Below are positions 1-64,000 of a DNA stretch of 64,000 bases, in pieces (the first letter of the stretch is position 1; every line of letters begins with the position of its first letter). The notes below the pieces were generated by a model that had not been told where the DNA came from, did no database searches, and worked only from the letters and a program-made list of their open reading frames with translations. Location of the stretch: positions 1,169,846 through 1,233,845 of the forward strand of contig NZ_CP021378.1 of assembly GCF_002215495.1 (NCBI RefSeq), in the 5' to 3' direction. Both the position numbers and the translations under genes were made by a program. The stretch comes from Porphyrobacter sp. CACIAM 03H1 (GTDB lineage Bacteria > Pseudomonadota > Alphaproteobacteria > Sphingomonadales > Sphingomonadaceae).

Positions 1-1246
1 GGAAGCGACTGTACTGGAGGGCACCGTCATAAGACCATTCGCTCCCCGCATGGCTGGCGGTCGCGGCCACCAGCGTGGAGAAGCGGTCCTGTCGTGATCC
101 GGCCGAGGGGAAGGTCGCATTGCCGCCGCCCAGCGCGCCACCGGGCCGGTGGATGGTGACGCGGCCGAGATTGCCCCTGAGCCCGAGTGTCCAGTCCTCG
201 GTCAGCCGGTGGTCGAGCCGCAGCGATCCCAGGTGGAAGCGGTTCTCCCCCGTGACCGTGTCCACGATCCCGAGCTGCGGCGCATCGACGATCTGCGTGT
301 TGCGATCGGCGGTGAACTCGTAATTGGCGTAAAAGAAGGTCCGGTCGCGCTTCAGCGCCCCGCCTGCGGCGAAGCCCGCCTGGTAGCGTTCGAAGCTCTC
401 GCCGACGGGGTTGCCCGACAGGTCGCGGCGCGGGAAGGGAGAGGGGGAATCGAGCGGCCTGCCGGGCCTTACCAGCGTATAGGCCTCACCCGTAAAGTCG
501 TTGCTGCCCGAGGGGGTGGTAAAATTGACTATACCATTGGCGGTCCGTCCGTAGGCGGCCGAGTAGCTGTTCGCCAGCACCGTCACCTCGCGGGTGAAGC
601 CCAGCGGCACGGGAAACTTGATCCCGCCGAGGAAGTTCTCGTTGTTGTCGAGCCCGTCGATCAGGTAGTTGGTGTCGAGCCCGTTCGAGCCGTTGATGGA
701 GATCGAGGGCGCCTCGGGGAAGAACCCGGTGGAGGGGACGACATTGGGCAGGCGGATCAGCGCGCCCAGCACGTCGCGGCCTTCGATCGGCAGGGCGACC
801 AGCTGCTCGCGGCCGAGCGATGCGGAAATCTCGGCATTGGCGGTGTTGAGCCCGGTGATCGCGCGCGCGGCGGTGACCACGATGCCGGCATCGCCCACGG
901 GCTTCAGCTGGAGGATCACGCTGCGAGTGAAGTTGGCGCGCAGGTCGATGGCCTGCGCGGCGAGCGGCTCGTAGCCTGCGGCCTCTGCGACCGAAACCCG
1001 GTATTCGCCTGCGGTCGTCACCCCGTCGAGCCGAACTGCGCCCCGCGCATCGGTGGCGAGCGTGCGGGTGAAGCCGATCGCGGCGTTGGCGATCACCACC
1101 TCGGCCCCGGCGACGGGCGCGCCCGCGGCATCGACCACCGTCACCTCGATCCCCGCCTGCTGCGCCATGGCGGCGGGCGCACCGATCACGCTGGCAGCCG
1201 CCAGAGCGGTGCCCCCAAGGCCCGCGCGAAACTGTCCGGCCTTCAT
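1..1246 (-). CDS. TonB-dependent receptor, Oar-like, N-terminal part (cut by window start)
   Basis: Outer-membrane receptor; 415 codons lie in the window and the barrel C-terminus lies beyond base 1. The ATG at 1246 opens a signal peptide ending AAMA/QQ near residue 28. A carboxypeptidase-regulatory-like (Ig-fold) domain follows at about residues 31-115, then the plug domain, with SLGREQLVALPIEGRDVL near its start and a DGLDNNENF segment typical of Oar-type plugs, then the first barrel strands (TTPSGSNDFTGEAY). Such receptors import or bind large substrates using TonB energy; the substrate here cannot be told. It diverges from the DUF4173 gene across about 230 bp in which I see no clear operator. 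Family call is firm, substrate unknown. Confidence 0.9.
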   Translation of the reverse strand, partial: MKAGQFRAGLGGTALAAASVIGAPAAMAQQAGIEVTVVDAAGAPVAGAEVVIANAAIGFTRTLATDARGAVRLDGVTTAGEYRVSVAEAAGYEPLAAQAIDLRANFTRSVILQLKPVGDAGIVVTAARAITGLNTANAEISASLGREQLVALPIEGRDVLGALIRLPNVVPSTGFFPEAPSISINGSNGLDTNYLIDGLDNNENFLGGIKFPVPLGFTREVTVLANSYSAAYGRTANGIVNFTTPSGSNDFTGEAYTLVRPGRPLDSPSPFPRRDLSGNPVGESFERYQAGFAAGGALKRDRTFFYANYEFTADRNTQIVDAPQLGIVDTVTGENRFHLGSLRLDHRLTEDWTLGLRGNLGRVTIHRPGGALGGGNATFPSAGSRQDRFSTLVAATASHAGSEWSYDGALQYSRF

Positions 1247-1475
1247 TCTCAACCCCCTGGCCCGTTCCCGGTGCGCCCCTCAGTCCGCCATTCGCGGGCG
1301 GCGCGCCTTGGGTTACACGCGCCGCTAAGGCAACCGCTTTCGCGAAATCGCCGGGAGTGGCGCCGCGTCTGCACGGGTTCTGCACACGAAACGCGCGGCA
1401 TCTCCACCGCGGCCGCCATCGGGCGCGCATACGGGCCTGCCAGAGCGGCGGCGACAACCCTGCACAGGAGAGCCC

Positions 1476-3017
1476 ATGCCGTCCGTCACACAGCCTGCCT
1501 CGCCGCGCTTCAGCTTCCTCGCCAAGCTCGCCGCCGCCGCCGTTCTCGTCGCTGCGGGCGACGCGATGCTCTATGGCTTCGAGGGCGGGTCGATCATCGG
1601 CGCTTTCGGCTTGCTGTGGCTCGCCGTCATGGTGCTCGCCCGCCCGGCGGTGCGCCGCGCGAGGGGCGGGTGGATCGCGATCGGTTGCGCGGCGCTGTTC
1701 GCGGCGATTTGCGTGATCGAGCCCTGGCCGCTGCCGATGATGCTGTTCCTTGCCGCGATCGGCAGCGCGGCGCTGCTGGTGCGCCATGTCTTCGACAATG
1801 CGCTGCTGTGGACGGTGCGCCTCGGCTTCCTCGGCCTGCGCGCGCCCCTCGGGGTCGCGGGCGACCTCTGGCGGCTCGCCAGCCTGCCCGGACGCAGCGG
1901 CACGTCGGCGGCGGCGCTGGTGCTGATGAACCTCGTCCTGCCGCTGGCGGGCGGGGCGCTGTTCCTTTCTCTCTTCGCCAGCGCCAACCCGGTGCTGGGG
2001 CAGGCGCTCGGCGCCTTCCGCCTGCCCGACATGTCGACGCTGATCCTGCACGCCATCCTGATGGTCGTGATCCTCGGCTTCACCTGGCCGACCCTGCGCC
2101 CGCGCGCGCTGCGGCTGGCGGGGGGCGAGTGGGCGCTGGCGCGCCGCCTGCCCGATCCGCCGGTCATGATGGCGTCGATCACGCTCGGCGTCTTCAACGC
2201 GGTCTTCGCGCTCCAGAACGCGCTCGACATCGCCTTCCTGTGGAGCGGCGCGCCGCTGCCCGAGGGCGTGACGCTGGCGGAATATGCCCATCAGGGCGCC
2301 TACACCCTGATCGCCACCGCGCTCCTGGCCGGCCTGTTCGTGCTGGTCGCGCTGCGCCCGGGCGGAGTGCTGGCGCGCCACGCGGGGGTGCGCCGGCTGG
2401 TGCTCGCATGGGTGGCGCAGAACGTGCTGCTGGTCGCCTCGAGCATGCTGCGCCTTGCCGACTACATCGCCGCCTATTCGCTGACCGAGTGGCGCATCGC
2501 GGCGCTCGGCTGGATGGTGCTGGTGGCGAGCGGGCTGATGCTGGTGTGCTGGCGCTTCCTGACGGGCAAGAGCCTCGCCTGGCTGATCAACGCCAATGCG
2601 ATCGCCGCCGGAATCGCGCTGACGCTCGCTGCCGCCGTCGATCTGGGCGCGGTGGCGGCGCGCTGGAACGTGGACAACCTCCGCGATCCGGCCAAGCTCG
2701 ACATGTGCTATCTCGACCAACTCGACGGGGCCGCGCTCATCCCGCTGATCGAGCTCAGCCGGGCGCCGGTTCCCCCGGCCATGCAGGACAGGGCGCTGTA
2801 TCTCGCGCATCAGGCCCGCGCGAACCTCGAGCAGCGTCAGGCCGACTGGCAGGAGTGGACGCTGCGCGGGGCAGGGCGGCTCGCCCGGGCCGAGGCGCTG
2901 CTCGCGGGCGACACCCGCGTCCCCGCCCCGGCGCCCCATTCGCGCGCCTGCGGCGGCGAGATCCTGCCCCGGCCCTTCACCGCATCTCCCGCATTGACGC
3001 CGCAGGAAAACCCGTGA
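1476..3017 (+). CDS. DUF4173-like multi-pass inner-membrane protein
   Basis: 513-residue integral membrane protein with roughly ten hydrophobic segments spread over residues 10-400. The central stretch LPEGVTLAEYAHQGAYTL followed by LIATALLAGLFVLVALRPGG matches what I know of the DUF4173 family; function is unknown. The C-terminal 100 residues are soluble and rich in Ala, Arg and Leu. Start ATG is preceded by an AGGAG ribosome site. The response-regulator gene begins 11 bases after the stop (or overlaps it if GTG 3014 is used), so this protein and the two-component pair are very likely one operon. It may be a sensor accessory or a target of the pair; that is inference. Confidence 0.8.
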   Translation: MPSVTQPASPRFSFLAKLAAAAVLVAAGDAMLYGFEGGSIIGAFGLLWLAVMVLARPAVRRARGGWIAIGCAALFAAICVIEPWPLPMMLFLAAIGSAALLVRHVFDNALLWTVRLGFLGLRAPLGVAGDLWRLASLPGRSGTSAAALVLMNLVLPLAGGALFLSLFASANPVLGQALGAFRLPDMSTLILHAILMVVILGFTWPTLRPRALRLAGGEWALARRLPDPPVMMASITLGVFNAVFALQNALDIAFLWSGAPLPEGVTLAEYAHQGAYTLIATALLAGLFVLVALRPGGVLARHAGVRRLVLAWVAQNVLLVASSMLRLADYIAAYSLTEWRIAALGWMVLVASGLMLVCWRFLTGKSLAWLINANAIAAGIALTLAAAVDLGAVAARWNVDNLRDPAKLDMCYLDQLDGAALIPLIELSRAPVPPAMQDRALYLAHQARANLEQRQADWQEWTLRGAGRLARAEALLAGDTRVPAPAPHSRACGGEILPRPFTASPALTPQENP

Positions 3018-3028
3018 TCTTGGACAGC

Positions 3029-3739
3029 ATGGAGCGCACCATCCTTGTCGTCGACGACGATCCCCACATCCGCCAGCTGCTGGTCTTCGCGCTCGGCAAG
3101 GCGGGGCTGAGGGGAATCGAGGCCGGCGACGGCGAGGAGGCGGTCGCGCGGATCGCCGCCGAGGCGCCCGATCTCGTCATCCTCGACATCAACATGCCAC
3201 GCATGGACGGGCTCGAGGTGTGCCGCCGGGTGCGGGCGACCAGCAGCGTGCCGATCCTGTTCCTGTCCTCGCGCGACGACGAGATCGACCGGGTGCTGGG
3301 GATCGAGCTGGGGGGCGACGACTATGTCGTGAAGCCCTTCTCCCCGCGCGAGGTGGTGGCCCGCACACAGGCGATCCTGCGCCGTGTTGGCGGTGGCGCA
3401 GGCGGCCCCACGCCCGCTCCCGCGCCCGAAAGCGGGGTTGTAACGCACGGCTGCCTCAGCCTCGATTCCGAAAGCTGGCGCGCGCACTGGCAGGGCACCG
3501 AGGTGCCGCTGACCGTGACCGAGTTCTCGATGCTGCGCGCTCTCGCCGCACGACCGGGCAAGGTATTCACCCGCGACGAGATCATCGACCGGCTGCACGG
3601 CCCGGGCTTTGCCGTCACCGACCGCACCATCGACAGCCACATCCGCAACCTGCGCGCCAAGTTCGCCGCGGTCGGGGCCGAGACCCTGATCGAGACCCGC
3701 GCCGGCATCGGCTACGCGCTCGGCCCCTGCACGGCATGA
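3029..3739 (+). CDS. OmpR-family response regulator
   Basis: 236 residues. Receiver domain at 1-118 with acidic pocket D10/D11, phospho-acceptor D53 in VILDINMPRMDG, the switch Ser at FLSS and K102 in VVKPFSP. A Gly/Pro-rich linker follows, then a winged-helix DNA-binding domain (LTVTEFSMLRAL, RTIDSHIRNLRAKF) at about 140-234. ATG 3029 is chosen because the receiver starts directly after it; GTG 3014 in the same frame is an alternative that would overlap the upstream stop. The stop overlaps the kinase start in an ATGA, which indicates translational coupling. It is activated by phosphotransfer from the adjacent kinase; the regulon cannot be read from the sequence. Confidence 0.93.
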   Translation: MERTILVVDDDPHIRQLLVFALGKAGLRGIEAGDGEEAVARIAAEAPDLVILDINMPRMDGLEVCRRVRATSSVPILFLSSRDDEIDRVLGIELGGDDYVVKPFSPREVVARTQAILRRVGGGAGGPTPAPAPESGVVTHGCLSLDSESWRAHWQGTEVPLTVTEFSMLRALAARPGKVFTRDEIIDRLHGPGFAVTDRTIDSHIRNLRAKFAAVGAETLIETRAGIGYALGPCTA

Positions 3740-5352
3740 TCAGGGTTGCGAAGGACTGGATCAAGGCGCGCTGGCCGCGCCTGCCGCTGCGCACCATCCT
3801 GTTCGCGACGCTCTTCACCGTCGCCGCCCTGCCGGGCTTCGCGGCGATGTTCCTGCGGGTCTACGAGAACACGCTTGTGCGCCAGACCGAGGCCGAACTG
3901 GTCGCGCAAGGCGCGGCGCTGGCGGCGGCCGCGGCGGCGGGCTGGCCGGGGGCGGAGGCCGGGTCCCTGCCCGACCCGCGCGATGTGCACCCCGAACTGC
4001 CGACCATCGACCTCAGCAGCACCCCGATCTTCGAGGAGCGCCGCCGCCCCTGGCCGATTTCCATGCCGCCCGATCCCGCCGCCGTGGTCGCCGCGCGCGC
4101 GCTGGCGCCGGTGGCCGCGCGCACGCAGCAGGTGACACTGTCCTCGATCGTGATGCTCGACCGGCAGGGGCTGATCGCTGTCGAGAGCCGGGTTGCGGGG
4201 CAGGGCAGGAGCCTTGCCATGCTGCCCGAGGTGCGCGCCGCGCTGTCGGGCACCCCGCGCACCGTGCTGCGCCGCAACGCCGCCTATCGTGCGGGGTTCG
4301 ATCTCGAATGGCTGAGCCGCGCCGCGGGTCTCAGGGTGCATCACGCCCGGCCGATCGTCGTCGAGGGCAGGGTGGTCGGCGTGCTGCTGCTCGCACGTCC
4401 CGCCCGCGCGCTGGTGAAGGGGCTCTATGCCGACCGCGGCAAGATCGCCTTCGGGGTGGCGGTGATCTTCGGGATGCTGGTGGTGCTTTCGGGCGTGCTG
4501 TCGCGCGGGATCGTCCGGCCGGTCGAGGCGCTCGCCCGGGCGAGCCGTGCGCTGGCATCGGGCCGTCAGGAGGACATTCCCGACCCGCCGCCGACCGCTG
4601 CCGCCGAGATCCAGGATCTCTATGCCGATTTCGCGCGCATGGCCGAGGCGATCGAGCGGCGCTCGCGCTATCTCAGAGATTTCGCCCATGCGGTGAGCCA
4701 CGAGTTCAAGACCCCGCTGTCGGGCATCAGGGGCACGCTGGAGATCCTCGGCGATCACGGGGCGAGCATGGCGCCCGAGGAGCGCCGGCGCTTCCTCGCC
4801 AATGCCGATGCCGATGCGGCGCGCCTGTCGATGCTGACGGCGCGGCTGCTGGAACTGGCGCGCGCCGATCTTGCCGGGGCGGACCCGGCGGCGCGGGCCG
4901 ATCTCGCCGCGGTGCTGCGCCGCCGCGCCGATGCCTGCGCGCCGGACTTTTCCGTGGTGGCCGATCTGCCCGAGGACTGCCCGCCGCTGGCGCTGCCCGA
5001 GGCCTCGCTCGACGCCATCGCCGGGGCGCTGATAGACAATGCGCGGGCCGCAGGGGCGGGGCGGATCACCTTTACGGCGCGGGCCGAGGCGAGGGCAGGG
5101 CTGCTGCGGATCGCCGCCGAGGACAACGGCCCGGGCATCGCCGCGGCCGACCGGGCTCGGATCTTCGAGCCGTTCTTCACCACCCGCCGCGCGAGCGGGG
5201 GGAGCGGGCTGGGCCTGCCGATCGTCCTGTCGCTGGTCGCGGCGGCAGGCGGCGCGTTGCGGCTCGACGAGGCGGGCGGGGCGGGGGAGACAGGCGCGCG
5301 CTTCGTGCTTGAACTCCCGATCGCGGGAAGGGGCGATGCGGACCGGGTCTAG
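3736..5352 (+). CDS. Membrane sensor histidine kinase
   Basis: 538 residues. One membrane helix at about 18-42, a periplasmic sensor region to about 232, a second helix at about 236-258 and a HAMP linker (SRGIVRPVEALARAS). The HisKA domain has phospho-acceptor H322 in AVSHEFKTPLSG. The HATPase domain has the N box (LIDNARAAGAG), G1 (EDNGPGIA), F box (FEPFFTT) and G2 (SGLGLPIV). It would phosphorylate the response regulator just upstream. A perfect 12-bp palindrome (GGGTCTAGACCC, 5345-5356) spans the stop codon. The signal sensed is unknown; the linked membrane protein may take part. Confidence 0.93.
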   Translation: MIRVAKDWIKARWPRLPLRTILFATLFTVAALPGFAAMFLRVYENTLVRQTEAELVAQGAALAAAAAAGWPGAEAGSLPDPRDVHPELPTIDLSSTPIFEERRRPWPISMPPDPAAVVAARALAPVAARTQQVTLSSIVMLDRQGLIAVESRVAGQGRSLAMLPEVRAALSGTPRTVLRRNAAYRAGFDLEWLSRAAGLRVHHARPIVVEGRVVGVLLLARPARALVKGLYADRGKIAFGVAVIFGMLVVLSGVLSRGIVRPVEALARASRALASGRQEDIPDPPPTAAAEIQDLYADFARMAEAIERRSRYLRDFAHAVSHEFKTPLSGIRGTLEILGDHGASMAPEERRRFLANADADAARLSMLTARLLELARADLAGADPAARADLAAVLRRRADACAPDFSVVADLPEDCPPLALPEASLDAIAGALIDNARAAGAGRITFTARAEARAGLLRIAAEDNGPGIAAADRARIFEPFFTTRRASGGSGLGLPIVLSLVAAAGGALRLDEAGGAGETGARFVLELPIAGRGDADRV

Positions 5353-5426
5353 ACCCTGCCCGATACCCTCTCGACCGGGACAAGTGCCCTCTTTGCAACG
5401 ATTTACGTGGAACAACCTGTCCGGTC

Positions 5427-6371
5427 ATGGACAAGCGGGGCGGCTTGTTGTCTAAGACGCAGGACATGGCCCCCTCCGACCCCCACGCCGCGACTGCCGC
5501 CGGCACGCTGCACCCTCTCGCCTGGCGCGATTGGGAACGGTCGGGCCGCAGCATCTCGAGCGCGCCGCGCCAGATCGGCGGGGCGATCGTGCAGCGCTGG
5601 GAAAGGAGCGCCCGGCGCATGGTGCAGCCGCCGCTCGACCATCACTACATCGTCCTCCACATGGGCGGCGCCAAGCGCATCACCCGCCGCCGCCGCACCG
5701 AGACCGTGGTACGCGAGGTCGAGGACCGGGCGCTTTCGACGATCGAGGCGGGCTCGTCCTACAACTGGCTGACCGAAGGGCCGGTGGCCTTCGGGCACAT
5801 CTATCTCGAACCGGGCTATTTCGCGCGCGTGATCGGCGAACAGTTCGACATCGATCCCGCGAAAGTCGCGCTGCACGAGGCCTTCGGCGAATTCGACCCG
5901 CTGCTCAGCCGCCTCCTGACCGCGCTGGTGCGCGCCTCGGAGAGCGACGATCTCGCCCTGATGGAACAGGAATGGCAGCTCGAGGCGGCGCTTCACCGCC
6001 TGTTCGAGCGGCAGGCCGTGGCCGGCGCGAAGGACAACCGGATCATCATCTCGCCCACCAGCGTCGCGCGGGTGAGGGACTATATCGCCGCCAATCTCAG
6101 CGCCCCGATCGCGCTCGACGACCTTGCGGGGCTGGCCGGATACAGCCGCTTCCACTTCGCCCGCGGTTTCCGCGCGGCGACGGGCCTTCCGCCCTATGCC
6201 TACATCCTGCGCGCGCGGATCGCGCTCGCCTGCCGGCTGCTCGACGAGGCGCGCCTGCCAGTCCACGCCGTCGGGGACGCGGCAGGCTTCGCCTCGCACC
6301 CGCAATTCGCCAGCCGGTTCCGCCAACTGACGGGGATTTCCCCCAGCGCCTATCGCAAGATCATGCGCTGA
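5427..6371 (+). CDS. AraC-family transcriptional regulator (1 of 3)
   Basis: 314 residues from ATG 5427, or 301 from ATG 5466, which has a closer AGGA; neither start is decisive. The N-terminal half (to about 200) is an effector or dimerisation region I cannot assign. The C-terminal part (about 205-312) holds the two helix-turn-helix units of AraC/XylS proteins: LDDLAGLAGYSRFHFARGF and VGDAAGFASHPQFASRFR, ending with the ISPSAYRK signature. It is convergent with the outer-membrane barrel gene at 6388-7308, whose stop is 16 bases away. Possibly a regulator of the neighbouring barrels; that is inference from position. Confidence 0.88.
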   Translation: MDKRGGLLSKTQDMAPSDPHAATAAGTLHPLAWRDWERSGRSISSAPRQIGGAIVQRWERSARRMVQPPLDHHYIVLHMGGAKRITRRRRTETVVREVEDRALSTIEAGSSYNWLTEGPVAFGHIYLEPGYFARVIGEQFDIDPAKVALHEAFGEFDPLLSRLLTALVRASESDDLALMEQEWQLEAALHRLFERQAVAGAKDNRIIISPTSVARVRDYIAANLSAPIALDDLAGLAGYSRFHFARGFRAATGLPPYAYILRARIALACRLLDEARLPVHAVGDAAGFASHPQFASRFRQLTGISPSAYRKIMR

Positions 6372-6387
6372 GGGATCCCGGCCGGGC

Positions 6388-7308
6388 CTAGAAGCCCTTC
6401 ACCAGTTGCACCGTGAAGCCTTCGCGGAAGAAGGACGAAGTGTTGGCGAGCGGGATCTCGATCCCCGCCAGCAGGAACAGGTTGCCGCCCAGATGGGTGC
6501 GGACCCCGGGGGTCACCGACACGAAGCTCGGCCCGCCCTGAAACTCGCGCCAGGTGCTCGCGACATACCATGTCAGGTCGCCGAGCGGGGCGCGGTCGTG
6601 ATCGGTGACGGTCTGGCCGATCGCGGCATTGAGGATGAAGCTCTCCGGTGCGCCGCTGTCGGGGAAGTCGTAGGCGACACGCCCGCGGAAGGAGAACCCG
6701 CCGCCCACGTCGGTGAACAAATTCAGTTGCGGCTGCGCGGCGAAGACCTCGTTGCCGAAGCTGGCCGAGCCGGTCGGCAGGCGCCAGCCGACGCCCGCGT
6801 TGAGCGAGACATTGCGGGTCTCGACCAGCATCAGCTGGGTGTTGAGGGTGACATCCCCGAAGTCCGACGCGCCGCCCCGGTCCTGATAGAAGGGCACCTC
6901 GAGCCCTGCCCACAGCCGGCGCGAGAGGGGCAGGTGGAAGCGGGCGAGGCCCTGGTGCAGATCGTCGCCCGGCGCGTCGACATAGGTGTAGGCGAGGTGC
7001 ACCTCGCGGGTGAAGAAACCGTCGGCGGTGCCGAGCCAGCCCTGCCGGGGCGCTCCGCTTTCCCCGTTGGGAACGGGAACCCAGCCGGAGAACAGCTCGG
7101 TGCCGAAAGGCTCGGTGCCGAGCGGGGTCCAGCCCCCGTCGCCGGGCGCATCCTGCGCGGCGGCGGCAGCGCTTGCGGTGGTCAGCACGATGGCCTCGGC
7201 GGGCGTTTGCGTGCCGGGATCGGCGGTCTCGTCCTCTGCGGCAGACACCGGCGCTGCCGCGAGGCCGGCTGTGATCAGGAGAGCGAGGCGGAGGGAAGTG
7301 GGGGACAT
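6388..7308 (-). CDS. Outer-membrane beta-barrel protein, MetA-like
   Basis: 306 residues with a signal peptide ending PVSAA near residue 24. An acidic, Ala-rich spacer follows, then alternating amphipathic strands (VHLAYTYVD, ARFHLPLSRRLWAGLEVPF, SLNAGVGWRLPTGSASFG), ending in the aromatic residue F as outer-membrane barrels do. It resembles the Phenol_MetA_deg/transporter barrel family. GGAG lies 9 bases before the ATG. A second barrel of the same general type lies at 10505-11380. Substrate unknown; proteins of this family are often called hydrophobic-compound channels, but nothing here shows that. Confidence 0.75.
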   Translation of the reverse strand: MSPTSLRLALLITAGLAAAPVSAAEDETADPGTQTPAEAIVLTTASAAAAAQDAPGDGGWTPLGTEPFGTELFSGWVPVPNGESGAPRQGWLGTADGFFTREVHLAYTYVDAPGDDLHQGLARFHLPLSRRLWAGLEVPFYQDRGGASDFGDVTLNTQLMLVETRNVSLNAGVGWRLPTGSASFGNEVFAAQPQLNLFTDVGGGFSFRGRVAYDFPDSGAPESFILNAAIGQTVTDHDRAPLGDLTWYVASTWREFQGGPSFVSVTPGVRTHLGGNLFLLAGIEIPLANTSSFFREGFTVQLVKGF

Positions 7309-7433
7309 GATCGTGGCTCCTTCGTCAGGGGACGGGAGCTCTCCATGCGCCTTGCGAAGGGGTGCTTCTTGTCAGGAAGCCGAGGCTTTTTTGCAGAATG
7401 CGCGGCATCGTGCGCGGGGCTTGTGGCGGGCCC

Positions 7434-8366
7434 TCAGGCGCGCACCGTGCGGCGGTAGCGGCCGGGCGGAATGCCGACCTCGCGGCTGAAGGCGGCGGTG
7501 AAATGGGCCTGGTTGGCAAAGCCGCATTCCAGCGCCAGTTCGGCCAGCGGCATGGCATTGTCCGCAAGCAGCTGCCGCGCCCGCTCCAGCCGCCGTGCGC
7601 GCAGGAAGTGGTAGGGCGTCTCGCCGGTCGCCAGCTTGAACACCCTCAGGAAATGGTTCGCCGAAAGCCCTGCCGCGCGCGCCAGGTCGTCGAGCCCGAT
7701 GCTCTCGTGCAGGTTCGCCTCGATGAAGTCGATCACCCGCTTGAGCTTGGGCGGGGAGAGGTAGATGCGCTCGTTCGGGGCAGTCGCGGGGCGCCCGTCG
7801 CTCGTCACCAGCAGACCGGCGATGGCGCGCAGCAGCCCGTCGATCATCAGCCGCGAGCCGAGGCTCGGGCGGCGCAGCTCGCCCTCGATCAGGCCCATCA
7901 GATGCGCCACCCGCGGCAGGTGCCGGCCCACGATCGGCGCGAGGGAATCGGTGCCCTTGCCCTCGCTTTCCAGCAAGGCGGCGATCACACCGGGCCGCAG
8001 GTACAGCACGAAAGAGCCAGCCTCGTGGTCGAACAGCAGCCGGCTGTCGGCTCCTGCGGGCAGGAAGCAGCACAGATCCCGGTGCAATGCCATTTCCCGG
8101 TGCGTGCCGCAGAAGTCGATGCCGAACCGGCCCGATCCGCCGCGATTGACGATCAGCGCGTCCCAGTCGTCCTCGGCCGGGCAATCGGCGATCAGCTCGA
8201 CCGTGCCGCTGGTGAGGGTGCGGTAGTGACGCATGGCCACCATCGGCAGCGCCCCGGTATCGAACAGCGTGACATCGGGCGCGGCCGACCAGTGGATGCT
8301 GCGCAGGAAAGCCGGACTATGATCCGGTGCGGCGACATGAAAGCGCGGGTCTTCGGGCAGTGCCAT
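7434..8366 (-). CDS. AraC-family transcriptional regulator (2 of 3)
   Basis: 310 residues. The ATG at 8366 is chosen because GGGAGG lies 7 bases before it; in-frame ATGs at 8384 and 8402 have weaker sites. The N-terminal cupin-like region includes SGRFGIDFCGTHREMALH and CCFLPAG. The C-terminal AraC DNA-binding domain includes RVIDFIEANLHESIGLDD, ARAAGLSANHFLRVFK and ALECGFANQAHFTAAFSR, ending GIPPGRYRR. It resembles the regulator at 11491-12399 closely in the linker (RVIDFIEANL in both), so the two are probably paralogues. It shares its direction with the barrel gene at 6388-7308 but lies upstream of it, 125 bp apart. Confidence 0.9.
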   Translation of the reverse strand: MALPEDPRFHVAAPDHSPAFLRSIHWSAAPDVTLFDTGALPMVAMRHYRTLTSGTVELIADCPAEDDWDALIVNRGGSGRFGIDFCGTHREMALHRDLCCFLPAGADSRLLFDHEAGSFVLYLRPGVIAALLESEGKGTDSLAPIVGRHLPRVAHLMGLIEGELRRPSLGSRLMIDGLLRAIAGLLVTSDGRPATAPNERIYLSPPKLKRVIDFIEANLHESIGLDDLARAAGLSANHFLRVFKLATGETPYHFLRARRLERARQLLADNAMPLAELALECGFANQAHFTAAFSREVGIPPGRYRRTVRA

Positions 8367-8557
8367 CGTCGTGCCTCCCAGCATCGGCCCCTTCCCGGTC
8401 ATTTCCGCGAAGTGTACGGACCGATTGACGCCCGAATATTACGTGCGCAGATGACAGTTGAACAGGCGAGCGGGGGCTTGTGACGACAAATGCGCAAGAT
8501 ATCGAAACCATCCCGAAGGCGTAAGAAGGTTAGCTGCAGAGGCTGAAATGGCGGCCT

Positions 8558-8917
8558 TTATTGCAGGACGTCGTAATCGTCCTCGTCCATCCTCAGCGAC
8601 ATGGCCGGACGGATGTCGACCGTGGCGAGACCGGCGGCGACCAGCGGCAGCTCGGCAATGGCAGCGCGCATTTCCTCGGGGCTCTGCACGCAGAGCAGGG
8701 TGAGCTCGTCCCGGTCGGTGCTGGCAAGGGCGAGGATGAAGCGGCCGATCCGCGCCCAGTCGAGCAGCGCCTGGTATTCTGCGCTGCGGTAGAAGCTGAC
8801 CTCGTCGCTGACGGCGGCAGGAGCGATCCGCAGGGTGACGAGCGTGATCGCCATGTTCGGCGCGAGCAGCCCCTTGGGACGACCCGAAAACCACTCGATC
8901 CACCTCAGCCAGGGCAT
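8558..8917 (-). CDS. Small muconolactone-isomerase-like protein
   Basis: 119 residues from ATG 8917; an internal ATG at 8854 would give 98 residues and starts right before the conserved core (MAITLVTLRIAPA). The C-terminal half, VQSPEEMRAAIAELPL followed by VAAGLATVDIRP, resembles the muconolactone-isomerase/ferredoxin-like fold (small dimeric alpha+beta barrel). I see no catalytic residue that fixes a reaction. It sits alone between an AraC gene and the secreted protein at 9148, with no clear operon partner. Real gene is likely; function unknown. Confidence 0.6.
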   Translation of the reverse strand: MPWLRWIEWFSGRPKGLLAPNMAITLVTLRIAPAAVSDEVSFYRSAEYQALLDWARIGRFILALASTDRDELTLLCVQSPEEMRAAIAELPLVAAGLATVDIRPAMSLRMDEDDYDVLQ

Positions 8918-9147
8918 GTCCGGGGATACCTTTCGGCGGTGTTCCTACCCCTGCGCCGGTCGGGCGGCTTTCGAAATCTTGCGCAGGAGCGATCCGTGCG
9001 GCGGACGCCGGGGGATGTCAATCGCCCGTGACAGCGAGAAACCGAAAAACGCGTGGGGTTGCGAAAGAAGGGCGATGGCGCGGGGCGCATCAAGGCCTTG
9101 CGGCGATCGGCAGGCGCCCCTTCCTGCCAGACCACAAGGAGCAAGTG

Positions 9148-10353
9148 ATGCGCAAGTTCAGAAACGCTTTGGTGGCGGCGGGGGCAGTGCTGGCCCTTGC
9201 CCTGCCGTCGGTCGGCCATGCCGATGTCGTCGTGCGCGGCAAGGAAGGAAAGCCGCTGGACGAAATCCGCGAGGCGCCCGCCTCGATCGCGGGCGACCTC
9301 AAGACGATCGTCGCCCAGCCCTCTCCTTCCGAAGTGGACGAGAAGCTGCTCGGGCCGGTGCTGCTGATGAAGTCGGCGCACATCGACCTCGAGAAGGGCA
9401 CCGCCACCCTGCCGCTCAGGCGCGGCAAGCTGCCGAACGGGACGCCGGTTTGGTTCATCCTCACCGATGCGACCGACGACAACATCGCCGAACTGCAGGG
9501 CCTCGCCTACTCGCCCAAGCTCGCCTTCGCGCTGACCGGCAAGGCCACGCGCCGCGCGCGGATCGAGCAGGACGGGACCTTCAGCTTCGCCAGCGGCAGC
9601 GTCGACTTCAAGCCGGTGCTGAGCATCACGCCCGGACCGGCGAATGCACCCTTCCCGCCCAAGGCCTTCCAGCCCGGATCGGTGGGCGATGCCGACTACA
9701 CCCCGCTGGTCTATGTCGAGAACTCGGCCAAGTCGATCATCTACAACGCCCCCGTCGTCAGCCAGGCGAGCGAGGCGGAGCTCAACCAGATGTGCGGCGG
9801 CAAGGTCGATTACAGCAAGGTCCACGACAAGGTCGCGAGCATCTGTCCGCGTGACGGGACGGTCACGATCAAGCTGACCCTGGGCTTCACCTTCGACAAG
9901 CCGATCTTCTACCTTTCGACCGAGGCCAACGACCCGCTTGTGGCGAGCCTCGAGAACGCGACCTTCACCCCGGCGATGAAGGACCTGCCCTTCGCTCTGG
10001 AGGACGCCTCGCCCGGCGAGAGCGCGGAGCGGATCGTGGTGGTGGTCAACGGGCCGACCGGCAAGGACAATCCGCACCGCCAGGGCCTCGTCAGCGCGCT
10101 GTCGGGCGAGGGCGGGCCGCTCAACATCCTCGGCGGCATTCCGACCATCAACCTCGACTATTCGCCGATTTGGCGGCTGTTCCCGGCGGTGTGGACCGAC
10201 GAGGCGATCCAGAAGGGCTACCGCTACCGCATGACCAGCGCGCTGCAGGCCGCCGAGATGAGCCATCGCGGCTATCTCAAGAGCCTCGACGGCGGGGATT
10301 TCCGCGCGGTCGGCTTCATCGTCAATTGTCCGGTTGTCTACCGGATCAACTGA
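9148..10353 (+). CDS. Secreted protein of unknown function
   Basis: 401 residues that I do not recognise. The ATG has an AAGGAG site 6 bases upstream. Signal peptide MRKFRNALVAAGAVLALA with cleavage near VGHA/DVV. The mature protein has a basic, beta-rich character, three or four Cys (LNQMCGG, ASICPRDG, FIVNCP) that could form periplasmic disulfides, and a repeated pattern of short strands and turns. There are no membrane helices after the signal. It is followed after 150 bp by an outer-membrane barrel gene on the same strand, so the two may be co-expressed at the cell envelope. Confidence 0.8.
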   Translation: MRKFRNALVAAGAVLALALPSVGHADVVVRGKEGKPLDEIREAPASIAGDLKTIVAQPSPSEVDEKLLGPVLLMKSAHIDLEKGTATLPLRRGKLPNGTPVWFILTDATDDNIAELQGLAYSPKLAFALTGKATRRARIEQDGTFSFASGSVDFKPVLSITPGPANAPFPPKAFQPGSVGDADYTPLVYVENSAKSIIYNAPVVSQASEAELNQMCGGKVDYSKVHDKVASICPRDGTVTIKLTLGFTFDKPIFYLSTEANDPLVASLENATFTPAMKDLPFALEDASPGESAERIVVVVNGPTGKDNPHRQGLVSALSGEGGPLNILGGIPTINLDYSPIWRLFPAVWTDEAIQKGYRYRMTSALQAAEMSHRGYLKSLDGGDFRAVGFIVNCPVVYRIN

Positions 10354-10504
10354 GGCGGGACACGGCCTTGTCGTCCCCACGGGTCATGCATCATCCCCCC
10401 TCCGGCATGACCCGAGCCTCGCGCCGGGAAGGACTTGCCCCCTTCCCGGCGCGCCCCTTTTCCGCCCGCGGGGGAGGTGCGCGATCACCGGAAAGGACCG
10501 CGCG

Positions 10505-11380
10505 ATGCGTGCGCAAACTCCCCCGTTCCCGGCGCTGGCCGGGCTTGCCGCCATGCTGCTTGCCACACCTGACCTTGCCGCTGCCGAACCGGCGGATGCA
10601 CCGGTCAGCGTGCAGGAAGACCGCAGCGGGAGCGCGGTGGAGGACGAAGGGCTGCGCGATCTCACCACCGACCGCCCCGACGTCACCGAAAGCCCGTTCA
10701 CCGTCGATGCCGGGCACTTCCAGCTCGAAACCACGCTCTTCGGCCATACCCGCACCCGCGCCGCCGGCGGGGAGCCGGCTGCCGACATCTACGAGTTCGG
10801 CACGAGCAATCTGCGCATCGGCCTTGCCGACAATTTCGAGATCGGCATCGTCTGGCAGCCGTACGGCATCCTCGATCCGCGCGGGGGCGGCGCCGCCACG
10901 CGCGGGGTCGGGAGCGTCGATCTCAGGGCCAAGCTCAACCTGTGGGGCAATGACGGCGGCACCACCGCGCTGGCGCTGCTGCCCTATGTCACGCTGCCGA
11001 CGGACGGCGCCAACGGCATCGGCGCGGCCGAGACCGGGTTCGGGGTGATCGTGCCGCTTGCGATCGACCTCGGCGGCGGGTTCGGCCTCGGGCTCAACGG
11101 CGCGGCGGATTTCACCGGCGGGGCGGAGGGCAGGGGGCTGGATGCGGCGGGCCTCGTCTCGGCCTCGCTGGCGCGGGCCTGGACGGACCGGCTCGGCAGC
11201 TATGCCGAGGTGGTGTGGGCCTTCGGCGAGGCAGGCGCGCCGGGCGATGTGGTCACGCTCAACACCGGGATTACCCTCGCGCTCGGCAGGGACTGGCAGT
11301 TCGATGCCGGGATCAATGTCGGCGCAACGCGCGCGGCCGACCGGCTCACCAGCTTCATCGGCCTCTCCAAGCGCTTTTGA
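10505..11380 (+). CDS. Outer-membrane beta-barrel protein, second MetA-like copy
   Basis: 291 residues. ATG 10505 is chosen for its signal peptide (LAGLAAMLLATPDLAAAEP) and a GGAAAGG site upstream. The mature start LTTDRPDVTESPFTVDAGHF is the typical opening of transporter-type barrels that carry the TDRPD motif; strands alternate to the end and the last residue is F (LSKRF). It lies 150 bp after the secreted protein gene and 110 bp before the third AraC gene, all on the plus strand. Substrate unknown. It is more like a general hydrophobic or small-molecule channel than a TonB receptor, since it has no plug. Confidence 0.78.
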   Translation: MRAQTPPFPALAGLAAMLLATPDLAAAEPADAPVSVQEDRSGSAVEDEGLRDLTTDRPDVTESPFTVDAGHFQLETTLFGHTRTRAAGGEPAADIYEFGTSNLRIGLADNFEIGIVWQPYGILDPRGGGAATRGVGSVDLRAKLNLWGNDGGTTALALLPYVTLPTDGANGIGAAETGFGVIVPLAIDLGGGFGLGLNGAADFTGGAEGRGLDAAGLVSASLARAWTDRLGSYAEVVWAFGEAGAPGDVVTLNTGITLALGRDWQFDAGINVGATRAADRLTSFIGLSKRF

Positions 11381-11394
11381 CGAGGTGAAGAATA

Positions 11395-11410
11395 TGTAGC
11401 ATACGCTACA
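11395..11410. promoter_or_regulatory. Inverted repeat before the third AraC gene
   Basis: TGTAGC-ATAC-GCTACA, two perfect 6-bp arms around 4 bases, lies 15 bases after the barrel stop and 81 bases before the AraC start. No T-run follows, so an operator is more likely than a terminator. Which protein binds is unknown. Confidence 0.35.
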
Positions 11411-11490
11411 AGAAGCGGGAATTTGGAAAGCCGCGCGCGGGGGACTGGGCCAGAATATCGGGGGCGACACGAGCTTTGAGGGAGGGCTGG

Positions 11491-12399
11491 ATGGCCGGGA
11501 TCGGTCAGGTGCAGCACACGCACACGGGCTACCAGGCGATCGATTGCGTCGCCTATGCCCACGTGCCCGCTGCCCTGTCGCTGGTGACGGCCCCGCGCGA
11601 CATCGTGCTCTACCGCATCGTCGACTACGGCCCCACGCGTACCACCAGCGCCGATCGGCCGGCCGACGATCACGACCTGCTGCTGCTGACCCGCGGATCT
11701 GGCGTGCCGGCCTATGGCAACATGGCCGGGCACCGCTACACCGTCGCCCCCAACCGCGACCTGCGCGCCAGTTTCGTGCCCAACGGGGCAGATTCGCACA
11801 TCGAGTTCGGCTCTTCGGCGAAGAGCATCAACCTCGTCTTTCCCAGAGGCTTCCTCGGCGGGCTGGTCGAGGATCGGGCGCGCAGCCACATCGATCCGCT
11901 GCTGTTCAGCGACAACTCCGCGCTGATCGGCCTGATCAGCCTAATCGAGCTCGAACTCTTCCGGCCCGGCCTCGTCGCCGATCTCGTCGCGGAACAGGCG
12001 ATGCGGAGCATGGCGCTGATCCTGTCGGGTCTGGACCCCAACGGTTTCCTTGCCGAGAGCGAGCGGATCACCATCCCGCCGGTGCGGCTGAAGCGGGTGA
12101 TCGACTTCATCGAGGCGAACCTTGCCGAGCCGCTGACCCTCGAACTGCTGGCCCATGTCGCGGGGCTTTCGGTGTTCCACTTCGCGCGGGTGTTCCACAA
12201 GGCGACGGGCTACAGCCCCTACCGCTATGTCAGCGAACGGCGCCTGCTGCGCGCGCAGCGGTTGCTGATGGCGCATGACATGGCGGTGCAAGACGTCGCG
12301 CTTGCCTGCGGCTTTCCGCGCCACGCCAATTTCAGCGCCGCCTTCGCGCGGGCGCGGGGCATGTCGCCGAGCCGCTATCGCGCCGCCTTCGCGCTCTAG
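11491..12399 (+). CDS. AraC-family transcriptional regulator (3 of 3)
   Basis: 302 residues from ATG 11491, preceded by GGAGGG. The N-terminal region shows a cupin-like pattern (LLLLTRGSG, RASFVPNGADSHIEFG). The C-terminal AraC domain carries RVIDFIEANLAEPLTLEL, AHVAGLSVFHFARVFHK and VALACGFPRHANFSAAFAR, ending MSPSRYR. The linker RVIDFIEANL is shared with the regulator at 7434-8366. It converges on the cytochrome gene: the two stop codons share the bases CTAG at 12396-12399. Likely to regulate a nearby barrel gene or an aromatic or lipid pathway elsewhere; unknown. Confidence 0.9.
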   Translation: MAGIGQVQHTHTGYQAIDCVAYAHVPAALSLVTAPRDIVLYRIVDYGPTRTTSADRPADDHDLLLLTRGSGVPAYGNMAGHRYTVAPNRDLRASFVPNGADSHIEFGSSAKSINLVFPRGFLGGLVEDRARSHIDPLLFSDNSALIGLISLIELELFRPGLVADLVAEQAMRSMALILSGLDPNGFLAESERITIPPVRLKRVIDFIEANLAEPLTLELLAHVAGLSVFHFARVFHKATGYSPYRYVSERRLLRAQRLLMAHDMAVQDVALACGFPRHANFSAAFARARGMSPSRYRAAFAL

Positions 12400-12722
12400 G
12401 ACGCGGGCCGCGCTTCCTGGACGTGGACCATGTAATCGACGATCGCGGGCACCGCCGCCTCGTCGACCGGGGCCTTGTAGAGGGTGCGCATCTTGCCGAC
12501 GATCGACTCCCACTTCTCCCGGCTCACCTTCGGCTGCTGGAGCATGGTCGAGGGCGAGTGGCACGCAGTGCAGTTCTCCAGCACCGCATCGCGCCCCGGG
12601 CCTTCGGGCAGGTCGAGCGGATCGTCGGGCAGGGTGATGCTCGCATCGGCGAAGGCGACCTTCGGCGCGCTGTCGCAGGCGGCGAGGGCGAGGAGCGCAA
12701 GGGCGGCGGCGGCGGCTCTCAT
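12396..12722 (-). CDS. sorB: Lipoprotein c-type cytochrome, sulfite dehydrogenase electron acceptor
   Basis: 108 residues with one haem-binding site C51-T-A-C54-H55 and a likely distal Met78 (GKMRTLY). The N-terminus is a lipoprotein signal with lipobox LAAC (Cys16), which would anchor it in the periplasm. The start overlaps the stop of the molybdenum enzyme gene, so the two are translated together. That pairing is typical of SorAB-type sulfite dehydrogenases, where the cytochrome takes electrons from the molybdenum subunit. It is longer than classic SorB because of the lipoprotein leader. It is the last gene of the overlapping six-gene chain. Confidence 0.85.
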   Translation of the reverse strand: MRAAAAALALLALAACDSAPKVAFADASITLPDDPLDLPEGPGRDAVLENCTACHSPSTMLQQPKVSREKWESIVGKMRTLYKAPVDEAAVPAIVDYMVHVQEARPAS

Positions 12723-13915
12723 TGTGCCCTCAGACTGATGCGTTCGATCACGTTGCGGGCATAGCCCGAGGGGTTCCAGGCAAGCGTATCGGGCTGCACC
12801 GCGCCTTCCGTGTCGGCGGCCCTCGCGCCGATTCCGGTCAGGTCACCTGACGCATTGGGCAAGGTCACGCTCCACCGGCGGAAGGCATAGCGCCCCTCGT
12901 CCGGCCCCAGCGTGCAGGGCACTTCCCAGCCCTTGCCGACCAGATCGACCCGGGCCAGCGCGGCATTGCCGCCGAAGGCGATCCCTTCCAGCACCAGCGG
13001 CTCGCCCTTGGCGATGGTGTCGCCGTCGGCATGGCTGGTGATGAAGGCGCGCGGCGGCATGGTGGTGACGGGGATGGTGGCGAAGTCCTTGTCCGCAGGG
13101 GTCACCGGCTGCGCGGGGAGGCGATAGGATTCGGCGACATAGTAGCTCTCGTCCTCGCCGGTCAGCACCTCGATGGTGGCGAGCATCTTGACCCAGTAGG
13201 TCGAGAACCACCCCGGCACCACGATGCGCAGGGGAAAGCCGTGGAGGATCGGCAGGGGTTCGTCGTTCATCGCCCAGGCGACCAGCACGTCGTCGCGCAT
13301 GGCGATGGCGAGCGGCAGGGACTTGATGAACTGCGGCGCGCCTTCGGTCAGCGGCACGTCGAGCCCGGCGAAGCGCACCCGCTTTGCGCCCTCCGCCACG
13401 CTCGCCCTGGCAAGCACGTCCTTGAGGCGCACGCCGGTCCACTTCGCGCAGGCCATCGCGCCGTTGCCCCATTGGGTGCCGGTGACGCGCGGCTCGGAGA
13501 GGCCCCGGCCGTTGCCCGCGCACTGGTTGACCGCCACGACGGAGACATGCTCGCCCGCCGCCGCGATCTCGTCGAGCGTGAGCGACACCGGCGTTTTCAC
13601 CGCGCCGCCCACCGCGACGCGGTGATCGGCGGCCTTCACGCTGGCGGGCATGTCCCAGTTCCAGCGCACGAAATGGCGGTCGTTGGGGGTGATGACGCCC
13701 TCGCGGAACACTGCCATCGGCGCCTCGAGCAGGGGCGGGCGGATGCGCTGGACGATCATCTCGCCCTTGCCGGGAAACTGCGGGTCGAGCGGGCGCAGGC
13801 CCGGGCCGCCGGGAAGGCCGAGGTCGATCACCTTCTGCGCCAGCAGCGGTGCCGCGAGCGCCGTGGTGCCTGCCCCCGCGATCAGCGCGCGGCGGGTGAG
13901 CCGCTCCCCGCTCAT
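12719..13915 (-). CDS. sorA: Molybdopterin sulfite dehydrogenase, catalytic subunit
   Basis: 398 residues of the sulfite oxidase family; oxidises sulfite to sulfate in the periplasm. The N-terminus has a Tat-like leader (LTRRALIAGAGTTALAAP). The molybdenum-binding domain carries the conserved Cys132 in VNQCAGNGRG and HFVRWNWDMP; the C-terminal Ig-like dimerisation domain (about 280-398) ends before a Ser-Leu-Arg-Ala-Gln tail. Start and stop overlap its neighbours by 4 bases each. In this setting it most likely removes the sulfite that the SsuD/SmoC-type monooxygenase releases from sulfoquinovose. A sulfite role is supported by the cytochrome partner and the YeiH-type exporter in the same operon. 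Confidence 0.88.
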   Translation of the reverse strand: MSGERLTRRALIAGAGTTALAAPLLAQKVIDLGLPGGPGLRPLDPQFPGKGEMIVQRIRPPLLEAPMAVFREGVITPNDRHFVRWNWDMPASVKAADHRVAVGGAVKTPVSLTLDEIAAAGEHVSVVAVNQCAGNGRGLSEPRVTGTQWGNGAMACAKWTGVRLKDVLARASVAEGAKRVRFAGLDVPLTEGAPQFIKSLPLAIAMRDDVLVAWAMNDEPLPILHGFPLRIVVPGWFSTYWVKMLATIEVLTGEDESYYVAESYRLPAQPVTPADKDFATIPVTTMPPRAFITSHADGDTIAKGEPLVLEGIAFGGNAALARVDLVGKGWEVPCTLGPDEGRYAFRRWSVTLPNASGDLTGIGARAADTEGAVQPDTLAWNPSGYARNVIERISLRAQ

Positions 13916-14523
13916 GCCTCGGCCCGCTCCAGCCTTGCGATCAGATCGCCGATCTCCGCCACCGCTAGGTCATGGCCTGCAATCAGATCGCCGATGTCGT
14001 CGATCCGCGCCATCTCGCCGTCGTCGCGCATGATCGAGCAGATCACCGCCGCATCCCCTGCGCCCGCCAGACGGGCGAGGTCGATCGAGGCCTCGCACGC
14101 CGCAGGCCGCGCCAGCACGCCGCCGGCCTGCGCGATCAGCGGGAAGACGTGCCCGGGCGAATGGATGTCCGCGCTGCTCGCCCCCTCGGCGATCGCGACC
14201 TGCACCGTGTGCGCGCGGTCGGCGGCGGAAATGCCGGTGGAAACGCCATGCGCGGCCTCGATCGAGCGGGCGAAGGGCCGCCCGGTCTGGCGCGCGGTGC
14301 CGGGGTTCACGAGGCTGAGGCCGAGCTGTTCGGCACGCTGCGGGGTCACCGCGAGGCAGATCAGGCCCCGGCCATGCGTCGCCATGAAGTTGATCGCATG
14401 CGGGGTGACGTGCCTTGCGGCGATCATCAGGTCGATGTCCCCGCCGCGCAGCCGGTCACCGGCGATGACGACCATGCGCCCCGCCGCAACCGCCGCCAGC
14501 GCCGTGTCGAGCGCCGCGCTCAT
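13912..14523 (-). CDS. RibB-like protein (3,4-dihydroxy-2-butanone 4-phosphate synthase family) with altered acidic loop
   Basis: 203 residues across the full RibB fold. Conserved parts are THGRGLICLAVT, HGVSTGISAADR, SPGHVFPLIAQAGGVLAR (His125) and E144 in CEASIDL, and MRDDGEMAR. In E. coli RibB the flexible acidic loop is RENEGD. Here the aligned bases give R26-G27-G28-D29-I30-D31, so the first Glu, a metal and catalytic position in known enzymes, is Gly and the second is Asp. RibB normally makes the four-carbon precursor of riboflavin from ribulose 5-phosphate. It sits next to an FMN reductase and in one overlapping operon with it, which would suit flavin supply for an FMN-dependent monooxygenase. 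Whether it still has that activity is open. Confidence 0.8.
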   Translation of the reverse strand: MSAALDTALAAVAAGRMVVIAGDRLRGGDIDLMIAARHVTPHAINFMATHGRGLICLAVTPQRAEQLGLSLVNPGTARQTGRPFARSIEAAHGVSTGISAADRAHTVQVAIAEGASSADIHSPGHVFPLIAQAGGVLARPAACEASIDLARLAGAGDAAVICSIMRDDGEMARIDDIGDLIAGHDLAVAEIGDLIARLERAEA

Positions 14524-15095
14524 CACGCAAGGTCCCTTCCGGCCGCGAAGCTCCTGGCGCCGAGCACCACCTGCCGGCCGACCAGTTCGAGCTGGCCGCG
14601 CGCGCGCTCGTCGAGGCATTCGCCGTCGGGCGAGAACAGGCCCTGATAGGTGCGGATCGTCGCCCCCATCGGCGTGGGCCAGCCGCGCAGGGCATGGGTG
14701 ATCGCGCGCATGGTGAGCAGGGTCGACATCGACGCCTGATCCCCGAAGGCGGTGGCGATGAGGCCCACCGCACGGCCATCGAGATAGGGCCGCTCGTCGC
14801 GGGCGAGATCCTCGAGGTAATCGAGCGCGTTCTTGACCACGCCCGAGATCGTGCCGTGATAGCCGGGCGCGGCGACGAGAAGCCCGTCGGCCTGCCGCAC
14901 CGCCTCGACGAGTTCCGCGCCCATCTCCGCCGTGTGGCCGGGGCCACGATAATGCGGCAGGCCGGCGCAATACTCGCCGCCGAAAACCGTCACCTCGGCT
15001 CCCTCGCCCGCGGCGATGGCCGCTGCGAGGCGCAGCGCCTGCTCGGTCGAGGAGCCGGGATTGACCGTGCCGCCGAGGGCTACAATTCGGGTCAT
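14523..15095 (-). CDS. NAD(P)H-dependent FMN reductase (SsuE-like flavodoxin fold)
   Basis: 190 residues. It has the phosphate-binding loop GGTVNPGSSTEQ and the family motif APGYHGTISGVVKNALDYL at about 76-95. Such enzymes make free reduced FMN for two-component monooxygenases. An SsuD/SmoC-type monooxygenase is encoded 10 kb away in the same locus (25615-26700), and this is the natural candidate for its reductase partner, the role called SsuE or SmoA elsewhere. The start overlaps the GlpD stop (ATGA), and its own stop overlaps the RibB-like start. The pairing is inference from family and position. Confidence 0.85.
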   Translation of the reverse strand: MTRIVALGGTVNPGSSTEQALRLAAAIAAGEGAEVTVFGGEYCAGLPHYRGPGHTAEMGAELVEAVRQADGLLVAAPGYHGTISGVVKNALDYLEDLARDERPYLDGRAVGLIATAFGDQASMSTLLTMRAITHALRGWPTPMGATIRTYQGLFSPDGECLDERARGQLELVGRQVVLGARSFAAGRDLA

Positions 15096-16582
15096 GCTTG
15101 GCGTGTCCTTTCGGTGATGTAGGCGGCGAGGCGCGCGGTCTGTTCGGGGGTGAAGCGCAGGCCGAGCTTGGTCCGGCGCCAGAGCACGTCTTCGCAGGTG
15201 CGCGCCCATTCGTGCGCCATCAGGTGATCGACCTCGGCAGCGGTGAGGCCGTGGCCGAAATCCTCGCCGCAATCGGCGCGGGTGGCGGCATCGCCGAGGA
15301 AGGCGGCGGCGCGGGTGCCGTAGAGGCGGATCAGGCGCTGCGCCTCGGCTTGCGAGAGGAAGGGGTAGCGCCGGCGCAGGTCGGCCATCTTCGCGCCGGC
15401 CTCGGTCATGCCGAAGTCGCCGCCGGGGAGCGGGGCGCTGCCGGTCCAGTCGCCGCCCTTGAGCGCGGGCAGGAAGGGCGCGAGCCGCTCCACCGCCTCG
15501 GCGGCGAGGTGGCGATAGGTGGTGATCTTGCCGCCGAACACCGAGAGCAGGGCGGGAGTGCCATCGTCCCCGCCATCGACTTCGAAGCGGTAGCCGCGCG
15601 TCGCCGCCTCGGGCTTGCCCGATCCGTCATCGACCAGCGGGCGCACGCCCGAGTAGGTCCACACGACGTCATCGGGGGTGACGGGGGTGCGGAAATACTC
15701 CGAGGCGCCCTCGCACAGATAGGCGATCTCCTCGGGGCTGGCCTTCACCTCGTCGAGCCCCGCCTTGTGATCGACATCGGTGGTGCCGATCAGGGTGAAG
15801 TCGCTCTCGTAGGGGATGGCGAAGAAGATCCGCCCGTCGGGCAGCTGGAAGAAATAGGCGTAATCGTGGTCGAACAGCTTCCGCACCACGATGTGCGAGC
15901 CGCGCACGAGGCGCATCTTCTGGGTGGTCGGCTCGCCAGCGCGGCCCAGCAGGTCGAGCACGCGCGGGCCTGCCGCATTGACGACGGCGCGGGCATGGAA
16001 GACCTCGCCCCCGGCCTCGATCCGCCATGCCTCACCCTCGCGGGCGAGCTCGGTGACCTCGCAGCGGGTCCGCACCGTCGCGCCGCGGTCGGCCGCGTCG
16101 CGGGCGTTGAGGATGACGAGGCGGGCATCGTCCACCCAGCCGTCGGAATAGGCGAAGGCGCGGGTGTATTCGCCCTTGAGCGGCGCGCCGGCGGGGTGGC
16201 GGGCGAGATTGACGTTCTGGGTCGCGGGAAGCAGCTTCCTGCCGCCCAGATGGTCGTAGAGGAACAGCCCCATCCGCACCAGCCAGCGCGGGCGCAGGCC
16301 GGGGCGGTGGGGGAGGATGAAGCGCAGCGGCCAGATGATGTGCGGGGCGATGCCCCACAGCACCTCGCGCTCGCTCAGGGCCTCGCGCACCAGGGCGAAT
16401 TCGTAATGCTCGAGATAGCGCAGGCCGCCGTGGATCAGCTTGGTGGAGTTGGACGAGGTGCCCTCGGCGAGGTCCCCGCGCTCCAGCAGCAGCACCTTCG
16501 CCCCGCGCCCGGCGGCATCGCGCGCGATCCCGGCGCCGTTGACGCCGCCGCCGATCACGGCAAGGTCGAACACCTGTTCCAT
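15092..16582 (-). CDS. glpD: FAD-dependent glycerol-3-phosphate dehydrogenase
   Basis: 496 residues, normal length for aerobic GlpD. N-terminal FAD-binding motif GGGVNGAGIARDAAGRGAK, then GTSSNSTKLIHGGLRYLE, the classic GlpD signature. Further conserved blocks are RKLFDHDYAYFFQLPDGR, YSGVRPLVDDG, SVFGGKITTYR and a C-terminal DAO-C helical domain. It oxidises glycerol 3-phosphate to dihydroxyacetone phosphate at the inner face of the membrane, passing electrons to quinone. No glycerol kinase is seen in the window. Its place in this operon fits use of the glycerol freed from sulfoquinovosyl-glycerol; that link is inference. Confidence 0.93.
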   Translation of the reverse strand: MEQVFDLAVIGGGVNGAGIARDAAGRGAKVLLLERGDLAEGTSSNSTKLIHGGLRYLEHYEFALVREALSEREVLWGIAPHIIWPLRFILPHRPGLRPRWLVRMGLFLYDHLGGRKLLPATQNVNLARHPAGAPLKGEYTRAFAYSDGWVDDARLVILNARDAADRGATVRTRCEVTELAREGEAWRIEAGGEVFHARAVVNAAGPRVLDLLGRAGEPTTQKMRLVRGSHIVVRKLFDHDYAYFFQLPDGRIFFAIPYESDFTLIGTTDVDHKAGLDEVKASPEEIAYLCEGASEYFRTPVTPDDVVWTYSGVRPLVDDGSGKPEAATRGYRFEVDGGDDGTPALLSVFGGKITTYRHLAAEAVERLAPFLPALKGGDWTGSAPLPGGDFGMTEAGAKMADLRRRYPFLSQAEAQRLIRLYGTRAAAFLGDAATRADCGEDFGHGLTAAEVDHLMAHEWARTCEDVLWRRTKLGLRFTPEQTARLAAYITERTRQA

Positions 16583-17676
16583 CAGATCGCCCACCGCGCA
16601 AAGGCGAGCGCCGCCGCGAGGCTGGCGACGGTCGCCGCCAGCACCGGCATCACCGCTCGCCAGCCGAGGCCGAGCAGCAGTTCGGTCCGCGTGCGCATGG
16701 CGGTGGCGGTGACCGCGAGCAGCAGCAGCGTCTTGGAGGCGGTGAGCGCCCATCCGGCGACATCGGCGGGCAGGGCGACCAGCGAATTGACCGCGACCAT
16801 CGCGAGGAAGGCGAGGATGAAGCCCGGCAGCATCGGCACGCGGGCCTTGCCCACGCCTGCGGGCAAGGGCTGGACGCGGGCGATCCACAGGGCGGCGAGG
16901 GTCACCAGCGGGGCGAGCAGGGCGACGCGGGTGAGCTTCACCACGGTCGCCTGCGCGCCCGCCGAGTCCGAGACGGCAAAGCCCGCGCCGATCGCCTGCG
17001 CCACGTCATGGATCGCCGCGCCCGTCAGGAACCCGGCCTGCGCATCGCTGAAGGCGAGCATCCGGGCGAGCGGCGGATAGGTGACGAGCGCAATGGCCGA
17101 TGCGGCGGCAAGGATCACCAGCGTCAGCGTGAACTGCGCCTGATCGACCCGCTCGCGCCCGATCACGCCATAGAGCGCCAGCGCGGCCGAGGCCCCGCAG
17201 ATCGCGGTCGCGCCCCCGCCGAGCAGGCCGATCGCCGGGCTCTGCCCCGTCGCCCGCGCGGCGGCGAGCGCGGCGAGGAGCGCGGCCAGCATCACCAGCG
17301 CAAGGCCGGCGAAGGGGACGAGGCCCATCGCCATCACCTGCATCGCCGTGACCTGGAAGCCGAGCAGCACGATCCCGGCCCTGAGGCCATGGCGCGAGAC
17401 GGCATCGAGACCCTCGTGGGTGCGCGGGTCTCCGGCGGCGAAGCCCATGGCGAGGCCGACGAGCAGGCCGGCAAGGATCACCGGCACGCCGTAGTTCTGG
17501 CTGAGCCACGCTGCCGCGGCACCGGCGATGGCGCAGATCGCGAGACCGGGGACGAAGCGCGACAGCGGCTTGCGCTCGGCCCGGGCAGCGGCTGCGGCGG
17601 CGCTGTCGGCGAGCACCATCTCGCCGAACAGGTCGCCGGCGAAGGTCTCGATGTCGGGGCGTGGCCCTCGCGTCAT
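16582..17676 (-). CDS. YeiH-family putative sulfate/sulfite exporter
   Basis: 364-residue membrane protein with about ten hydrophobic segments after a 40-residue cytoplasmic start. Family signatures: NYGVPVILAGLLVGLAMG, GLRAGIVLLGFQVTAMQV, GGGATAICGASAALA and GAAIHDVAQAIGAGF, all typical of the YeiH (UPF0324, Cons_hypoth698) family. Members are annotated as sulfate exporters, but direct proof is scarce. First gene of the six-gene chain: its stop overlaps the glpD start by one base. Placed with a sulfite dehydrogenase, a role in disposing of sulfite or sulfate is the simplest reading. Confidence 0.82.
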   Translation of the reverse strand: MTRGPRPDIETFAGDLFGEMVLADSAAAAAARAERKPLSRFVPGLAICAIAGAAAAWLSQNYGVPVILAGLLVGLAMGFAAGDPRTHEGLDAVSRHGLRAGIVLLGFQVTAMQVMAMGLVPFAGLALVMLAALLAALAAARATGQSPAIGLLGGGATAICGASAALALYGVIGRERVDQAQFTLTLVILAAASAIALVTYPPLARMLAFSDAQAGFLTGAAIHDVAQAIGAGFAVSDSAGAQATVVKLTRVALLAPLVTLAALWIARVQPLPAGVGKARVPMLPGFILAFLAMVAVNSLVALPADVAGWALTASKTLLLLAVTATAMRTRTELLLGLGWRAVMPVLAATVASLAAALAFARWAI

Positions 17677-17790
17677 GCCGGTCCGGTCCTGCCCATCGCC
17701 TTTGTGAAATCCCTCGGGTTGGCGCTTCTGTCTTGCGGTGTCATATCGTAGCCCGCATGGTCCGCCATTGCAACCGCGCCCGCGGCCGCC

Positions 17791-19071
17791 TCAGGCGAAA
17801 TCGGCGCGGGCTTCCTCTTCCTCCGGACGGCGGATCACGGGGATCAGCAGCCGGAACCACGCCAGCGCGATCAGGTAGGAGGCGGCGGCGAAGACGAACA
17901 GCGGGACATAGCCGAGGCCGGCATCGAGCACCCGGCCCGTCACCAGGGAGATCGCCACCCCGCCCATGTTGCCCATGAAGGCGCCGAAGGCCGTCACCCG
18001 TCCGACTTTGGCCTGCGGCACCACGTCGGTGATGGTCGAGAAGATCGACAGGGAGAAGCCCTGGTGCCCGGCCATCACCAGGCCGATCATCACCGCCACC
18101 GGCCAGAAGCTGTCGAGCTGCAGGGCCAGCGGCAGCGGGGCGACGATCAGGGCCGACACCAGCATCACGCCCTTGCGCACCCGGTCGGGGCTGACCCCGC
18201 GCTCCAGCAGCCTCGTCGAAGCCCAGCCCGCCAGCAAGGCGCCGAGCCCGGAACCCGCGAAGGCAATCGCGAGCGGCACCGCCAGTTCGAGCGTCGAGAG
18301 GCCGAATTCCTTCCGGTAGTAATCGGCGAGCCAGAAATTGATGAACCACCAGGTCATGTCCGAAATGGCCTTGGCGACGACGATCCCCCAGGTCTGGCGG
18401 TTCGCGAGGATCGCGCCGTAGCGGTCCGTTGCCGGGGCGTCGGCGGGGCGTTGCTCTGCCGTCGCGGGGTCGTTGCGAAGTTGTTGTACGCCGTGGGCGA
18501 GCCATATCCACGCCAGGAGCGACAGAAATCCGCCGATCCCGCCCGCCACCAGCGCCCCGCGCCAGCCGACCTCGGTCGCCAGCAGCGGGATCAGGAACGG
18601 CATGGCGATCGTCCCCGCGCCCGCCAGCATGGTGGCAAAGCCGAAGGCGAAGCTGCGCGTGTCGGGCGGGAACAGCGCGGCGACGGTCTTGATCGTCAGC
18701 GGGGTCTGCACCGCCTCGGTCACCCCGAGGCCGACCCTCGCCGCGACCACCTGCCAGGTCGTCATCGCCCAGCCGTGGGCCATCGCCGCAAGGCTCCATG
18801 CCGACGCGCCGACCTGCATCGAGCGGTTGACCCCCAGCCGGTCGACCAGCCACCCCGTGAACAGAAAGGCGAAGGCGGCGGAGAACTGCGTCACCGCGGC
18901 GAGATCGCCGAAGTCACTGTCGGTCCAGCCGAAATCGGCCATCATGTCGGGCTTGAGGATGGCGATGATCGGGCGGTCCATCGCGTTGAACACCCCCGCG
19001 ATGCACAGCACCGTGAACAGCGACCAGCGCAAGCGGGGGGCGATAGGGGGGTGGGCGTGGTCGGCGGCCAT
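17791..19071 (-). CDS. MFS transporter, candidate sulfoquinovose (or its glycoside) importer
   Basis: 426 residues from ATG 19071, which has AGGA 6 bases upstream. Twelve-helix major facilitator with MDRPIIAILKPDM in helix 1, the loop motif GWLVDRLGVNRSM and a long central cytoplasmic loop. It looks most like the anion:cation symporter branch (ExuT-type hexuronate carriers), which fits an acidic sugar. It lies 108 bp after the TonB receptor and 115 bp before the YeiH gene on the same strand. I infer it moves the sulfo-sugar across the inner membrane, replacing the ABC importer of the Agrobacterium pathway. Confidence 0.8.
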   Translation of the reverse strand: MAADHAHPPIAPRLRWSLFTVLCIAGVFNAMDRPIIAILKPDMMADFGWTDSDFGDLAAVTQFSAAFAFLFTGWLVDRLGVNRSMQVGASAWSLAAMAHGWAMTTWQVVAARVGLGVTEAVQTPLTIKTVAALFPPDTRSFAFGFATMLAGAGTIAMPFLIPLLATEVGWRGALVAGGIGGFLSLLAWIWLAHGVQQLRNDPATAEQRPADAPATDRYGAILANRQTWGIVVAKAISDMTWWFINFWLADYYRKEFGLSTLELAVPLAIAFAGSGLGALLAGWASTRLLERGVSPDRVRKGVMLVSALIVAPLPLALQLDSFWPVAVMIGLVMAGHQGFSLSIFSTITDVVPQAKVGRVTAFGAFMGNMGGVAISLVTGRVLDAGLGYVPLFVFAAASYLIALAWFRLLIPVIRRPEEEEARADFA

Positions 19072-19128
19072 CACGGGTTCCTAGGCTTCCTCGGCAGGAC
19101 AGGGCAAGGGCGGCGCCCCAGACAAAGC

Positions 19129-19154
19129 GGGCCGCCGGATCGCTCCGACGGCCC
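19129..19154 (-). terminator. Hairpin between the TonB receptor and the MFS gene
   Basis: On the minus strand GGGCCGTCGGA-GCGA-TCCGGCGGCCC forms an 11-bp stem with one G-T pair and a 4-base loop, followed by GCTTTG. The T-run is weak, so it may be a partial terminator that lowers expression of the MFS gene relative to the receptor, rather than a full stop. Confidence 0.5.
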
Positions 19155-19181
19155 CCTGTTGCATCACGTTTCCGTTGCGGC

Positions 19182-21497
19182 TCAGCGCGTCCGGATGCGC
19201 AGGCTCACGCCGACATAGCGGTCCGCGTCGCGCGGGATCTGCAGGCGCCGCCCGTTCTCCACGTTGAGCAGCACATAGCCGACATCGGCGATGTTGCGGG
19301 CGTGGAAGGTCAGGCGATACTTGTCCTCGGGGTCCGACACGCCGACCGAGGCGTTCCAGATGCCGTAGGAGTCGATCGGGCCGGCATTGCCGAGGTCCGA
19401 GAACTGGCTGCTGGTGTGGCGGAAATCGGTGTTGAGGTAGAGCCGCGCCGCATCGCCGAGGTCGGTGGTGTAGTCGCCGCCGAGGGTCCAGACGAACTCC
19501 GGCGCGAGCGGCAGGCGGGTGCCGTTGCGCGCGTCGGGCGCGTTGGTCAGCGGGTTGGGGTTGAACTCCTTCACGCGGGCATCGGCATAGGCCGCGCTCG
19601 CCCGCAGGTTCAGCCCGTCGATCGGCGCGACGAGCAGGTCGGCCTCGAAGCCTTCCGACTTCACCGTGCCCGCGTTGGTCAGGTTCGAGACCGTGGCACC
19701 GTTGACGACGATGAAGTTGTTGGCCTGGAACCCGTCATAGGTGACGGTGAAGGCCGCCACATTGAGCTGCACGCGGTTGTCGAGGAACTGCGTCTTCGCC
19801 CCGATTTCGAAGCTGTCGGACAGCTCCTCGTCGATCGGCCGCGCGTTGTTGGGCGCGGTGTGGTTGAAGAAGACGTTGAAGGCCGGGCCCTTGTAGCCGC
19901 GGGTGTACGAACCGTAGAGCATGATGTCCTCGGTCGGTTCGAACTGGATCACCGCACGACCCGACAGGTTGCCGTTGGTGGTCGAGCCGCGGCTGGTGTT
20001 GGTGCCGTTGCCGCCGCTGGCGACGAGGCCGCCGGCGGGGTTCGCCACCACGCCCGGGCCGGTCGCCGGCAGGCCGGTCGTGGCATTGGCGCCCGGCGCG
20101 CGGGTGTGGGTGAACTCGAGGTCATCCCAGGTGTAGCGCAGGCCGCCGGTCAGCGAGAGCTGCTCGGTGAAGCGGTAGGTCGCCTGGCTGAAGATCGCGT
20201 AGTTCACCGAACGCACGTCGCTGCGCGAGGTGGCGAAGGGGAAGAGCGTGTTCACCCGGTCGTTGAGGTTGCAGGGCCGCGCCCCGGTGCGCGGATCGAC
20301 CGGCAGGGTCGAGCTGGCGCAGGTGACGTTGCGGCGGGTGAAGTCCTGCGAGTTGTCCGACTGCCAGGCAAAGACGCCGGCCTGGTAGAAGAACGGCTTG
20401 GTCTGGTCGGAGGCGATGCGGATTTCGGCCGAGACCTGCTCGGTCTTGACCACGCCGTCGTCGTGCAGCTCGCCCACGCCCACCAGCGGACGCGGCAGGA
20501 AGTCGCCCTCGCGCAGCTCGCGGTTGAACCAGTTGCGATAGCCCAGCACCACGCTCAGCGTGTGGGTGTCGCTGATCTCGAAATCGCCCGAGCCGGTGAG
20601 GCTCCACTGCTCGTCCTCGGTCGAGGTGACGAGGTTGTGGTTGATGAAGCGCTGCTTCTCGCCGATGGCGACGCCGCCGGGCAGGTTCAGTTCGGCATCC
20701 TGCTGTGCGCCGCGGCTGGCGCCGGTCACGTCGGCGCAGCAATCGTCGTCGGCCTTGTAGTAGTCGGCGATCAGGCGGACGCGGTTGCCGCCGTCGTCAT
20801 AGTCCATGATGCCGCGCACGCCGTAGCGCTCGTAGCCGTTGACCTTGCGGTTGGTGCCGCCGTTGATGTTGGTGATGTTGCCGTCGAAGCTGCCGTAGAA
20901 GCCGGTGAGGCGGGCGGTCAGGTTCTCGGCGATCGGGCCCGACAGGGCAGCGCGAAGGCGGTATTCCTCGCCCTCGAACCAGTCGGCATTGACCTCGGCC
21001 TGGAAGTCGTCGGTGCCGCCTTCCGAGACGATGTTGACAAGGCCCGCCGAGGCGTTGCGGCCGAACAGGGTGCCCTGCGGCCCGCGCAGCACTTCGAGCC
21101 GCTGGATGTCGACGAGGTCCATGAAGGCCTGGCCCGAACGGCTCAGCACCACGCCGTCGACAACGGTGGACACGCTGGGCTCGGCGGCGACCGAGAAGCT
21201 GATGGTGCCCACGCCGCGCATCACGATCGCGCTGTTGGCGCTGGTGGTGCCCTTGCGGAAGGTCACCGAGGGCACGACGGTCGAGATGTTCTCGAGGCTG
21301 AAGACGACCGCCTGATCCAGCCGGTCGCCCGAAACCGCGGTGATCGCGATCGGCACGTCCTGGACGTTTTCCTCGACCTTCTGCGCGGTTACGACGATTT
21401 CCTCGACCTGCGCGAAGGCCGGGGCGGTGGTGACGAGTGCGAGCGTGCTGGCCGAGAGGGCAAGCGTCTTGAGCGCGATACGGGTGGTGGCGGGCAT
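19182..21497 (-). CDS. TonB-dependent receptor of the sulfoquinovose locus
   Basis: 771 residues, full length. Signal peptide ends AFA/QVEE near residue 29; TonB box region EEIVVTAQKVEENVQD; plug domain with MRGVG and VLRGPQGTLFGRNASAGLVN; then the 22-strand barrel, ending RIRTR, unusual in not closing with F or W. The start ATG 21497 has GGGAGA upstream. It diverges from the sulfoquinovosidase gene across 165 bp that also hold a LacI-type palindrome, so both are probably controlled together. Likely substrate is sulfoquinovose or sulfoquinovosyl-glycerol, inferred only from position. Confidence 0.9.
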   Translation of the reverse strand: MPATTRIALKTLALSASTLALVTTAPAFAQVEEIVVTAQKVEENVQDVPIAITAVSGDRLDQAVVFSLENISTVVPSVTFRKGTTSANSAIVMRGVGTISFSVAAEPSVSTVVDGVVLSRSGQAFMDLVDIQRLEVLRGPQGTLFGRNASAGLVNIVSEGGTDDFQAEVNADWFEGEEYRLRAALSGPIAENLTARLTGFYGSFDGNITNINGGTNRKVNGYERYGVRGIMDYDDGGNRVRLIADYYKADDDCCADVTGASRGAQQDAELNLPGGVAIGEKQRFINHNLVTSTEDEQWSLTGSGDFEISDTHTLSVVLGYRNWFNRELREGDFLPRPLVGVGELHDDGVVKTEQVSAEIRIASDQTKPFFYQAGVFAWQSDNSQDFTRRNVTCASSTLPVDPRTGARPCNLNDRVNTLFPFATSRSDVRSVNYAIFSQATYRFTEQLSLTGGLRYTWDDLEFTHTRAPGANATTGLPATGPGVVANPAGGLVASGGNGTNTSRGSTTNGNLSGRAVIQFEPTEDIMLYGSYTRGYKGPAFNVFFNHTAPNNARPIDEELSDSFEIGAKTQFLDNRVQLNVAAFTVTYDGFQANNFIVVNGATVSNLTNAGTVKSEGFEADLLVAPIDGLNLRASAAYADARVKEFNPNPLTNAPDARNGTRLPLAPEFVWTLGGDYTTDLGDAARLYLNTDFRHTSSQFSDLGNAGPIDSYGIWNASVGVSDPEDKYRLTFHARNIADVGYVLLNVENGRRLQIPRDADRYVGVSLRIRTR

Positions 21498-21641
21498 TCG
21501 GTTTTCTCCCCTGCAAACTGATCGATTCTTTCGGGCGGCGATGCAAAGACCCTTGCCCGTGCGGTCGATCTTTCGGCGGTCGGGTTGCGCTTTCTGTCCT
21601 GATCTGTCAAGCGGTGTCAGAACCGGCCGAGGGACAGGCCG

Positions 21642-21653
21642 GCATACGTATGC
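21642..21653. promoter_or_regulatory. LacI-type operator palindrome upstream of sulfoquinovosidase
   Basis: GCATACGTATGC is a perfect 12-bp palindrome with the central CG that LacI-family operators have. It ends 9 bases before the sulfoquinovosidase ATG and is inside the 165-bp region shared with the divergent TonB receptor. The LacI gene of the same operon is the obvious candidate to bind it. Only one copy is seen here. Confidence 0.55.
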
Positions 21654-21662
21654 AGGGTGGGA

Positions 21663-23645
21663 ATGGTGCAGTTGGTGCCTTCGGACGGCGGATTGGGCTT
21701 GCGGCTCGCGGGCCGCACGGTCCTGCGCCATGCGCCGGATTGTCTTGCCATTTCCGTGGCTTCTGGCAATCCGACCGTGACGATGGTGCGCGGTAATTTC
21801 CGCCTGTCGGACGCCAGTGTGGCAGCATCGCCACTCATTCGCAGCAATCGCGCGGATGCGGACGGCTGGCTGCTCGAAAGCGCCGATTCCGCCGCGCGGG
21901 TGGCGGTGCGGCTGGATCGCGCGCGGCTTCACCTGAAGGCGTTGTCGGGCCATGACCGCATGACGCTCGATTTCGCGCTTGCCGAGGGCGATGTGCTGTG
22001 GGGCGGGGGCGAGCAGATGAGCCACCTCGTCCTCAATGGCCGCAACTTCCCGATCTGGACCAGCGAGCCCGGCGTGGGCCGCGAACCCGGCACACCGCTT
22101 ACCGACCAGGCGAGCGCCGACGGGAGTTTCGCGGGCGGAGATTACTGGACCACCAACTACCCCGAACCAACGGTGCTGTGTTCGGGCGGCTGGGCGCTGA
22201 GCCTCGCCAACGCGGAATATGTCGAACTTGATGCGCGCGAGCCCGGTAAGCTCAGGGTCCATGTATGGTCGGGCGAGGTCGCCATAGACCTGTTCGAGGG
22301 CGCGCCCGCCGATCTCGTCCGGCAACTGGGTGAAAGGTTCGGCCCGCGCCACGCCTTGCCCGACTGGGTGCTGGGCGGCGCGGTGGTCGGCCTCAAGCAG
22401 GGCGAGGCCTCCTTCGAGCGGCTCGAGGCCCTGATCGATGCGGGCGCGGCGGTATCGGGCCTGTGGTGCGAGGACTGGGTCGGCATCCGCGAGACCAGCT
22501 TCGGCCGCCGCCTGTTCTGGGACTGGCAGTGGAACCCCGCACGCTACCCTGACCTCCCCGCCCGCATCGCCGCCCTGAAGGCACGCGGCATCCGCTTCCT
22601 CGGCTATGTGAACCCCTATCTGGCGGTCGACGGCCCCCTCTACCCCGAAGCGGCAGCGAGGGGCCTCCTCGCGCTGCACCTCGGCCGGGACGAACCCTAC
22701 CTCGTCGACTTCGGCGAGTTTGACGCGGGCGTGGTCGATTTCACCAACCCCGCCGCCGCCGACTGGTTCGCCGAGGAGGTGATCGGTAAACGGATGCTCG
22801 ATTTCGGGCTCGACGGGTGGATGGCGGATTTCGGCGAGTATCTTCCCACCGACCTCAGGCTCCACGCCGGCGACCCGATGCAGGAGCACAACCGCTGGCC
22901 GGTGCGCTGGGCCGAGGTCAATGCCCGCGCCGTCGCCTCTCGTGGGCGGACCGGGGACGTGCTTTGGTTCATGCGCGCCGGCCACACCGGGGTGCAGGCG
23001 CATTGCCCGCTGCTGTGGGCGGGCGACCAGTCGGTCGACTTCAGCCGCCATGACGGCATCGGCACAGTCGTCACCGCCGCGCTCTCGTCCGGCCTCGTCG
23101 GCAATGCCTTCAGCCACTCCGACGTCGGCGGCTACACCAGCCTGTTCGGCAATGTGCGGACCGAGGATCTGATCCTGCGCTGGTACGAGCTGGGCGCCTT
23201 CAGCCCTGTTTTCCGCACCCACGAGGGCAACCGTCCGGACGACAATCTCCAGATCGACTCCACCCCCGCACTGGTCGAGGGCTTCGTCCGCTGGAGCCGG
23301 GTACATGAGGCGCTGGCCCCCTACGTCCGCCACCTCGTCTCCGAGGCGCAGGTGACGGGCCTTCCCGCCCAGCGCGCGCTGTTCCTGCACTACCCCGATG
23401 ATCGCGAGACCTTCACGATCCAGGACCAGTATCTCTATGGTGCGGACATTATGGTGGCACCGGTGATCGAAGCGGGGGCGGCGATGCGCAAGGTCTATCT
23501 GCCGGAGGGCGATTGGCGGCACCTGTGGAGCGGCGAGGGCTTCGCTCCCGGCTGGCACGAGGTGGCCGCGCCGATCGGACAGCCGCCGGTCTTCTACCGC
23601 GCAGGCAGCGCCTTCGCGCCGCTGTTTGAGGAGCTCGCCGCATGA
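21663..23645 (+). CDS. smoI: GH31 sulfoquinovosidase
   Basis: 660 residues; frees sulfoquinovose from sulfoquinovosyl-glycerol and related glycosides. ATG 21663 is chosen over GTG 21657. Compared with E. coli YihQ: catalytic nucleophile D389 (GWMADFGEYLP), acid/base D455 (WAGDQSVDF), and sulfonate-binding R283 and W286 (FGRRLFWDW) and Y491 (SDVGGYTSL) are all present. K245 and E270 (WCEDW) replace the two Gln of YihQ, which is the KERW form known from Agrobacterium-type enzymes. No signal peptide, so it acts in the cytoplasm. The stop overlaps the LacI start (ATGA). This residue set is what separates sulfoquinovosidases from ordinary alpha-glucosidases. Confidence 0.9.
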   Translation: MVQLVPSDGGLGLRLAGRTVLRHAPDCLAISVASGNPTVTMVRGNFRLSDASVAASPLIRSNRADADGWLLESADSAARVAVRLDRARLHLKALSGHDRMTLDFALAEGDVLWGGGEQMSHLVLNGRNFPIWTSEPGVGREPGTPLTDQASADGSFAGGDYWTTNYPEPTVLCSGGWALSLANAEYVELDAREPGKLRVHVWSGEVAIDLFEGAPADLVRQLGERFGPRHALPDWVLGGAVVGLKQGEASFERLEALIDAGAAVSGLWCEDWVGIRETSFGRRLFWDWQWNPARYPDLPARIAALKARGIRFLGYVNPYLAVDGPLYPEAAARGLLALHLGRDEPYLVDFGEFDAGVVDFTNPAAADWFAEEVIGKRMLDFGLDGWMADFGEYLPTDLRLHAGDPMQEHNRWPVRWAEVNARAVASRGRTGDVLWFMRAGHTGVQAHCPLLWAGDQSVDFSRHDGIGTVVTAALSSGLVGNAFSHSDVGGYTSLFGNVRTEDLILRWYELGAFSPVFRTHEGNRPDDNLQIDSTPALVEGFVRWSRVHEALAPYVRHLVSEAQVTGLPAQRALFLHYPDDRETFTIQDQYLYGADIMVAPVIEAGAAMRKVYLPEGDWRHLWSGEGFAPGWHEVAAPIGQPPVFYRAGSAFAPLFEELAA

Positions 23646-24646
23646 GCCGCGCCAACATCAAGGATGTCGCCGCCCGCGCGGGCGTGGCGGTCAAGACGGT
23701 GAGCCGCGTGCTCAACGGCCATCCCTATGTCAGCGCCGAACTCAAGGCGCGGGTCGAGCAGGCGATGGCCGAACTCGACTACCGCCCCTCGGTCGCGGCG
23801 CGCATCCTCTCGGGCGCGAAGTCGGGGCAGGTCGCGCTGATCTACGACAACCACAGCCCCTACTACATGTTCCAGATCCAGAAGGGCTGCTGGGATGTGT
23901 GCCACGAGGGCGGCATCCGCCTCCTCGCCCAACCGGTCGACGTCGCCGATCCGCGCGTCGGCGATCAGGTGCGCGGGCTGGTGAGCGAGACCCATGTCGA
24001 CGGCATCATCCTCTCCTCGCCCGTCACTGACTGCGATCCGGTACTGCGCGCGCTCGAGACGATGGACGTGCCCTTTGTGCGCATCTCGCCGGGGACCAAC
24101 CACGCGCTGACGTCCAGCGTGTTCATGGACGACGCGCAGGCCGCCGACGACATGACCACCCACCTAATCAACGCCGGGCACCGCCGCATCGGCTTCATCA
24201 AGGGCCACGCCAACCACATGGCCTCCGACGATCGGCTGTTCGGCTACCGCCGCGCCCTCGACCGCGTCGGCATTCCCTTCGAGCCGAGCCTCGTGGTCGA
24301 CGGGGAGTTCGACTTCGACAGCGGCGTGGCCGGCGCGCGGGCCCTGCTCGACCAGCCCGGCCGCCCCACCGCGATCTTCGCCTCGAACGACGACATGGCG
24401 GCGGGCGTGCTCGCCGTGGCGCATGACCGGGGCATCAAGGTTCCGGACGAGCTGTCGGTCGCGGGCTTCGACGATACCACGCTGGCGCGCACCGTCTGGC
24501 CGCCGCTCACCACCATTCGCCAGCCGATGGCGGACCTTGCCCGCACGGCAACGCAGATCCTGATCGCGGGCGGGGACCTCACCCACAAGCGCCTGCCCCA
24601 CGAACTCGTCGAGCGCGCCTCGGTCGCGCCCCCAAAGAGGAACTAA
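23642..24646 (+). CDS. LacI-family regulator of the sulfoquinovose genes
   Basis: 334 residues. N-terminal LacI helix-turn-helix IKDVAARAGVAVKTVSRVLN with hinge helix SVAARILSGAKSG, followed by a periplasmic-binding-protein-like effector domain (about 60-330) with IFASNDDMAAGV and SVAGFDDTTLARTVWPPLTT. It lies between sulfoquinovosidase and the aldo-keto reductase with a 4-base overlap upstream and a 2-base gap downstream, so it is co-transcribed with the enzymes it probably represses. The likely operator is the palindrome at 21642-21653; the inducer would be sulfoquinovose or its glycoside (inference). Confidence 0.88.
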   Translation: MSRANIKDVAARAGVAVKTVSRVLNGHPYVSAELKARVEQAMAELDYRPSVAARILSGAKSGQVALIYDNHSPYYMFQIQKGCWDVCHEGGIRLLAQPVDVADPRVGDQVRGLVSETHVDGIILSSPVTDCDPVLRALETMDVPFVRISPGTNHALTSSVFMDDAQAADDMTTHLINAGHRRIGFIKGHANHMASDDRLFGYRRALDRVGIPFEPSLVVDGEFDFDSGVAGARALLDQPGRPTAIFASNDDMAAGVLAVAHDRGIKVPDELSVAGFDDTTLARTVWPPLTTIRQPMADLARTATQILIAGGDLTHKRLPHELVERASVAPPKRN

Positions 24647-24648
24647 CC

Positions 24649-25563
24649 ATGAGTGAACTGCCCCTGCCGCCCGCGACCCGCCGCCTCGGCCCGAGCGATA
24701 TCGAGGTTTCGCCCATCGCCTGGGGAATGTGGCGCCTCGCGGAGAACGGCCGCACCGCTGCCGATGCCGCCAGGCTGGTGCACGCGGCGCTCGACGCCGG
24801 GATCACCTTCCTCGACACCGCCGACATCTACGGCTTCGACGGGCAGGGCGGCTTCGGCGATGCCGAGGCGCTGCTCGGCGAGGTGCTGGCGGCCGATCCT
24901 TCCCTGAGGGACCGCATGGTGCTCGCCACCAAGGGCGGCATCCTCCCGCCGCTGCCCTACGACCAGAGCCCGGACTATCTGAGGAAAGCGATCGACGATT
25001 CCCTGCGCCGCCTTCAGGTGGACAGCGTCGACCTGTGGCAGATCCACCGCCCGGACATCCTCGCCCACCCGCAGGAGGTCGCCCGCGTGCTCGACGATGC
25101 GGTGGCATCGGGCAAGGTCAGGACGCTCGGCGTATCCAACTTCACCATGAGCCAGATCGCGGCGCTCCAGCACTTCCTGGGGCAAAAGCTGGTCTCGACC
25201 CAGCCCGAGATCAGCCCGCTGCGCATCACCTGCTTCGAGAATGGCGAACTGGATCAGGCGATGCTGCTGGGCCTGACCCCGCTGGCATGGTCGCCGCTCG
25301 GCGGCGGCAGGCTCGCCGCGCCGGAAAGCGAACGCGACAAGGCCGTGGCCGCCGCGCTCGACATCGTGGCCGAGGCCCAGGGGGTCTCGCGTACGGTCGC
25401 CGCCTACAGCTGGCTGATGGCGCACCCGGCGGGCATCGTGCCCATCATCGGCTCGCAGAATGCCGAGCGGATTGCCGAGGGTGCCGAGGCGCTGCGGGTG
25501 CGCTGGACGCGCGCCGAGTGGTACGCGGTGCTGGTCGCGGCGCGGGGCGTGCCGCTGCCTTGA
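24649..25563 (+). CDS. smoB: Aldo-keto reductase, candidate 6-oxo-glucose reductase
   Basis: 304 residues, a TIM-barrel aldo-keto reductase with the full catalytic tetrad: D56 and Y61 (FLDTADIYGFDG), K95 (ATKGG) and H133 (WQIHRPD). The NADP-binding end carries VSNFTMSQIA and IIGSQNAERIAEG. In the oxygenolytic sulfoquinovose pathway this family member (SmoB) reduces 6-oxo-glucose, the product of the monooxygenase, to glucose. It follows the LacI gene after 2 bases, with GAGGA before the ATG. The pathway role rests on the sulfoquinovosidase and the SsuD/SmoC-type neighbour. Confidence 0.85.
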   Translation: MSELPLPPATRRLGPSDIEVSPIAWGMWRLAENGRTAADAARLVHAALDAGITFLDTADIYGFDGQGGFGDAEALLGEVLAADPSLRDRMVLATKGGILPPLPYDQSPDYLRKAIDDSLRRLQVDSVDLWQIHRPDILAHPQEVARVLDDAVASGKVRTLGVSNFTMSQIAALQHFLGQKLVSTQPEISPLRITCFENGELDQAMLLGLTPLAWSPLGGGRLAAPESERDKAVAAALDIVAEAQGVSRTVAAYSWLMAHPAGIVPIIGSQNAERIAEGAEALRVRWTRAEWYAVLVAARGVPLP

Positions 25564-25614
25564 GTCAAAAGCTTCGGGGGCACGGATCGAAAGTTTGGAC
25601 GAGGAACGGATAGA

Positions 25615-26700
25615 ATGACTCAACAATGCGAAATCGCGTGGTTTTCCGCGCTGTGTGACGACGACTACGAGTTCCTCGGCGTGCCCGACAAATACCTCCA
25701 GTCGAGCTGGGAGCATTGCCGCAACATCGTGCTGCGTGCCGAGGAGGGCGGGTTCGACAACATCCTGCTGCCCTCGGGCTACCAGCTGGGCGTCGACACC
25801 ACGATCTTCGCCGCCGCCGTCGCCACGCAGGTCAAGCGCATCAAGCTGCTGTGGGCGACCCGCATGGGCGAGGACTGGCCGCCGCAGCTCGCGCGCCGCA
25901 TCGCCACGCTCGACCGTATCCTCGGCCCGAACGCCGCCGGCACCGGCGGGCGCCTCAACGTCAACATCATCTCCTCCGATATGCCGGGCGAAAAGATCGA
26001 GAGCGGCCCGCGCTACCGCCGCGGCACCGAGATCATGAAGATCGTCCGCACCCTGCTCAACGGCGAGCATCTCGACTTCGACGGCGAGTTCTACAAGCTC
26101 AAGCTCGATCCGCCGCGGATCTCCACGCTCTCGGGCAAGTGCCCGCCGTTCTATTTCGGCGGCCTTTCCCACGAGGCGCGCGAATGCGCGGCCGAGGCGG
26201 CGGACGTCTACCTGATGTGGCCCGATACGATGGACAATGTCCGCGCCAACATCGCCGACCTCAAGGAACGCGCGGCGAAGTATGGCCGCACCCTCAAGTT
26301 CGGCTACCGCGTCCATGTCATCGTGCGCGAAACCGAGGAGGAAGCGCGCCACTACGCCGACCGGCTTCTGTCGAAGCTGGACGATGAGGCGGGCCGCGCG
26401 ATCCGCGAGAAGAGCCTCGATGCCAAGAACTACGGCGTCCAGCGCCAGCAGGAACTGCGCGGGGCCGCCGATGGCGACGGTTTCGTCGAGGAGAACCTCT
26501 GGACCGGCATCGGCCGGGCGCGCTCGGGCTGCGGGGCGGCGATCGTCGGCACGCCCGACCAGGTGCTCGCCAAGCTGCGCGCCTATCAGGCCGAAGGGAT
26601 CGAGGCCTTCATCCTCTCGGGCTATCCGCACATGCAGGAGGCCGACCTCTTCGCCCGCCATGTCCTGCCGCACATCCAGCACGGACCGCTCGAGATGTGA
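25615..26700 (+). CDS. smoC: FMNH2-dependent sulfoquinovose monooxygenase (SsuD/SmoC family)
   Basis: 361 residues of the luciferase-like alkanesulfonate monooxygenase family. Regions shared with SsuD include TLDRILGPNA, PFYFGG, FGYRVHVIVRETEEEA with H234, NLWTGIGRARSG with R303, and FILSGYPHMQEA with Y337; the SsuD cysteine near residue 54 is not conserved. It would use reduced FMN and oxygen to cleave the C-S bond, giving sulfite and an aldehyde. It lies 51 bases after the aldo-keto reductase with GAGGAAC before the ATG and ends the plus-strand operon. Reduced flavin most likely comes from the FMN reductase at 14523-15095. Sulfoquinovose as substrate is inferred from the linked sulfoquinovosidase. 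Confidence 0.87.
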   Translation: MTQQCEIAWFSALCDDDYEFLGVPDKYLQSSWEHCRNIVLRAEEGGFDNILLPSGYQLGVDTTIFAAAVATQVKRIKLLWATRMGEDWPPQLARRIATLDRILGPNAAGTGGRLNVNIISSDMPGEKIESGPRYRRGTEIMKIVRTLLNGEHLDFDGEFYKLKLDPPRISTLSGKCPPFYFGGLSHEARECAAEAADVYLMWPDTMDNVRANIADLKERAAKYGRTLKFGYRVHVIVRETEEEARHYADRLLSKLDDEAGRAIREKSLDAKNYGVQRQQELRGAADGDGFVEENLWTGIGRARSGCGAAIVGTPDQVLAKLRAYQAEGIEAFILSGYPHMQEADLFARHVLPHIQHGPLEM

Positions 26701-27065
26701 GGAGCGGGGTGCGAAGTTTACAAAGTTGACACTGTAAACTTCGCATTCCTACAGGATTTCGCTAGTCATTTCAGGTAGATGACCCGAAAAACCGAAGTTG
26801 ACACTGTGTTTTGCGTTTTCGCCGCCGAGGGCGGGTGATCGCAAAGGGGGGCGGACGATGCGAAGGAGCCGTCCTGCCCCATAGTGCGCCCGCCGCCAGT
26901 AGGAAAATCGCCGCGGCCGCGCCCCGATTCGCCCCCCTCGGGGCCGGAGCGCCGCCACCTTGCCGCTACGGCGGCGCGGCATCTCGCAAAAGCCTCTTTT
27001 CCGCGTCCGCATGGCATGACAAAGCGTATTTCAAAGCGGCAAAACGCAACTCGGAGAGAGACCCC
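26701..27065. other. 365-bp intergenic region with regulatory repeats
   Basis: No gene of convincing quality. It holds a 12-bp perfect inverted repeat (26710-26721 and 26734-26745) that could end the sulfoquinovose operon, a 19-bp TetR-type palindrome overlapping it, and a second half copy at 26795-26807. The rest, to the GGAGAG site before 27066, shows no clear signal. Confidence 0.6.
26723..26741. promoter_or_regulatory. TetR-type operator upstream of acyl-CoA dehydrogenase pair
   Basis: AAGTTGACACTGTAAACTT is a 19-bp palindrome with only three mismatched positions counted around its centre. The half AAGTTGACACTGT recurs at 26795-26807, 72 bases on. The form is that of TetR-family operators found before fatty-acid or CoA-thioester degradation genes. 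The TTGACA inside it could also be a -35 box. No TetR gene is seen nearby, so the regulator would be encoded elsewhere. Confidence 0.5.
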
Positions 27066-28262
27066 ATGAACCTCGAATTCACCCCCGAAGAGCAGGCCTT
27101 CCGCGAGGAAGTGCGCGCCTTCATCGCCGAGAACTATCCCAAGCACCTCGCCGATTTCGGCATGCGCGAGGACATGGCGCGCGAGGACTTCCTCGCCTGG
27201 CACAAGGTGCTGGGCAAGAAGGGCTGGTCGGTCCCGGCATGGCCGGTCGAATACGGCGGCACCGGCTGGACCCCGACCCAGCGTTACATCTGGTCGGAAG
27301 AGAACGCCCGCATCAACGCGGTGATGCCGCTGCCCTTCGGCGTGTCGATGGTTGGCCCCGTGATCTACACCTTCGGCAGCGAGGAGCAGAAGGCCAAACA
27401 CCTGCCCGGCATCCGCAGCGGCGAGGTGTGGTGGTGCCAGGGCTATTCGGAACCGGGCGCGGGCTCCGACCTCGCCAGCCTCAAGACCACCGCGGTGCGC
27501 GACGGCGACCACTACGTGATCAACGGTCAGAAGACCTGGACCACGCTCGCGCAATATGCCGACTGGGGCTTCTTCCTGTGCCGCACCGATCCCACCGCCA
27601 AGCAGCAGGAAGGGATCAGCTTCATCCTCGTCGACATGAAGACTCCGGGCGTGGAAGTGAAGCCGATCAAGCTTCTCGACGGCGGCTACGAGGTCAACGA
27701 GACCTGGCTGACCGACGTGCGCGTGCCGGTCGAGAACCTCGTCGGGCAGGAGAACAAGGGCTGGACCTATGCCAAGTTCCTGCTCGCGCATGAACGCTCG
27801 GGCATCGCGGGCGTGGCGCGCTCCAAGCGCGGGATCGAGAAGCTGCGCGAGATCGCGACCCACGAAACGCTCGATGGCCAGCCGCTGATCAAGGACTTCG
27901 ACTTCGCCAAGAAGGTGAGCCAGCTCGAAATCGACTTGGCGGCCCTCGAGATCACCGAGCTGCGCACGCTCGCGGGCGAGCAGGCGGGCAAGGGGCCGGG
28001 GCCGGAAAGCTCGATCCTCAAGATCAAGGGCACCGAGATCCAGCAGCGCCTGACCGAACTCACGCTGGAAGCGGTCGGCACCTACAGCGCGCCCTACATG
28101 GGCGGAGTGTCGAACGACAACGGATCGAACGAGCACCCGGTCGGCCCGGACTATGCCCAGCACGCGGCGGCGACCTATTTCAACATGCGCAAGACCTCGA
28201 TCTACGGCGGGTCCAACGAGATCCAGCGCAACATCATCACCAAGATGATCCTCGGTCTGTAA
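27066..28262 (+). CDS. Acyl-CoA dehydrogenase (first of a pair)
   Basis: 398 residues. ATG 27066 with GGAGAG upstream. N-terminal helical domain (FTPEEQAFREEVRAFI), the FAD/substrate segment WWCQGYSEPGAGSDLAS, beta domain INGQKTWTT, and a C-terminal helical domain ending KTSIYGGSNEIQRNIITKMI. It oxidises an acyl-CoA to the enoyl-CoA, passing electrons to ETF. An insertion with SNDNGSNEHPVGPD near 345 is typical of the large-substrate branch. It is followed after 25 bases by a second dehydrogenase, an arrangement seen for heteromeric enzymes acting on bulky substrates such as sterol side chains. Substrate not shown. Confidence 0.92.
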   Translation: MNLEFTPEEQAFREEVRAFIAENYPKHLADFGMREDMAREDFLAWHKVLGKKGWSVPAWPVEYGGTGWTPTQRYIWSEENARINAVMPLPFGVSMVGPVIYTFGSEEQKAKHLPGIRSGEVWWCQGYSEPGAGSDLASLKTTAVRDGDHYVINGQKTWTTLAQYADWGFFLCRTDPTAKQQEGISFILVDMKTPGVEVKPIKLLDGGYEVNETWLTDVRVPVENLVGQENKGWTYAKFLLAHERSGIAGVARSKRGIEKLREIATHETLDGQPLIKDFDFAKKVSQLEIDLAALEITELRTLAGEQAGKGPGPESSILKIKGTEIQQRLTELTLEAVGTYSAPYMGGVSNDNGSNEHPVGPDYAQHAAATYFNMRKTSIYGGSNEIQRNIITKMILGL

Positions 28263-28287
28263 GCACCTCGAGGACGGGAGAGAATTC

Positions 28288-29418
28288 GTGGATTTCAACT
28301 TCACCGAAGAACAGGGCATGGTGCGCGACGGCCTCTCGCGGCTGGTGCGTGAGCAATACGGCTTCGAGGAGCGCCGCAAGGCGATCGCATCGAGCGAAGG
28401 CTGGCGGCCCGAGATCTGGGCGCAGCTGGCCGAACTCGGCATTCTCGGGATGCCCTTCTCCGAGGCCGACGGCGGCTTCGGCGGCGGCGCGGTCGATGCG
28501 ATGGTGATCATGGAGGAATTCGGCAAGGGCCTCGTGGTCGAGCCCTTCCTGCCGACCGTGGTCTGCGCGGGCGGGTTCCTGAAGCACGGCGGCACGGCGG
28601 CGCAGAAGGAAGAGCATATCGGCGCGATCGTCTCCGGCGGCGCGGTGTTCGCCTTCGCCTATGCCGAGCCCAAGGGCCGCTATGACTATGCCGACCTCGA
28701 AACCACCGCGAAGAAGGACGGTTCGGGCTATGTGCTGAACGGCCACAAGGCGGTCGTGATCGGCGCGCCCTGGGCGAGCCATCTTGTCGTCACCGCCCGC
28801 ACCGGCGGCGAGCGGCGCGACCGGAGCGGCGTCTCGGTCTTCGTGCTGGCCAAGGACACCCCCGGCGTCACCACGCGTGACTATGTGACGGTCGATGGCC
28901 GCCGCGCTTCGGAAGTCTATTTCGAGAACGTCGCGGTCGGCGCCGAGGCGCTGATCGGGGCCGAGGGCGAAGGCCTCGCCCTCATCGAGCTGGTCACCGA
29001 CGAAGCCATCGCCGCGCTGTGCGCCGAGGCCTGCGGGGCGATGAAGGTCGCCCACGCGATGACCGTGGAATACAGCCGCCAGCGCAAGCAGTTCGGCGTG
29101 CCGATCGGCAGCTTCCAGGTGCTCCAGCACCGCATGGTCGACATGTACACCGCCTACGAGCAAGCCGTCTCGCTGACCTATCTCGCCACCCTGCGCCTCG
29201 GCTCGGACGAGCGGACCCGCAAGCTGGCTGTCTCGGCCGCGAAGGTCGGCGTCGGCCAGTCGGCGCGGCTGATCGGGCAGGAAGCGGTCCAGATCCACGG
29301 CGGCAACGGCGTGACCGACGAATATGCCATCGGCCACTACTTCAAGCGCCTGACGATCTTCGACAGCGAGTTCGGCAATGTCGATCACCACCTGAAGCGC
29401 CACGTCGCGCTCTCCTGA
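28288..29418 (+). CDS. Acyl-CoA dehydrogenase (second of a pair)
   Basis: 376 residues starting at GTG 28288, preceded by GGGAGAG at good spacing. It is shorter and more divergent than its partner: NFTEEQGMVRDGLSRLV at the start, YAEPKGRYDYADLETTA where the FAD/substrate loop is expected, SRQRKQFGVPIGSFQVLQHR in the C-terminal domain, then IHGGNGVTDEYAIGHYFKR. The usual GYxEPGAGSD motif is degenerate, which is common for the non-catalytic or half-site partner of alpha2beta2 acyl-CoA dehydrogenases. A strong terminator follows directly. Function with the upstream gene is inference. Confidence 0.9.
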   Translation: MDFNFTEEQGMVRDGLSRLVREQYGFEERRKAIASSEGWRPEIWAQLAELGILGMPFSEADGGFGGGAVDAMVIMEEFGKGLVVEPFLPTVVCAGGFLKHGGTAAQKEEHIGAIVSGGAVFAFAYAEPKGRYDYADLETTAKKDGSGYVLNGHKAVVIGAPWASHLVVTARTGGERRDRSGVSVFVLAKDTPGVTTRDYVTVDGRRASEVYFENVAVGAEALIGAEGEGLALIELVTDEAIAALCAEACGAMKVAHAMTVEYSRQRKQFGVPIGSFQVLQHRMVDMYTAYEQAVSLTYLATLRLGSDERTRKLAVSAAKVGVGQSARLIGQEAVQIHGGNGVTDEYAIGHYFKRLTIFDSEFGNVDHHLKRHVALS

Positions 29419-29439
29419 GCCGCGCCGCAGGTGAGGAAC

Positions 29440-29484
29440 GAGGCCCCGCGCTCGCACGCCGCGAGCGCGGGGCCTCTTCGTTCC
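29440..29484 (+). terminator. Terminator after acyl-CoA dehydrogenase pair
   Basis: Perfect 16-bp stem (29440-29455 with 29461-29476) around a 5-base loop, then TTCGTTCC. Stem begins GAGGCCCCGCGCTCGC. It sits 22 bases after the stop codon. Confidence 0.8.
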
Positions 29485-29596
29485 GGCGCGCGGTCTTTCG
29501 CGAAAGACGCGGGGCGGCGTTTCCGGCCATGTAACCTCCCGGCGATTTCGCGCGAAGAGGTCCGCGAGCTTGCGGACCGGCGAAAGGGGGCGCGGC

Positions 29597-29623
29597 ATGA
29601 TCAGTGACGGCGCACGCGGATGA
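29597..29623 (+). CDS. Possible 8-codon leader peptide before the sigma factor
   Basis: An ATG at 29597, with a strong AAAGGGGG site before it, opens an 8-residue frame (MISDGARG) whose TGA overlaps the ATG of the sigma factor gene in ATGA. The sigma gene itself has no comparable ribosome site. It may therefore depend on translation of this leader. No homologue can be claimed for so short a frame. Confidence 0.4.
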   Translation: MISDGARG

Positions 29624-30144
29624 GAGCGGACGAGGCCACCCTCGCCCGGCTGATGCGCATGTCGCAGGCGGGCGACAAGCAGGCCTATGCGGCGCTGCTC
29701 GAGGCCTGCCAGCGCTGGTTGCGCGGCTATTACAGCCGCCGCATCGCGCCCGCGCAGCTCGACGATCTGGTGCAGGAGACGCTGATCGCGCTCCACACCA
29801 AGCGCGCCTCGTGGGACGCGACGCGGCCCTTCCTGCCGTGGCTCGCCGCGATCGCGCGCTATCGCTGGGTCGACCACCTGCGCCGCCTCTACCGCGCCGA
29901 CGAGCACGAGCTTCACGAGGAGCTGATCGGCACCGACGAGGAGCCCGCCATCGCCGCGCGCATCAGCCTCGACCGCCTGCTCGGCCTGCTTCCCCCGGCG
30001 CAGGAGCGCGCCATCGCCCTCGTCAAGATCGAGGGGCTGAGCATTGCCGAGGCCTCGGCAATGACGGGCCAGAGCGAGAGCCTGGTCAAGGTCAACATCC
30101 ACCGCGGGCTCAAGAAGCTCGCCGCCATGATCGAGAAAGAATGA
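29620..30144 (+). CDS. ECF-type RNA polymerase sigma factor
   Basis: 174 residues. Region 2 (AYAALLEACQRWLRGYYS, LDDLVQETLIALHTKRASW, WLAAIARYRWVDHLRR) and region 4 (LLGLLPPAQERAIALVKI, GLSIAEASAMTGQSESLVKVNIHRG) are both complete. It resembles the SigF-type ECF sigma factors that are held inactive by a membrane anti-sigma of the NrsF family, which is the very next gene with a 4-base overlap. It directs transcription of a stress or metal regulon in related bacteria. A small leader frame overlaps its start. Confidence 0.9.
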   Translation: MRADEATLARLMRMSQAGDKQAYAALLEACQRWLRGYYSRRIAPAQLDDLVQETLIALHTKRASWDATRPFLPWLAAIARYRWVDHLRRLYRADEHELHEELIGTDEEPAIAARISLDRLLGLLPPAQERAIALVKIEGLSIAEASAMTGQSESLVKVNIHRGLKKLAAMIEKE

Positions 30145-30791
30145 CGATGCAGAAGAGTTCCGATGCCCTGATCGCCGAGCTGGTGAGCGAGCTCGAACCG
30201 GTGCGGCCCCTGCGCGTCGGCGAGGGGCTGGCGCTGGCGCTCGCCGCGGCGGGGGTGACGGTGGTGGCCGTGGTCGGGCTGTTCGGGCTGCGCGCCGAGT
30301 GGCTGGCGGGGCATCTCGATCCGATGCAGCTGGTCGCGACCGGGCTGTTCCTCGGCCTTGCCCTCGCCGCGACCGTGGCGGTGGTGGTCATGAGCCGCCC
30401 GCAGGTCGGCAGCGATCACGGCGGCTGGCGCTGGACGGCGGCGATGGCCGGGTTGCTCCCGCTTGCGGGCGCGATCGTGGCGGTGGTGCGGGGTGCCGGG
30501 ACGATGTCGCCCGAGCTCATGCGCCACGGGGCGGAGTGCCTTGCGGGCGGCACCGTCTCCTCGCTGCTGGTGTTCGCGCTGCTGGTGCTGTGGCTGCGCC
30601 GCGGCGCACCGACCTCGCCCGAACGCGCAGGGCTGGTGGCAGGGGTGGCCGCGGGCGCCTTCGGGATCTTCGCCGCCTCGCTCCACTGCCCTGACAACGA
30701 TATCGTCCACATCGGGCTGTGGCACAGCGCGGTGGTGGTGGCGACGGGCCTGCTGGGCCGCGTGATCGTCCCGCGCCTGATCCGCTGGTGA
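30141..30791 (+). CDS. nrsF: NrsF-family (DUF1109) membrane anti-sigma factor
   Basis: 216 residues with six hydrophobic helices: about 30-50, 62-82, 95-112, 130-150, 160-178 and 190-208. A short cytoplasmic N-terminus begins SSDALIAELVSELEPVRPLR, as in NrsF proteins. Two cysteines (GAECLAGG, SLHCPDND) lie in the later half, where they could sense redox or metal stress. ATG 30141 overlaps the sigma factor stop (ATGA); ATG 30147 is an alternative. It would hold the sigma factor at the membrane. Its stop codon directly abuts that of the convergent PepSY gene. Confidence 0.85.
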   Translation: MTMQKSSDALIAELVSELEPVRPLRVGEGLALALAAAGVTVVAVVGLFGLRAEWLAGHLDPMQLVATGLFLGLALAATVAVVVMSRPQVGSDHGGWRWTAAMAGLLPLAGAIVAVVRGAGTMSPELMRHGAECLAGGTVSSLLVFALLVLWLRRGAPTSPERAGLVAGVAAGAFGIFAASLHCPDNDIVHIGLWHSAVVVATGLLGRVIVPRLIRW

Positions 30792-31877
30792 TCAGCCGGT
30801 GAGCCGCCCACGCGGCATCGCGGGTGCCGCCGGTCGCGGGCCCTTGCGGCTGCGCCAGAAGCTCACCACCGCGAGGCTCCCGAGCAGCGCCAGCCCCAGC
30901 CCCGCGAGCGTCATCATGATCCTGAGCGGCAGCGCGAGCGCGCTCCCCGCCATGCGCGCGGAGTGCAGCGGGTAGAGCGCGTGCTGCGCGCGCACCGCGA
31001 GCGGCGCCGCGGGCGCATCGCGCGCCATCAGCACTGTTCCCTCGCCCGCAAGCGTCAGCGTGGTGCGCCCGTTGGGGTGCCATTCGGACGGGCGGCGCAT
31101 CCGGACCGTCACCGCCTCGCCCGGCGCCTTCGGCCAGACGATCATGCGCGGGGCCGCGTCCGGGAAGCGGGTGCGCGCGGCGGCGAGGATCGCGGGCCAA
31201 TCGGGTTCCGCCGCCGAGCGCGCCGCGGGCGGCTTCGCCTGCCACGCGGCAACCTCCTGCGCGGGCGAGAGCGGGGCGAGCAGCGCATCGCCGAGCGGCT
31301 TCAGCACCATCAGCGCGCCGGTCAGCCCCGCGAGCAGGATCGGCAGCGCCAGCACCGCGCCAATGTCGCGGTGGTGGAGGATGATTGCCGGGCGGGTCAG
31401 GCGCGGCGGCAGGGCCCGCAGCCGGAAGGTCCGCCGCGTCGGCCACCACAGGATCAGCCCCGTCACGCAGAACAGCGCCGCCGCGATGCCGAGCCAGCCG
31501 GAGATCAGTTCGCCCGTCTCGCCCATCAGCAGGTGGTGGTGGAGATCGAACAGCAGCGTCTCGGGCCGCTCCCACACGCTCTGCCAGCGGGCGAGCAGCG
31601 TGCCGTCATGCGCGAGATAGGCTCCGCCGCCGTCCGGCAATCCCGCCTGCGCGGCGCCGAACTCGGCCGAGGGCAGGGTCACGTAGCCCGCCCCGAGCCG
31701 ATCGGCCGCAGCGATGATCGCCAGCGTCTCGGCCTCGCCCGGCGCCCGCGCTTCCTGTGCTACGCCCGCCCACCACGGCTTCCACAGCAGCGCCGCGCCG
31801 GTCAGCCCGAGCACCGCCAGCCCGAGGCCGACAAGGCCCCCCAGCCAGCGGTGGACCAGCAGGAGCGCGGCCCGCAT
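30792..31877 (-). CDS. PepSY-associated membrane protein of siderophore uptake locus
   Basis: 361 residues, four membrane helices: 10-30, about 138-158, about 180-200 and about 320-345. The first is LVHRWLGGLVGLGLAVLG, and the third is preceded by the H-H motif LHHRDIGAV; the loops form PepSY-like domains. Such proteins are commonly coupled to TonB siderophore receptors and are thought to act as inner-membrane reductases or transporters for the metal-siderophore complex. The start overlaps the receptor stop by one base, so the two are translationally coupled and both would answer to iron. Confidence 0.88.
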   Translation of the reverse strand: MRAALLLVHRWLGGLVGLGLAVLGLTGAALLWKPWWAGVAQEARAPGEAETLAIIAAADRLGAGYVTLPSAEFGAAQAGLPDGGGAYLAHDGTLLARWQSVWERPETLLFDLHHHLLMGETGELISGWLGIAAALFCVTGLILWWPTRRTFRLRALPPRLTRPAIILHHRDIGAVLALPILLAGLTGALMVLKPLGDALLAPLSPAQEVAAWQAKPPAARSAAEPDWPAILAAARTRFPDAAPRMIVWPKAPGEAVTVRMRRPSEWHPNGRTTLTLAGEGTVLMARDAPAAPLAVRAQHALYPLHSARMAGSALALPLRIMMTLAGLGLALLGSLAVVSFWRSRKGPRPAAPAMPRGRLTG

Positions 31878-34024
31878 CAGAAGGCGCCGAGCCAGCCGAG
31901 CGTGATCGACCGCCCGCGCCCGGCGAAGAAGCGCAGGTTGTCGGTGGGCCGCTGGGTGTCGGAATTGTAGTCGATGTACTGCTTGTCGAGCAGGTTCTGC
32001 GCGGCGAGCGTGACGTTGCCGAAGCCGGTCGCCACGGTCACCGACCCGTCGAGCAGGGTGAAGCCGCCGAAATCGTTGCGCGGATCGCCGCCGTCGAACC
32101 GGCGCGAGAAGTGCGTGCGCGATTGCAGGCGCAGGCTGACCGGCCCGTTGGTGTAGTCGGCCGACAGGTTGAGGCGGTCGGGGCCGATATTGGCGCCGTC
32201 GAGATCGGCGTTGACGATCCCGTCGCCGTTGGTGTCCACGCGCCCGTTGAGGTGCGCATAGCCCAGCCCGAGGCGCAGGCCGGGAACGGGGGTGGCGGTG
32301 GAGAGGTTCAGCTCCAGCCCCTCGATCTCGATCCGCTGGCGCTGCACCTCGAACACGTCGCCGACCAGTACCAGCAGCTGGCCCTCGTCGCTGTCCGACC
32401 AGTAATAGGTGGCGCTCGCCGCGATGGGGCCGCGATTGACCTCGACCCCGATCTCGCGGTTGTCCGCCACGACGGGGGCGATGTCGAGGAAGCGGTCGAG
32501 ATCGACATTGGGCGTGCGGATCGCGCGGGTGATACGGCCCACGTCGGGGACGGTGTAGCCCTGCGCGTAGCTGGCATAGGCGCGGATGCCGGGGGTCGGC
32601 TCGATCACGATCCCGCCGTTGGGCAGCACGCGGTCGAAGCTGGGCGAGCCGCCGCCGACCTGCTGCGGCCCGTAGAACCACAGCGTGCGGTAATCGTCGA
32701 TGGAGATGTCGACATTCTCCCAGCGCACCCCGCCTGCGAGGCGGACCTTGCCGTCCCACAGGGCGAGGTTGCCCTGCGCGAAGGGCGCGATCGAGCGGTA
32801 ATCGGTCGGCGGCACCCATGCGCGGTCGGTCGCCGCGAGCTTCTGCACCGTGTGGTCGTTCAGCAGGTCGAGGCCGAGCACGAGGTTGAGCGGTCCGAGG
32901 CCGCGTTCCCAGCTGGCGTTGACGCCCCACTTGCGGCTGATGTTCTGCGACTGGTCGAACAGCGTGCCGACGGGTGCGATCGCCGGGTCCTGGAAATCGG
33001 CGAAGACGCCGCCGCCGTAGATGTCGGCGGTGCGGTTCCAGAAGCCGCGCACGCGCAGGGCGCCGCCGGCGAGGTCGTCGGCGGTGAGGGTGAGGGCGAG
33101 GCTCTCGGCAAGGTTCTCGGGCGCCTCGCCGGGGACGGTGCCGGGCGCGCCGGTCGAGGGGAGGCCGGTCGCGCGGCTTCCGGGAACCGCGATCAGATCG
33201 CCGTCGCCCTGCAGGCGGAAACGCTGGCCCATCGCCTCGAGCCGCACGGTCTCGCCCAGTTCGACGCCCGCCTTGGCGAAGAAGGAGAGGCTGTCCGAAT
33301 CCATCAGGTCGCCCTGCGTGCCGTCGGGCGCGATGCGGCGCTCACGGGCATCGCGGAACACGCCGCGCCGTTCGTAGGCGACACCGGCGACGACATCGAA
33401 GGCGCCCGAGCGGTTGGCGACGAGCGCGCCAGCCTTGCCGCCGAAGCCGTCGCTGCGGAAACCGCTCTCGGCGGTGCCTTGCAGGATGGTGCGCGCGCTC
33501 CAGCCGTCCTCGGCAGGTGCGGAGACGGTGACCTGGTTGATCACGCCCCCGGTGCCGCCGATGCCCTGGAGGGCGTTGGAGCCGAGGATCAGCTCGACCC
33601 GGTCGATGAAGAAGGGATCGATGGTGAAGCCGTCGCGCGATCCGTCACGCAGGGGGGCGGTCTGGGGGATGCCGTCGATCGCGAACAGCGGCGAGCGGCC
33701 GCGCAGGGTCTCGCCCTGTCCGGTGAGCTTCTGGCGGGCGGGGGAGAAGGAGGGGGTGAGCGCGGCGACGGCATCGACGACCGAACCGGAAATCTGGAGC
33801 TGGCGTTCGAGCGTTTCGCGGTCGATCACCTCGGCGGTGAGCGGCAGGGCCGTGACGGGCAGGGCGGTGCGCGCGGCGCTGACGACGATCGGCTCGGCGC
33901 TCTCGCTCTCGGCGGCGAGGGTCTCGGCACTCTCCTCGGCCGCCCGGGCGGAGGTTGCGAGGGGGAGCAGGGCGGCGGAGAGGAGGAGGGCAAGGCGCAT
34001 CGGTGGTCCGTTTCTGATAATCAT
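31877..34024 (-). CDS. TonB-dependent siderophore receptor
   Basis: 715 residues from ATG 34024, chosen because AGAGGAG lies 8 bases before it; ATG 34000 gives a shorter signal peptide but has no good site. Signal peptide MRLALLLSAALLPLATSARA. Plug domain with EPIVVSAART and DRVELILGSNALQGIGGTGG, then the barrel ending FAGRGRSITLGWLGAF with the terminal F. Two Fur-like sites overlap the start region, and a PepSY protein follows, so iron uptake is the likely job. The exact siderophore is unknown. Confidence 0.9.
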   Translation of the reverse strand: MIIRNGPPMRLALLLSAALLPLATSARAAEESAETLAAESESAEPIVVSAARTALPVTALPLTAEVIDRETLERQLQISGSVVDAVAALTPSFSPARQKLTGQGETLRGRSPLFAIDGIPQTAPLRDGSRDGFTIDPFFIDRVELILGSNALQGIGGTGGVINQVTVSAPAEDGWSARTILQGTAESGFRSDGFGGKAGALVANRSGAFDVVAGVAYERRGVFRDARERRIAPDGTQGDLMDSDSLSFFAKAGVELGETVRLEAMGQRFRLQGDGDLIAVPGSRATGLPSTGAPGTVPGEAPENLAESLALTLTADDLAGGALRVRGFWNRTADIYGGGVFADFQDPAIAPVGTLFDQSQNISRKWGVNASWERGLGPLNLVLGLDLLNDHTVQKLAATDRAWVPPTDYRSIAPFAQGNLALWDGKVRLAGGVRWENVDISIDDYRTLWFYGPQQVGGGSPSFDRVLPNGGIVIEPTPGIRAYASYAQGYTVPDVGRITRAIRTPNVDLDRFLDIAPVVADNREIGVEVNRGPIAASATYYWSDSDEGQLLVLVGDVFEVQRQRIEIEGLELNLSTATPVPGLRLGLGYAHLNGRVDTNGDGIVNADLDGANIGPDRLNLSADYTNGPVSLRLQSRTHFSRRFDGGDPRNDFGGFTLLDGSVTVATGFGNVTLAAQNLLDKQYIDYNSDTQRPTDNLRFFAGRGRSITLGWLGAF

Positions 34025-34053
34025 TCGCGAGTCTCCTCTAAGAATGATTATCA
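34015..34053. promoter_or_regulatory. Paired Fur-type sites at the siderophore receptor start
   Basis: TGATAATCATTC (34015-34026) and its exact inverse GAATGATTATCA (34042-34053) lie 15 bases apart. Each matches the NATWAT-type Fur box half. The first overlaps the proposed ATG at 34024 and the pair flanks the ribosome site, so a bound repressor could block both transcription and access to the start. Confidence 0.65.
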
Positions 34054-34162
34054 ATAACGCAAGCCGATTTCTGCGGCTTTTGCGAGATAGGCGGAATTTG
34101 GAAATACCTGCCGCATCGCCACGGCCTAGCCTGCCGCCACCCTGACAGCCGGAGACCCCGCC

Positions 34163-34933
34163 ATGCCGCGCCCCGCCTATTTCGACGCTTTCCCCGGGCT
34201 TGCGCTCGAACGCGGCGCCGATGGTGTGCTGGTCGCCACATTCCATTCGGACGGCGGCCCGCTCACCTTCACCGCGCGCGACCACACGTACTTCACCGAG
34301 GCCTTCTACCGGATCGCGCAGGACCGCGATAACCGCATCGTCATCCTCACCGGCGCGGGCGGACATTTCATCGCCGGTGTCGACTTCGCGAGCTTCGGCA
34401 ATGTCGCCGATCCCGACGTCTGGTCGCAGGTCCACGACGAGGGGGTGCAGATCCTCGAGAACCTCGCCAACATCCGCGTGCCGGTGATCGCCGCGGTCGA
34501 GGGCGCGGCGCACGTCCATTCCGAATATGCGCTGATGGCGAACGTGATCGTCGCCGGGACAAGCGCGACCTTCCGCGATCTGCCGCACTTCGCCGGGGGG
34601 ATCGTGCCGGGCGACGGGATCTTCACCACCTGGAGCTACCGCGCAGGGCCCGGGCGGGCCGAGGCGTGGCTGCTCGATCCGCAGCCGGTCAGTGCCGCCA
34701 CGGCCCAGGGCTGGGGCGTGGTGGCCGAGGTGGTGCCCGATGGCACGGCGCTCGCCCGCGCGCGGGAGCTGGCGACGCGCTGGCTCGATCAGCCCGCGCT
34801 CACCCGCCGCAACACCCGCATCCACTTCATCCAGCCGCTCAAGGAACGGCTGGTGCGCGAGGTCGGCTACGGGTTGTCGCTCGAAGGGGCCTCGGCGGCG
34901 GCGCTGGTCAAGGCGATGGGGGGCGGCAGCTAG
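34163..34933 (+). CDS. Crotonase-fold hydrolase resembling 6-oxocamphor hydrolase
   Basis: 256 residues of the enoyl-CoA hydratase fold. It lacks the usual CoA-hydratase glutamates but has features of Rhodococcus 6-oxocamphor hydrolase, which cleaves cyclic beta-diketones by a retro-Claisen step: a His-x-Glu (HVHSEYALMA), a His in LPHFAGGIVPGDG and the Asp of GDG, in equivalent places. It stands alone between the Fur-boxed receptor and the convergent LacI gene, with which it shares CTAG as stop codons (34930-34933). An ordinary enoyl-CoA hydratase/isomerase is the alternative. Confidence 0.75.
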   Translation: MPRPAYFDAFPGLALERGADGVLVATFHSDGGPLTFTARDHTYFTEAFYRIAQDRDNRIVILTGAGGHFIAGVDFASFGNVADPDVWSQVHDEGVQILENLANIRVPVIAAVEGAAHVHSEYALMANVIVAGTSATFRDLPHFAGGIVPGDGIFTTWSYRAGPGRAEAWLLDPQPVSAATAQGWGVVAEVVPDGTALARARELATRWLDQPALTRRNTRIHFIQPLKERLVREVGYGLSLEGASAAALVKAMGGGS

Positions 34934-35976
34934 GCCGTTTCGCGCAGGACCAGTTCGGGTGGAAGGACGAGGCTTTCGGTGGTCTCGCCCGCCAGCCGGC
35001 GCAGCAGCAGGTCGACAAGACCCCGGGCCCCCGCCGCGATGTCCTGCCGCACGGTGGTGAGCGGGGGCACGGTTTGGCGGGCGATCGGCAGGTCGTCGAA
35101 GCCGACCAGCCTCACATCGCCTGGAACGCTCAGGCCCTGTGCGCGCAATTCGGTGAGGCACAGCGCGGCGAGGGTGTCGGTGGCGGCGAAAATCCCGTCG
35201 ATGTCTCGGCCCCCCTGCGCTCTTAAATGCGCGGCGAGGTGGCCCGCGATCTCCTCGCCCGCACGATCCGGCGAAAGGTGGGTGGCGAGCGGCATCACCG
35301 GGGCAACGCCGAGGCGCGCGGCCACGTCCTGCGCCCCGGCAAAGCGTGCCGCGAATTCCATCGGGCCGGTGTCGCCGAGAAAGGCGATGCGCTTCGCCCC
35401 GCCCGCGATCAGCTGCTCCACCGCGAGCCGCCCGCCGAGCCTGTTGTCGGTGCCCACCACGCAGTGCCGCTGGCCCTCCTGGTGGTTCCCCCAGACGACC
35501 ATCGGCGTGTAGCTTTCGGCGACCTCCTCGATCCGCTCGAACTGGTCGGACTGGCCGATCACGATCACGCCGTCGATCATCCCCGATCCGATGAAGCGGT
35601 CGAGCCAGTCCTCGTCGCTGTCGGGCACCACCCGGCGCAGCATCAGGTCGTAGCCCTCGTGGGTGAGCTCGTCGGCAAGAAAGCCGAGCAGGGTCATGAA
35701 GAAGCTGTCGGAGATCTGCTGGCGGATATCGTGGCCGAGCGGAATGACGACGCCGATCACACCCGTCTTCTGGCGCCGGAGCCCGCTCGCCATCTGGTTC
35801 GGGCGGAAGCCGTGTTCGCGGGCGAGGGCGACGATCTTCTCGCGGGTCTGGGCGTTGACGAGGCTCTTGCCGGCAAGCGCCCGGCTGACGGTCCCGGGCG
35901 AGACTCCGGCGAGGCGCGCAAGATCGGTGATGGTGCGCACCGTAGTGCGCGCGCCCTTGTGGTCGCTGTCGCCCAT
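34930..35976 (-). CDS. LacI-family regulator of the sucrose locus
   Basis: 348 residues. ATG 35976 is preceded in frame by no better start. Helix-turn-helix ITDLARLAGVSPGTVSRALA, hinge RPNQMASGLRRQKTG, then the effector domain (IFAATDTLAALCLTEL, VRLVGFDDLPIARQTVPPLT). It lies 8 bases beyond the MFS stop on the same strand, so it is probably cotranscribed with the transporter. A pair of TGCAAACGATTGCA-type operators lies upstream of that operon (37392-37430) and is the likely target. The effector would be sucrose, fructose or a phosphate ester (inference). Confidence 0.87.
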   Translation of the reverse strand: MGDSDHKGARTTVRTITDLARLAGVSPGTVSRALAGKSLVNAQTREKIVALAREHGFRPNQMASGLRRQKTGVIGVVIPLGHDIRQQISDSFFMTLLGFLADELTHEGYDLMLRRVVPDSDEDWLDRFIGSGMIDGVIVIGQSDQFERIEEVAESYTPMVVWGNHQEGQRHCVVGTDNRLGGRLAVEQLIAGGAKRIAFLGDTGPMEFAARFAGAQDVAARLGVAPVMPLATHLSPDRAGEEIAGHLAAHLRAQGGRDIDGIFAATDTLAALCLTELRAQGLSVPGDVRLVGFDDLPIARQTVPPLTTVRQDIAAGARGLVDLLLRRLAGETTESLVLPPELVLRETA

Positions 35977-35984
35977 AGCCCTCC

Positions 35985-37313
35985 CTAGCCGGCGGCGAGC
36001 CCCTGTTCGCGGGGTCTGCGATGGCCGGCATCGACCAGCAACGTAGCGAGCGCGCCCGCGAGCATCAAGCCGCCGCCCAATATGAGCACATGGCGCGGAT
36101 CGCCGCCTAGGAGGGGCCGGTAGATCAGCGGCATCGTAAGGGTCTGGATCAGCATGGGAATGACGATGAACAGGTTGAAGATGCCCATGTAGATGCCGTT
36201 GCGGGCAGGCGGGATGCAGTCGGCGAGCATGACATAGGTGTTGCCCATCATCCCCGCCCAGCCGATCCCGATGCCGAGCATCAGCACGAACAGGCCCGCC
36301 GGCGTCGATACGCCCGGGATCAGCAGCATCGCCGTGCCCGAGGCGGCAAGGCAGGCGGCATGGGTGGCGCGCGCGCCGAAGCGCCTGACGATCGGGATCA
36401 GCGCGAGCGCGCCGAGGAAGGCGATGAAATTGTAGAGCGCGCCGGCCTGCTGGGCGGTGAGGGTCGCCTCGCGGAAGGCGCTGCTTGCCGGATCGCTGGT
36501 GCCATAGATCGAGCGGCCCACGGCAAAGGTGATGTACTGCCAATAGGCGAACATCGCATACCACTGGCACAGCATCGCGCCCGCCAGTTGCTTCATCGGG
36601 CGCGGCATGTCGCGGATCGCCGCGCCGATCTCGACGAAGGTGGCACGCGCGGTCAGCGGCCGCTCGTCGAGTTCCGCCTGCTCTGCGGCGTCGAGCGGCA
36701 GTTCGGGCACGCGCCACACCGACCAGACGATCGTGGAGATCGAGAGGATCGCGCCGATGATGAAGGCGATGCGCACGATCACCGGAATGCCGTTGGCGTC
36801 GAGCATGTCGCGCGCGACGAAGGCCGTGAGCAGCGAGGGCGCGAGGTAGGACAGGGTCTGGGCAAGGCCGGTGAAGGCGCTCTGGGTCAGGAAGCCGACC
36901 GACCGCTGGCCCGGCGCGAGCCGGTCGGCGACATAGGCGCGGTAGGGTTCCATCGTGATGTTGTTGCCGGCATCGAGGATCCACAGCAGGCTTGCCGCCA
37001 TCCACAGGGTGCTCGAATAGGGCATGGCGGAAAGCGAGAGGGTGCAGATGATCGCGCCGACGAGGAAATAGGGGGTGCGCCGGCCGAGGCGGGTGCTGGT
37101 GCGGTCGCTCATGGCGCCGACGATCGGCTGGACGATCAGGCCCGTCATCGGCCCCGCCAGCCACAGCAGCGGCATCGAAGCCTCGTCCGCGCCGAGGAAG
37201 CCGTAGATCGGCCCCATGTTGGCCTGTTGCAGTCCGAAAGAGAACTGGAGGCCGAAGAAGCCGATGTTCATCTCGATGATTCTGAGCAGCGAAAGCCGCG
37301 GCTTTTCCGACAT
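35985..37313 (-). CDS. MFS sucrose/glycoside importer
   Basis: 442 residues from ATG 37313, which has GAGG upstream; ATG 37325 is an alternative. Twelve-helix protein of the glycoside-pentoside-hexuronide/sucrose symporter branch: [20 protein letters not shown], the RTPYFLVG motif, [10 protein letters not shown], and [18 protein letters not shown] in the later half. It would carry sucrose from periplasm to cytosol, where the GH68 enzyme has no signal peptide. It is divergent from the TonB receptor gene across an operator pair. Overall it matches the Caulobacter-type sucrose uptake design. Confidence 0.85.
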
Positions 37314-37391
37314 TTGGCGCCTCATCCCAGCTGTATGTCACGCGCATTATAGCCTGCGCTGTGGCTTGGAGGTGACATGAATCCGCGCGAA

Positions 37392-37430
37392 TTGCAAACG
37401 ATTGCAAGATTTCTATTGCAATCGTTTGCA
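37392..37430. promoter_or_regulatory. Double LacI-type operator between the MFS gene and the sucrose TonB receptor
   Basis: TTGCAAACGATTGCAA (37392-37407) and TTGCAATCGTTTGCA (37416-37430) are inverse copies 8 bases apart. Each is a near palindrome with the central CG of LacI operators, and together they make a 15-bp inverted repeat. Lying between divergent promoters, they would let one repressor silence both sides. The receptor gene starts at 37492 with GAGGAG upstream. Confidence 0.7.
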
Positions 37431-37491
37431 GGATGATTAGGCAAGGCTCGTCAAGCGCTCCCAGAGGCGCAAACCCGAGAGGAGAGACACC

Positions 37492-39951
37492 ATGAAATTG
37501 CGTTACGCGCTCTGCGCCGGTGCCGCTGCGTCGGCCCTCCTTGCCAGCCCCGCCTTCGCGCAGGACGCGGCCGATGCGCCCGTCGCCGAGGGCGAGGAGA
37601 TCATCGTCACCGCCGTCGCCCGCGGCCAGAACCGCATCGAAAGCTCGGTCTCGGTCAGCACCATCGGCGCGCAGACCATCGCCAATCTCGCCGCGCCCTC
37701 CTCGGCCGACCTCATCCGCCAGATCCCGGGCATCCGCTCGGAAGCCTCGGGCGGCGAGGGCAACGCCAACATCGCGGTTCGCGGCATCCCCGTCTCGACC
37801 GGCGGCGCGCGCTATATCCAGCTGCAGGAAGACGGCCTGCCGATCCTCGAATTCGGCGACATCATCTTCGGCAATGCCGACAACTTCCTGCGCGCCGATC
37901 GCTCGGTTGCCCGCGTCGAGGCGGTGCGCGGCGGTTCGGCCTCGACCTTTGCCTCGAACGCGCCGGGCGCGGTGATCAACTTCATCTCCAAGACCGGCCA
38001 GCAGGAAGGCGGCGCGATCCAGGCCAGCGTCGGCCTCGATTTCGAAAGCTACCGCCTCGATTTCGACTACGGCGCCCCGCTCGCGGAAGACCTCTACTTC
38101 CACGTCGGCGGCTTCTACCGCACTGGCGAGGGGCCGCGCGACATCGGCTACAACGGCTATGACGGCGGCCAGATCAAGGCCAACATCACCAAGGAATTCG
38201 ACGGCGGCTACATCCGCTTCCACGCCAAGTATCTCGACGACCGCACCCCGACGATCCTGCCCCAGCCGGTGCGGGTGACGGGCACGGGCGGCAACCCCGA
38301 CTATCAGGCGATCCCCGGCTTCGATCCGCGCCGCGACAGCCTCTACAGCCCCTTCCTCGGCCAGGCGGTGACGCTCGACGGCAACAACAACCCGGCGAGC
38401 TACGACTTCCGCGACGGCCTGTCGGTCAAGAGCCTCGCCTTCGGGATCGAGAGCGAGATCGACGTGGGCAGCGGCTGGACGCTGACCAACCGCTTCCGCT
38501 TCGCCGACAATTCGGGCGGCTTCCTCTCGCCCTTCCCGGCAGGGGCGGGCGCGGCGCAGGCCGTGGCCAACTCGGTCGGCGGCGCAGGGTCGAGCATCAT
38601 CTTCGCCAGCGGGCCGAATGCGGGGCAGCTCGCCAATGCCGCCACCATCGGCGGCAATGGCCTGCTCGCCAATGTCGTCAACTTCAACGTCCGGCTCAGC
38701 CTCGACAACGTCACCAATGATTTCCGCGTCAACAAGGCGTTCGACATCGGCGGCGGCACGGCGAACTTCACCACCGGCTTCTACCTCTCGCGCCAGACCA
38801 TCGACACCGACTGGCTGTGGACCAGCCACCTCCAGACGGTGCAGGGCGACGGGCAGGCGGTGCTGGTCAACGTGCGCAATGCGGGCGGCCAGCTCGTCAC
38901 TCAGAACGGCACTGTCGGCTTCGGCGCGAGCTTCTTCGGCAATTGCTGCCGCCGTTCCTACGATGTCGACTATTCGACCTACGCGCCCTTCGCCTCGCTC
39001 TCGCTGGAGCTGGACCGCCTGACGATCGACGCCTCGATCCGCTACGATTTCGGCGACGCCAGCGGCACCATCACCGGCGCCGACAGCGGCTTCGGTGTCG
39101 GCGTCGGCAGTTTCGACTTCGACCGCAACGGCACGATCAGCCCGGCCGAGGCGCAGACCAGCGTGCTGCCGCTCGGCAATGCGCGGCCCGTGAATTACGA
39201 ATTCGACTACCTCAGCTTCTCGCTGGGGGCGAACTACCTCGTCACCGACGACCTGGGCGTCTTCGCGCGCTACAGCCGGGGCGGCCGCCACACCGCCGAC
39301 CGTTCGCTGTTCTCGCCCGCCGTCAGCGCCGTCGACGGCGGCCTGCCGGGCGGCGATGCGGGGGTGATCGCGCGGGTCGACCAGCTCGAGGCCGGGCTCA
39401 AGTACCAGTCGGGCGGGCTCGCGCTCTATGCCACCGGCTTCTATGCCGAGACCTCGGAAACCAATGTCGACATCGCCCCGCTGGTGCTGTTCGACACCAC
39501 CTTCGAGGCCTACGGGATCGAGCTCGAAGGCTCCTACCGCAGCGGGCCCTTCAGCCTGACGGCGGGTGCGACCTGGACCGATGCGGAGATCAAGGACGCG
39601 CTCAACGCGGCGACCATCGGCAACACCCCGCGCCGGCAGGCCGACCTCGTCTATCAGGCGACCGCGCAATACGATGCCGACCTGTTCACCGTGGGCGCCA
39701 ACATCGTCGGCACCACCGAGAGCTTCACGCAGGACAACAACGATCTGATCCTGCCCGCCTTCGCGCAGGTCAACGCCTTCGTTGCGGTGCGGCCGATCGA
39801 CCGTATCGAGATCGGGCTCAACGCCACCAACCTCTTCAACGCCACCGGCTTCACCGAGGCGGAAGAGGGCTCGATCCCGGCAAACGGCCTCGTGCGCGCG
39901 CGCTCAATCGCCGGGCGCACGGTGCTCGCCTCGGTCCGGTTCGACTTCTGA
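37492..39951 (+). CDS. TonB-dependent receptor, candidate sucrose receptor
   Basis: 819 residues, intact. Signal peptide ends SPAFA/QDA near residue 24. TonB box region EEIIVTAVARGQNRIESS, plug with NIAVRGIPVSTGG and VEAVRGGSASTFASNAPGAV, then the barrel to the final VLASVRFDF. A pair of Cys (GNCCRRS) occurs in an extracellular loop. It faces the MFS gene across the operator pair and precedes the GH68 and fructokinase genes, so it most likely takes sucrose across the outer membrane. Substrate is inferred from these neighbours. Confidence 0.9.
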   Translation: MKLRYALCAGAAASALLASPAFAQDAADAPVAEGEEIIVTAVARGQNRIESSVSVSTIGAQTIANLAAPSSADLIRQIPGIRSEASGGEGNANIAVRGIPVSTGGARYIQLQEDGLPILEFGDIIFGNADNFLRADRSVARVEAVRGGSASTFASNAPGAVINFISKTGQQEGGAIQASVGLDFESYRLDFDYGAPLAEDLYFHVGGFYRTGEGPRDIGYNGYDGGQIKANITKEFDGGYIRFHAKYLDDRTPTILPQPVRVTGTGGNPDYQAIPGFDPRRDSLYSPFLGQAVTLDGNNNPASYDFRDGLSVKSLAFGIESEIDVGSGWTLTNRFRFADNSGGFLSPFPAGAGAAQAVANSVGGAGSSIIFASGPNAGQLANAATIGGNGLLANVVNFNVRLSLDNVTNDFRVNKAFDIGGGTANFTTGFYLSRQTIDTDWLWTSHLQTVQGDGQAVLVNVRNAGGQLVTQNGTVGFGASFFGNCCRRSYDVDYSTYAPFASLSLELDRLTIDASIRYDFGDASGTITGADSGFGVGVGSFDFDRNGTISPAEAQTSVLPLGNARPVNYEFDYLSFSLGANYLVTDDLGVFARYSRGGRHTADRSLFSPAVSAVDGGLPGGDAGVIARVDQLEAGLKYQSGGLALYATGFYAETSETNVDIAPLVLFDTTFEAYGIELEGSYRSGPFSLTAGATWTDAEIKDALNAATIGNTPRRQADLVYQATAQYDADLFTVGANIVGTTESFTQDNNDLILPAFAQVNAFVAVRPIDRIEIGLNATNLFNATGFTEAEEGSIPANGLVRARSIAGRTVLASVRFDF

Positions 39952-39973
39952 CAGCCGGACGGGGCGCATGACG

Positions 39974-40017
39974 GCTGGCCGCCACCTCCTCCCCCGGCGG
40001 CCAGCTGTCTTTCTTTT
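39974..40017 (+). terminator. Terminator after the sucrose TonB receptor
   Basis: Stem GCTGGCCGCC (39974-39983) with GGCGGCCAGC (39996-40005), loop of 12 bases, then TGTCTTTCTTTT. It lies 32 bases before the GH68 ATG, so some read-through or a separate promoter must feed the GH68 and kinase genes. Confidence 0.7.
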
Positions 40018-40048
40018 CGTGATCTGACGTGATGGGATTCTTGCCGCA

Positions 40049-41134
40049 ATGACGAGTGCCTGGACAGCCGAGCACGTTGAACGGATCGGACCGGCCGCAC
40101 CGGCGGCGGCGCTGATCCCGGCGGTGGGCGCGGCGGGCCGCTCGGCGCTGGATGCGGGGCGGCTCTACTGGGACATGTGGCCGGTGCAGGATGCTGCCGG
40201 CGCACGCGCGCTGATCGGTGGCCGCGAGCTGTGGATGGCGCTGACCGCGCCCGACCGCGGCGATCCGGCGCTCCGCCATTTCGAGGCGAAGATCCACTGG
40301 ATCGAGCGTGCGCAGGGTGCGTGGCACGACCGCGGCCCTGTGCTCCCCGACATGGGCGATGTGCCCTACGAGCGCGAATGGGCGGGCTCCGCGCTGCTCG
40401 ATGACGGCGTGCTGACCCTGTTCTTCACTGCCGCCGGAAGCGCCGCGCGCCCCGGCGGCTATCGGCAGGAACTGTGGGCCGTCTCCGCGCGCCTCGGGCC
40501 CGAGGGCCGGCCGCAGGACTGGTCGGCCCCCGCGCCGCTGGTGAGGGGCTACGGCCCGCAATACATGGCCGCCGACGCGCACGAGGGCGAACCCGGGCGG
40601 ATCAAGGCCTTCCGCGATCCCGCCTATTTCCGCGACCCTGCCGACGGCCGCGAGTACATCGCCTTCACCGCCTCGCTCGCGGGATCCCACAGCGCCTACA
40701 ACGGCGCCTTCGGCCTCGCCCGCAAGGAAGCCACGGGGTGGGAGCTGATCCCCCCGTGCCTCCATGCCGAGAGCGTCAACAACGAGCTCGAGCGCGCCCA
40801 TCTGGTGTTTCACCAGGGGAACTACTACGCCTTCTGGTCGACGCAGACCGCGACCTTCGCCGAAGGTCTGCGCCATGCGCCGGGAGGGCTTTACGGGATG
40901 GTGGCGGACAGCATGGCGGGGCCGTGGCGGCCCTTGAACGGCAGCGGACTGGTGCTCGCCAACCCGCCCGGCCGCGCGCAGCAGACCTACAGCTGGTATG
41001 TCGATGCATCGCTGACGGTGTGCAGCTTCGTCGACGTATTGCCGGGCGGCGGCTTCGGCGGCGTGCCTGCGCCCCTGCTCCGCCTCGCGCTCGACGGCGA
41101 GCGCGCTGCCCTCGCGCTGGAGAGCGCCGTCTGA
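40049..41134 (+). CDS. GH68 sucrose-cleaving enzyme (levansucrase/beta-fructofuranosidase family)
   Basis: 361 residues, about 60 shorter than secreted levansucrases and without a signal peptide. GH68 landmarks are in order: nucleophile Asp in LYWDMWPVQD, EREWAGSALLDDG, transition-state Asp in FRDPAYF, and acid/base Glu in NNELERAHLV, followed by YAFWSTQ. A five-bladed beta-propeller is expected. Being cytosolic and followed directly by a fructokinase, hydrolysis of imported sucrose to glucose and fructose is more likely than levan synthesis. The stop overlaps the kinase start in TGATG. Confidence 0.85.
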   Translation: MTSAWTAEHVERIGPAAPAAALIPAVGAAGRSALDAGRLYWDMWPVQDAAGARALIGGRELWMALTAPDRGDPALRHFEAKIHWIERAQGAWHDRGPVLPDMGDVPYEREWAGSALLDDGVLTLFFTAAGSAARPGGYRQELWAVSARLGPEGRPQDWSAPAPLVRGYGPQYMAADAHEGEPGRIKAFRDPAYFRDPADGREYIAFTASLAGSHSAYNGAFGLARKEATGWELIPPCLHAESVNNELERAHLVFHQGNYYAFWSTQTATFAEGLRHAPGGLYGMVADSMAGPWRPLNGSGLVLANPPGRAQQTYSWYVDASLTVCSFVDVLPGGGFGGVPAPLLRLALDGERAALALESAV

Positions 41135-42012
41135 TGCCCGGAGCGATGCTGGGCGCGATCGAGGCGGGCGGCACCAAGTTCGTGCTGGCGGTCGGCCCTT
41201 CGCCCGACCGGATCCTCGCCCGTCACACCATCCCCACCCGCGACCCGGCGACGACCCTTGCCGAGGCGGCAGCGTGGTTCGCCGCGCAGGGAGGGGAGAG
41301 CGCGCTCGGGATCGGCAGTTTCGGGCCGGTGGAACTGGACCGCGCCTCGCCCAAGTGGGGCTTCATCACCACCACCCCCAAGCCCGGCTGGGCGGATACC
41401 GACTTTGCGGGCCATCTCGCCCGGGCGCTCGGCGGCGTTCCGGTCGGCTTCGATACCGACGTCAATGCGGCCGCCATCGCCGAACACGCCGCGAGCGGGC
41501 GGGATGGGGGCGGGAGCCTCGCCTATCTCACCATCGGCACCGGCATCGGCGGCGGACTGGTGCTGGACGGGCGGCCGGTGCACGGCATCGCCCATCCCGA
41601 GATCGGCCACATCTACCCGCGCCGTCATCCGGAAGACACGGACTTCGCCGGCATCTGCCCGCATCACGGCGACTGCCTCGAGGGTCTCGCCAGCGGCCCG
41701 GCGATCATCGCGCGCTGGGGCGCCTCGCTCTCCAAGCTGCCCGCCGACCACCCGGGCCATGCCATCATCGCCGATTACATCGCGCAGGCCTGCCACACCC
41801 TCTTTGCCAGCGTCGCGGTGGAGGAAGTGGTGATCGGCGGCGGGGTGGCGCAGACTCCCGGTCTGGTCGAACGGGTGGCGGAGCGCGCCCGGGCGCTCGA
41901 TGCGGGCTACCTGCCGGGGGGCGAGCGCCACGCCGTCATCCGCCCCCGGCTCGGCACGAATTCGGGGATCGTCGGCGCCATGATGCTCGCCCGGGCTGCC
42001 GCAGGGGCTTGA
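41134..42012 (+). CDS. ROK-family fructokinase
   Basis: 292 residues from ATG 41134; ATG 41146 is an alternative start. ATP-binding DxGGTK-type motif is present as EAGGTKFVLAVG; sugar-binding TDVNAAAIAEH and GTGIGGGLVLDGRPVHG; then HPEIGHIYPRRHPEDTDF followed by CPHHGDC, the zinc-binding loop of ROK kinases. The pattern matches bacterial YdhR-type fructokinases. It would turn fructose from sucrose into fructose 6-phosphate. Coupled to the GH68 gene by TGATG. A glucokinase is encoded separately at 52458. Confidence 0.88.
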   Translation: MPGAMLGAIEAGGTKFVLAVGPSPDRILARHTIPTRDPATTLAEAAAWFAAQGGESALGIGSFGPVELDRASPKWGFITTTPKPGWADTDFAGHLARALGGVPVGFDTDVNAAAIAEHAASGRDGGGSLAYLTIGTGIGGGLVLDGRPVHGIAHPEIGHIYPRRHPEDTDFAGICPHHGDCLEGLASGPAIIARWGASLSKLPADHPGHAIIADYIAQACHTLFASVAVEEVVIGGGVAQTPGLVERVAERARALDAGYLPGGERHAVIRPRLGTNSGIVGAMMLARAAAGA

Positions 42013-42064
42013 GCAATCGCCCCGTCCCCGCGATAGTCGGCGGGAGACACAGGGAGGGTTGCCG

Positions 42065-42964
42065 ATGTTCCGACTGCTTGCCGCGCTCCTCGCGCTGCTG
42101 GGCCTTGCCGCGCCGCTCGCGGCGCAGGATGCGGGGCGCCTGATCGAATACGAGCGCGTGCCCGCGGCCGACCTGCCCGACCAGCGCCTGACGATCTGGT
42201 TGCCCCCCGGCTACGACGCGGGCGAGCGACGCTATCCCGTGCTTTACATGCACGACGGGCACAACCTGTTCGACATCGAGAAATCGAACTTCAAGAAGAT
42301 CTGGGCCGCCGACAAGGCGATGCTGGCGGCAGTGGCGAGCGGCAAGGTCGAGCCGCACATCATCGTCGGCATCTGGGCGCCCGGACCCGACCGCCACCGC
42401 CAGTATCTGCCACGCAGCCTCTACGACCTGACCTCGGGCGACCTGCGCACGCAGATGGACGGCATGACCAAGGGCGGCGTGATCTCGCAGGCCTATCTGG
42501 CGTGGATCGCCGGTCCGCTCAAATCATGGGTCGACGCAAGCTTCCGCACCCGCACGGGTCGCGACGACACCGCCATCGTCGGATCGAGCATGGGCGGGCT
42601 GATGAGCTGCTATGCCTTCCTCGAGAAGCCGCAGGTGTTCGGCCGGGCTGGCTGCGTTTCCTCGCACTGGCCCGCGGTCGATCCGCGCGCTGTCGACGCC
42701 GATCGGCTCAAGGCGCTGTGGGACGGCTGGTTCGCGGCGCGGCTCGGCCAGCCTGACGGGCGGCGGGTGTGGCTGGACCACGGCACGGCGACGCTCGATG
42801 CCTTCTACGCGCCCTACCAGCAGGTGGTGGACGCGCGCTTCGTGGCGGCCGGCTGGCAGAAGGGCCGCGACTGGGAGAGCAAGGTCTACGAAGGCGCGGA
42901 GCACGAGGAGAACGCCTGGGCGGCGCGCCTGCCGGAGATCTTCGGGTGGCTGCTGGCGAAGTGA
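42065..42964 (+). CDS. Secreted alpha/beta-hydrolase, esterase family (Fes/EstD-like)
   Basis: 299 residues with GGGAGG 9 bases before ATG 42065. Signal peptide MFRLLAALLALLGLAAPLAAQ. The fold of the putative esterase family (PF00756) is shown by LPPGYDAGERRYPVLYMHDG, the nucleophile elbow IVGSSMGGLMS with Ser in GSSMGG, and EGAEHEENAW near the C-terminus as the His region. It may cleave feruloyl-, siderophore- or other ester bonds outside the cytoplasm; the substrate is not shown. It lies 52 bases after the fructokinase but has its own ribosome site and no clear pathway link. Confidence 0.85.
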   Translation: MFRLLAALLALLGLAAPLAAQDAGRLIEYERVPAADLPDQRLTIWLPPGYDAGERRYPVLYMHDGHNLFDIEKSNFKKIWAADKAMLAAVASGKVEPHIIVGIWAPGPDRHRQYLPRSLYDLTSGDLRTQMDGMTKGGVISQAYLAWIAGPLKSWVDASFRTRTGRDDTAIVGSSMGGLMSCYAFLEKPQVFGRAGCVSSHWPAVDPRAVDADRLKALWDGWFAARLGQPDGRRVWLDHGTATLDAFYAPYQQVVDARFVAAGWQKGRDWESKVYEGAEHEENAWAARLPEIFGWLLAK

Positions 42965-42976
42965 AAGCACCCAGAC

Positions 42977-43122
42977 CCGTTCGCCCTGAGCTTGTCGGAA
43001 GCGAAGCTGACCCGCAGGGTCAACAGCCGTCCTTCACCTTGGCCTGAGTGCTTGGGTGCGAAGAAAGTGCAGCCCTTCGGAAGCGAAGCTGTTGCACAGC
43101 AACACCGGCTCAGGGCGAACGG
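42977..43122. repeat. Inverted intergenic repeat between esterase and eda
   Basis: CCGTTCGCCCTGAGC (42977-42991) and its exact inverse GCTCAGGGCGAACGG (43108-43122) flank about 115 bases. Inside, CGGAAGCGAAGCTG occurs twice as a direct copy (42996-43009 and 43078-43091). The TTCGCCCTGAGC sequence resembles short dispersed repeats that I know from sphingomonad genomes. It lies between convergent genes, where it may end transcription. Confidence 0.55.
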
Positions 43123-43129
43123 AGGTTGA

Positions 43130-43740
43130 TCAGACGCGCAACCCGAAGGCCTCTTTCGCCAGCTTCTCCACCACCGCCTTGTCGGGTGCGCCCTTGGGTG
43201 AGACCCAGCTTCCGCCCACGCACAGCACCGGATCGAAGGCCAGCCATTCGGGCGCGTTCTCAAGGCTGATCCCGCCGGTCGGGCAGAAGCGGCATTGCCC
43301 GAAGGGCGCGGCGAGGGCCTTCAAGGCGGGAAGACCCCCCGCCGCCATAGCGGGGAAGAACTTGAAGCGGTCGAGGCCCAGATCGAGCCCGCGCATGATG
43401 TCGCCCGCGTTGGCGATGCCTGGGAGGAAAGGCACGCCCGCCGCGATGGCCGCCTTGCCCAGCGGCTCGGTGAGGCCGGGGGAGACGATGAACTCGCTCC
43501 CCGCCTCCAGCGCCGCATCCAGCTCGCGCGGATTGGTGACGGTGCCCGCCCCGACGATCGCGCCCGCAACCTCCTTCATCGCCCGGATCGCGCCGAGTGC
43601 GGCGGGGGTGCGCAGGGTGACTTCGAGGACGCGCAGGCCGCCGGCCACCAGCGCCTCGGCTAGCGGGACGGCGTGGGCCTCGTCCTCGATCACGATCACC
43701 GGGATCACCGGCGCCGTGCGCATGATGGCGTCGATATTCA

Positions 43741-43741
<1 letters not shown>
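43130..43741 (-). CDS. eda: KDPG aldolase (2-dehydro-3-deoxy-phosphogluconate aldolase)
   Basis: 203 residues. ATG 43741 has GGAGGA before it and overlaps the edd stop in TGATG; GTG 43744 is an alternative. TIM-barrel aldolase with catalytic Glu in [17 protein letters not shown], the phosphate and Schiff-base regions VGAGTVTNP and [18 protein letters not shown] (Lys), and [15 protein letters not shown]. It splits KDPG to pyruvate and glyceraldehyde 3-phosphate, the last Entner-Doudoroff step. Third gene of zwf-edd-eda. Confidence 0.95.
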
Positions 43742-45547
<1,806 letters not shown>

Positions 45548-45555
<8 letters not shown>

Positions 45556-46987
45556 GCCACGTCACTCCGTCGCGTTCGGCCAGCGCGATGGCCGCAGAGG
45601 GGCCCCAGCTGCCGGCGGTGTAGGTTCGGGGGGTGAGGCCGTCCGCCGCCCACTGGCCGCGGATCGCGTCGACCCATTCCCACTGCGCCTCGACCTCGTC
45701 GCGCCGGACGAACAGGGTCTGGTCGCCCTCAACCAGATCAAGCAGCAGGCGTTCATAGGCGATGCGCCGCACCGCGCCCGAGAAGGCGTCCGGCATGGCG
45801 ATGTTGAGCGGCACCGCGCGCAGGCGCAGCCCCTCGCGGTCGAGCCCGGGCACCTTGGCCATCAGCGAGAGGGTGATGTTCTCCTCCGGCTGGATGCCGA
45901 TGACGAGGCGGTTTGGCTGCATCGTCGCGCCGCGCCCGGCGAAGATCGAGTGTGGCACGCAGCGGAACTGGATGACGATCTCGGTCACGCGCTTGGGCAT
46001 GCGCTTGCCGGTCCTGAGGTAGAAGGGCACGCCCTTCCACCGCCAATTGTCGACATGGGCCTTGATCGCGACGAAGGTCTCGGTGTCCGACGGCTTGCCC
46101 AGCTCCTCGTCATAGCCCGGCACCGCCTGCCCGCCGATCGCGCCCGCGCGGTACTGCCCGGTGACGGTCTCGTTCGAGGCGACCTTGCGCAGCGCGCGCA
46201 GGACCTTGACCTTCTCGTCGCGCACCGCGGTGGCGTCGAAGTGCGCGGGCGGCTCCATCGCGACCAGCGCGAGCAGCTGGAGCATGTGGTTCTGCACCAT
46301 GTCGCGGATCGCGCCGGCATCATCGTAGAAGGCGACACGCCCTTCGAGGCCGACGGTCTCGGCCACGGTGATCTGCACATGGTCGATGTGCGCCGCGTTC
46401 CACAGCGGTTCGAACATGATGTTGGCGAAGCGCAGCGCCAGCAGGTTCTGCACCGTCTCCTTGCCGAGATAGTGGTCGATGCGGAAAATCCGGCTCTCGG
46501 GGAAGGCGCCCGCGACCGCATCGTTGATCTCGCGGCTCGAGGCGAGGTCGGTGCCGAGCGGCTTCTCGAGGCACATGCGCACGTTCTCGCCCGTCAGTCC
46601 GGCCGATTGCAGGCCCTTGATCGTCGGGCCGAACAGGCTCGGCGCGGTCGAGAGGAAGATCGCAAGGCCCCGCTGCGGCGTGCCGACCTTGGCGGCGAGA
46701 TCGGCATAGCCCTCCAGCGTCGTCGCATCGAGGGTCTGGTAGGCAAGGCGGTTCATGAACTCCGCCATCCGCCCGCGCCGGTCGGCGGGGAGATACTTCT
46801 CCAGCGCCGCGCGTGCGAAGTTGCGGTATTCGCCGTCGGTCATCTCGCTGCGCGCGGTGCCGATGATCTTCAGGTCGGGCGCGAGCAGCCCGTCGGCATC
46901 GAGCGCGAAGAGGCTCGGCAGCAGCATGCGCTGGGCAAGGTCGCCGGTGGCTCCGAACAGCAGCAGGCGGTCAGCGGTGAAGCTCAT
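45548..46987 (-). CDS. zwf: Glucose-6-phosphate 1-dehydrogenase
   Basis: 479 residues from ATG 46987 (TTG 46993 in frame is less likely). Dinucleotide-binding [19 protein letters not shown], the substrate-binding [14 protein letters not shown], and the C-terminal domain with [18 protein letters not shown]. It oxidises glucose 6-phosphate to 6-phosphogluconolactone with NADP or NAD. First gene of zwf-edd-eda. An element shared with the glk promoter region lies 64 bases upstream (47051-47069). Confidence 0.96.
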
Positions 46988-47050
46988 GCGCAAAGGCCCC
47001 TTCTCTTGCGCGCTCTACCTAGGCGCGCGTGGGGCTAACTGCCAGCTTCG

Positions 47051-47069
47051 CGCATACTTATTCAAGTCG
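47051..47069 (-). promoter_or_regulatory. Shared zwf/glk upstream element (zwf copy)
   Basis: CGCATACTTATTCAA plus TCG after one variable base. The same element stands at 53521-53540 before glk, on the same strand and about the same distance from the ATG (63 versus 67 bases). Two such copies in matching positions suggest one regulator or promoter type. Read on the coding strand it is TTGAATAAGTATGCG; I cannot assign it to a known site. Confidence 0.5.
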
Positions 47070-47078
47070 CCGCGGGGC

Positions 47079-48383
47079 TCAGGCGGGGCGACGCGCGAAG
47101 ATCCCGAAGCCGGCGATGATCGCATAGCACGCTGCCGGCAGCACCAGCGCGAAGGCGAGGCTGGTCGCATCGGCGAGCGCGCCGAACATCGGCGGGATGA
47201 TCGCGCCGCCGCAGATCGCGACGTTGATGATCCCCGATCCGTCCGCCGCGCGCGGCCCCAGCTTCTCGCAGGCGAGGCTGAAGATCGTCGGGAACATGAT
47301 CGCGTTCATCAGGCCCACGGCAAGCAGGCTGTAGCCCGCGACGACGCCGGTCGAGTTCGCCGAGATCGCGATCAGCGTGATCGCGCCGGCCGCCACCGTC
47401 GCCAGCAGCAGGCCCGGGCTGACCATGCGCAGCAGTCCCGAGCCGATGAAGCGCCCGACCAGCGCGCCGCCCCAGTAGAGCGAGATCAGCTTGCCCGCGT
47501 CCTGTTCGGGCAGGTTCAGAACCTCCGCCTGCATCAGGTAGTTGACGATGAAGCTGCCGATCGCGACTTCCGCGCCGACGTAGAGGAAGATGCAGGCCGC
47601 CCCGTAGCCGAAGCGCGGGCGCTTCAGCAGCGCGAGGCCGTCGGCAAGGCTGGTCTGCTCGTGCTTCTCGCCCTTCAGCCGGTCGCGGAACAGCCAGACC
47701 ACGCCCGCCACCACCGCCAGCGCGGCGGCGAGGCCGAGATAGCCGTTGACGATCGCCTGGCTCTCGGCCGTGCGATAGGCGGCGAGCGCCTCGCCCGAAA
47801 GCTCGGCGGCGGTGACCGTGGCGAGGCTGCCGAGGATCAGGATCGCGCCGACATAGGGGAAGATCGTCGTCCCCAGCGAGTTGAACGCCTGCGCGAAGGT
47901 CAGGCGGCTGTGCGTCGTGCGCTCCGGCCCCAGCAGGCTGATCAGCGGGTTGGCGACGATCTGCACCAGCACCACGCCGGTCGCGAGGATGAAATAGGCG
48001 AACAGGAACATCGGGAAAAGCGCGGTCTGGCTTGCCGGGATGAACAGCAGGCACCCCGCCATCATCGTCACCAGCCCCGCCACCGCGCCGCGCATGTAGC
48101 CCAGCCGCTTGACCAGCCGCGCGCCCGGGATGCCGACCAGCGCATAGGCGATGAAGAACCAGAACTGCACCAGGCTCGCCTCGAAGAAGTTGAGCGTGAA
48201 CAGCTCCTTCAATTTGGGGATGATGACGTCGTTCAGCGAGGTGATCCCGCCGAAGATGAAGAACAGCGCGAAAACGAAGTAGTTCAATCCCGGCGCGTCG
48301 ACCTGCGGCGCATCGCCTGCGCTCTCGCCGAATCCGCCCGCCGCGCTCCCGCTCGGTGCCCCAAGGCCCCCACCTAATGCCAT
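47079..48383 (-). CDS. MFS sugar symporter (glucose/galactose GGP or FucP type)
   Basis: 434 residues from ATG 48383 with GGGAGAG upstream. Twelve helices of the fucose/glucose proton symporter group: FVFALFFIFGGITSLNDVIIP, the loop GARLVKRLGYMRGA, VVLVQIVANPLISLLGP, LTFAQAFNSLGTTIFPYVGA and CEKLGPRAADGSGIINVAICGG. The VQIVANPLISLLGP and AQAFNSLGTT motifs are the family signatures. It would import glucose or a similar hexose. It is divergent from a LacI gene across a LacI-type operator and ends 92 bases upstream of the zwf operon. Confidence 0.88.
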   Translation of the reverse strand: MALGGGLGAPSGSAAGGFGESAGDAPQVDAPGLNYFVFALFFIFGGITSLNDVIIPKLKELFTLNFFEASLVQFWFFIAYALVGIPGARLVKRLGYMRGAVAGLVTMMAGCLLFIPASQTALFPMFLFAYFILATGVVLVQIVANPLISLLGPERTTHSRLTFAQAFNSLGTTIFPYVGAILILGSLATVTAAELSGEALAAYRTAESQAIVNGYLGLAAALAVVAGVVWLFRDRLKGEKHEQTSLADGLALLKRPRFGYGAACIFLYVGAEVAIGSFIVNYLMQAEVLNLPEQDAGKLISLYWGGALVGRFIGSGLLRMVSPGLLLATVAAGAITLIAISANSTGVVAGYSLLAVGLMNAIMFPTIFSLACEKLGPRAADGSGIINVAICGGAIIPPMFGALADATSLAFALVLPAACYAIIAGFGIFARRPA

Positions 48384-48411
48384 CGCTGCTCTCTCCCAAG
48401 GCGCTGTCTGG

Positions 48412-48427
48412 TTGCGAACGTTCACAA
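48412..48427. promoter_or_regulatory. LacI-type operator between MFS and LacI genes
   Basis: TTGCGAACGTTCACAA, a 16-bp near-palindrome with a central CG and one mismatched pair, lies 29 bases upstream of the MFS start and 109 bases upstream of the LacI start. The divergent LacI regulator is the natural candidate to bind it. Confidence 0.6.
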
Positions 48428-48535
48428 TCCGCGCGCCCGTGTCAACTTGCAAGAGCTTGGGGCGCAATTCCAGTGCGAATAGGAATGCAGCGCAGCCTTG
48501 CGCGGGGATAACATCAGGCCCTAGAGAAAAATCCC

Positions 48536-49558
48536 ATGAGCGGGGGACCGAAGAGACGGCCGACATCCTTCGATGTGGCGGAGCGGGCGGGTGTCAGCCA
48601 GCCGACCGTCAGCCGTGCCCTGTCCGGCTCCCCCGCCATCGCCGAGGCGACGCGGCGCAAGGTGATCGAGGCGGCCGAGGCGCTGGGCTATTTCGTCGAT
48701 GAGCGCGCTGCGCGGCTGCGGCGCGGCTCCACCGGCACGCTCGCGGTGGTGGTGATCTGCCGCGAGGGCGACAGCGCCTCCTCCATCAACCCCTTCGCCT
48801 ATGCGCTGCTCGGGAGCGTGTGCGTCGCGGCGTCGGAACGCGGGTTCGAAACGCTGGTGAGCTTCCAGGCGCGGGCCGACGATTTCTTCGGGCATTACCA
48901 AGAACAGGGCCGCGCGGACGGGCTGGTGGTGATCGGCACCACCACCAACCAGGCGGCGTGGGAGCATTTCCGCGGGATCGAGAGCGATGGCCGCCGTGTC
49001 GCCTATTGGGGCTCGCCCTTCGACGAGCTCGACTGGGTGCGCTCCGACAACCGCGCCGCCGGGCGGCTCGCGGTGGAACATCTGCTGGCCGCCGGATACA
49101 GGCGCCCGTGCTTCCTCGGCGCACTCAACACCCCGCAGGTGCAGTTCACCGAACGCTATGAAGGCTATGCCGAGGCCATGCGCGCGGCGGGACTGGAGCC
49201 GTGCCTTGCGCCGACCGTCAACGCCGCCACCCGCGAGGAGGAAGGCCGCCGCGCGGCGCGGCGTCTGATCGAGCGCGGAGAGGGCGTCGATGCGGTCTTC
49301 GCCGCCTGCGATGCGATGGCGCTGGGCGCGCTCGAGGCCTTCGCCGCCGCCGACATCGCGGTGCCGGGCGAGGTCGGGGTGATGGGCTTCGACGATCTGG
49401 TCGCGGGCCGCTTCAGCCGCCCGCCGCTCACCACCATCGCCCCCGATCCGGCCGAGGCGGGCGCGGCGCTGGTCGAGGCGGTGCTGGACGAAGGCGCGGC
49501 AGCGCGCCGCCGGGTGCCGGTGAAGCTGATCGTGCGCGGGAGCACGGCGCGTTCTTGA
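48536..49558 (+). CDS. LacI-family regulator of the adjacent sugar symporter
   Basis: 340 residues. Helix-turn-helix TSFDVAERAGVSQPTVSRAL, hinge region VDERAARLRRGSTG, effector domain with VVVICREGDSASSINPFAYALLG (an unusual start), VFAACDAMALGALEAF and GVMGFDDLVAGRFSRPPLTT. It has no strong ribosome site, so expression may be low. Divergent from the symporter at 47079-48383, with a palindromic operator between them. The effector is unknown; glucose or a related hexose is possible given the linked symporter and zwf operon. Confidence 0.88.
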   Translation: MSGGPKRRPTSFDVAERAGVSQPTVSRALSGSPAIAEATRRKVIEAAEALGYFVDERAARLRRGSTGTLAVVVICREGDSASSINPFAYALLGSVCVAASERGFETLVSFQARADDFFGHYQEQGRADGLVVIGTTTNQAAWEHFRGIESDGRRVAYWGSPFDELDWVRSDNRAAGRLAVEHLLAAGYRRPCFLGALNTPQVQFTERYEGYAEAMRAAGLEPCLAPTVNAATREEEGRRAARRLIERGEGVDAVFAACDAMALGALEAFAAADIAVPGEVGVMGFDDLVAGRFSRPPLTTIAPDPAEAGAALVEAVLDEGAAARRRVPVKLIVRGSTARS

Positions 49559-49581
49559 TGTGCGGTCGCGCTTGCGCGCGA

Positions 49582-49672
49582 CGCAGACCCCCCGCCCCGC
49601 CTCCCCACCCGGCCACCATAGCCTGATGGTATCATTGGTGGCCGGGTGGGGAGGCGGGGCGGGTGGTCTGCG
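49582..49672. terminator. Very long hairpin between convergent LacI and ppc genes
   Basis: Two 37-base arms (49582-49618 and 49636-49672) pair with one mismatch around a 17-base loop. A second smaller hairpin, GGCCCC-GTCA-GGGGCC, lies just after it. Lying between two convergent stops, these most likely end transcription from both sides, though no T-run follows either one closely. Confidence 0.7.
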
Positions 49673-49695
49673 GGCCCCGTCAGGGGCCCCGCAAA

Positions 49696-52461
49696 TCAAC
49701 CGTGCGCGCCAAATTCGTTGGCGATGGCGGTGCTGATCCGCAGCGATAGTTCCTGCGCCCGCGAAATCGGCGTCATGAAGTCGCGCTCGATCGCGCCGTA
49801 GCCTTCCTCGCCGCCGTCCGGGTAGTCGGAGGGTTCATCGAGCGGGAAGTCGCGCGGCCCCGGAATGCGCACCGGGAAGGCGCGGCGCAGCTGGGCGAGG
49901 GCCTCGTCGACCCGCAAGGTCATCACCATCTCGATCACGTCGCGGCGGCTGATGTCGTTGGCGCGGCTGAAGGCGGGGACCGCGACGGCCTTGAGGAACA
50001 TGTGCTGGAGCAGCGCCAGCCGCAGTGCCTGGAGCACGCCGATCCGGCGGCGCACCTGCTCGCGCGCCCCGTCGGGCACCTCGTCCGGCAGGAGATCGGT
50101 CAGCCGGTGAAGCTTGATCGCGTCGATCCTGAGGCGCGAGGCGAGGCGGCGGAACACGCCCGTGCGATCGTCCCCCACCAGATATTCCGCCAGCGCGGCG
50201 CAGGGGCCGGCGATGTGATCCTCGGTCCCGCGATAGGTGCGGCTCGCCCAGTAGGCCGAATTGAACAGCTCGCCATAGGCCGCCACGGTCTTGATGCTGG
50301 CGAGCGCATTGGCCGCGCGCACCAGCCGCATGATCTGCCGCCCGCGCGCGGATTCCGTCAGCAGGGCGGCGATTTCCTCGCGGGTTCCCTCTGCTGCGCT
50401 GCCGATCCCGGCGATGACGTTGACGGGGTAGCCGAGCTGCTGGAGGATCGCGTTGTGCGGGATGGCGCGGATCTGGCGCAAGCTCATCTCGCGGTCGGCG
50501 TTGATGTCGCTCTGGCGGCGAGAGACGCGGCTGCCGGTGGGGTTCAAGAGGCCCAACCCGAAGGCTGTCACCGCGCGGGCATAGGTGCGGCTGGCGAGGT
50601 GATCGCCCTGATGCTCCTTGATCGCGCGGTAGAAATCGAGGCTGAGGTCGGTGCGGTGGTAGAAGGGGTCGGCGGGCGCGGCGAGATCGGCTTCCGCCGG
50701 GCGCAGTTCGGCGATGCGGGTGAGGGTGGCGAGCGCGAGTTCGGGTGTGGCGAAGAACAGGTAGCCGTCGCCGCCCTGGAAGCTGACTTCGGGTTCCAGC
50801 CGGATGCCCGCCCGGGCAAAGCGTCGCCGCGCCCAGGGCGACAGCGGCCATTCGAGCCGGTCGGCAAAGCTGGCGGGATGGGCACCGCGGCCCATGCTCT
50901 CGCCGTGGGTGTTGAACACCAGCGCGGCGATATCGCCGAGGCCGTTCGCCGCCATCGCCTCGGCAAGGCGGCCCTGGAGGCGCTCGATCGCGAGGCTCGC
51001 CGGGATCTGCCCGACGAAGCGGCCCGCGTCGGAAAAGCCCGTCTGCACCGCCACCCGCCCGCGTCTGCGCGCATAGTCGCGGTAGGCCGGCTCGGCGAGC
51101 AGCGCGTCGAGGAACCGCCCGCCGTGCTCCAGCGCGCGCTCGGTCTCGAACAGGGGCGATACGTCGACCTTGTCCGCCACTCCGAACAGCTTGGCAAAAT
51201 AGAGCGCGGCGAGCACGGTCGCGGGCTGTTCGCACTCGGCCACCAGCATCCGGATCGGCGCGTCGGCGTCGATGTGCTTGAGGATCTGCGCCATCGCCAG
51301 GAACTGGCGGATCGCGGTCGAGCTTTCGGTGGCGAGCGCGGCGAAATTGGTGCGCAGCGTTGTCGCTTCATCGACCAGTCGTCGCAGGGTCATCAGCGCG
51401 CCCTTGCTGGCGAGATCGATGCCCTCGTCGTCCTCGCCCAGCCGGCGGCGGATGGCGTTGTGGAGCTGCTTGGCGTTCACGCGGAAGTGGATCCAGCCCA
51501 TGCCCAGCCCGTCGGCACGCATCGCGGCGGCGAGGGTGAGCAGGCGGATGGCGCGTTCAGGTTGGGCGGTTTGCGCCTCGTCCTCCAGTGCGGCGATCAG
51601 CGGCGCGAGGGTGAGGAGGTTGTCCGCGTTCGGCGTGGTCAGGCGGTTGGCGGCGGCGGCGAGCGCCTCGGCCCCGGAGAGATCGCCCGCGAAATCCCCG
51701 GCCCGCGCGGCGGCAAAGGCGGCGGCGGGGCGCAGGGTCGCGAGCAGCGCGTGGGCCGGGTCGAGCGACTCAAGGCTGGCGGTGTAGCGCGCCAGCCGCT
51801 CGGCCTTTTCCTGAAGGCGGAAGGCGATTGAAGTGTGCCAGCCGATGTCGGTGCGCCCGTCCATGTCGTAGCCGACCCAGCTGGCGAAGCGGAAGGGCAG
51901 GGGGCGAAGCCCGCGCCAGTCCCCCGGCCAGCGGGTGCGCGCTTCCTCGAGCAGCCGGGTGACGATCACGTCGCGCGCGTCCTGCGCCCGGGCCATTGCG
52001 GCCATGGCCGCGCGGTGCTCGTGGACCAGCGTCACCGGCTCCCGCGCGGCAGGCACGGCGCAGGCGGCCTCGTCGACCTCGCCCGGCGCGGAGGCGGCCC
52101 GCGCCACCGCCTCGCTCTGCGCGGGGGTGAGCAGGAAGGTCGGATGGGCGGTGAAGACGGCGTGCAGCTGCGGGCGTTCCCAGCGCGCGGCAAAGGCGGC
52201 GAAGTCCTCGTCGTCTCCTGCCGTGGGCACCGGCGTGGCGGGCGGGGCAAGCAGGGCGCGCAGCCGGCGCGCCCGCGCCTTCAGCCCGTCGCATTCGAGT
52301 TCGGCGACCAGCGCGGCGACATCGTCGAGACTGGTCTCGCCCGCCTCCAGCGCCCGCGACAGATCGAGCGAGAGCTGGAACACCGGGTTGAACAGCGGCG
52401 TTTCCCGCGTGCGCTGGTGCAGCTCGCCGAGCCGCGCCTCGAGCGCCGCGACCGACTTCAC
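49696..52461 (-). CDS. ppc: Divergent phosphoenolpyruvate carboxylase
   Basis: 921 residues, normal length for PEPC. The N-terminal FTAHPT motif with catalytic His is present near residue 105. In the usual C-terminal active-site motifs it departs from the family: GYSDSNKD is represented by GFSDAGRFVGQ, with the Lys position now Arg, and HGRGGxxGRGG by THGESMGRGAHP, so the first Arg of HGRGG is lost while the second GRG is kept. C-terminal regions (AIPHNAILQQLGYPVNVIAG, MVMTLRVDEAL) fit PEPC. It would make oxaloacetate from PEP and bicarbonate if active. Its start overlaps the glk stop by 4 bases. Function with these changes is uncertain. Confidence 0.8.
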   Translation of the reverse strand: MKSVAALEARLGELHQRTRETPLFNPVFQLSLDLSRALEAGETSLDDVAALVAELECDGLKARARRLRALLAPPATPVPTAGDDEDFAAFAARWERPQLHAVFTAHPTFLLTPAQSEAVARAASAPGEVDEAACAVPAAREPVTLVHEHRAAMAAMARAQDARDVIVTRLLEEARTRWPGDWRGLRPLPFRFASWVGYDMDGRTDIGWHTSIAFRLQEKAERLARYTASLESLDPAHALLATLRPAAAFAAARAGDFAGDLSGAEALAAAANRLTTPNADNLLTLAPLIAALEDEAQTAQPERAIRLLTLAAAMRADGLGMGWIHFRVNAKQLHNAIRRRLGEDDEGIDLASKGALMTLRRLVDEATTLRTNFAALATESSTAIRQFLAMAQILKHIDADAPIRMLVAECEQPATVLAALYFAKLFGVADKVDVSPLFETERALEHGGRFLDALLAEPAYRDYARRRGRVAVQTGFSDAGRFVGQIPASLAIERLQGRLAEAMAANGLGDIAALVFNTHGESMGRGAHPASFADRLEWPLSPWARRRFARAGIRLEPEVSFQGGDGYLFFATPELALATLTRIAELRPAEADLAAPADPFYHRTDLSLDFYRAIKEHQGDHLASRTYARAVTAFGLGLLNPTGSRVSRRQSDINADREMSLRQIRAIPHNAILQQLGYPVNVIAGIGSAAEGTREEIAALLTESARGRQIMRLVRAANALASIKTVAAYGELFNSAYWASRTYRGTEDHIAGPCAALAEYLVGDDRTGVFRRLASRLRIDAIKLHRLTDLLPDEVPDGAREQVRRRIGVLQALRLALLQHMFLKAVAVPAFSRANDISRRDVIEMVMTLRVDEALAQLRRAFPVRIPGPRDFPLDEPSDYPDGGEEGYGAIERDFMTPISRAQELSLRISTAIANEFGAHG

Positions 52462-53453
52462 GCGCCCGCCCCGTGTTCGGAGGCGAAGGCGGCGGCCGCG
52501 CCGAACAGGCCGGGTTGCGGGTGGACGATCAGCTTGACGGGAATGTTCGCCATCAGGCTTTCGAACCGGCCCTTGGCCTTGAAGCGCGCGGCGAAGCCCG
52601 AATTGAGCAGGGTATCGCGGATGCGGTAGCCGAGCCCGCCGGCGATCACCACGCCCGCAAAGCCGCCCTGCGCCAGCGCCAGATCCCCCGCGACCGAACC
52701 CAGCGACAGGCAGAAGCGGTCTACCGCCGCCGCCGCGAGGCTGTCCTCGCCGCTGGTGCCGAGGTTCCAGATATCGATCGCGTCGCGCTCGGGCTCGGTG
52801 CGGTGCTCAAGCGCGGCGAGCGCCTGGTAGATGTCGACGATGCCGGGGCCTGCCACCACGCGCTCCACCGAAACGCGGTTGTGGCGGCGGCGCAGGCGGG
52901 CGAGGATCGCGTCCTCGATCGAATCGAGCGGGGCGAAGTCGATATGCCCGCCCTCGGTCGCCTGGACGCGGTAGTGCGTGCCCGAGCGGTAGAGATGCGC
53001 GACGCCCAGGCCGGTGCCCGGGCCGATCACGCTGATCGTGCCCTCGCGCCCCAGCGGCGCATCCGGTCCCGCAAGGTGCAGGAACTGGCTGTCCTCGGCC
53101 CGAGCGACGGCATGGGCGACCGCGGCGAAATCGTTGACGATGGTATAGTGCGGGGCGCCCAGTTTCTCCGGGATCAGCGCCGGGCGGATGATCCATGGGT
53201 TGTTGGTGAAGCGGATCACCGGATTGGGGTTGCCGGGGGTCCCCACCGGTCCGGCGATCGCCATGCTCACCGCATCCGGCAGGCTGCCGCCCTTGCGCGC
53301 GCGGAAGGCTTCCCACGCGGTCTGGAAGCTGGCGTGATCGGCGGTGTGGAGCGTTTCCGGCTCGTCGAGGCTGATCGCGCCGTCACCGCCTATGCTGGCG
53401 ATCGCGAAGCGCGCGTGGGTTCCGCCGATATCGACCACCACCAGATCGCGCAT
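52458..53453 (-). CDS. glk: Glucokinase
   Basis: 331 residues from the ATG at 53453; ATGs at 53456 and 53459 also lie in frame, directly after GGGGAG. Glk family with VVDIGGTHARFAIA, AIAGPVGTPGNPNP, the catalytic Asp in YTIVNDFAAVAHA, GPGTGLGVA and ATEGGHIDFAP. The C-terminal region ends PGLFGAAAAF. It phosphorylates glucose, the product of the sulfoquinovose and sucrose routes, so it links both loci in this window to zwf. Its stop overlaps the ppc start, so they are coupled. A shared element with zwf lies upstream. Confidence 0.94.
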   Translation of the reverse strand: MRDLVVVDIGGTHARFAIASIGGDGAISLDEPETLHTADHASFQTAWEAFRARKGGSLPDAVSMAIAGPVGTPGNPNPVIRFTNNPWIIRPALIPEKLGAPHYTIVNDFAAVAHAVARAEDSQFLHLAGPDAPLGREGTISVIGPGTGLGVAHLYRSGTHYRVQATEGGHIDFAPLDSIEDAILARLRRRHNRVSVERVVAGPGIVDIYQALAALEHRTEPERDAIDIWNLGTSGEDSLAAAAVDRFCLSLGSVAGDLALAQGGFAGVVIAGGLGYRIRDTLLNSGFAARFKAKGRFESLMANIPVKLIVHPQPGLFGAAAAFASEHGAGA

Positions 53454-53520
53454 CATCATCTCCCCTTGCCGTTCATGAGCGGCGCGGGTGTAGCAGGCGG
53501 CGCGCGGGAATCCCACGCGC

Positions 53521-53540
53521 CGCATACTTATTCAAATCGG
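53521..53540 (-). promoter_or_regulatory. Shared zwf/glk upstream element (glk copy)
   Basis: CGCATACTTATTCAA then ATCGG; 15 identical bases with the zwf copy at 47051-47069. It lies 67 bases before the glk ATG, between glk and the peptidase gene. Confidence 0.5.
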
Positions 53541-53545
53541 CCGTC

Positions 53546-55678
53546 TTACTTGACGCCCATTTCCTTCAGCAGGTGATCGGCACCGTCGACCTTGTCCATG
53601 GTCCACAGCATGAAGCGGCTGTCGACGTGGATCGTGCGGTTGATCTTCGGATCGTACATCCAGTCCGACACCACGCCCTCGATCGTCCCGTCGAAGGCGA
53701 GACCCACGAACTCGCCCTTGGCGTTGAGCGTCGAGGAGCCCGAGTTGCCGTTGGTGATGTCGACGGTCGAGAGATAATCGACCGGCAGCGTGCCCAGCGC
53801 AGGCGCGACATACTGGCCGTAGTCCTTCGCCTTGATCAGCTCGATCATCTTGTCCGGCGCATCGAATTCGCCGCGACCCGTGTGCTTGGCGACGATGCCC
53901 TCGGCGGTGGTGAAGGGCGTCCAGATCTGCCCGTCGACCGCCTTGCCCGTGACCTTGCCATAGGTGAAGCGCAGCGAGCCGTTGGCGTCGGGATACATGG
54001 TCTTGCCCTGCGATGCCGCATAGGCGAGGCGCGCTTCCATCACCTTGGAGCGGGCCTTCTGGACATGGCCCGAACGCGCCTTGTCCTCGGCTTCGCCCTG
54101 CATCGCCTCGTCATAGGTGGCCACCGCGAGCTGGATGAAGGGATCGCTGGACGCCTTGAAGTCGGCCGGGGTCTTGTTCATCCATTCGAGCCGCTTGGCG
54201 GTGTTGCCGAGCTCGGTCGTGGCATAGAGCGAGGCGAGGTCGCGCCCTTCCATGAAGGCATCGAAGCTCTTGTTGCGGTCTTCGGCCGGCAGGGTGCGGT
54301 ATTCGGCGATGCCGTCGGCCCACAGCTGCTGGTCGATGGCCTGCACGTAGCGGCGCTCGATGCGCTGCATGGCCTGCGTCATGAAGGCCTTGTCGCGGGC
54401 CTGATAGCCGGGTTCGCGGTCCTTGTCGGGCTTGGCCTGCTCGTTGGCCCAGCGGTAGAGCTGGCGCGCCGCGCCGTAGAGCTGGCCGCGACCAAGCATC
54501 CCGCGCTTGGCATCGGCGAGAGCGGCGGCGTTGCCCTCGGCGATCAGCTTGTCGAGTTCGGCCAGCGCCGTGCCATACTGCGCCTCGCGCTTGGGATCGG
54601 CCTTGATCCAGGCGCGGAAGGCGTCCTCCTCGGCCTGCTTCTTGGCCACCAGCGAGATCGCCTCGGCGCCCGCCATCTGCCCGGCGATCTTCTTCTCGTA
54701 GTTCTCCACGCCCTGAAGCGTCGCGGCATAGGCGATGGTCGCGGCCTGATTGCCCGCGGTCAGCTCGTCAATGCGGTCGCCATATTCGGCCAGCATCCGC
54801 TGCTGGTAGGGGTAGAGTTCCTCGTAGTAGAAGCGCGCTTCCTCGGCGCTGCGCAGGCGTTCGGTGGTGCCGGGGAAGCCGGCGACCATCACGAAGTCGC
54901 CTTCCTTTACGCCTTCCTTGGCGATCGGCAGCCAGGCCTTGGGCTTGAAAGGCACGTTGTCCTTGCTGAACGCCGCCGACGAGCCGTCGGGGGCGACATA
55001 GGCGCGGTAGAAGGAGAAGTCGCCGGTGTGGCGCGGCCACATCCAGTTGTCCTTCTCGCCGCCGAAATTGCCGACCCCGCCCGCCGGGGCATAGACGAGG
55101 CGGACGTCCTGGATCTCGAGCTGCTGCTGGAGCCAGTACTGCGCCCCGCCGAAATAGGCGCGCACGTCGCAGCGGCGGTTGGCCTGCTTCTCGCACGCCT
55201 CGATCAGCGCGGTGCGGTTGGCCTGGAGGCGGTCATAGCGCGCACGGCCTTCGAGCTTCTCGGCGCCCTTGAGCACGTCGGCGGTGACGTTGCGCAGGTC
55301 CTCGATCACGTAGACCCGGCTGCCGGGCGCGGCGGGCAGTTCGTCGCCCAGCGTCTTCGCGAGGAAGCCGTTGGTGAGGTAGTCGTTCTCGGGCGAGGAA
55401 TTGTACTGGAGCGATCCGGCGACGCAGTGGTGGTTGGTCGCCACGAGACCTTGCGGCGAGAGGAACGCGGCCGAACAGCCCCCGAGCGAGGCGATCGCGG
55501 TCAGCGGCGGACGCTGGAGATCGCCGAGGGTCTGCGCGTCGAGTTCGAGGCCGGCGGCCTTCATGTCCTCGGCGATCGCGCCGGTCTGGCTCGGCAGCCA
55601 CATGCCCTCGTCGGCGTGCAGGGCGGCGGGCGCGGACAGCATCAGGGCGGAGGCCCCGGCCAGCAGGAACTTCTTCAT
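53546..55678 (-). CDS. S46-family dipeptidyl-peptidase (DPP7-like)
   Basis: 710 residues. Signal peptide [19 protein letters not shown] ending near HA/DEG. S46 landmarks: catalytic His in [11 protein letters not shown], Asp region in [19 protein letters not shown], catalytic Ser in [11 protein letters not shown]. After FVGLAFD the residue is Gly, as in DPP7 (hydrophobic P1 preference), whereas DPP11 enzymes have Arg there. It removes dipeptides from peptides in the periplasm. It is not in a clear operon; downstream lies the glk promoter region. Confidence 0.93.
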
Positions 55679-55739
55679 CGGTGGACTTACCTCTCTCGCA
55701 TGGATTGCCGCCCCTTTTGCGGGGCGAATGGCCCGCCTG

Positions 55740-56396
55740 TTAGGGCAGATGGACGGGCGGCGGAAGGGGCGATTGCCGGCTTTCGACGAACGACCGGCTG
55801 GCCGGATTGAGCACCAGCAGCAGCCGCGCGCCGCCGTCGGTCCCGATGATCGGCGGAGAGCGGTGGATCGCGGGACGCTCGGCGGAGAGCTTGCCCTTGA
55901 ACAGGCCGACGTCGAAGGGCGCGAGCCGATTGATGCGCTGCGGCTCGCCCCCGGCGGCGACACGGTCGGCATCGGCGTCGTCGAGCCATTGCGTGCCCTC
56001 GCCGACATAGGTGGTGATCAGGCGGGCGGTGACGTAGTCGGCGTGGAACTTGCGGCAGGAATCGGTGCGCACGACCTCGAGCCGCAGCTCGAAGGTGGCA
56101 AGGTCCATGCCATCGCAGAACAGGTGCGCCAGCTGAGCGGCATCCTCTGCCAGCGCGCCATGCAGCGCCGCATCGCCGGCAAAACCATTGGCCGCAAGTG
56201 CCTCGGCAAGGATGGCGGGCAGGCCATCGGGATCGCTCGTGAAGCGCAGGTCGTTGGGGGTGCCGCCGGTCAGCGGGGTGAAATCGGCAAAGGCGCGCCG
56301 CTGCCAGATCGCGAGATTGCAATCGGGATCGCGGATCGCGGCGAGGATGGCGGGGTTGTCGGCAGAGCGCGCGGGTTGATCGAGCAGTGTGGCCAT
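55740..56396 (-). CDS. DUF1826-domain protein
   Basis: 218 residues across a single DUF1826 domain: CRKFHADYVTARLITTY, VGEGTQWLDDAD, LFKGKLSAERPAIHRSPPI and RLLLVLNPAS. The His and Asp residues in these motifs may bind a metal, but no reaction is known for the family. In Pseudomonas, homologues lie in zinc-limitation (Zur) gene clusters. A Zur-like box lies 35 bases upstream (56431-56442), which fits. It is divergent from the lipoprotein gene at 56565. Confidence 0.8.
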   Translation of the reverse strand: MATLLDQPARSADNPAILAAIRDPDCNLAIWQRRAFADFTPLTGGTPNDLRFTSDPDGLPAILAEALAANGFAGDAALHGALAEDAAQLAHLFCDGMDLATFELRLEVVRTDSCRKFHADYVTARLITTYVGEGTQWLDDADADRVAAGGEPQRINRLAPFDVGLFKGKLSAERPAIHRSPPIIGTDGGARLLLVLNPASRSFVESRQSPLPPPVHLP

Positions 56397-56430
56397 TTGC
56401 GGTTGCGACCCCGGGGCTGAAATTGGTGAT

Positions 56431-56442
56431 ACGTTGTAACAT
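56431..56442. promoter_or_regulatory. Possible Zur box upstream of the DUF1826 gene
   Basis: On the minus strand ATGTTACAACGT, which differs at two positions from ATGTTATAACAT, the core I know for alphaproteobacterial Zur sites. It is 35 bases before the ATG. An imperfect palindrome, so moderate support only. Confidence 0.45.
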
Positions 56443-56500
56443 TCAACTATCCGCTGGATTGACCGGAGGCAAGCCCCGCCCGGCAAAAGCCTCTTGCGAG

Positions 56501-56510
56501 TGATTATCAT
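56501..56510. promoter_or_regulatory. Fur-like site upstream of the lipoprotein gene
   Basis: TGATTATCAT, inside GAGTGATTATCATCTC, lies 54 bases before the lipoprotein ATG. It matches part of the Fur consensus also seen at 34015-34053. One copy only. Confidence 0.4.
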
Positions 56511-56564
56511 CTCGGCCATGAGGCTGGCCGACAGACTTTCCGCCAACCAAGGACACCTCCCGCC

Positions 56565-57422
56565 ATGAACACCACGCTCAAACTCTGGACCCAGCTCGGC
56601 CTCGGCACGGCGCTCGCGGGCGGCCTGCTCGCGGCCTGCGGCGGCGAGGCCGGGGGCGAGGCGGGTGCCACTGGCGAGGCCGGGGGCGAGAGCGCGGCGG
56701 TCGCCGGTGAAGGCGAAGGCGGCGCTGGCGGCGAGGGTGAGGGCGCGGTCGGCGCGGGCGGCGAGGGCGAGGGCGGCGTTGCCACCGCCGATGCCGCCAA
56801 GGACCCGGTCGCCTACGGCATCGCGCTCGCCGTGGCCGAGGCCCACGTGGTCGCCGCGCGCGATGCCTATGCCGCGGGCAAGAAGGACGCGGCCGCCGAG
56901 ATGTTCGCCCACCCGGTGAGCGAGGTGCTGCTCGACATGGACCCGGCCTTCACCGCGCTCGGCGTTGCCGACGTGAAGCCGCTGTTCACCGCGGCGTCCG
57001 ATGCCGCGCTGGCAGGGAAGCCCGTCGCCGAGGTGAACAAGGCCTATGACGCGATCATCGCCGCGCTCAGGGCGGCCGAGGCCAAGGCGCCGAAGTCCGA
57101 TGCCAGCGCCGCCAAGGTCTCGACCGCGGTCGTCGCCGACATGATCGAGCGGGCGAGCGCGATGTATCGCCAGCTGCCCAAGAACGATGCCTACGAGCCC
57201 TATCTCGACGGCTACGGCTTCGCCACGGTCGCCGCGAGCGCTTTTGCCGCCGACAGCGCCGCGATCAAGGCCGGGAATCCTGCCGCCCATGCCCGCATCA
57301 CCGAGGCCCTCGCGCTTCTGAAGCAGGCCTATCCCGGCGCCGCGCGTCCCGCGAAGCTCCCGGCCGAGCCGGGTGCCCTTTCCGGCGCCTCGGCCAAGGT
57401 GATGCTCGCCGCGGCGAACTGA
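56565..57422 (+). CDS. Lipoprotein with Gly/Glu-rich repeat region, function unknown
   Basis: 285 residues that I do not recognise by name. Lipoprotein signal with lipobox LLAAC (Cys25), followed by about 45 residues made of Gly, Glu and Ala repeats (GEGEGG, GGEGEGA), a low-complexity acidic linker. The remaining 200 residues are alpha-helical and Ala-rich (VAYGIALAVAEAHVVAARDA, HPVSEVLLDMDPAFTALGV, AYEPYLDGYGFATVAASAF). The spacing of His, Glu and Asp (AHPVSE, LLDMD) could hold metal. A Fur-like site upstream hints at iron control. It may be a periplasmic metal-binding protein, as inference. Confidence 0.75.
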   Translation: MNTTLKLWTQLGLGTALAGGLLAACGGEAGGEAGATGEAGGESAAVAGEGEGGAGGEGEGAVGAGGEGEGGVATADAAKDPVAYGIALAVAEAHVVAARDAYAAGKKDAAAEMFAHPVSEVLLDMDPAFTALGVADVKPLFTAASDAALAGKPVAEVNKAYDAIIAALRAAEAKAPKSDASAAKVSTAVVADMIERASAMYRQLPKNDAYEPYLDGYGFATVAASAFAADSAAIKAGNPAAHARITEALALLKQAYPGAARPAKLPAEPGALSGASAKVMLAAAN

Positions 57423-57640
57423 CCGCCGGGCAGCGGGCCAGCGGGCGCGCTGCAAACGGTTTCATTTTGTCCAAACGCGACAAACTGCACGACAGCCCCC
57501 GGCGCCGTGCGCTGTGCGCTTGTGTTTGCTGCAAGCCCGAGTAGTCTTGCAGATACGAGGGGTCGTCGGTTGTCCAGGTGCGTGGTGGGAGCGCGTTGCC
57601 GGGGCAGCTGCAAATGCAAAGTCACGCCACGCCACGCCAA

Positions 57641-57678
57641 CGGCCGATGAGCCGCCGCGCGGCGAATCGGCCGTTTTT
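57641..57678 (+). terminator. Terminator-like hairpin in the TpsB leader
   Basis: CGGCCGAT (57641-57648) pairs with ATCGGCCG (57666-57673), with an inner GCCGC/GCGGC stem, followed by TTTTT at 57674-57678. It ends 11 bases before the proposed TTG start at 57690, within the leader of the secretion system rather than after a gene, so it may act as an attenuator. Confidence 0.6.
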
Positions 57679-57689
57679 GGGGGGGACAT

Positions 57690-59531
57690 TTGCCGGACGC
57701 ACTCATCAGCCTGCCTGAAGTGCAGCTCCGTTCGCGCGAGACCCGGTGCAGGCGCGGCTTGCGGCGGACCATCCTCGCCGCGAGCGCCGCCATCGCCCTA
57801 GCGCCCACCCCGGTCCTCGCGCAGGCGCTGCCGATTACCCCGCCCAACCGCAGCGACCTCGTCCCGCCCGACCAGCGCGCGCCCGAGCGCGCCGTGACGC
57901 TCACGATCGACGGCGATTTCGAACGCGCGCCCTGCGCCCTCGACCGGCCCGACTTCGCGGATATCCGCTTCACCGTGCAGGGCGCCGCCTTCGCCGGGCT
58001 CGACCGGGTCCCCGGGCTCTCGCTCGATGAAGCCTATGCCGGCTATGTCGGTCGCGAGCTGCCGGTTTCGGTGCTGTGCGACATCCGCGCCGAGGCCAAT
58101 GCCCTGCTGCGCGGCAAGGGCTATCTCGCGACGGTCGAGATTCCGGAGCAGAGCCTTGCCGACGGAATCCCCGATTTCAACGTGGTGTTCGGGCGCCTGA
58201 CCTCGGTCCGGGTGCGCGGCGATGCCGGCCCCTCGGAGCGCGTGGTGGCGGGCTACCTCGAGAAGCTCACCGCCGCCGAGGTTTTCAACATCGAGGAGGC
58301 CGAACGCTACCTCCTGCTCGCAGACGACCTGCCGGGCATGGACGTGCGCCTCTCGCTTCGTCCGGCAGCGGGCGGCGCGCCGGGCGATCTGGTGGGCGAA
58401 ATCGCGGTTGTCCGGCGGCGCGGGATGCTCGATCTCAACCTCCAGAATCTCGGCTCGCGGGCGATCGGCCGGTTCGGCGGGGTGCTGCGCGGCGAGCTCT
58501 ACGATCTCACCGGCCTCGGCGACCGCACATCGGTCGCACTGTTCAGCACGCTCGACTTCGCCGAGCAGCAGACGGTGCAGCTGGCGCATGATTTCCGCAT
58601 CGGCAGCGAGGGGCTGCGGCTGGGCGGGCAGGTGACCTGGAGCACGGTCAATCCCTCGGTCGGGCTTGCCGGCATCTCGGTGGATTCCGAGACCTGGTTC
58701 GCCAGCATCAACGCCAGCTATCCGCTGGTGCGCACGCGCCGGACCAGCCTGCAGGCCGCAGCCGGGTTCGACTACATCGACCAGGACGTGTCGCTCAACG
58801 GCTTCGGCCTCACGCGCGACAGGGTGCGGATGGCCTATGCGCGCCTCTCGGGCGATGTCACCGACCGCGGATCGGTGCTGCGGGCCGGGGGCTATTCGCC
58901 CTACGAGCCCAAGTTCCGGCTCGATTACGGGATCGAGGTGCGACAGGGTCTCGACGTGATCGAGGCAAGCCCCGATTGCCGCCCCAACCTGCTCGGTTGC
59001 CTGTTCGGCGGAGCCACCCCGCCGAGCCGGATCGAGGCCGATCCCACGCCCCTGCTGCTGCGGCTCACCACGGGCATCGAATACCGGCCCGACCCGCTGC
59101 TGACCTTCGCGCTCGAGACGCAGGCGCAGATCACCGGCGACCCGCTGCCCGCCTTCGAGGAAATCGCCGCCGGCAATTTCTCGATCGGGCGCGGCTATGA
59201 TCCGGGCGCGGTGCTGGGGGATTCGGGCGTCCTGTCCTCCTTCGAAATCCGCTACGGCTCGCTCGCGCCTGCCGACATGAACGGCTGGGCCTTCCAGCCC
59301 TACGTCTTCAGCGATGTCGCCTTCGTGTGGAACGAGGATCCCAGCCGCAAGCCGACCAACCCCGACAGGCTGTGGTCCGCCGGTGGCGGGCTCAGGGTGG
59401 CGTGGGGGCCGGGGCTGCAGGGCGACTTCGTGGTCGCCGTCCCGCTCGAACGCCCCGATCTGGCGCCCACCAAGGGCGATGTGCGCTTCCTGTTCTCTCT
59501 GACCGCCCGCCTGCTGCCCTGGAGATTCTGA
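57690..59531 (+). CDS. TpsB outer-membrane transporter (ShlB/FhaC/HecB family)
   Basis: 613 residues from TTG 57690, preceded by GGGGGG; GTG 57720 is an alternative, and there is no ATG upstream in frame. After the leader (ILAASAAIALAPTPVLAQA) come two POTRA-like regions at about 75-150 and 150-220, then a 16-strand barrel with GRGYDPGAVLGDSG, the ShlB motif of the secretion pore loop, and a final LLPWRF. It moves a partner adhesin across the outer membrane. The adhesin gene starts 2 bases on. A hairpin with a T-run precedes the start. Confidence 0.88.
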   Translation: MPDALISLPEVQLRSRETRCRRGLRRTILAASAAIALAPTPVLAQALPITPPNRSDLVPPDQRAPERAVTLTIDGDFERAPCALDRPDFADIRFTVQGAAFAGLDRVPGLSLDEAYAGYVGRELPVSVLCDIRAEANALLRGKGYLATVEIPEQSLADGIPDFNVVFGRLTSVRVRGDAGPSERVVAGYLEKLTAAEVFNIEEAERYLLLADDLPGMDVRLSLRPAAGGAPGDLVGEIAVVRRRGMLDLNLQNLGSRAIGRFGGVLRGELYDLTGLGDRTSVALFSTLDFAEQQTVQLAHDFRIGSEGLRLGGQVTWSTVNPSVGLAGISVDSETWFASINASYPLVRTRRTSLQAAAGFDYIDQDVSLNGFGLTRDRVRMAYARLSGDVTDRGSVLRAGGYSPYEPKFRLDYGIEVRQGLDVIEASPDCRPNLLGCLFGGATPPSRIEADPTPLLLRLTTGIEYRPDPLLTFALETQAQITGDPLPAFEEIAAGNFSIGRGYDPGAVLGDSGVLSSFEIRYGSLAPADMNGWAFQPYVFSDVAFVWNEDPSRKPTNPDRLWSAGGGLRVAWGPGLQGDFVVAVPLERPDLAPTKGDVRFLFSLTARLLPWRF

Positions 59532-59532
59532 G

Positions 59533-62500
59533 ATGAGCCACGCTGCACTCAAGCGTTCGCGCCTGCTGGTCGGCTGCGGGAGCGCGGCGCTCGCGCTCGG
59601 TCTGCTGCTCGGGCCTGCACCTGCCGCGGCGCAAGGCATCCAGGCGGAACCGGCCGTGGTGCTCGGCAATGCCGCGATCGAGAACACCAGTCCGACCGAT
59701 ACCGTCATCGAGGTCCGGACCCCGACGGTCGTGATCGACTGGACGCCCAACGAAGACCAGTTCGGCAACGCGCTGGATTTCATTCGGGCCGGGGCGACGG
59801 CGACCTTCATCAACCCGCAAGGGCCCCAGATGGCGGTCCTCAACCGTATCCTGCCCAGCACCAACGGCAACATCGCGGTGATCGACGGCGCGGTGATCGG
59901 CCGGATCACCACCGCCGCCGGGCTGACCCCGGGCGGCACCATTGCCTTCTATTCGCCCACCGGCCTGCTGATCGGCGGCACCGCCACCTTCGATGTCGGC
60001 AGCCTGATGCTGACCACGCTCGATGCCACCAACACCGGCTTCCAGAACTTCGCCGAGCAGGGCGCCAACCTCACCCTCACCGGCGCGCAAGGATCGACCG
60101 CGCGCATCTCGATCGCCCCGGGCGCGCAGATCACGGCGACGCCTGAGAACGCCTTCTTCGCGGTGGTCGCCGCCGACGTCGAGATGCGGGGGATCGCGCG
60201 GATCAACGGCAGCCACGCCTATGTCGCGGGCGAGGTGGTCAATCTCAGCTTCTCGAACGGCCTGTTCGACATCTCGGTGCCGGTCGGGACGGCGGCGGCG
60301 GGCGAGGCGGTGACGCTCGACGGCACGGTGGGCGGGCCCTCGAGCACCGGCAACCTCAACGACAACCACATGATCTACGCCGTGGCGCGCGCCGCGGCGG
60401 ACCCGATCAGCATGCTGTTCCGCGGCAATCTCGGCTTCGATCCGGCGCAGGCGGCGGGCGTGGTCAATGGCGAGATCATCCTCTCGGCCAACTACAACGT
60501 GTCCGGCCGGACCGTGAACGGCGGCACCATCGCCGACGGGGCCAACGCGCGCTTCGCCGGCAACGCGGCGCTGACCAATGTGCGCGCCGACATCAATATC
60601 GAGGATTTCACCGCCTCGAGCCGGCTGCTGGCGATCGGCACCCATTCGGTGCGTGCCGCCGCGATCGGGGCGGCGAGTTCGGTGGCGGGCAATCTCCAGC
60701 TCGTCGGCCGCGAGCAGGCGCTGCTGACCGCCGAAAACGGGTTCGGCCTCACCGTTGCGGGCGAGGTGCTGGTCGATGCCCGCGCCTATGGCCAGGTCGG
60801 TTCGGTCCTGCTGCCCAACGCGATCGATGCCGTGGCCGGCATCGCGCGGATCGAGGCGCTGGGGGGCGGCACCCTCACGCTCAACAACCGGGTCTTCGTC
60901 ACCGCCGATGCGCAGGCCGGGGCCAATGCCGTCCAGCTGATCGCGGGCCGGGCGCAGGCGGGGCAGGCGCTGGTCGGGGCGACCGGCGGCACGATCAATA
61001 TCGCCGGCGAGACGACCATCAGCGCGCGGGCCTTCGGCACCAATGTCGGCGGCATCCTGACCGGCGCCGAGGCGCGCGGCGGGGTGGCGCAGCTGTTCGC
61101 TTCGCAGGGCGGACAGATGACGGTCGGCCAGAACCTGCTGATTACAGCCGCCGCACTTGCGGCGCAGAGCGATCTCGCCAACCCGTCGACCGTTTCTAAC
61201 AGCTTCGGCGGCAACGCTGCGATCCGGGTGTTCGGCGGCGGCGGCACGATCAATGTCGGCGGCACTGCGCAGCTCGACGCGAATGCCTTCGCCGGCGCTG
61301 CCAACGCGACCGGCGGCGGCGCGCTGGCCGATGCGGGCGAGGCGGGCGTGTCGGTCGATGGGGCGGGCACGGTGGTGTTCGCCAGCAGCCTGGAACTGTC
61401 GGCTAATGCCTTCGGGGGCAACAACGGCAACGGGCAGGGCGGGCAGGCGCTCGGAGGGGCCTCGCGCCTGCTGGTCAACGGCACCGGCGCCTCGGTCACC
61501 GTCAACGGCAATTTCGCCGCGACCGCGCGGGCGGAGGCCGGGAACGGGACGAGCGGCGGCGACGGCTTCGGCGGCATTGCGGGCGCGAATGCCGTGGTCG
61601 GCACGATCGCGATAAACGGCACGGCCCTCGCCAATGCCGAGGCGCTCGGCGGGGCGGCGAATTTCGGCTTCGGCGGCAATGGCGGGCTGGGGCGCGGCGG
61701 CAACGCCTTCTTCCAGGCCGACGGCACGCTGGCCGAGGCTGCGCGGGTCACCATCACGGGCGCGGCAACGGCCATCGCCAACGGGACCGGGGGCGCGGGC
61801 GGCGCCGTCAATGCCGCGCTCGGCACCCCGGCCGGACGCGGCGGGGACGGGATCGGCGGGCAGTTCACCGTGCCCAACCAGGCCGATCCGACCCGCAACA
61901 GCGGCGCCTTCATCCTCGCGGGCGGCGACAACGGGACGATCGAGGTCGGCGGCGATGCGGTCGCCACGGCGACCGGTATCGGCGGACGCGGCGGGGCCGG
62001 CACCAGCGTGATCGCAGGTGGCCTCGGCGGCAATGGTTTCGGCGGGCTGGCGCAGGTCGGGCTTGCCCTGCTGGGCCAGAACGGCTCGCTCGGCCAGGGC
62101 ATCGCGCGCTTTGCCAACCTGCGCGCGGAGGCCGACGGGATCGGCGGTTCGGGCGGGTTTGCGCTCAACGACTTTCCGGAAGGCCCGGGGGGCAACGGCA
62201 CGGGCGGCAGCGCCCTGATGACGGTGCGCGCGGGCGACATCACCGCAAACCAGGTCGAGTTGCGCGCCGTTGGCACGGGCGGGGACGGCGTGGGGGCCGG
62301 ATCGGGCACCGGGGGCACGGCATCGGTGCTCGGCTCGCTCGGCGGAACCTTGACCGCCACCGGGCTGAACGTGCTTGCCGGAGGTGTCGGCGGGGCGGCA
62401 GTTCTCGGTGGCGCAGGCGGCAACGGCATCGGCGGACGTGCGGCGATCGAGGGCGACGGGATCACCGTCACCATCAACGGCAATGCGCTGATCGATGCCA

Positions 62501-64000
62501 CCGCGACCGGCGGCGCGGCCGAACTTGGCGCAGGCGGCAACGGCACCGGCGGGCAGGCTCTTGTCGCCACCGTCACCCCCGCCAACGGCGGCGCGGTGAC
62601 GATCACCGGCCATGCCCAGGTCTTCGCCAACGGCGACGGGGGCGCGGCCAATGGCGGCGCCTTCGCGGGCGGCACGGGCACCGGCGGCCTTGCCTATCTC
62701 GATGCGCTGGGCGGCGGCACCATCACGCTCGGCTCGGCGCAGGTCCATGCGGTCGGACGCGGCGGCGTGTCGCAGATCCACAAGGGCGGCGACGGCATCG
62801 GCGGCACGGTCCGGCTCAATGCCGGCGGCACCGGCAGCCGGTTGACGATCCAGAACAACGTCCCGGGCGGCTTCGGCAATGCCCTCGGCGGGCTCACGGT
62901 CGCCAGCGCCAACGGCCTCGGGGCGGTGACTGTCGGCGGCGACGGGATCGGGGGCCTCGGACGCGGCGGAACGCTCGACCTGATCGCCGCACAGGGCGGC
63001 ACCCTGACCCTGCCGGTCGGCACCCCTACATCCTATTTCGCGCGCGGCTTCGGCGGCAATTCGTCGGCGCAGGGAGGCACGGGCGGGGCGGCGTTCGGCG
63101 GCACGGCCGCGATGACGGTCGACGGCGGAACGATGGTGGCCGGAAGCGCGACCCTCTCGGCTTTCGCGCAGGGCGGCGCCTCGGCCGATCCCGCACGCAA
63201 CATCACCGGCGGCAATGCGACCGGCGGCACCCGGAGGATCCGCGTCATAAACGCCGGCACGCTGTCGATGGAGGGCAATGGCGGCGGCGCGGGTGCGCAG
63301 GGCGGCAACGGCTCGGGCACCGGCAATGGCGGCGATGCGCTGGCCGGATCGGTGCTGATGGAGGTGATCAACGCCACCGCCAATCTTTCCGGCAACTTCA
63401 TCCTGTTCAACCAGTCTGCCGGCGGCAATGGCCAGCGCGGCGGGAACGCGAGCGGCGGGACGATCTTCCTCAACGCGACCAATGCGCAGATCAATCTCGC
63501 GCCGGGCGCTTCGGGGCCGGGGGCGCTCACGCTCAGCAACGCGATGCAGGGCGGGCAGGGTGTCGTCGCGGGCGGCGATGCGGCGGGCGGGACAGTCACC
63601 GCCACGATCACCGGAACGCAGATCGGCGGGGGCCGGCTCGACTTCACCCAGACCGCGACCGGCGGCAATGCCGTGGCGGCGACCGGCACCGGCGGCAACG
63701 CGACCGGCGCGACGCTGGCTGCGACTTTCACCAATTCGACCCTCAACCTTGCGGGCGAGGTCGTGTTCGCGGCCGATGCGCGCGGCGGGGTCGGCGGGAC
63801 GGCGGGCACCGGCGGAAGGGCGACGGGCGGCACGTCCGACATCAACCTCGTCGGCACGATCGCCAACATCGTCGCCGACCAGCAGGGCAATCCCGGCATC
63901 CTTCGGGTGCGGGCGCAGGCCAATGGCGGCACCGCCGGGCAGACCGGCAACGCCACCGGGGGTCGCGCTCTGCTCGGTCTCAACGGCGCGACGCTGACGG
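59533..64000 (+). CDS. Large glycine-rich TpsA-type adhesin, N-terminal part (runs off window)
   Basis: At least 1,489 residues with no stop before 64000. Signal peptide ends APAAAQ near residue 34. Then a TPS secretion domain (about 35-300) with ATFINPQGPQMAVLNRILP and FYSPTGLLIGGTATF, like filamentous haemagglutinins. From about 450 on come repeated beta-helix units dominated by GGNGxGG, GGxAxxGG and TVxGNA patterns, whose lengths are uneven. It begins 2 bases after the TpsB stop, the standard pairing. It is likely a surface adhesin or biofilm protein. Confidence 0.9.
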   Translation, partial: MSHAALKRSRLLVGCGSAALALGLLLGPAPAAAQGIQAEPAVVLGNAAIENTSPTDTVIEVRTPTVVIDWTPNEDQFGNALDFIRAGATATFINPQGPQMAVLNRILPSTNGNIAVIDGAVIGRITTAAGLTPGGTIAFYSPTGLLIGGTATFDVGSLMLTTLDATNTGFQNFAEQGANLTLTGAQGSTARISIAPGAQITATPENAFFAVVAADVEMRGIARINGSHAYVAGEVVNLSFSNGLFDISVPVGTAAAGEAVTLDGTVGGPSSTGNLNDNHMIYAVARAAADPISMLFRGNLGFDPAQAAGVVNGEIILSANYNVSGRTVNGGTIADGANARFAGNAALTNVRADINIEDFTASSRLLAIGTHSVRAAAIGAASSVAGNLQLVGREQALLTAENGFGLTVAGEVLVDARAYGQVGSVLLPNAIDAVAGIARIEALGGGTLTLNNRVFVTADAQAGANAVQLIAGRAQAGQALVGATGGTINIAGETTISARAFGTNVGGILTGAEARGGVAQLFASQGGQMTVGQNLLITAAALAAQSDLANPSTVSNSFGGNAAIRVFGGGGTINVGGTAQLDANAFAGAANATGGGALADAGEAGVSVDGAGTVVFASSLELSANAFGGNNGNGQGGQALGGASRLLVNGTGASVTVNGNFAATARAEAGNGTSGGDGFGGIAGANAVVGTIAINGTALANAEALGGAANFGFGGNGGLGRGGNAFFQADGTLAEAARVTITGAATAIANGTGGAGGAVNAALGTPAGRGGDGIGGQFTVPNQADPTRNSGAFILAGGDNGTIEVGGDAVATATGIGGRGGAGTSVIAGGLGGNGFGGLAQVGLALLGQNGSLGQGIARFANLRAEADGIGGSGGFALNDFPEGPGGNGTGGSALMTVRAGDITANQVELRAVGTGGDGVGAGSGTGGTASVLGSLGGTLTATGLNVLAGGVGGAAVLGGAGGNGIGGRAAIEGDGITVTINGNALIDATATGGAAELGAGGNGTGGQALVATVTPANGGAVTITGHAQVFANGDGGAANGGAFAGGTGTGGLAYLDALGGGTITLGSAQVHAVGRGGVSQIHKGGDGIGGTVRLNAGGTGSRLTIQNNVPGGFGNALGGLTVASANGLGAVTVGGDGIGGLGRGGTLDLIAAQGGTLTLPVGTPTSYFARGFGGNSSAQGGTGGAAFGGTAAMTVDGGTMVAGSATLSAFAQGGASADPARNITGGNATGGTRRIRVINAGTLSMEGNGGGAGAQGGNGSGTGNGGDALAGSVLMEVINATANLSGNFILFNQSAGGNGQRGGNASGGTIFLNATNAQINLAPGASGPGALTLSNAMQGGQGVVAGGDAAGGTVTATITGTQIGGGRLDFTQTATGGNAVAATGTGGNATGATLAATFTNSTLNLAGEVVFAADARGGVGGTAGTGGRATGGTSDINLVGTIANIVADQQGNPGILRVRAQANGGTAGQTGNATGGRALLGLNGATLT

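Follow-up and report, generated by a model that had tools for sequence, protein, structure and literature searches.

The oxygenolytic breakdown of sulfoquinovose (SQ) has been described in several bacteria. A sulfo-SMO (sulfo-ASMO) pathway was reportedly worked out in Agrobacterium tumefaciens by Sharma in 2022, and a sulfo-ASMO pathway is said to have been found in Novosphingobium aromaticivorans by Liu in 2021. Lux operons encode an LLM-superfamily flavin monooxygenase with adjoining riboflavin genes; that reaction is different, and its likeness to the SmoC/RibB arrangement described below is an analogy only. PMC9594981 summarizes both SQ pathways, and PMC12890257 the second.

We analyzed a locus at positions 12396 to 26700 of the window, the whole 64,000-nucleotide stretch of Porphyrobacter sp. 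CACIAM 03H1 DNA. The pathway is not new, since a Novosphingobium in this order has it too, and the sphingomonad locus is a variant of it. Like the Agrobacterium system, it comprises a GH31 sulfoquinovosidase, a monooxygenase, an aldo-keto reductase, and, subfamily aside, a predicted flavin reductase, and it is predicted to allow complete use of SQ carbon. Agrobacterium imports by an ABC transporter for sulfoquinovosyl-glycerol (SQGro), whereas import here would proceed by a TonB receptor and an MFS carrier; also unlike Agrobacterium, GlpD, RibB, YeiH, and SorAB lie within the regulon. With N. aromaticivorans the locus shares the same two core reactions and, judging from the lineages given for one Novosphingobium and one Erythrobacter, the same order. 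The N. aromaticivorans cluster has no SsuE, and another cellular flavin reductase is presumed, according to a review (PMC9594981). Judged against that published description, our operon differs in encoding a predicted FMN reductase, which belongs to a subfamily other than SsuE.

Two further loci were compared. That of Ruegeria sp. TM1040 resembles ours in its LLM monooxygenase, aldo-keto reductase, Gfo/Idh/MocA gene, and, further along, putative sulfate exporter; it differs in its TRAP carrier, GntR regulator, and "flavin reductase family protein," and no TonB receptor is annotated there. The earlier note on this DNA had TonB and MFS uptake replacing an ABC system, which is a fair description, and since the Ruegeria cluster has a TRAP carrier instead, carrier exchange seems general in the sulfo-SMO pathway. 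A plasmid locus of Rhizobium sp. WSM4643 encodes a SmoC 71.6% identical to ours beside a LacI regulator and differs in having ABC carrier genes nearby; the ABC comparison is weak, because the genes listed over 21 kb there include neither an aldo-keto reductase nor a sulfoquinovosidase.

The locus is very probably a LacI-controlled sulfo-SMO regulon for complete SQGro use by oxygenolytic desulfonation, a reading that draws on gene content, gene overlaps, enzyme families, key residues, recurring linkage, and a conserved site. The chemistry is already known; what is unusual is the packaging, in that dedicated importers, a cofactor supply, a means of glycerol disposal, and a control switch all appear to be built in. 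We give an even chance to a broader view of the sphingomonad version as a self-contained SQGro mineralization regulon, in which the TonB receptor is the outer-membrane sulfosugar gate, the flavin supply of the Novosphingobium type is filled by the operon's non-SsuE FMN reductase and a dedicated RibB, and the cell's only GlpD in many species (in some, also the only GlpK) has moved into the locus, tying glycerol to sulfolipid use. PMC9594981 does not settle which flavin reductase N. aromaticivorans uses, and the route of substrate uptake by sphingomonads is unstated in the portions of the pathway literature examined. The locus offers candidates: a receptor, a carrier, a reductase, RibB, a glycerol branch, and an operator.

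Enzymes of the predicted pathway

The sulfoquinovosidase, LacI, SmoB-type, and SmoC-type genes lie on one strand, and the transport and sulfite genes lie opposite. All genes named in the earlier note are present as intact open frames, and each matches the expected family (in NCBIfam scans alone for SmoC and in Pfam scans alone for LacI). Three genes that it did not name, GlpD (15092 to 16582), RibB (13912 to 14523), and SorB (12396 to 12722), belong to the same overlapping array, YeiH-GlpD-FMN reductase-RibB-SorA-SorB; the locus start given there, 12396, coincides with the stop of SorB. Two neighbors were rejected as parts of the locus. The acyl-CoA dehydrogenase pair at 27066 to 29418 has its own intergenic region upstream and stands beside SmoC mostly in close relatives, and the AraC gene at 11476 to 12399 has no match among 40 mapped loci. 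No tRNA and, at the gathering threshold, no Rfam RNA (FMN riboswitch included) was found in the window.

The GH31 gene (21663 to 23645, plus strand) lacks a signal peptide by eye and is the genome's only GH31 match. Its product best matches 5ohy (761 bits; E = 8.4e-228) and 5ohs (759 bits) in the PDB and scores 784 bits against NF007746 of NCBIfam (frame scanned from 21783). The residues R283, W286, and Y491, proposed previously as sulfonate binding, are correctly numbered from the ATG at 21663 and are conserved in alignments to 5ohy, 5ohs, and 8r56; counted from a GTG two codons upstream (21657), they are residues 285, 288, and 493. These three residues and the Asp residues in WMADFGEYLP and AGDQSVDF are identical in 5ohy and 8r56, while 5ohs has Asn at the second catalytic Asp position of the alignment. 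The protein thus carries both the Arg/Trp/Tyr set and the Asp pair of a GH31 sulfoquinovosidase, residues whose sulfonate-binding and catalytic roles we take as given.

The SmoC-type FMNH2-dependent SQ monooxygenase (25615 to 26700, plus strand) best matches 7olf (370 bits; E = 1.4e-109) and 7oh2 (359 bits), followed by 7jv3 (207 bits) and 1nqk/1m41 (183 bits). The SmoB-type aldo-keto reductase (24649 to 25563, plus strand; PF00248), which would reduce 6-oxo-glucose to glucose, best matches 7bbz (194 bits; E = 2.5e-56) and 7bby (191 bits), with the next chain at 151 bits. We take 5ohy/5ohs, 7olf/7oh2, and 7bbz/7bby to be Agrobacterium/Rhizobium sulfo-SMO proteins. The SmoB and SmoC homologues adjoin, and PMC13372026 defines a sulfo-SMO locus by matches to both inside a 10-gene window.

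Of 397 genomes in the family, 105 had a SmoC match. We mapped the loci of 40 genomes, hand-picked from the 104 SmoC-matching genomes other than the window's own, with long contigs favored; a separate contig scan confirmed 165 relatives, of which 80 were kept. Each ~36-kb stretch fetched for the 40 contained a single kind of sulfoquinovosidase, GH31 in 29 and GH188 in 11, and none contained both or neither. The GH188 assignment relies on one representative's match to 8qc3/8qc2, named SqgA (PMC10755693). The aldo-keto reductase was linked in 39 of the 40, TonB in 37, MFS in 34, LacI in 30, YeiH in 22, GlpD in 18, FMN reductase and RibB in 17 each, and SorA in 9, under identity and coverage limits that were chosen after the mapping results had been seen and that leave uncounted a 34% GlpD match in genome G253 and a 33% TonB match in genome G094. 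The pathway therefore does not require GlpD, FMN reductase, RibB, or SorA, which are missing from 22, 23, 23, and 31 loci, respectively. A SmoC tree of 41 rows shows just 3 to 8 changes per module, which means that module co-occurrences rest on few independent events. Because the grouping recurs across genera with gene order rearranged, it exceeds chance. The oxygenolytic SQ reading proposed earlier is supported by the best PDB matches of GH31, SmoC, and the reductase, by linkage in the 40 mapped relatives, and by a common operator-like site.

Proposed transport, cofactor supply, and by-product disposal

The TonB-dependent receptor (19182 to 21497, minus strand; PF00593 and PF07715) is a proposed outer-membrane importer of SQ or SQGro, a cargo suggested by its linkage and by the operator-like site. 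The MFS carrier (17791 to 19074, minus strand; PF07690) may be the inner-membrane importer; its best NCBIfam match is a galactonate transporter subfamily, below the cutoff. Both genes are well covered in 68 of the 80 loci kept from the 165 confirmed relatives. The YeiH-family protein (16582 to 17676, minus strand) is a putative exporter of sulfite (or sulfate); it meets Pfam PF03601 with 153 bits and scores 80.9 bits against TIGR00698 (cutoff, 232.6).

The predicted NAD(P)H:FMN reductase of the FMN_red family (14523 to 15095, minus strand; PF03358; alignment A1) is the proposed partner of SmoC. Its predicted model has a mean pLDDT of 90. It is not of the SsuE subfamily: in family scans, which used a longer frame from 15209, it fell below the NCBIfam SsuE and MsuE cutoffs (26.7 bits against the SsuE equivalog TIGR03567; cutoff, 164.05). 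RibB, the 3,4-dihydroxy-2-butanone-4-phosphate synthase (minus strand; PF00926, and TIGR00506 above the cutoff), is the genome's second copy, the other being at C1:2139772-2140347. Of the mapped loci, 17 have FMN reductase together with RibB, and the other 23 have neither; on the SmoC tree, all 4 pairs agree (P = 0.125). FMN reductase and GlpD show no clear association there (~2 pairs agree, 0.5 oppose, and 1.5 show no difference).

GlpD, a glycerol-3-phosphate dehydrogenase (minus strand; NF009906, 737 bits), is the genome's only copy over the cutoff, and the locus GlpD is the sole such copy in 15 of 19 genomes, the window's included. GlpK is encoded away from the locus in the window's genome, which also has a glucokinase gene. 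In 8 of the 40 relatives GlpK lies near SmoC, and in 7 of these it is the only GlpK at an E value of 1e-100; several of these locus GlpK proteins are slightly below the TIGR01311 cutoff. The operon's GlpD, together with the GlpK genes close to SmoC in a few relatives, suggests SQGro rather than free SQ as the usual substrate.

The SorA-like molybdenum sulfite dehydrogenase (12719 to 13915, minus strand; PF00174 and PF03404) has a twin-arginine start, seen by eye, and its C132, in VNQCAGN, the putative molybdenum ligand, aligns with a Cys of 2blf (SorA), its closest solved relative (E = 7.9e-84). It scores 412.5 bits against the equivalog NF052245 (cutoff, 600). As SorA, FMN reductase, and YeiH all fall below NCBIfam equivalog or subfamily cutoffs, they are relatives rather than certified members of those families. 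The SorB-like protein (minus strand) is a small cytochrome c that begins like a lipoprotein and contains a CTACH motif. Its gene shares 4 bases with that of SorA, for which it is the proposed electron acceptor; a small CxxCH frame adjoins SorA in all 9 SorA-bearing mapped loci. The pair therefore has the ligand Cys, export signal, and cytochrome c partner of a SorAB system. Sulfite oxidation within the operon, as the earlier note had it, is real here and does not extend to most relatives, given the 9 of 40 loci with SorA.

A common operator-like site

The LacI-family regulator gene lies at 23642 to 24646 (plus strand; PF00356 and PF13377). A pattern search placed the operator-like site TGACACCGCAAGACA upstream of YeiH (17729 to 17743, minus strand) and TGACACCGCTTGACA in the divergent TonB/GH31 promoter (21605 to 21619, minus strand), where it overlaps a TTGACA hexamer whose conservation could reflect promoter function. 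With at most 1 mismatch, the pattern TGACACCGCnnGACA occurred in all 68 divergent TonB/GH31 promoters (loci of the 80 with both genes well covered and within 700 bases) and upstream of all 24 close YeiH genes (those >75% identical), giving 132 matches in the 80 loci versus 2 with the reversed pattern. Its only two exact matches in the window's genome are within the locus; the pattern was derived from these two, which makes them circular evidence, a caveat that applies neither to the relatives nor to the reversed control. Two further one-mismatch matches lie elsewhere in that genome, and in a two-mismatch search the window's 4 matches did not exceed chance, a count of 4 being reached in 13 of 100 shuffles.

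The site was present in 25 of the 30 mapped genomes with LacI, counted anywhere in the fetched stretch (that of genome G204 included without placement relative to genes), and in 0 of the 10 without LacI; the other five LacI-bearing genomes had none at ≤1 mismatch. On the SmoC tree, 1 to 2 of 3 pairs agree and none oppose. We infer that the LacI-family regulator acts at the TGACACCG site. A 12-base palindrome before GH31, GCATACGTATGC, was rejected as an operator, being not conserved among 24 aligned promoters (the window and those 23 of the 80 loci in which TonB and GH31 are both well covered and ≥76% identical). The 15-base site can be used to find further loci.

Proposed route and alternative readings

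In the proposed route, SQGro, a remnant of delipidated sulfolipid from cyanobacteria, algae, or plants, would pass the outer membrane by the TonB receptor, then the inner one by the MFS carrier, and cytoplasmic GH31 would cleave it to SQ and glycerol. With FMNH2 from the FMN reductase, whose flavin supply RibB may boost, and O2, SmoC is predicted to release sulfite from SQ and leave 6-oxo-glucose, which the aldo-keto reductase would reduce to glucose for entry into central metabolism via glucokinase. Glycerol would pass through GlpK, encoded elsewhere, to the operon's GlpD. Sulfite would reach the periplasm by YeiH, and SorAB would oxidize it there to sulfate, with electrons passing to cytochrome c.

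The same pathway could instead serve free SQ, the operon's GlpD, RibB, and SorAB having general roles untied to SQGro. The many loci without GlpD or RibB, the placement of GlpK in the window's genome, and the need for a single-copy GlpD to serve ordinary glycerol use too are all compatible with this. We nonetheless consider it unlikely: a sulfoquinovosidase-type gene, needless for free SQ, is in 40 of 40 loci, GlpD and GlpK are both near SmoC in 8, with GlpD in more than one gene order, and the unit of the sole GlpD is preceded by the site common to the importer genes.

SQGro use also has to be weighed against general scavenging of alkanesulfonates or other sulfonated sugars, in which case SmoC would act on simple sulfonates. 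SmoC is a member of the SsuD superfamily, the depositors of its best PDB matches named them "methanesulfonate sulfonatase" and "alkanesulfonate monooxygenase," and 4 of the 40 relatives have in the fetched stretch a PhyH-family dioxygenase gene, a candidate SqoD that matches solved structures only weakly and in a general way (SnoK best, with E = 1.2e-11). Yet the score of SmoC against the SsuD equivalog TIGR03565 (250.1 bits) does not reach the cutoff of 518.2, 7olf and 7oh2 stand ~150 to 160 bits above the next chain, and the constant partners, a sulfoquinovosidase and a SmoB-type reductase, are needless for simple sulfonates, leaving this explanation scarcely credible. Chance adjacency of a sulfo-SMO operon and an unrelated YeiH-to-SorB operon would account for the 114-base gap and separate site upstream of the latter unit. 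It is highly improbable, however, as the same site precedes both units, is matched exactly nowhere else in the genome, and recurs before YeiH in every close relative, and other genera carry GlpD, FMN reductase, and RibB behind SmoC, on the other strand.

Core enzymes and layout of the locus

The sulfo-SMO (oxygenolytic sulfoquinovose) locus proposed in an earlier note is real and well supported, both by core-enzyme matches in the PDB and by a recurring gene set. Its plus strand carries genes for a GH31 enzyme (21663 to 23645), a LacI regulator (23642 to 24646; Pfam), an aldo-keto reductase (24649 to 25563), and a SmoC-type monooxygenase (25615 to 26700; NCBIfam). On the minus strand are a TonB receptor (19182 to 21497), an MFS gene (17791 to 19074), and an array whose neighbors overlap by 1 or 4 bases: YeiH, its first gene (16582 to 17676), GlpD (15092 to 16582), an FMN reductase (14523 to 15095), RibB (13912 to 14523), SorA (12719 to 13915), and SorB (12396 to 12722). 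SorB was recognized by its CTACH motif and lipoprotein-like start, and the remaining genes by Pfam/NCBIfam. Every gene named in the note was present; GlpD, RibB, and SorB had been missed.

The sulfoquinovosidase (SQase) assignment of GH31 held: the best PDB chains, named "yihQ," were 5ohy (761 bits) and 5ohs (759 bits; 7ofx has the same sequence), followed by 8r56 (637 bits), 6pnr (605 bits), and 5aed (571 bits), and R283, W286, and Y491 were all retained. The genome contained no second GH31 match. The proposed SmoC-type monooxygenase was likewise borne out by 7olf and 7oh2 (370 and 359 bits), versus 207 bits for 7jv3 and 183 for 1nqk/1m41; W202, R232, H234, R301, R303, Y337, and H339, which we take to be important residues, were identical in the 7olf alignment. 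The SmoB-type reductase matched 7bbz and 7bby (194 and 191 bits) ahead of 1og6 (151 bits). We assume that 5ohs is an SQase, 7olf/7oh2 SmoC, and 7bbz SmoB, from Agrobacterium/Rhizobium; their depositors' names are more general. The glucose product would be taken onward by glucokinase (PF02685; window positions 52482 to 53438), encoded 26 kb from SmoC and the sole match in the genome.

Occurrence in relatives

The window's genome is a single 3.5-Mb contig. When SmoC is compared, Erythrobacter and Porphyrobacter make up most of its nearest named relatives (96 to 98% identity). Of 397 genomes sampled from the family, 105 have SmoC (E value of 1e-60), and these represent 37 of 96 genera. We mapped 40 hand-picked SmoC-bearing genomes, where the commonest partners were the aldo-keto reductase (39 genomes), TonB (37), MFS (34), and LacI (30). 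GH31 (29 genomes) and the alternative SQase family GH188 (11 genomes) were mutually exclusive and jointly covered all 40; their complementary spread is already known (PMC10755693). In three genomes (G380, G253, and G140), GH31 was either 8 to 11 kb away from SmoC or next to it in the opposite orientation. Accessory genes were less frequent: YeiH (22 genomes), GlpD (18), FMN reductase and RibB (17 each), SorA (9), and GlpK (8). The window's genus has GlpD, FMN reductase, and RibB upstream in inverted orientation, and in other genera they follow SmoC on its own strand; their association with SmoC has thus survived at least one rearrangement.

According to PMC9594981, the organisms in which the pathway has been studied include A. 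tumefaciens as well as N. aromaticivorans; PMC13372026 and PMC12890257 concur on the pathway and on Novosphingobium. Titles and abstract openings on sulfoquinovose with TonB, sulfite dehydrogenase, glycerol-3-phosphate dehydrogenase, Novosphingobium, or Sphingomonas, and on sulfoquinovosyl with glycerol kinase, contained no description of this locus design; an earlier mention is possible (Sharma 2022 and Liu 2021 lay outside the comparison). We take the locus to be a variant of the known pathway in new packaging; the roles given here to its carriers, its regulator, and its flavin and glycerol genes are inferred.

Two acyl-CoA dehydrogenase genes (27066 to 29418) directly follow SmoC, as in many Erythrobacter/Porphyrobacter relatives, and an inverted repeat in the gap ahead of them, GTTTACA...TGTAAAC, suggests another regulator. 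On a Novosphingobium sp. EMRT-2 plasmid (locus L164, 2819 to 13086), a LysR gene is present and the annotation shows no LacI; the gene for a long-chain fatty-acid CoA ligase adjoins an alpha-glucosidase gene, and there is a phytanoyl-CoA dioxygenase-family gene. This variant might use the whole sulfolipid. A PhyH relative occurred in 4 of the 40 mapped stretches. A Rhizobium SmoC (L165; 71.6% identical) was placed among sphingomonad SmoC in a quick tree, which suggests transfer between orders.

Glycerol, flavin, and sulfite genes

The locus GlpD is the genome's sole copy over the cut-off (two others, at 25 and 22 bits, fall far below), and the single GlpK lies at contig position 3300475. Counting the window, 19 genomes have a locus-borne GlpD, and in 15 of them no other GlpD exceeds the cut-off; G078, G128, G122, and G075 have a second. 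GlpK near SmoC was the only GlpK (E value of 1e-100) in 7 of 8 genomes (G168 has two), and several locus GlpK scores were slightly below the TIGR01311 cut-off. From this placement of GlpD and GlpK, sulfoquinovosyl-glycerol (SQGro) is likely the natural substrate.

N. aromaticivorans lacks SsuE, and another reductase is presumed, according to PMC9594981. The locus FMN reductase matched Pfam FMN_red and was not SsuE by NCBIfam; its profile (12 homologues) retrieved chains of azoreductases and FMN reductases, with weaker matches to SsuE. The best of five structure models is confident (mean pLDDT of 90; the other four, 73 to 78). RibB is the genome's second copy, and RibB and the FMN reductase were jointly present in 17 and jointly absent in 23 mapped genomes. 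A 450-amino-acid PF13454 FAD/NAD(P)-binding protein is encoded near SmoC in L142 (15631 to 16983), G072, and G019. The three mapped loci carrying it all lack the FMN reductase, and it is perhaps an alternative flavin supplier.

SorA is nearest to 2blf, a SorAB structure, without reaching the NCBIfam SorA cut-off. A small CxxCH frame, of one of two families, adjoins SorA in all nine mapped SorA loci.

Carriers and a candidate operator

By eye, GH31 has no signal peptide, so intact SQGro would need to cross both membranes. Among 68 of 80 named loci with well-covered TonB and MFS genes, receptors were typed by identity to the window's (at least 60% versus 35 to 60%) and MFS by limits of 57 and 35%. 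All four combinations occurred (27, 19, 14, and 6 loci; 2 more had a weak MFS only), which we read as probable swapping of carriers for the same cargo. Since the remaining TonB receptors of the mapped regions showed 23 to 33% identity, receptors of the second type are most likely specific relatives. A Ruegeria cluster has a TRAP carrier. ABC genes lie close to a Rhizobium relative of SmoC, with neither an SQase nor an aldo-keto reductase listed there.

The sequence TGACACCGCnnGACA occurs at 17729 to 17743 and 21605 to 21619, with no other exact match in the genome; one mismatch added two matches elsewhere (reversed control, none), and allowing two mismatches gave 4 matches in the window, a number within chance. 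With at most one mismatch, it was found in 68 of 68 TonB/GH31 promoters and ahead of 24 of 24 close YeiH genes, giving 132 matches across the 80 loci versus 2 for the reversed pattern. Sites were present in 25 of 30 LacI-bearing mapped genomes and in none of the 10 without LacI. On the SmoC tree, this pairing amounts to only three independent contrasts, of which 1 or 2 agree and 0 oppose. We infer that TGACACCGCnnGACA is a candidate operator of the locus LacI.
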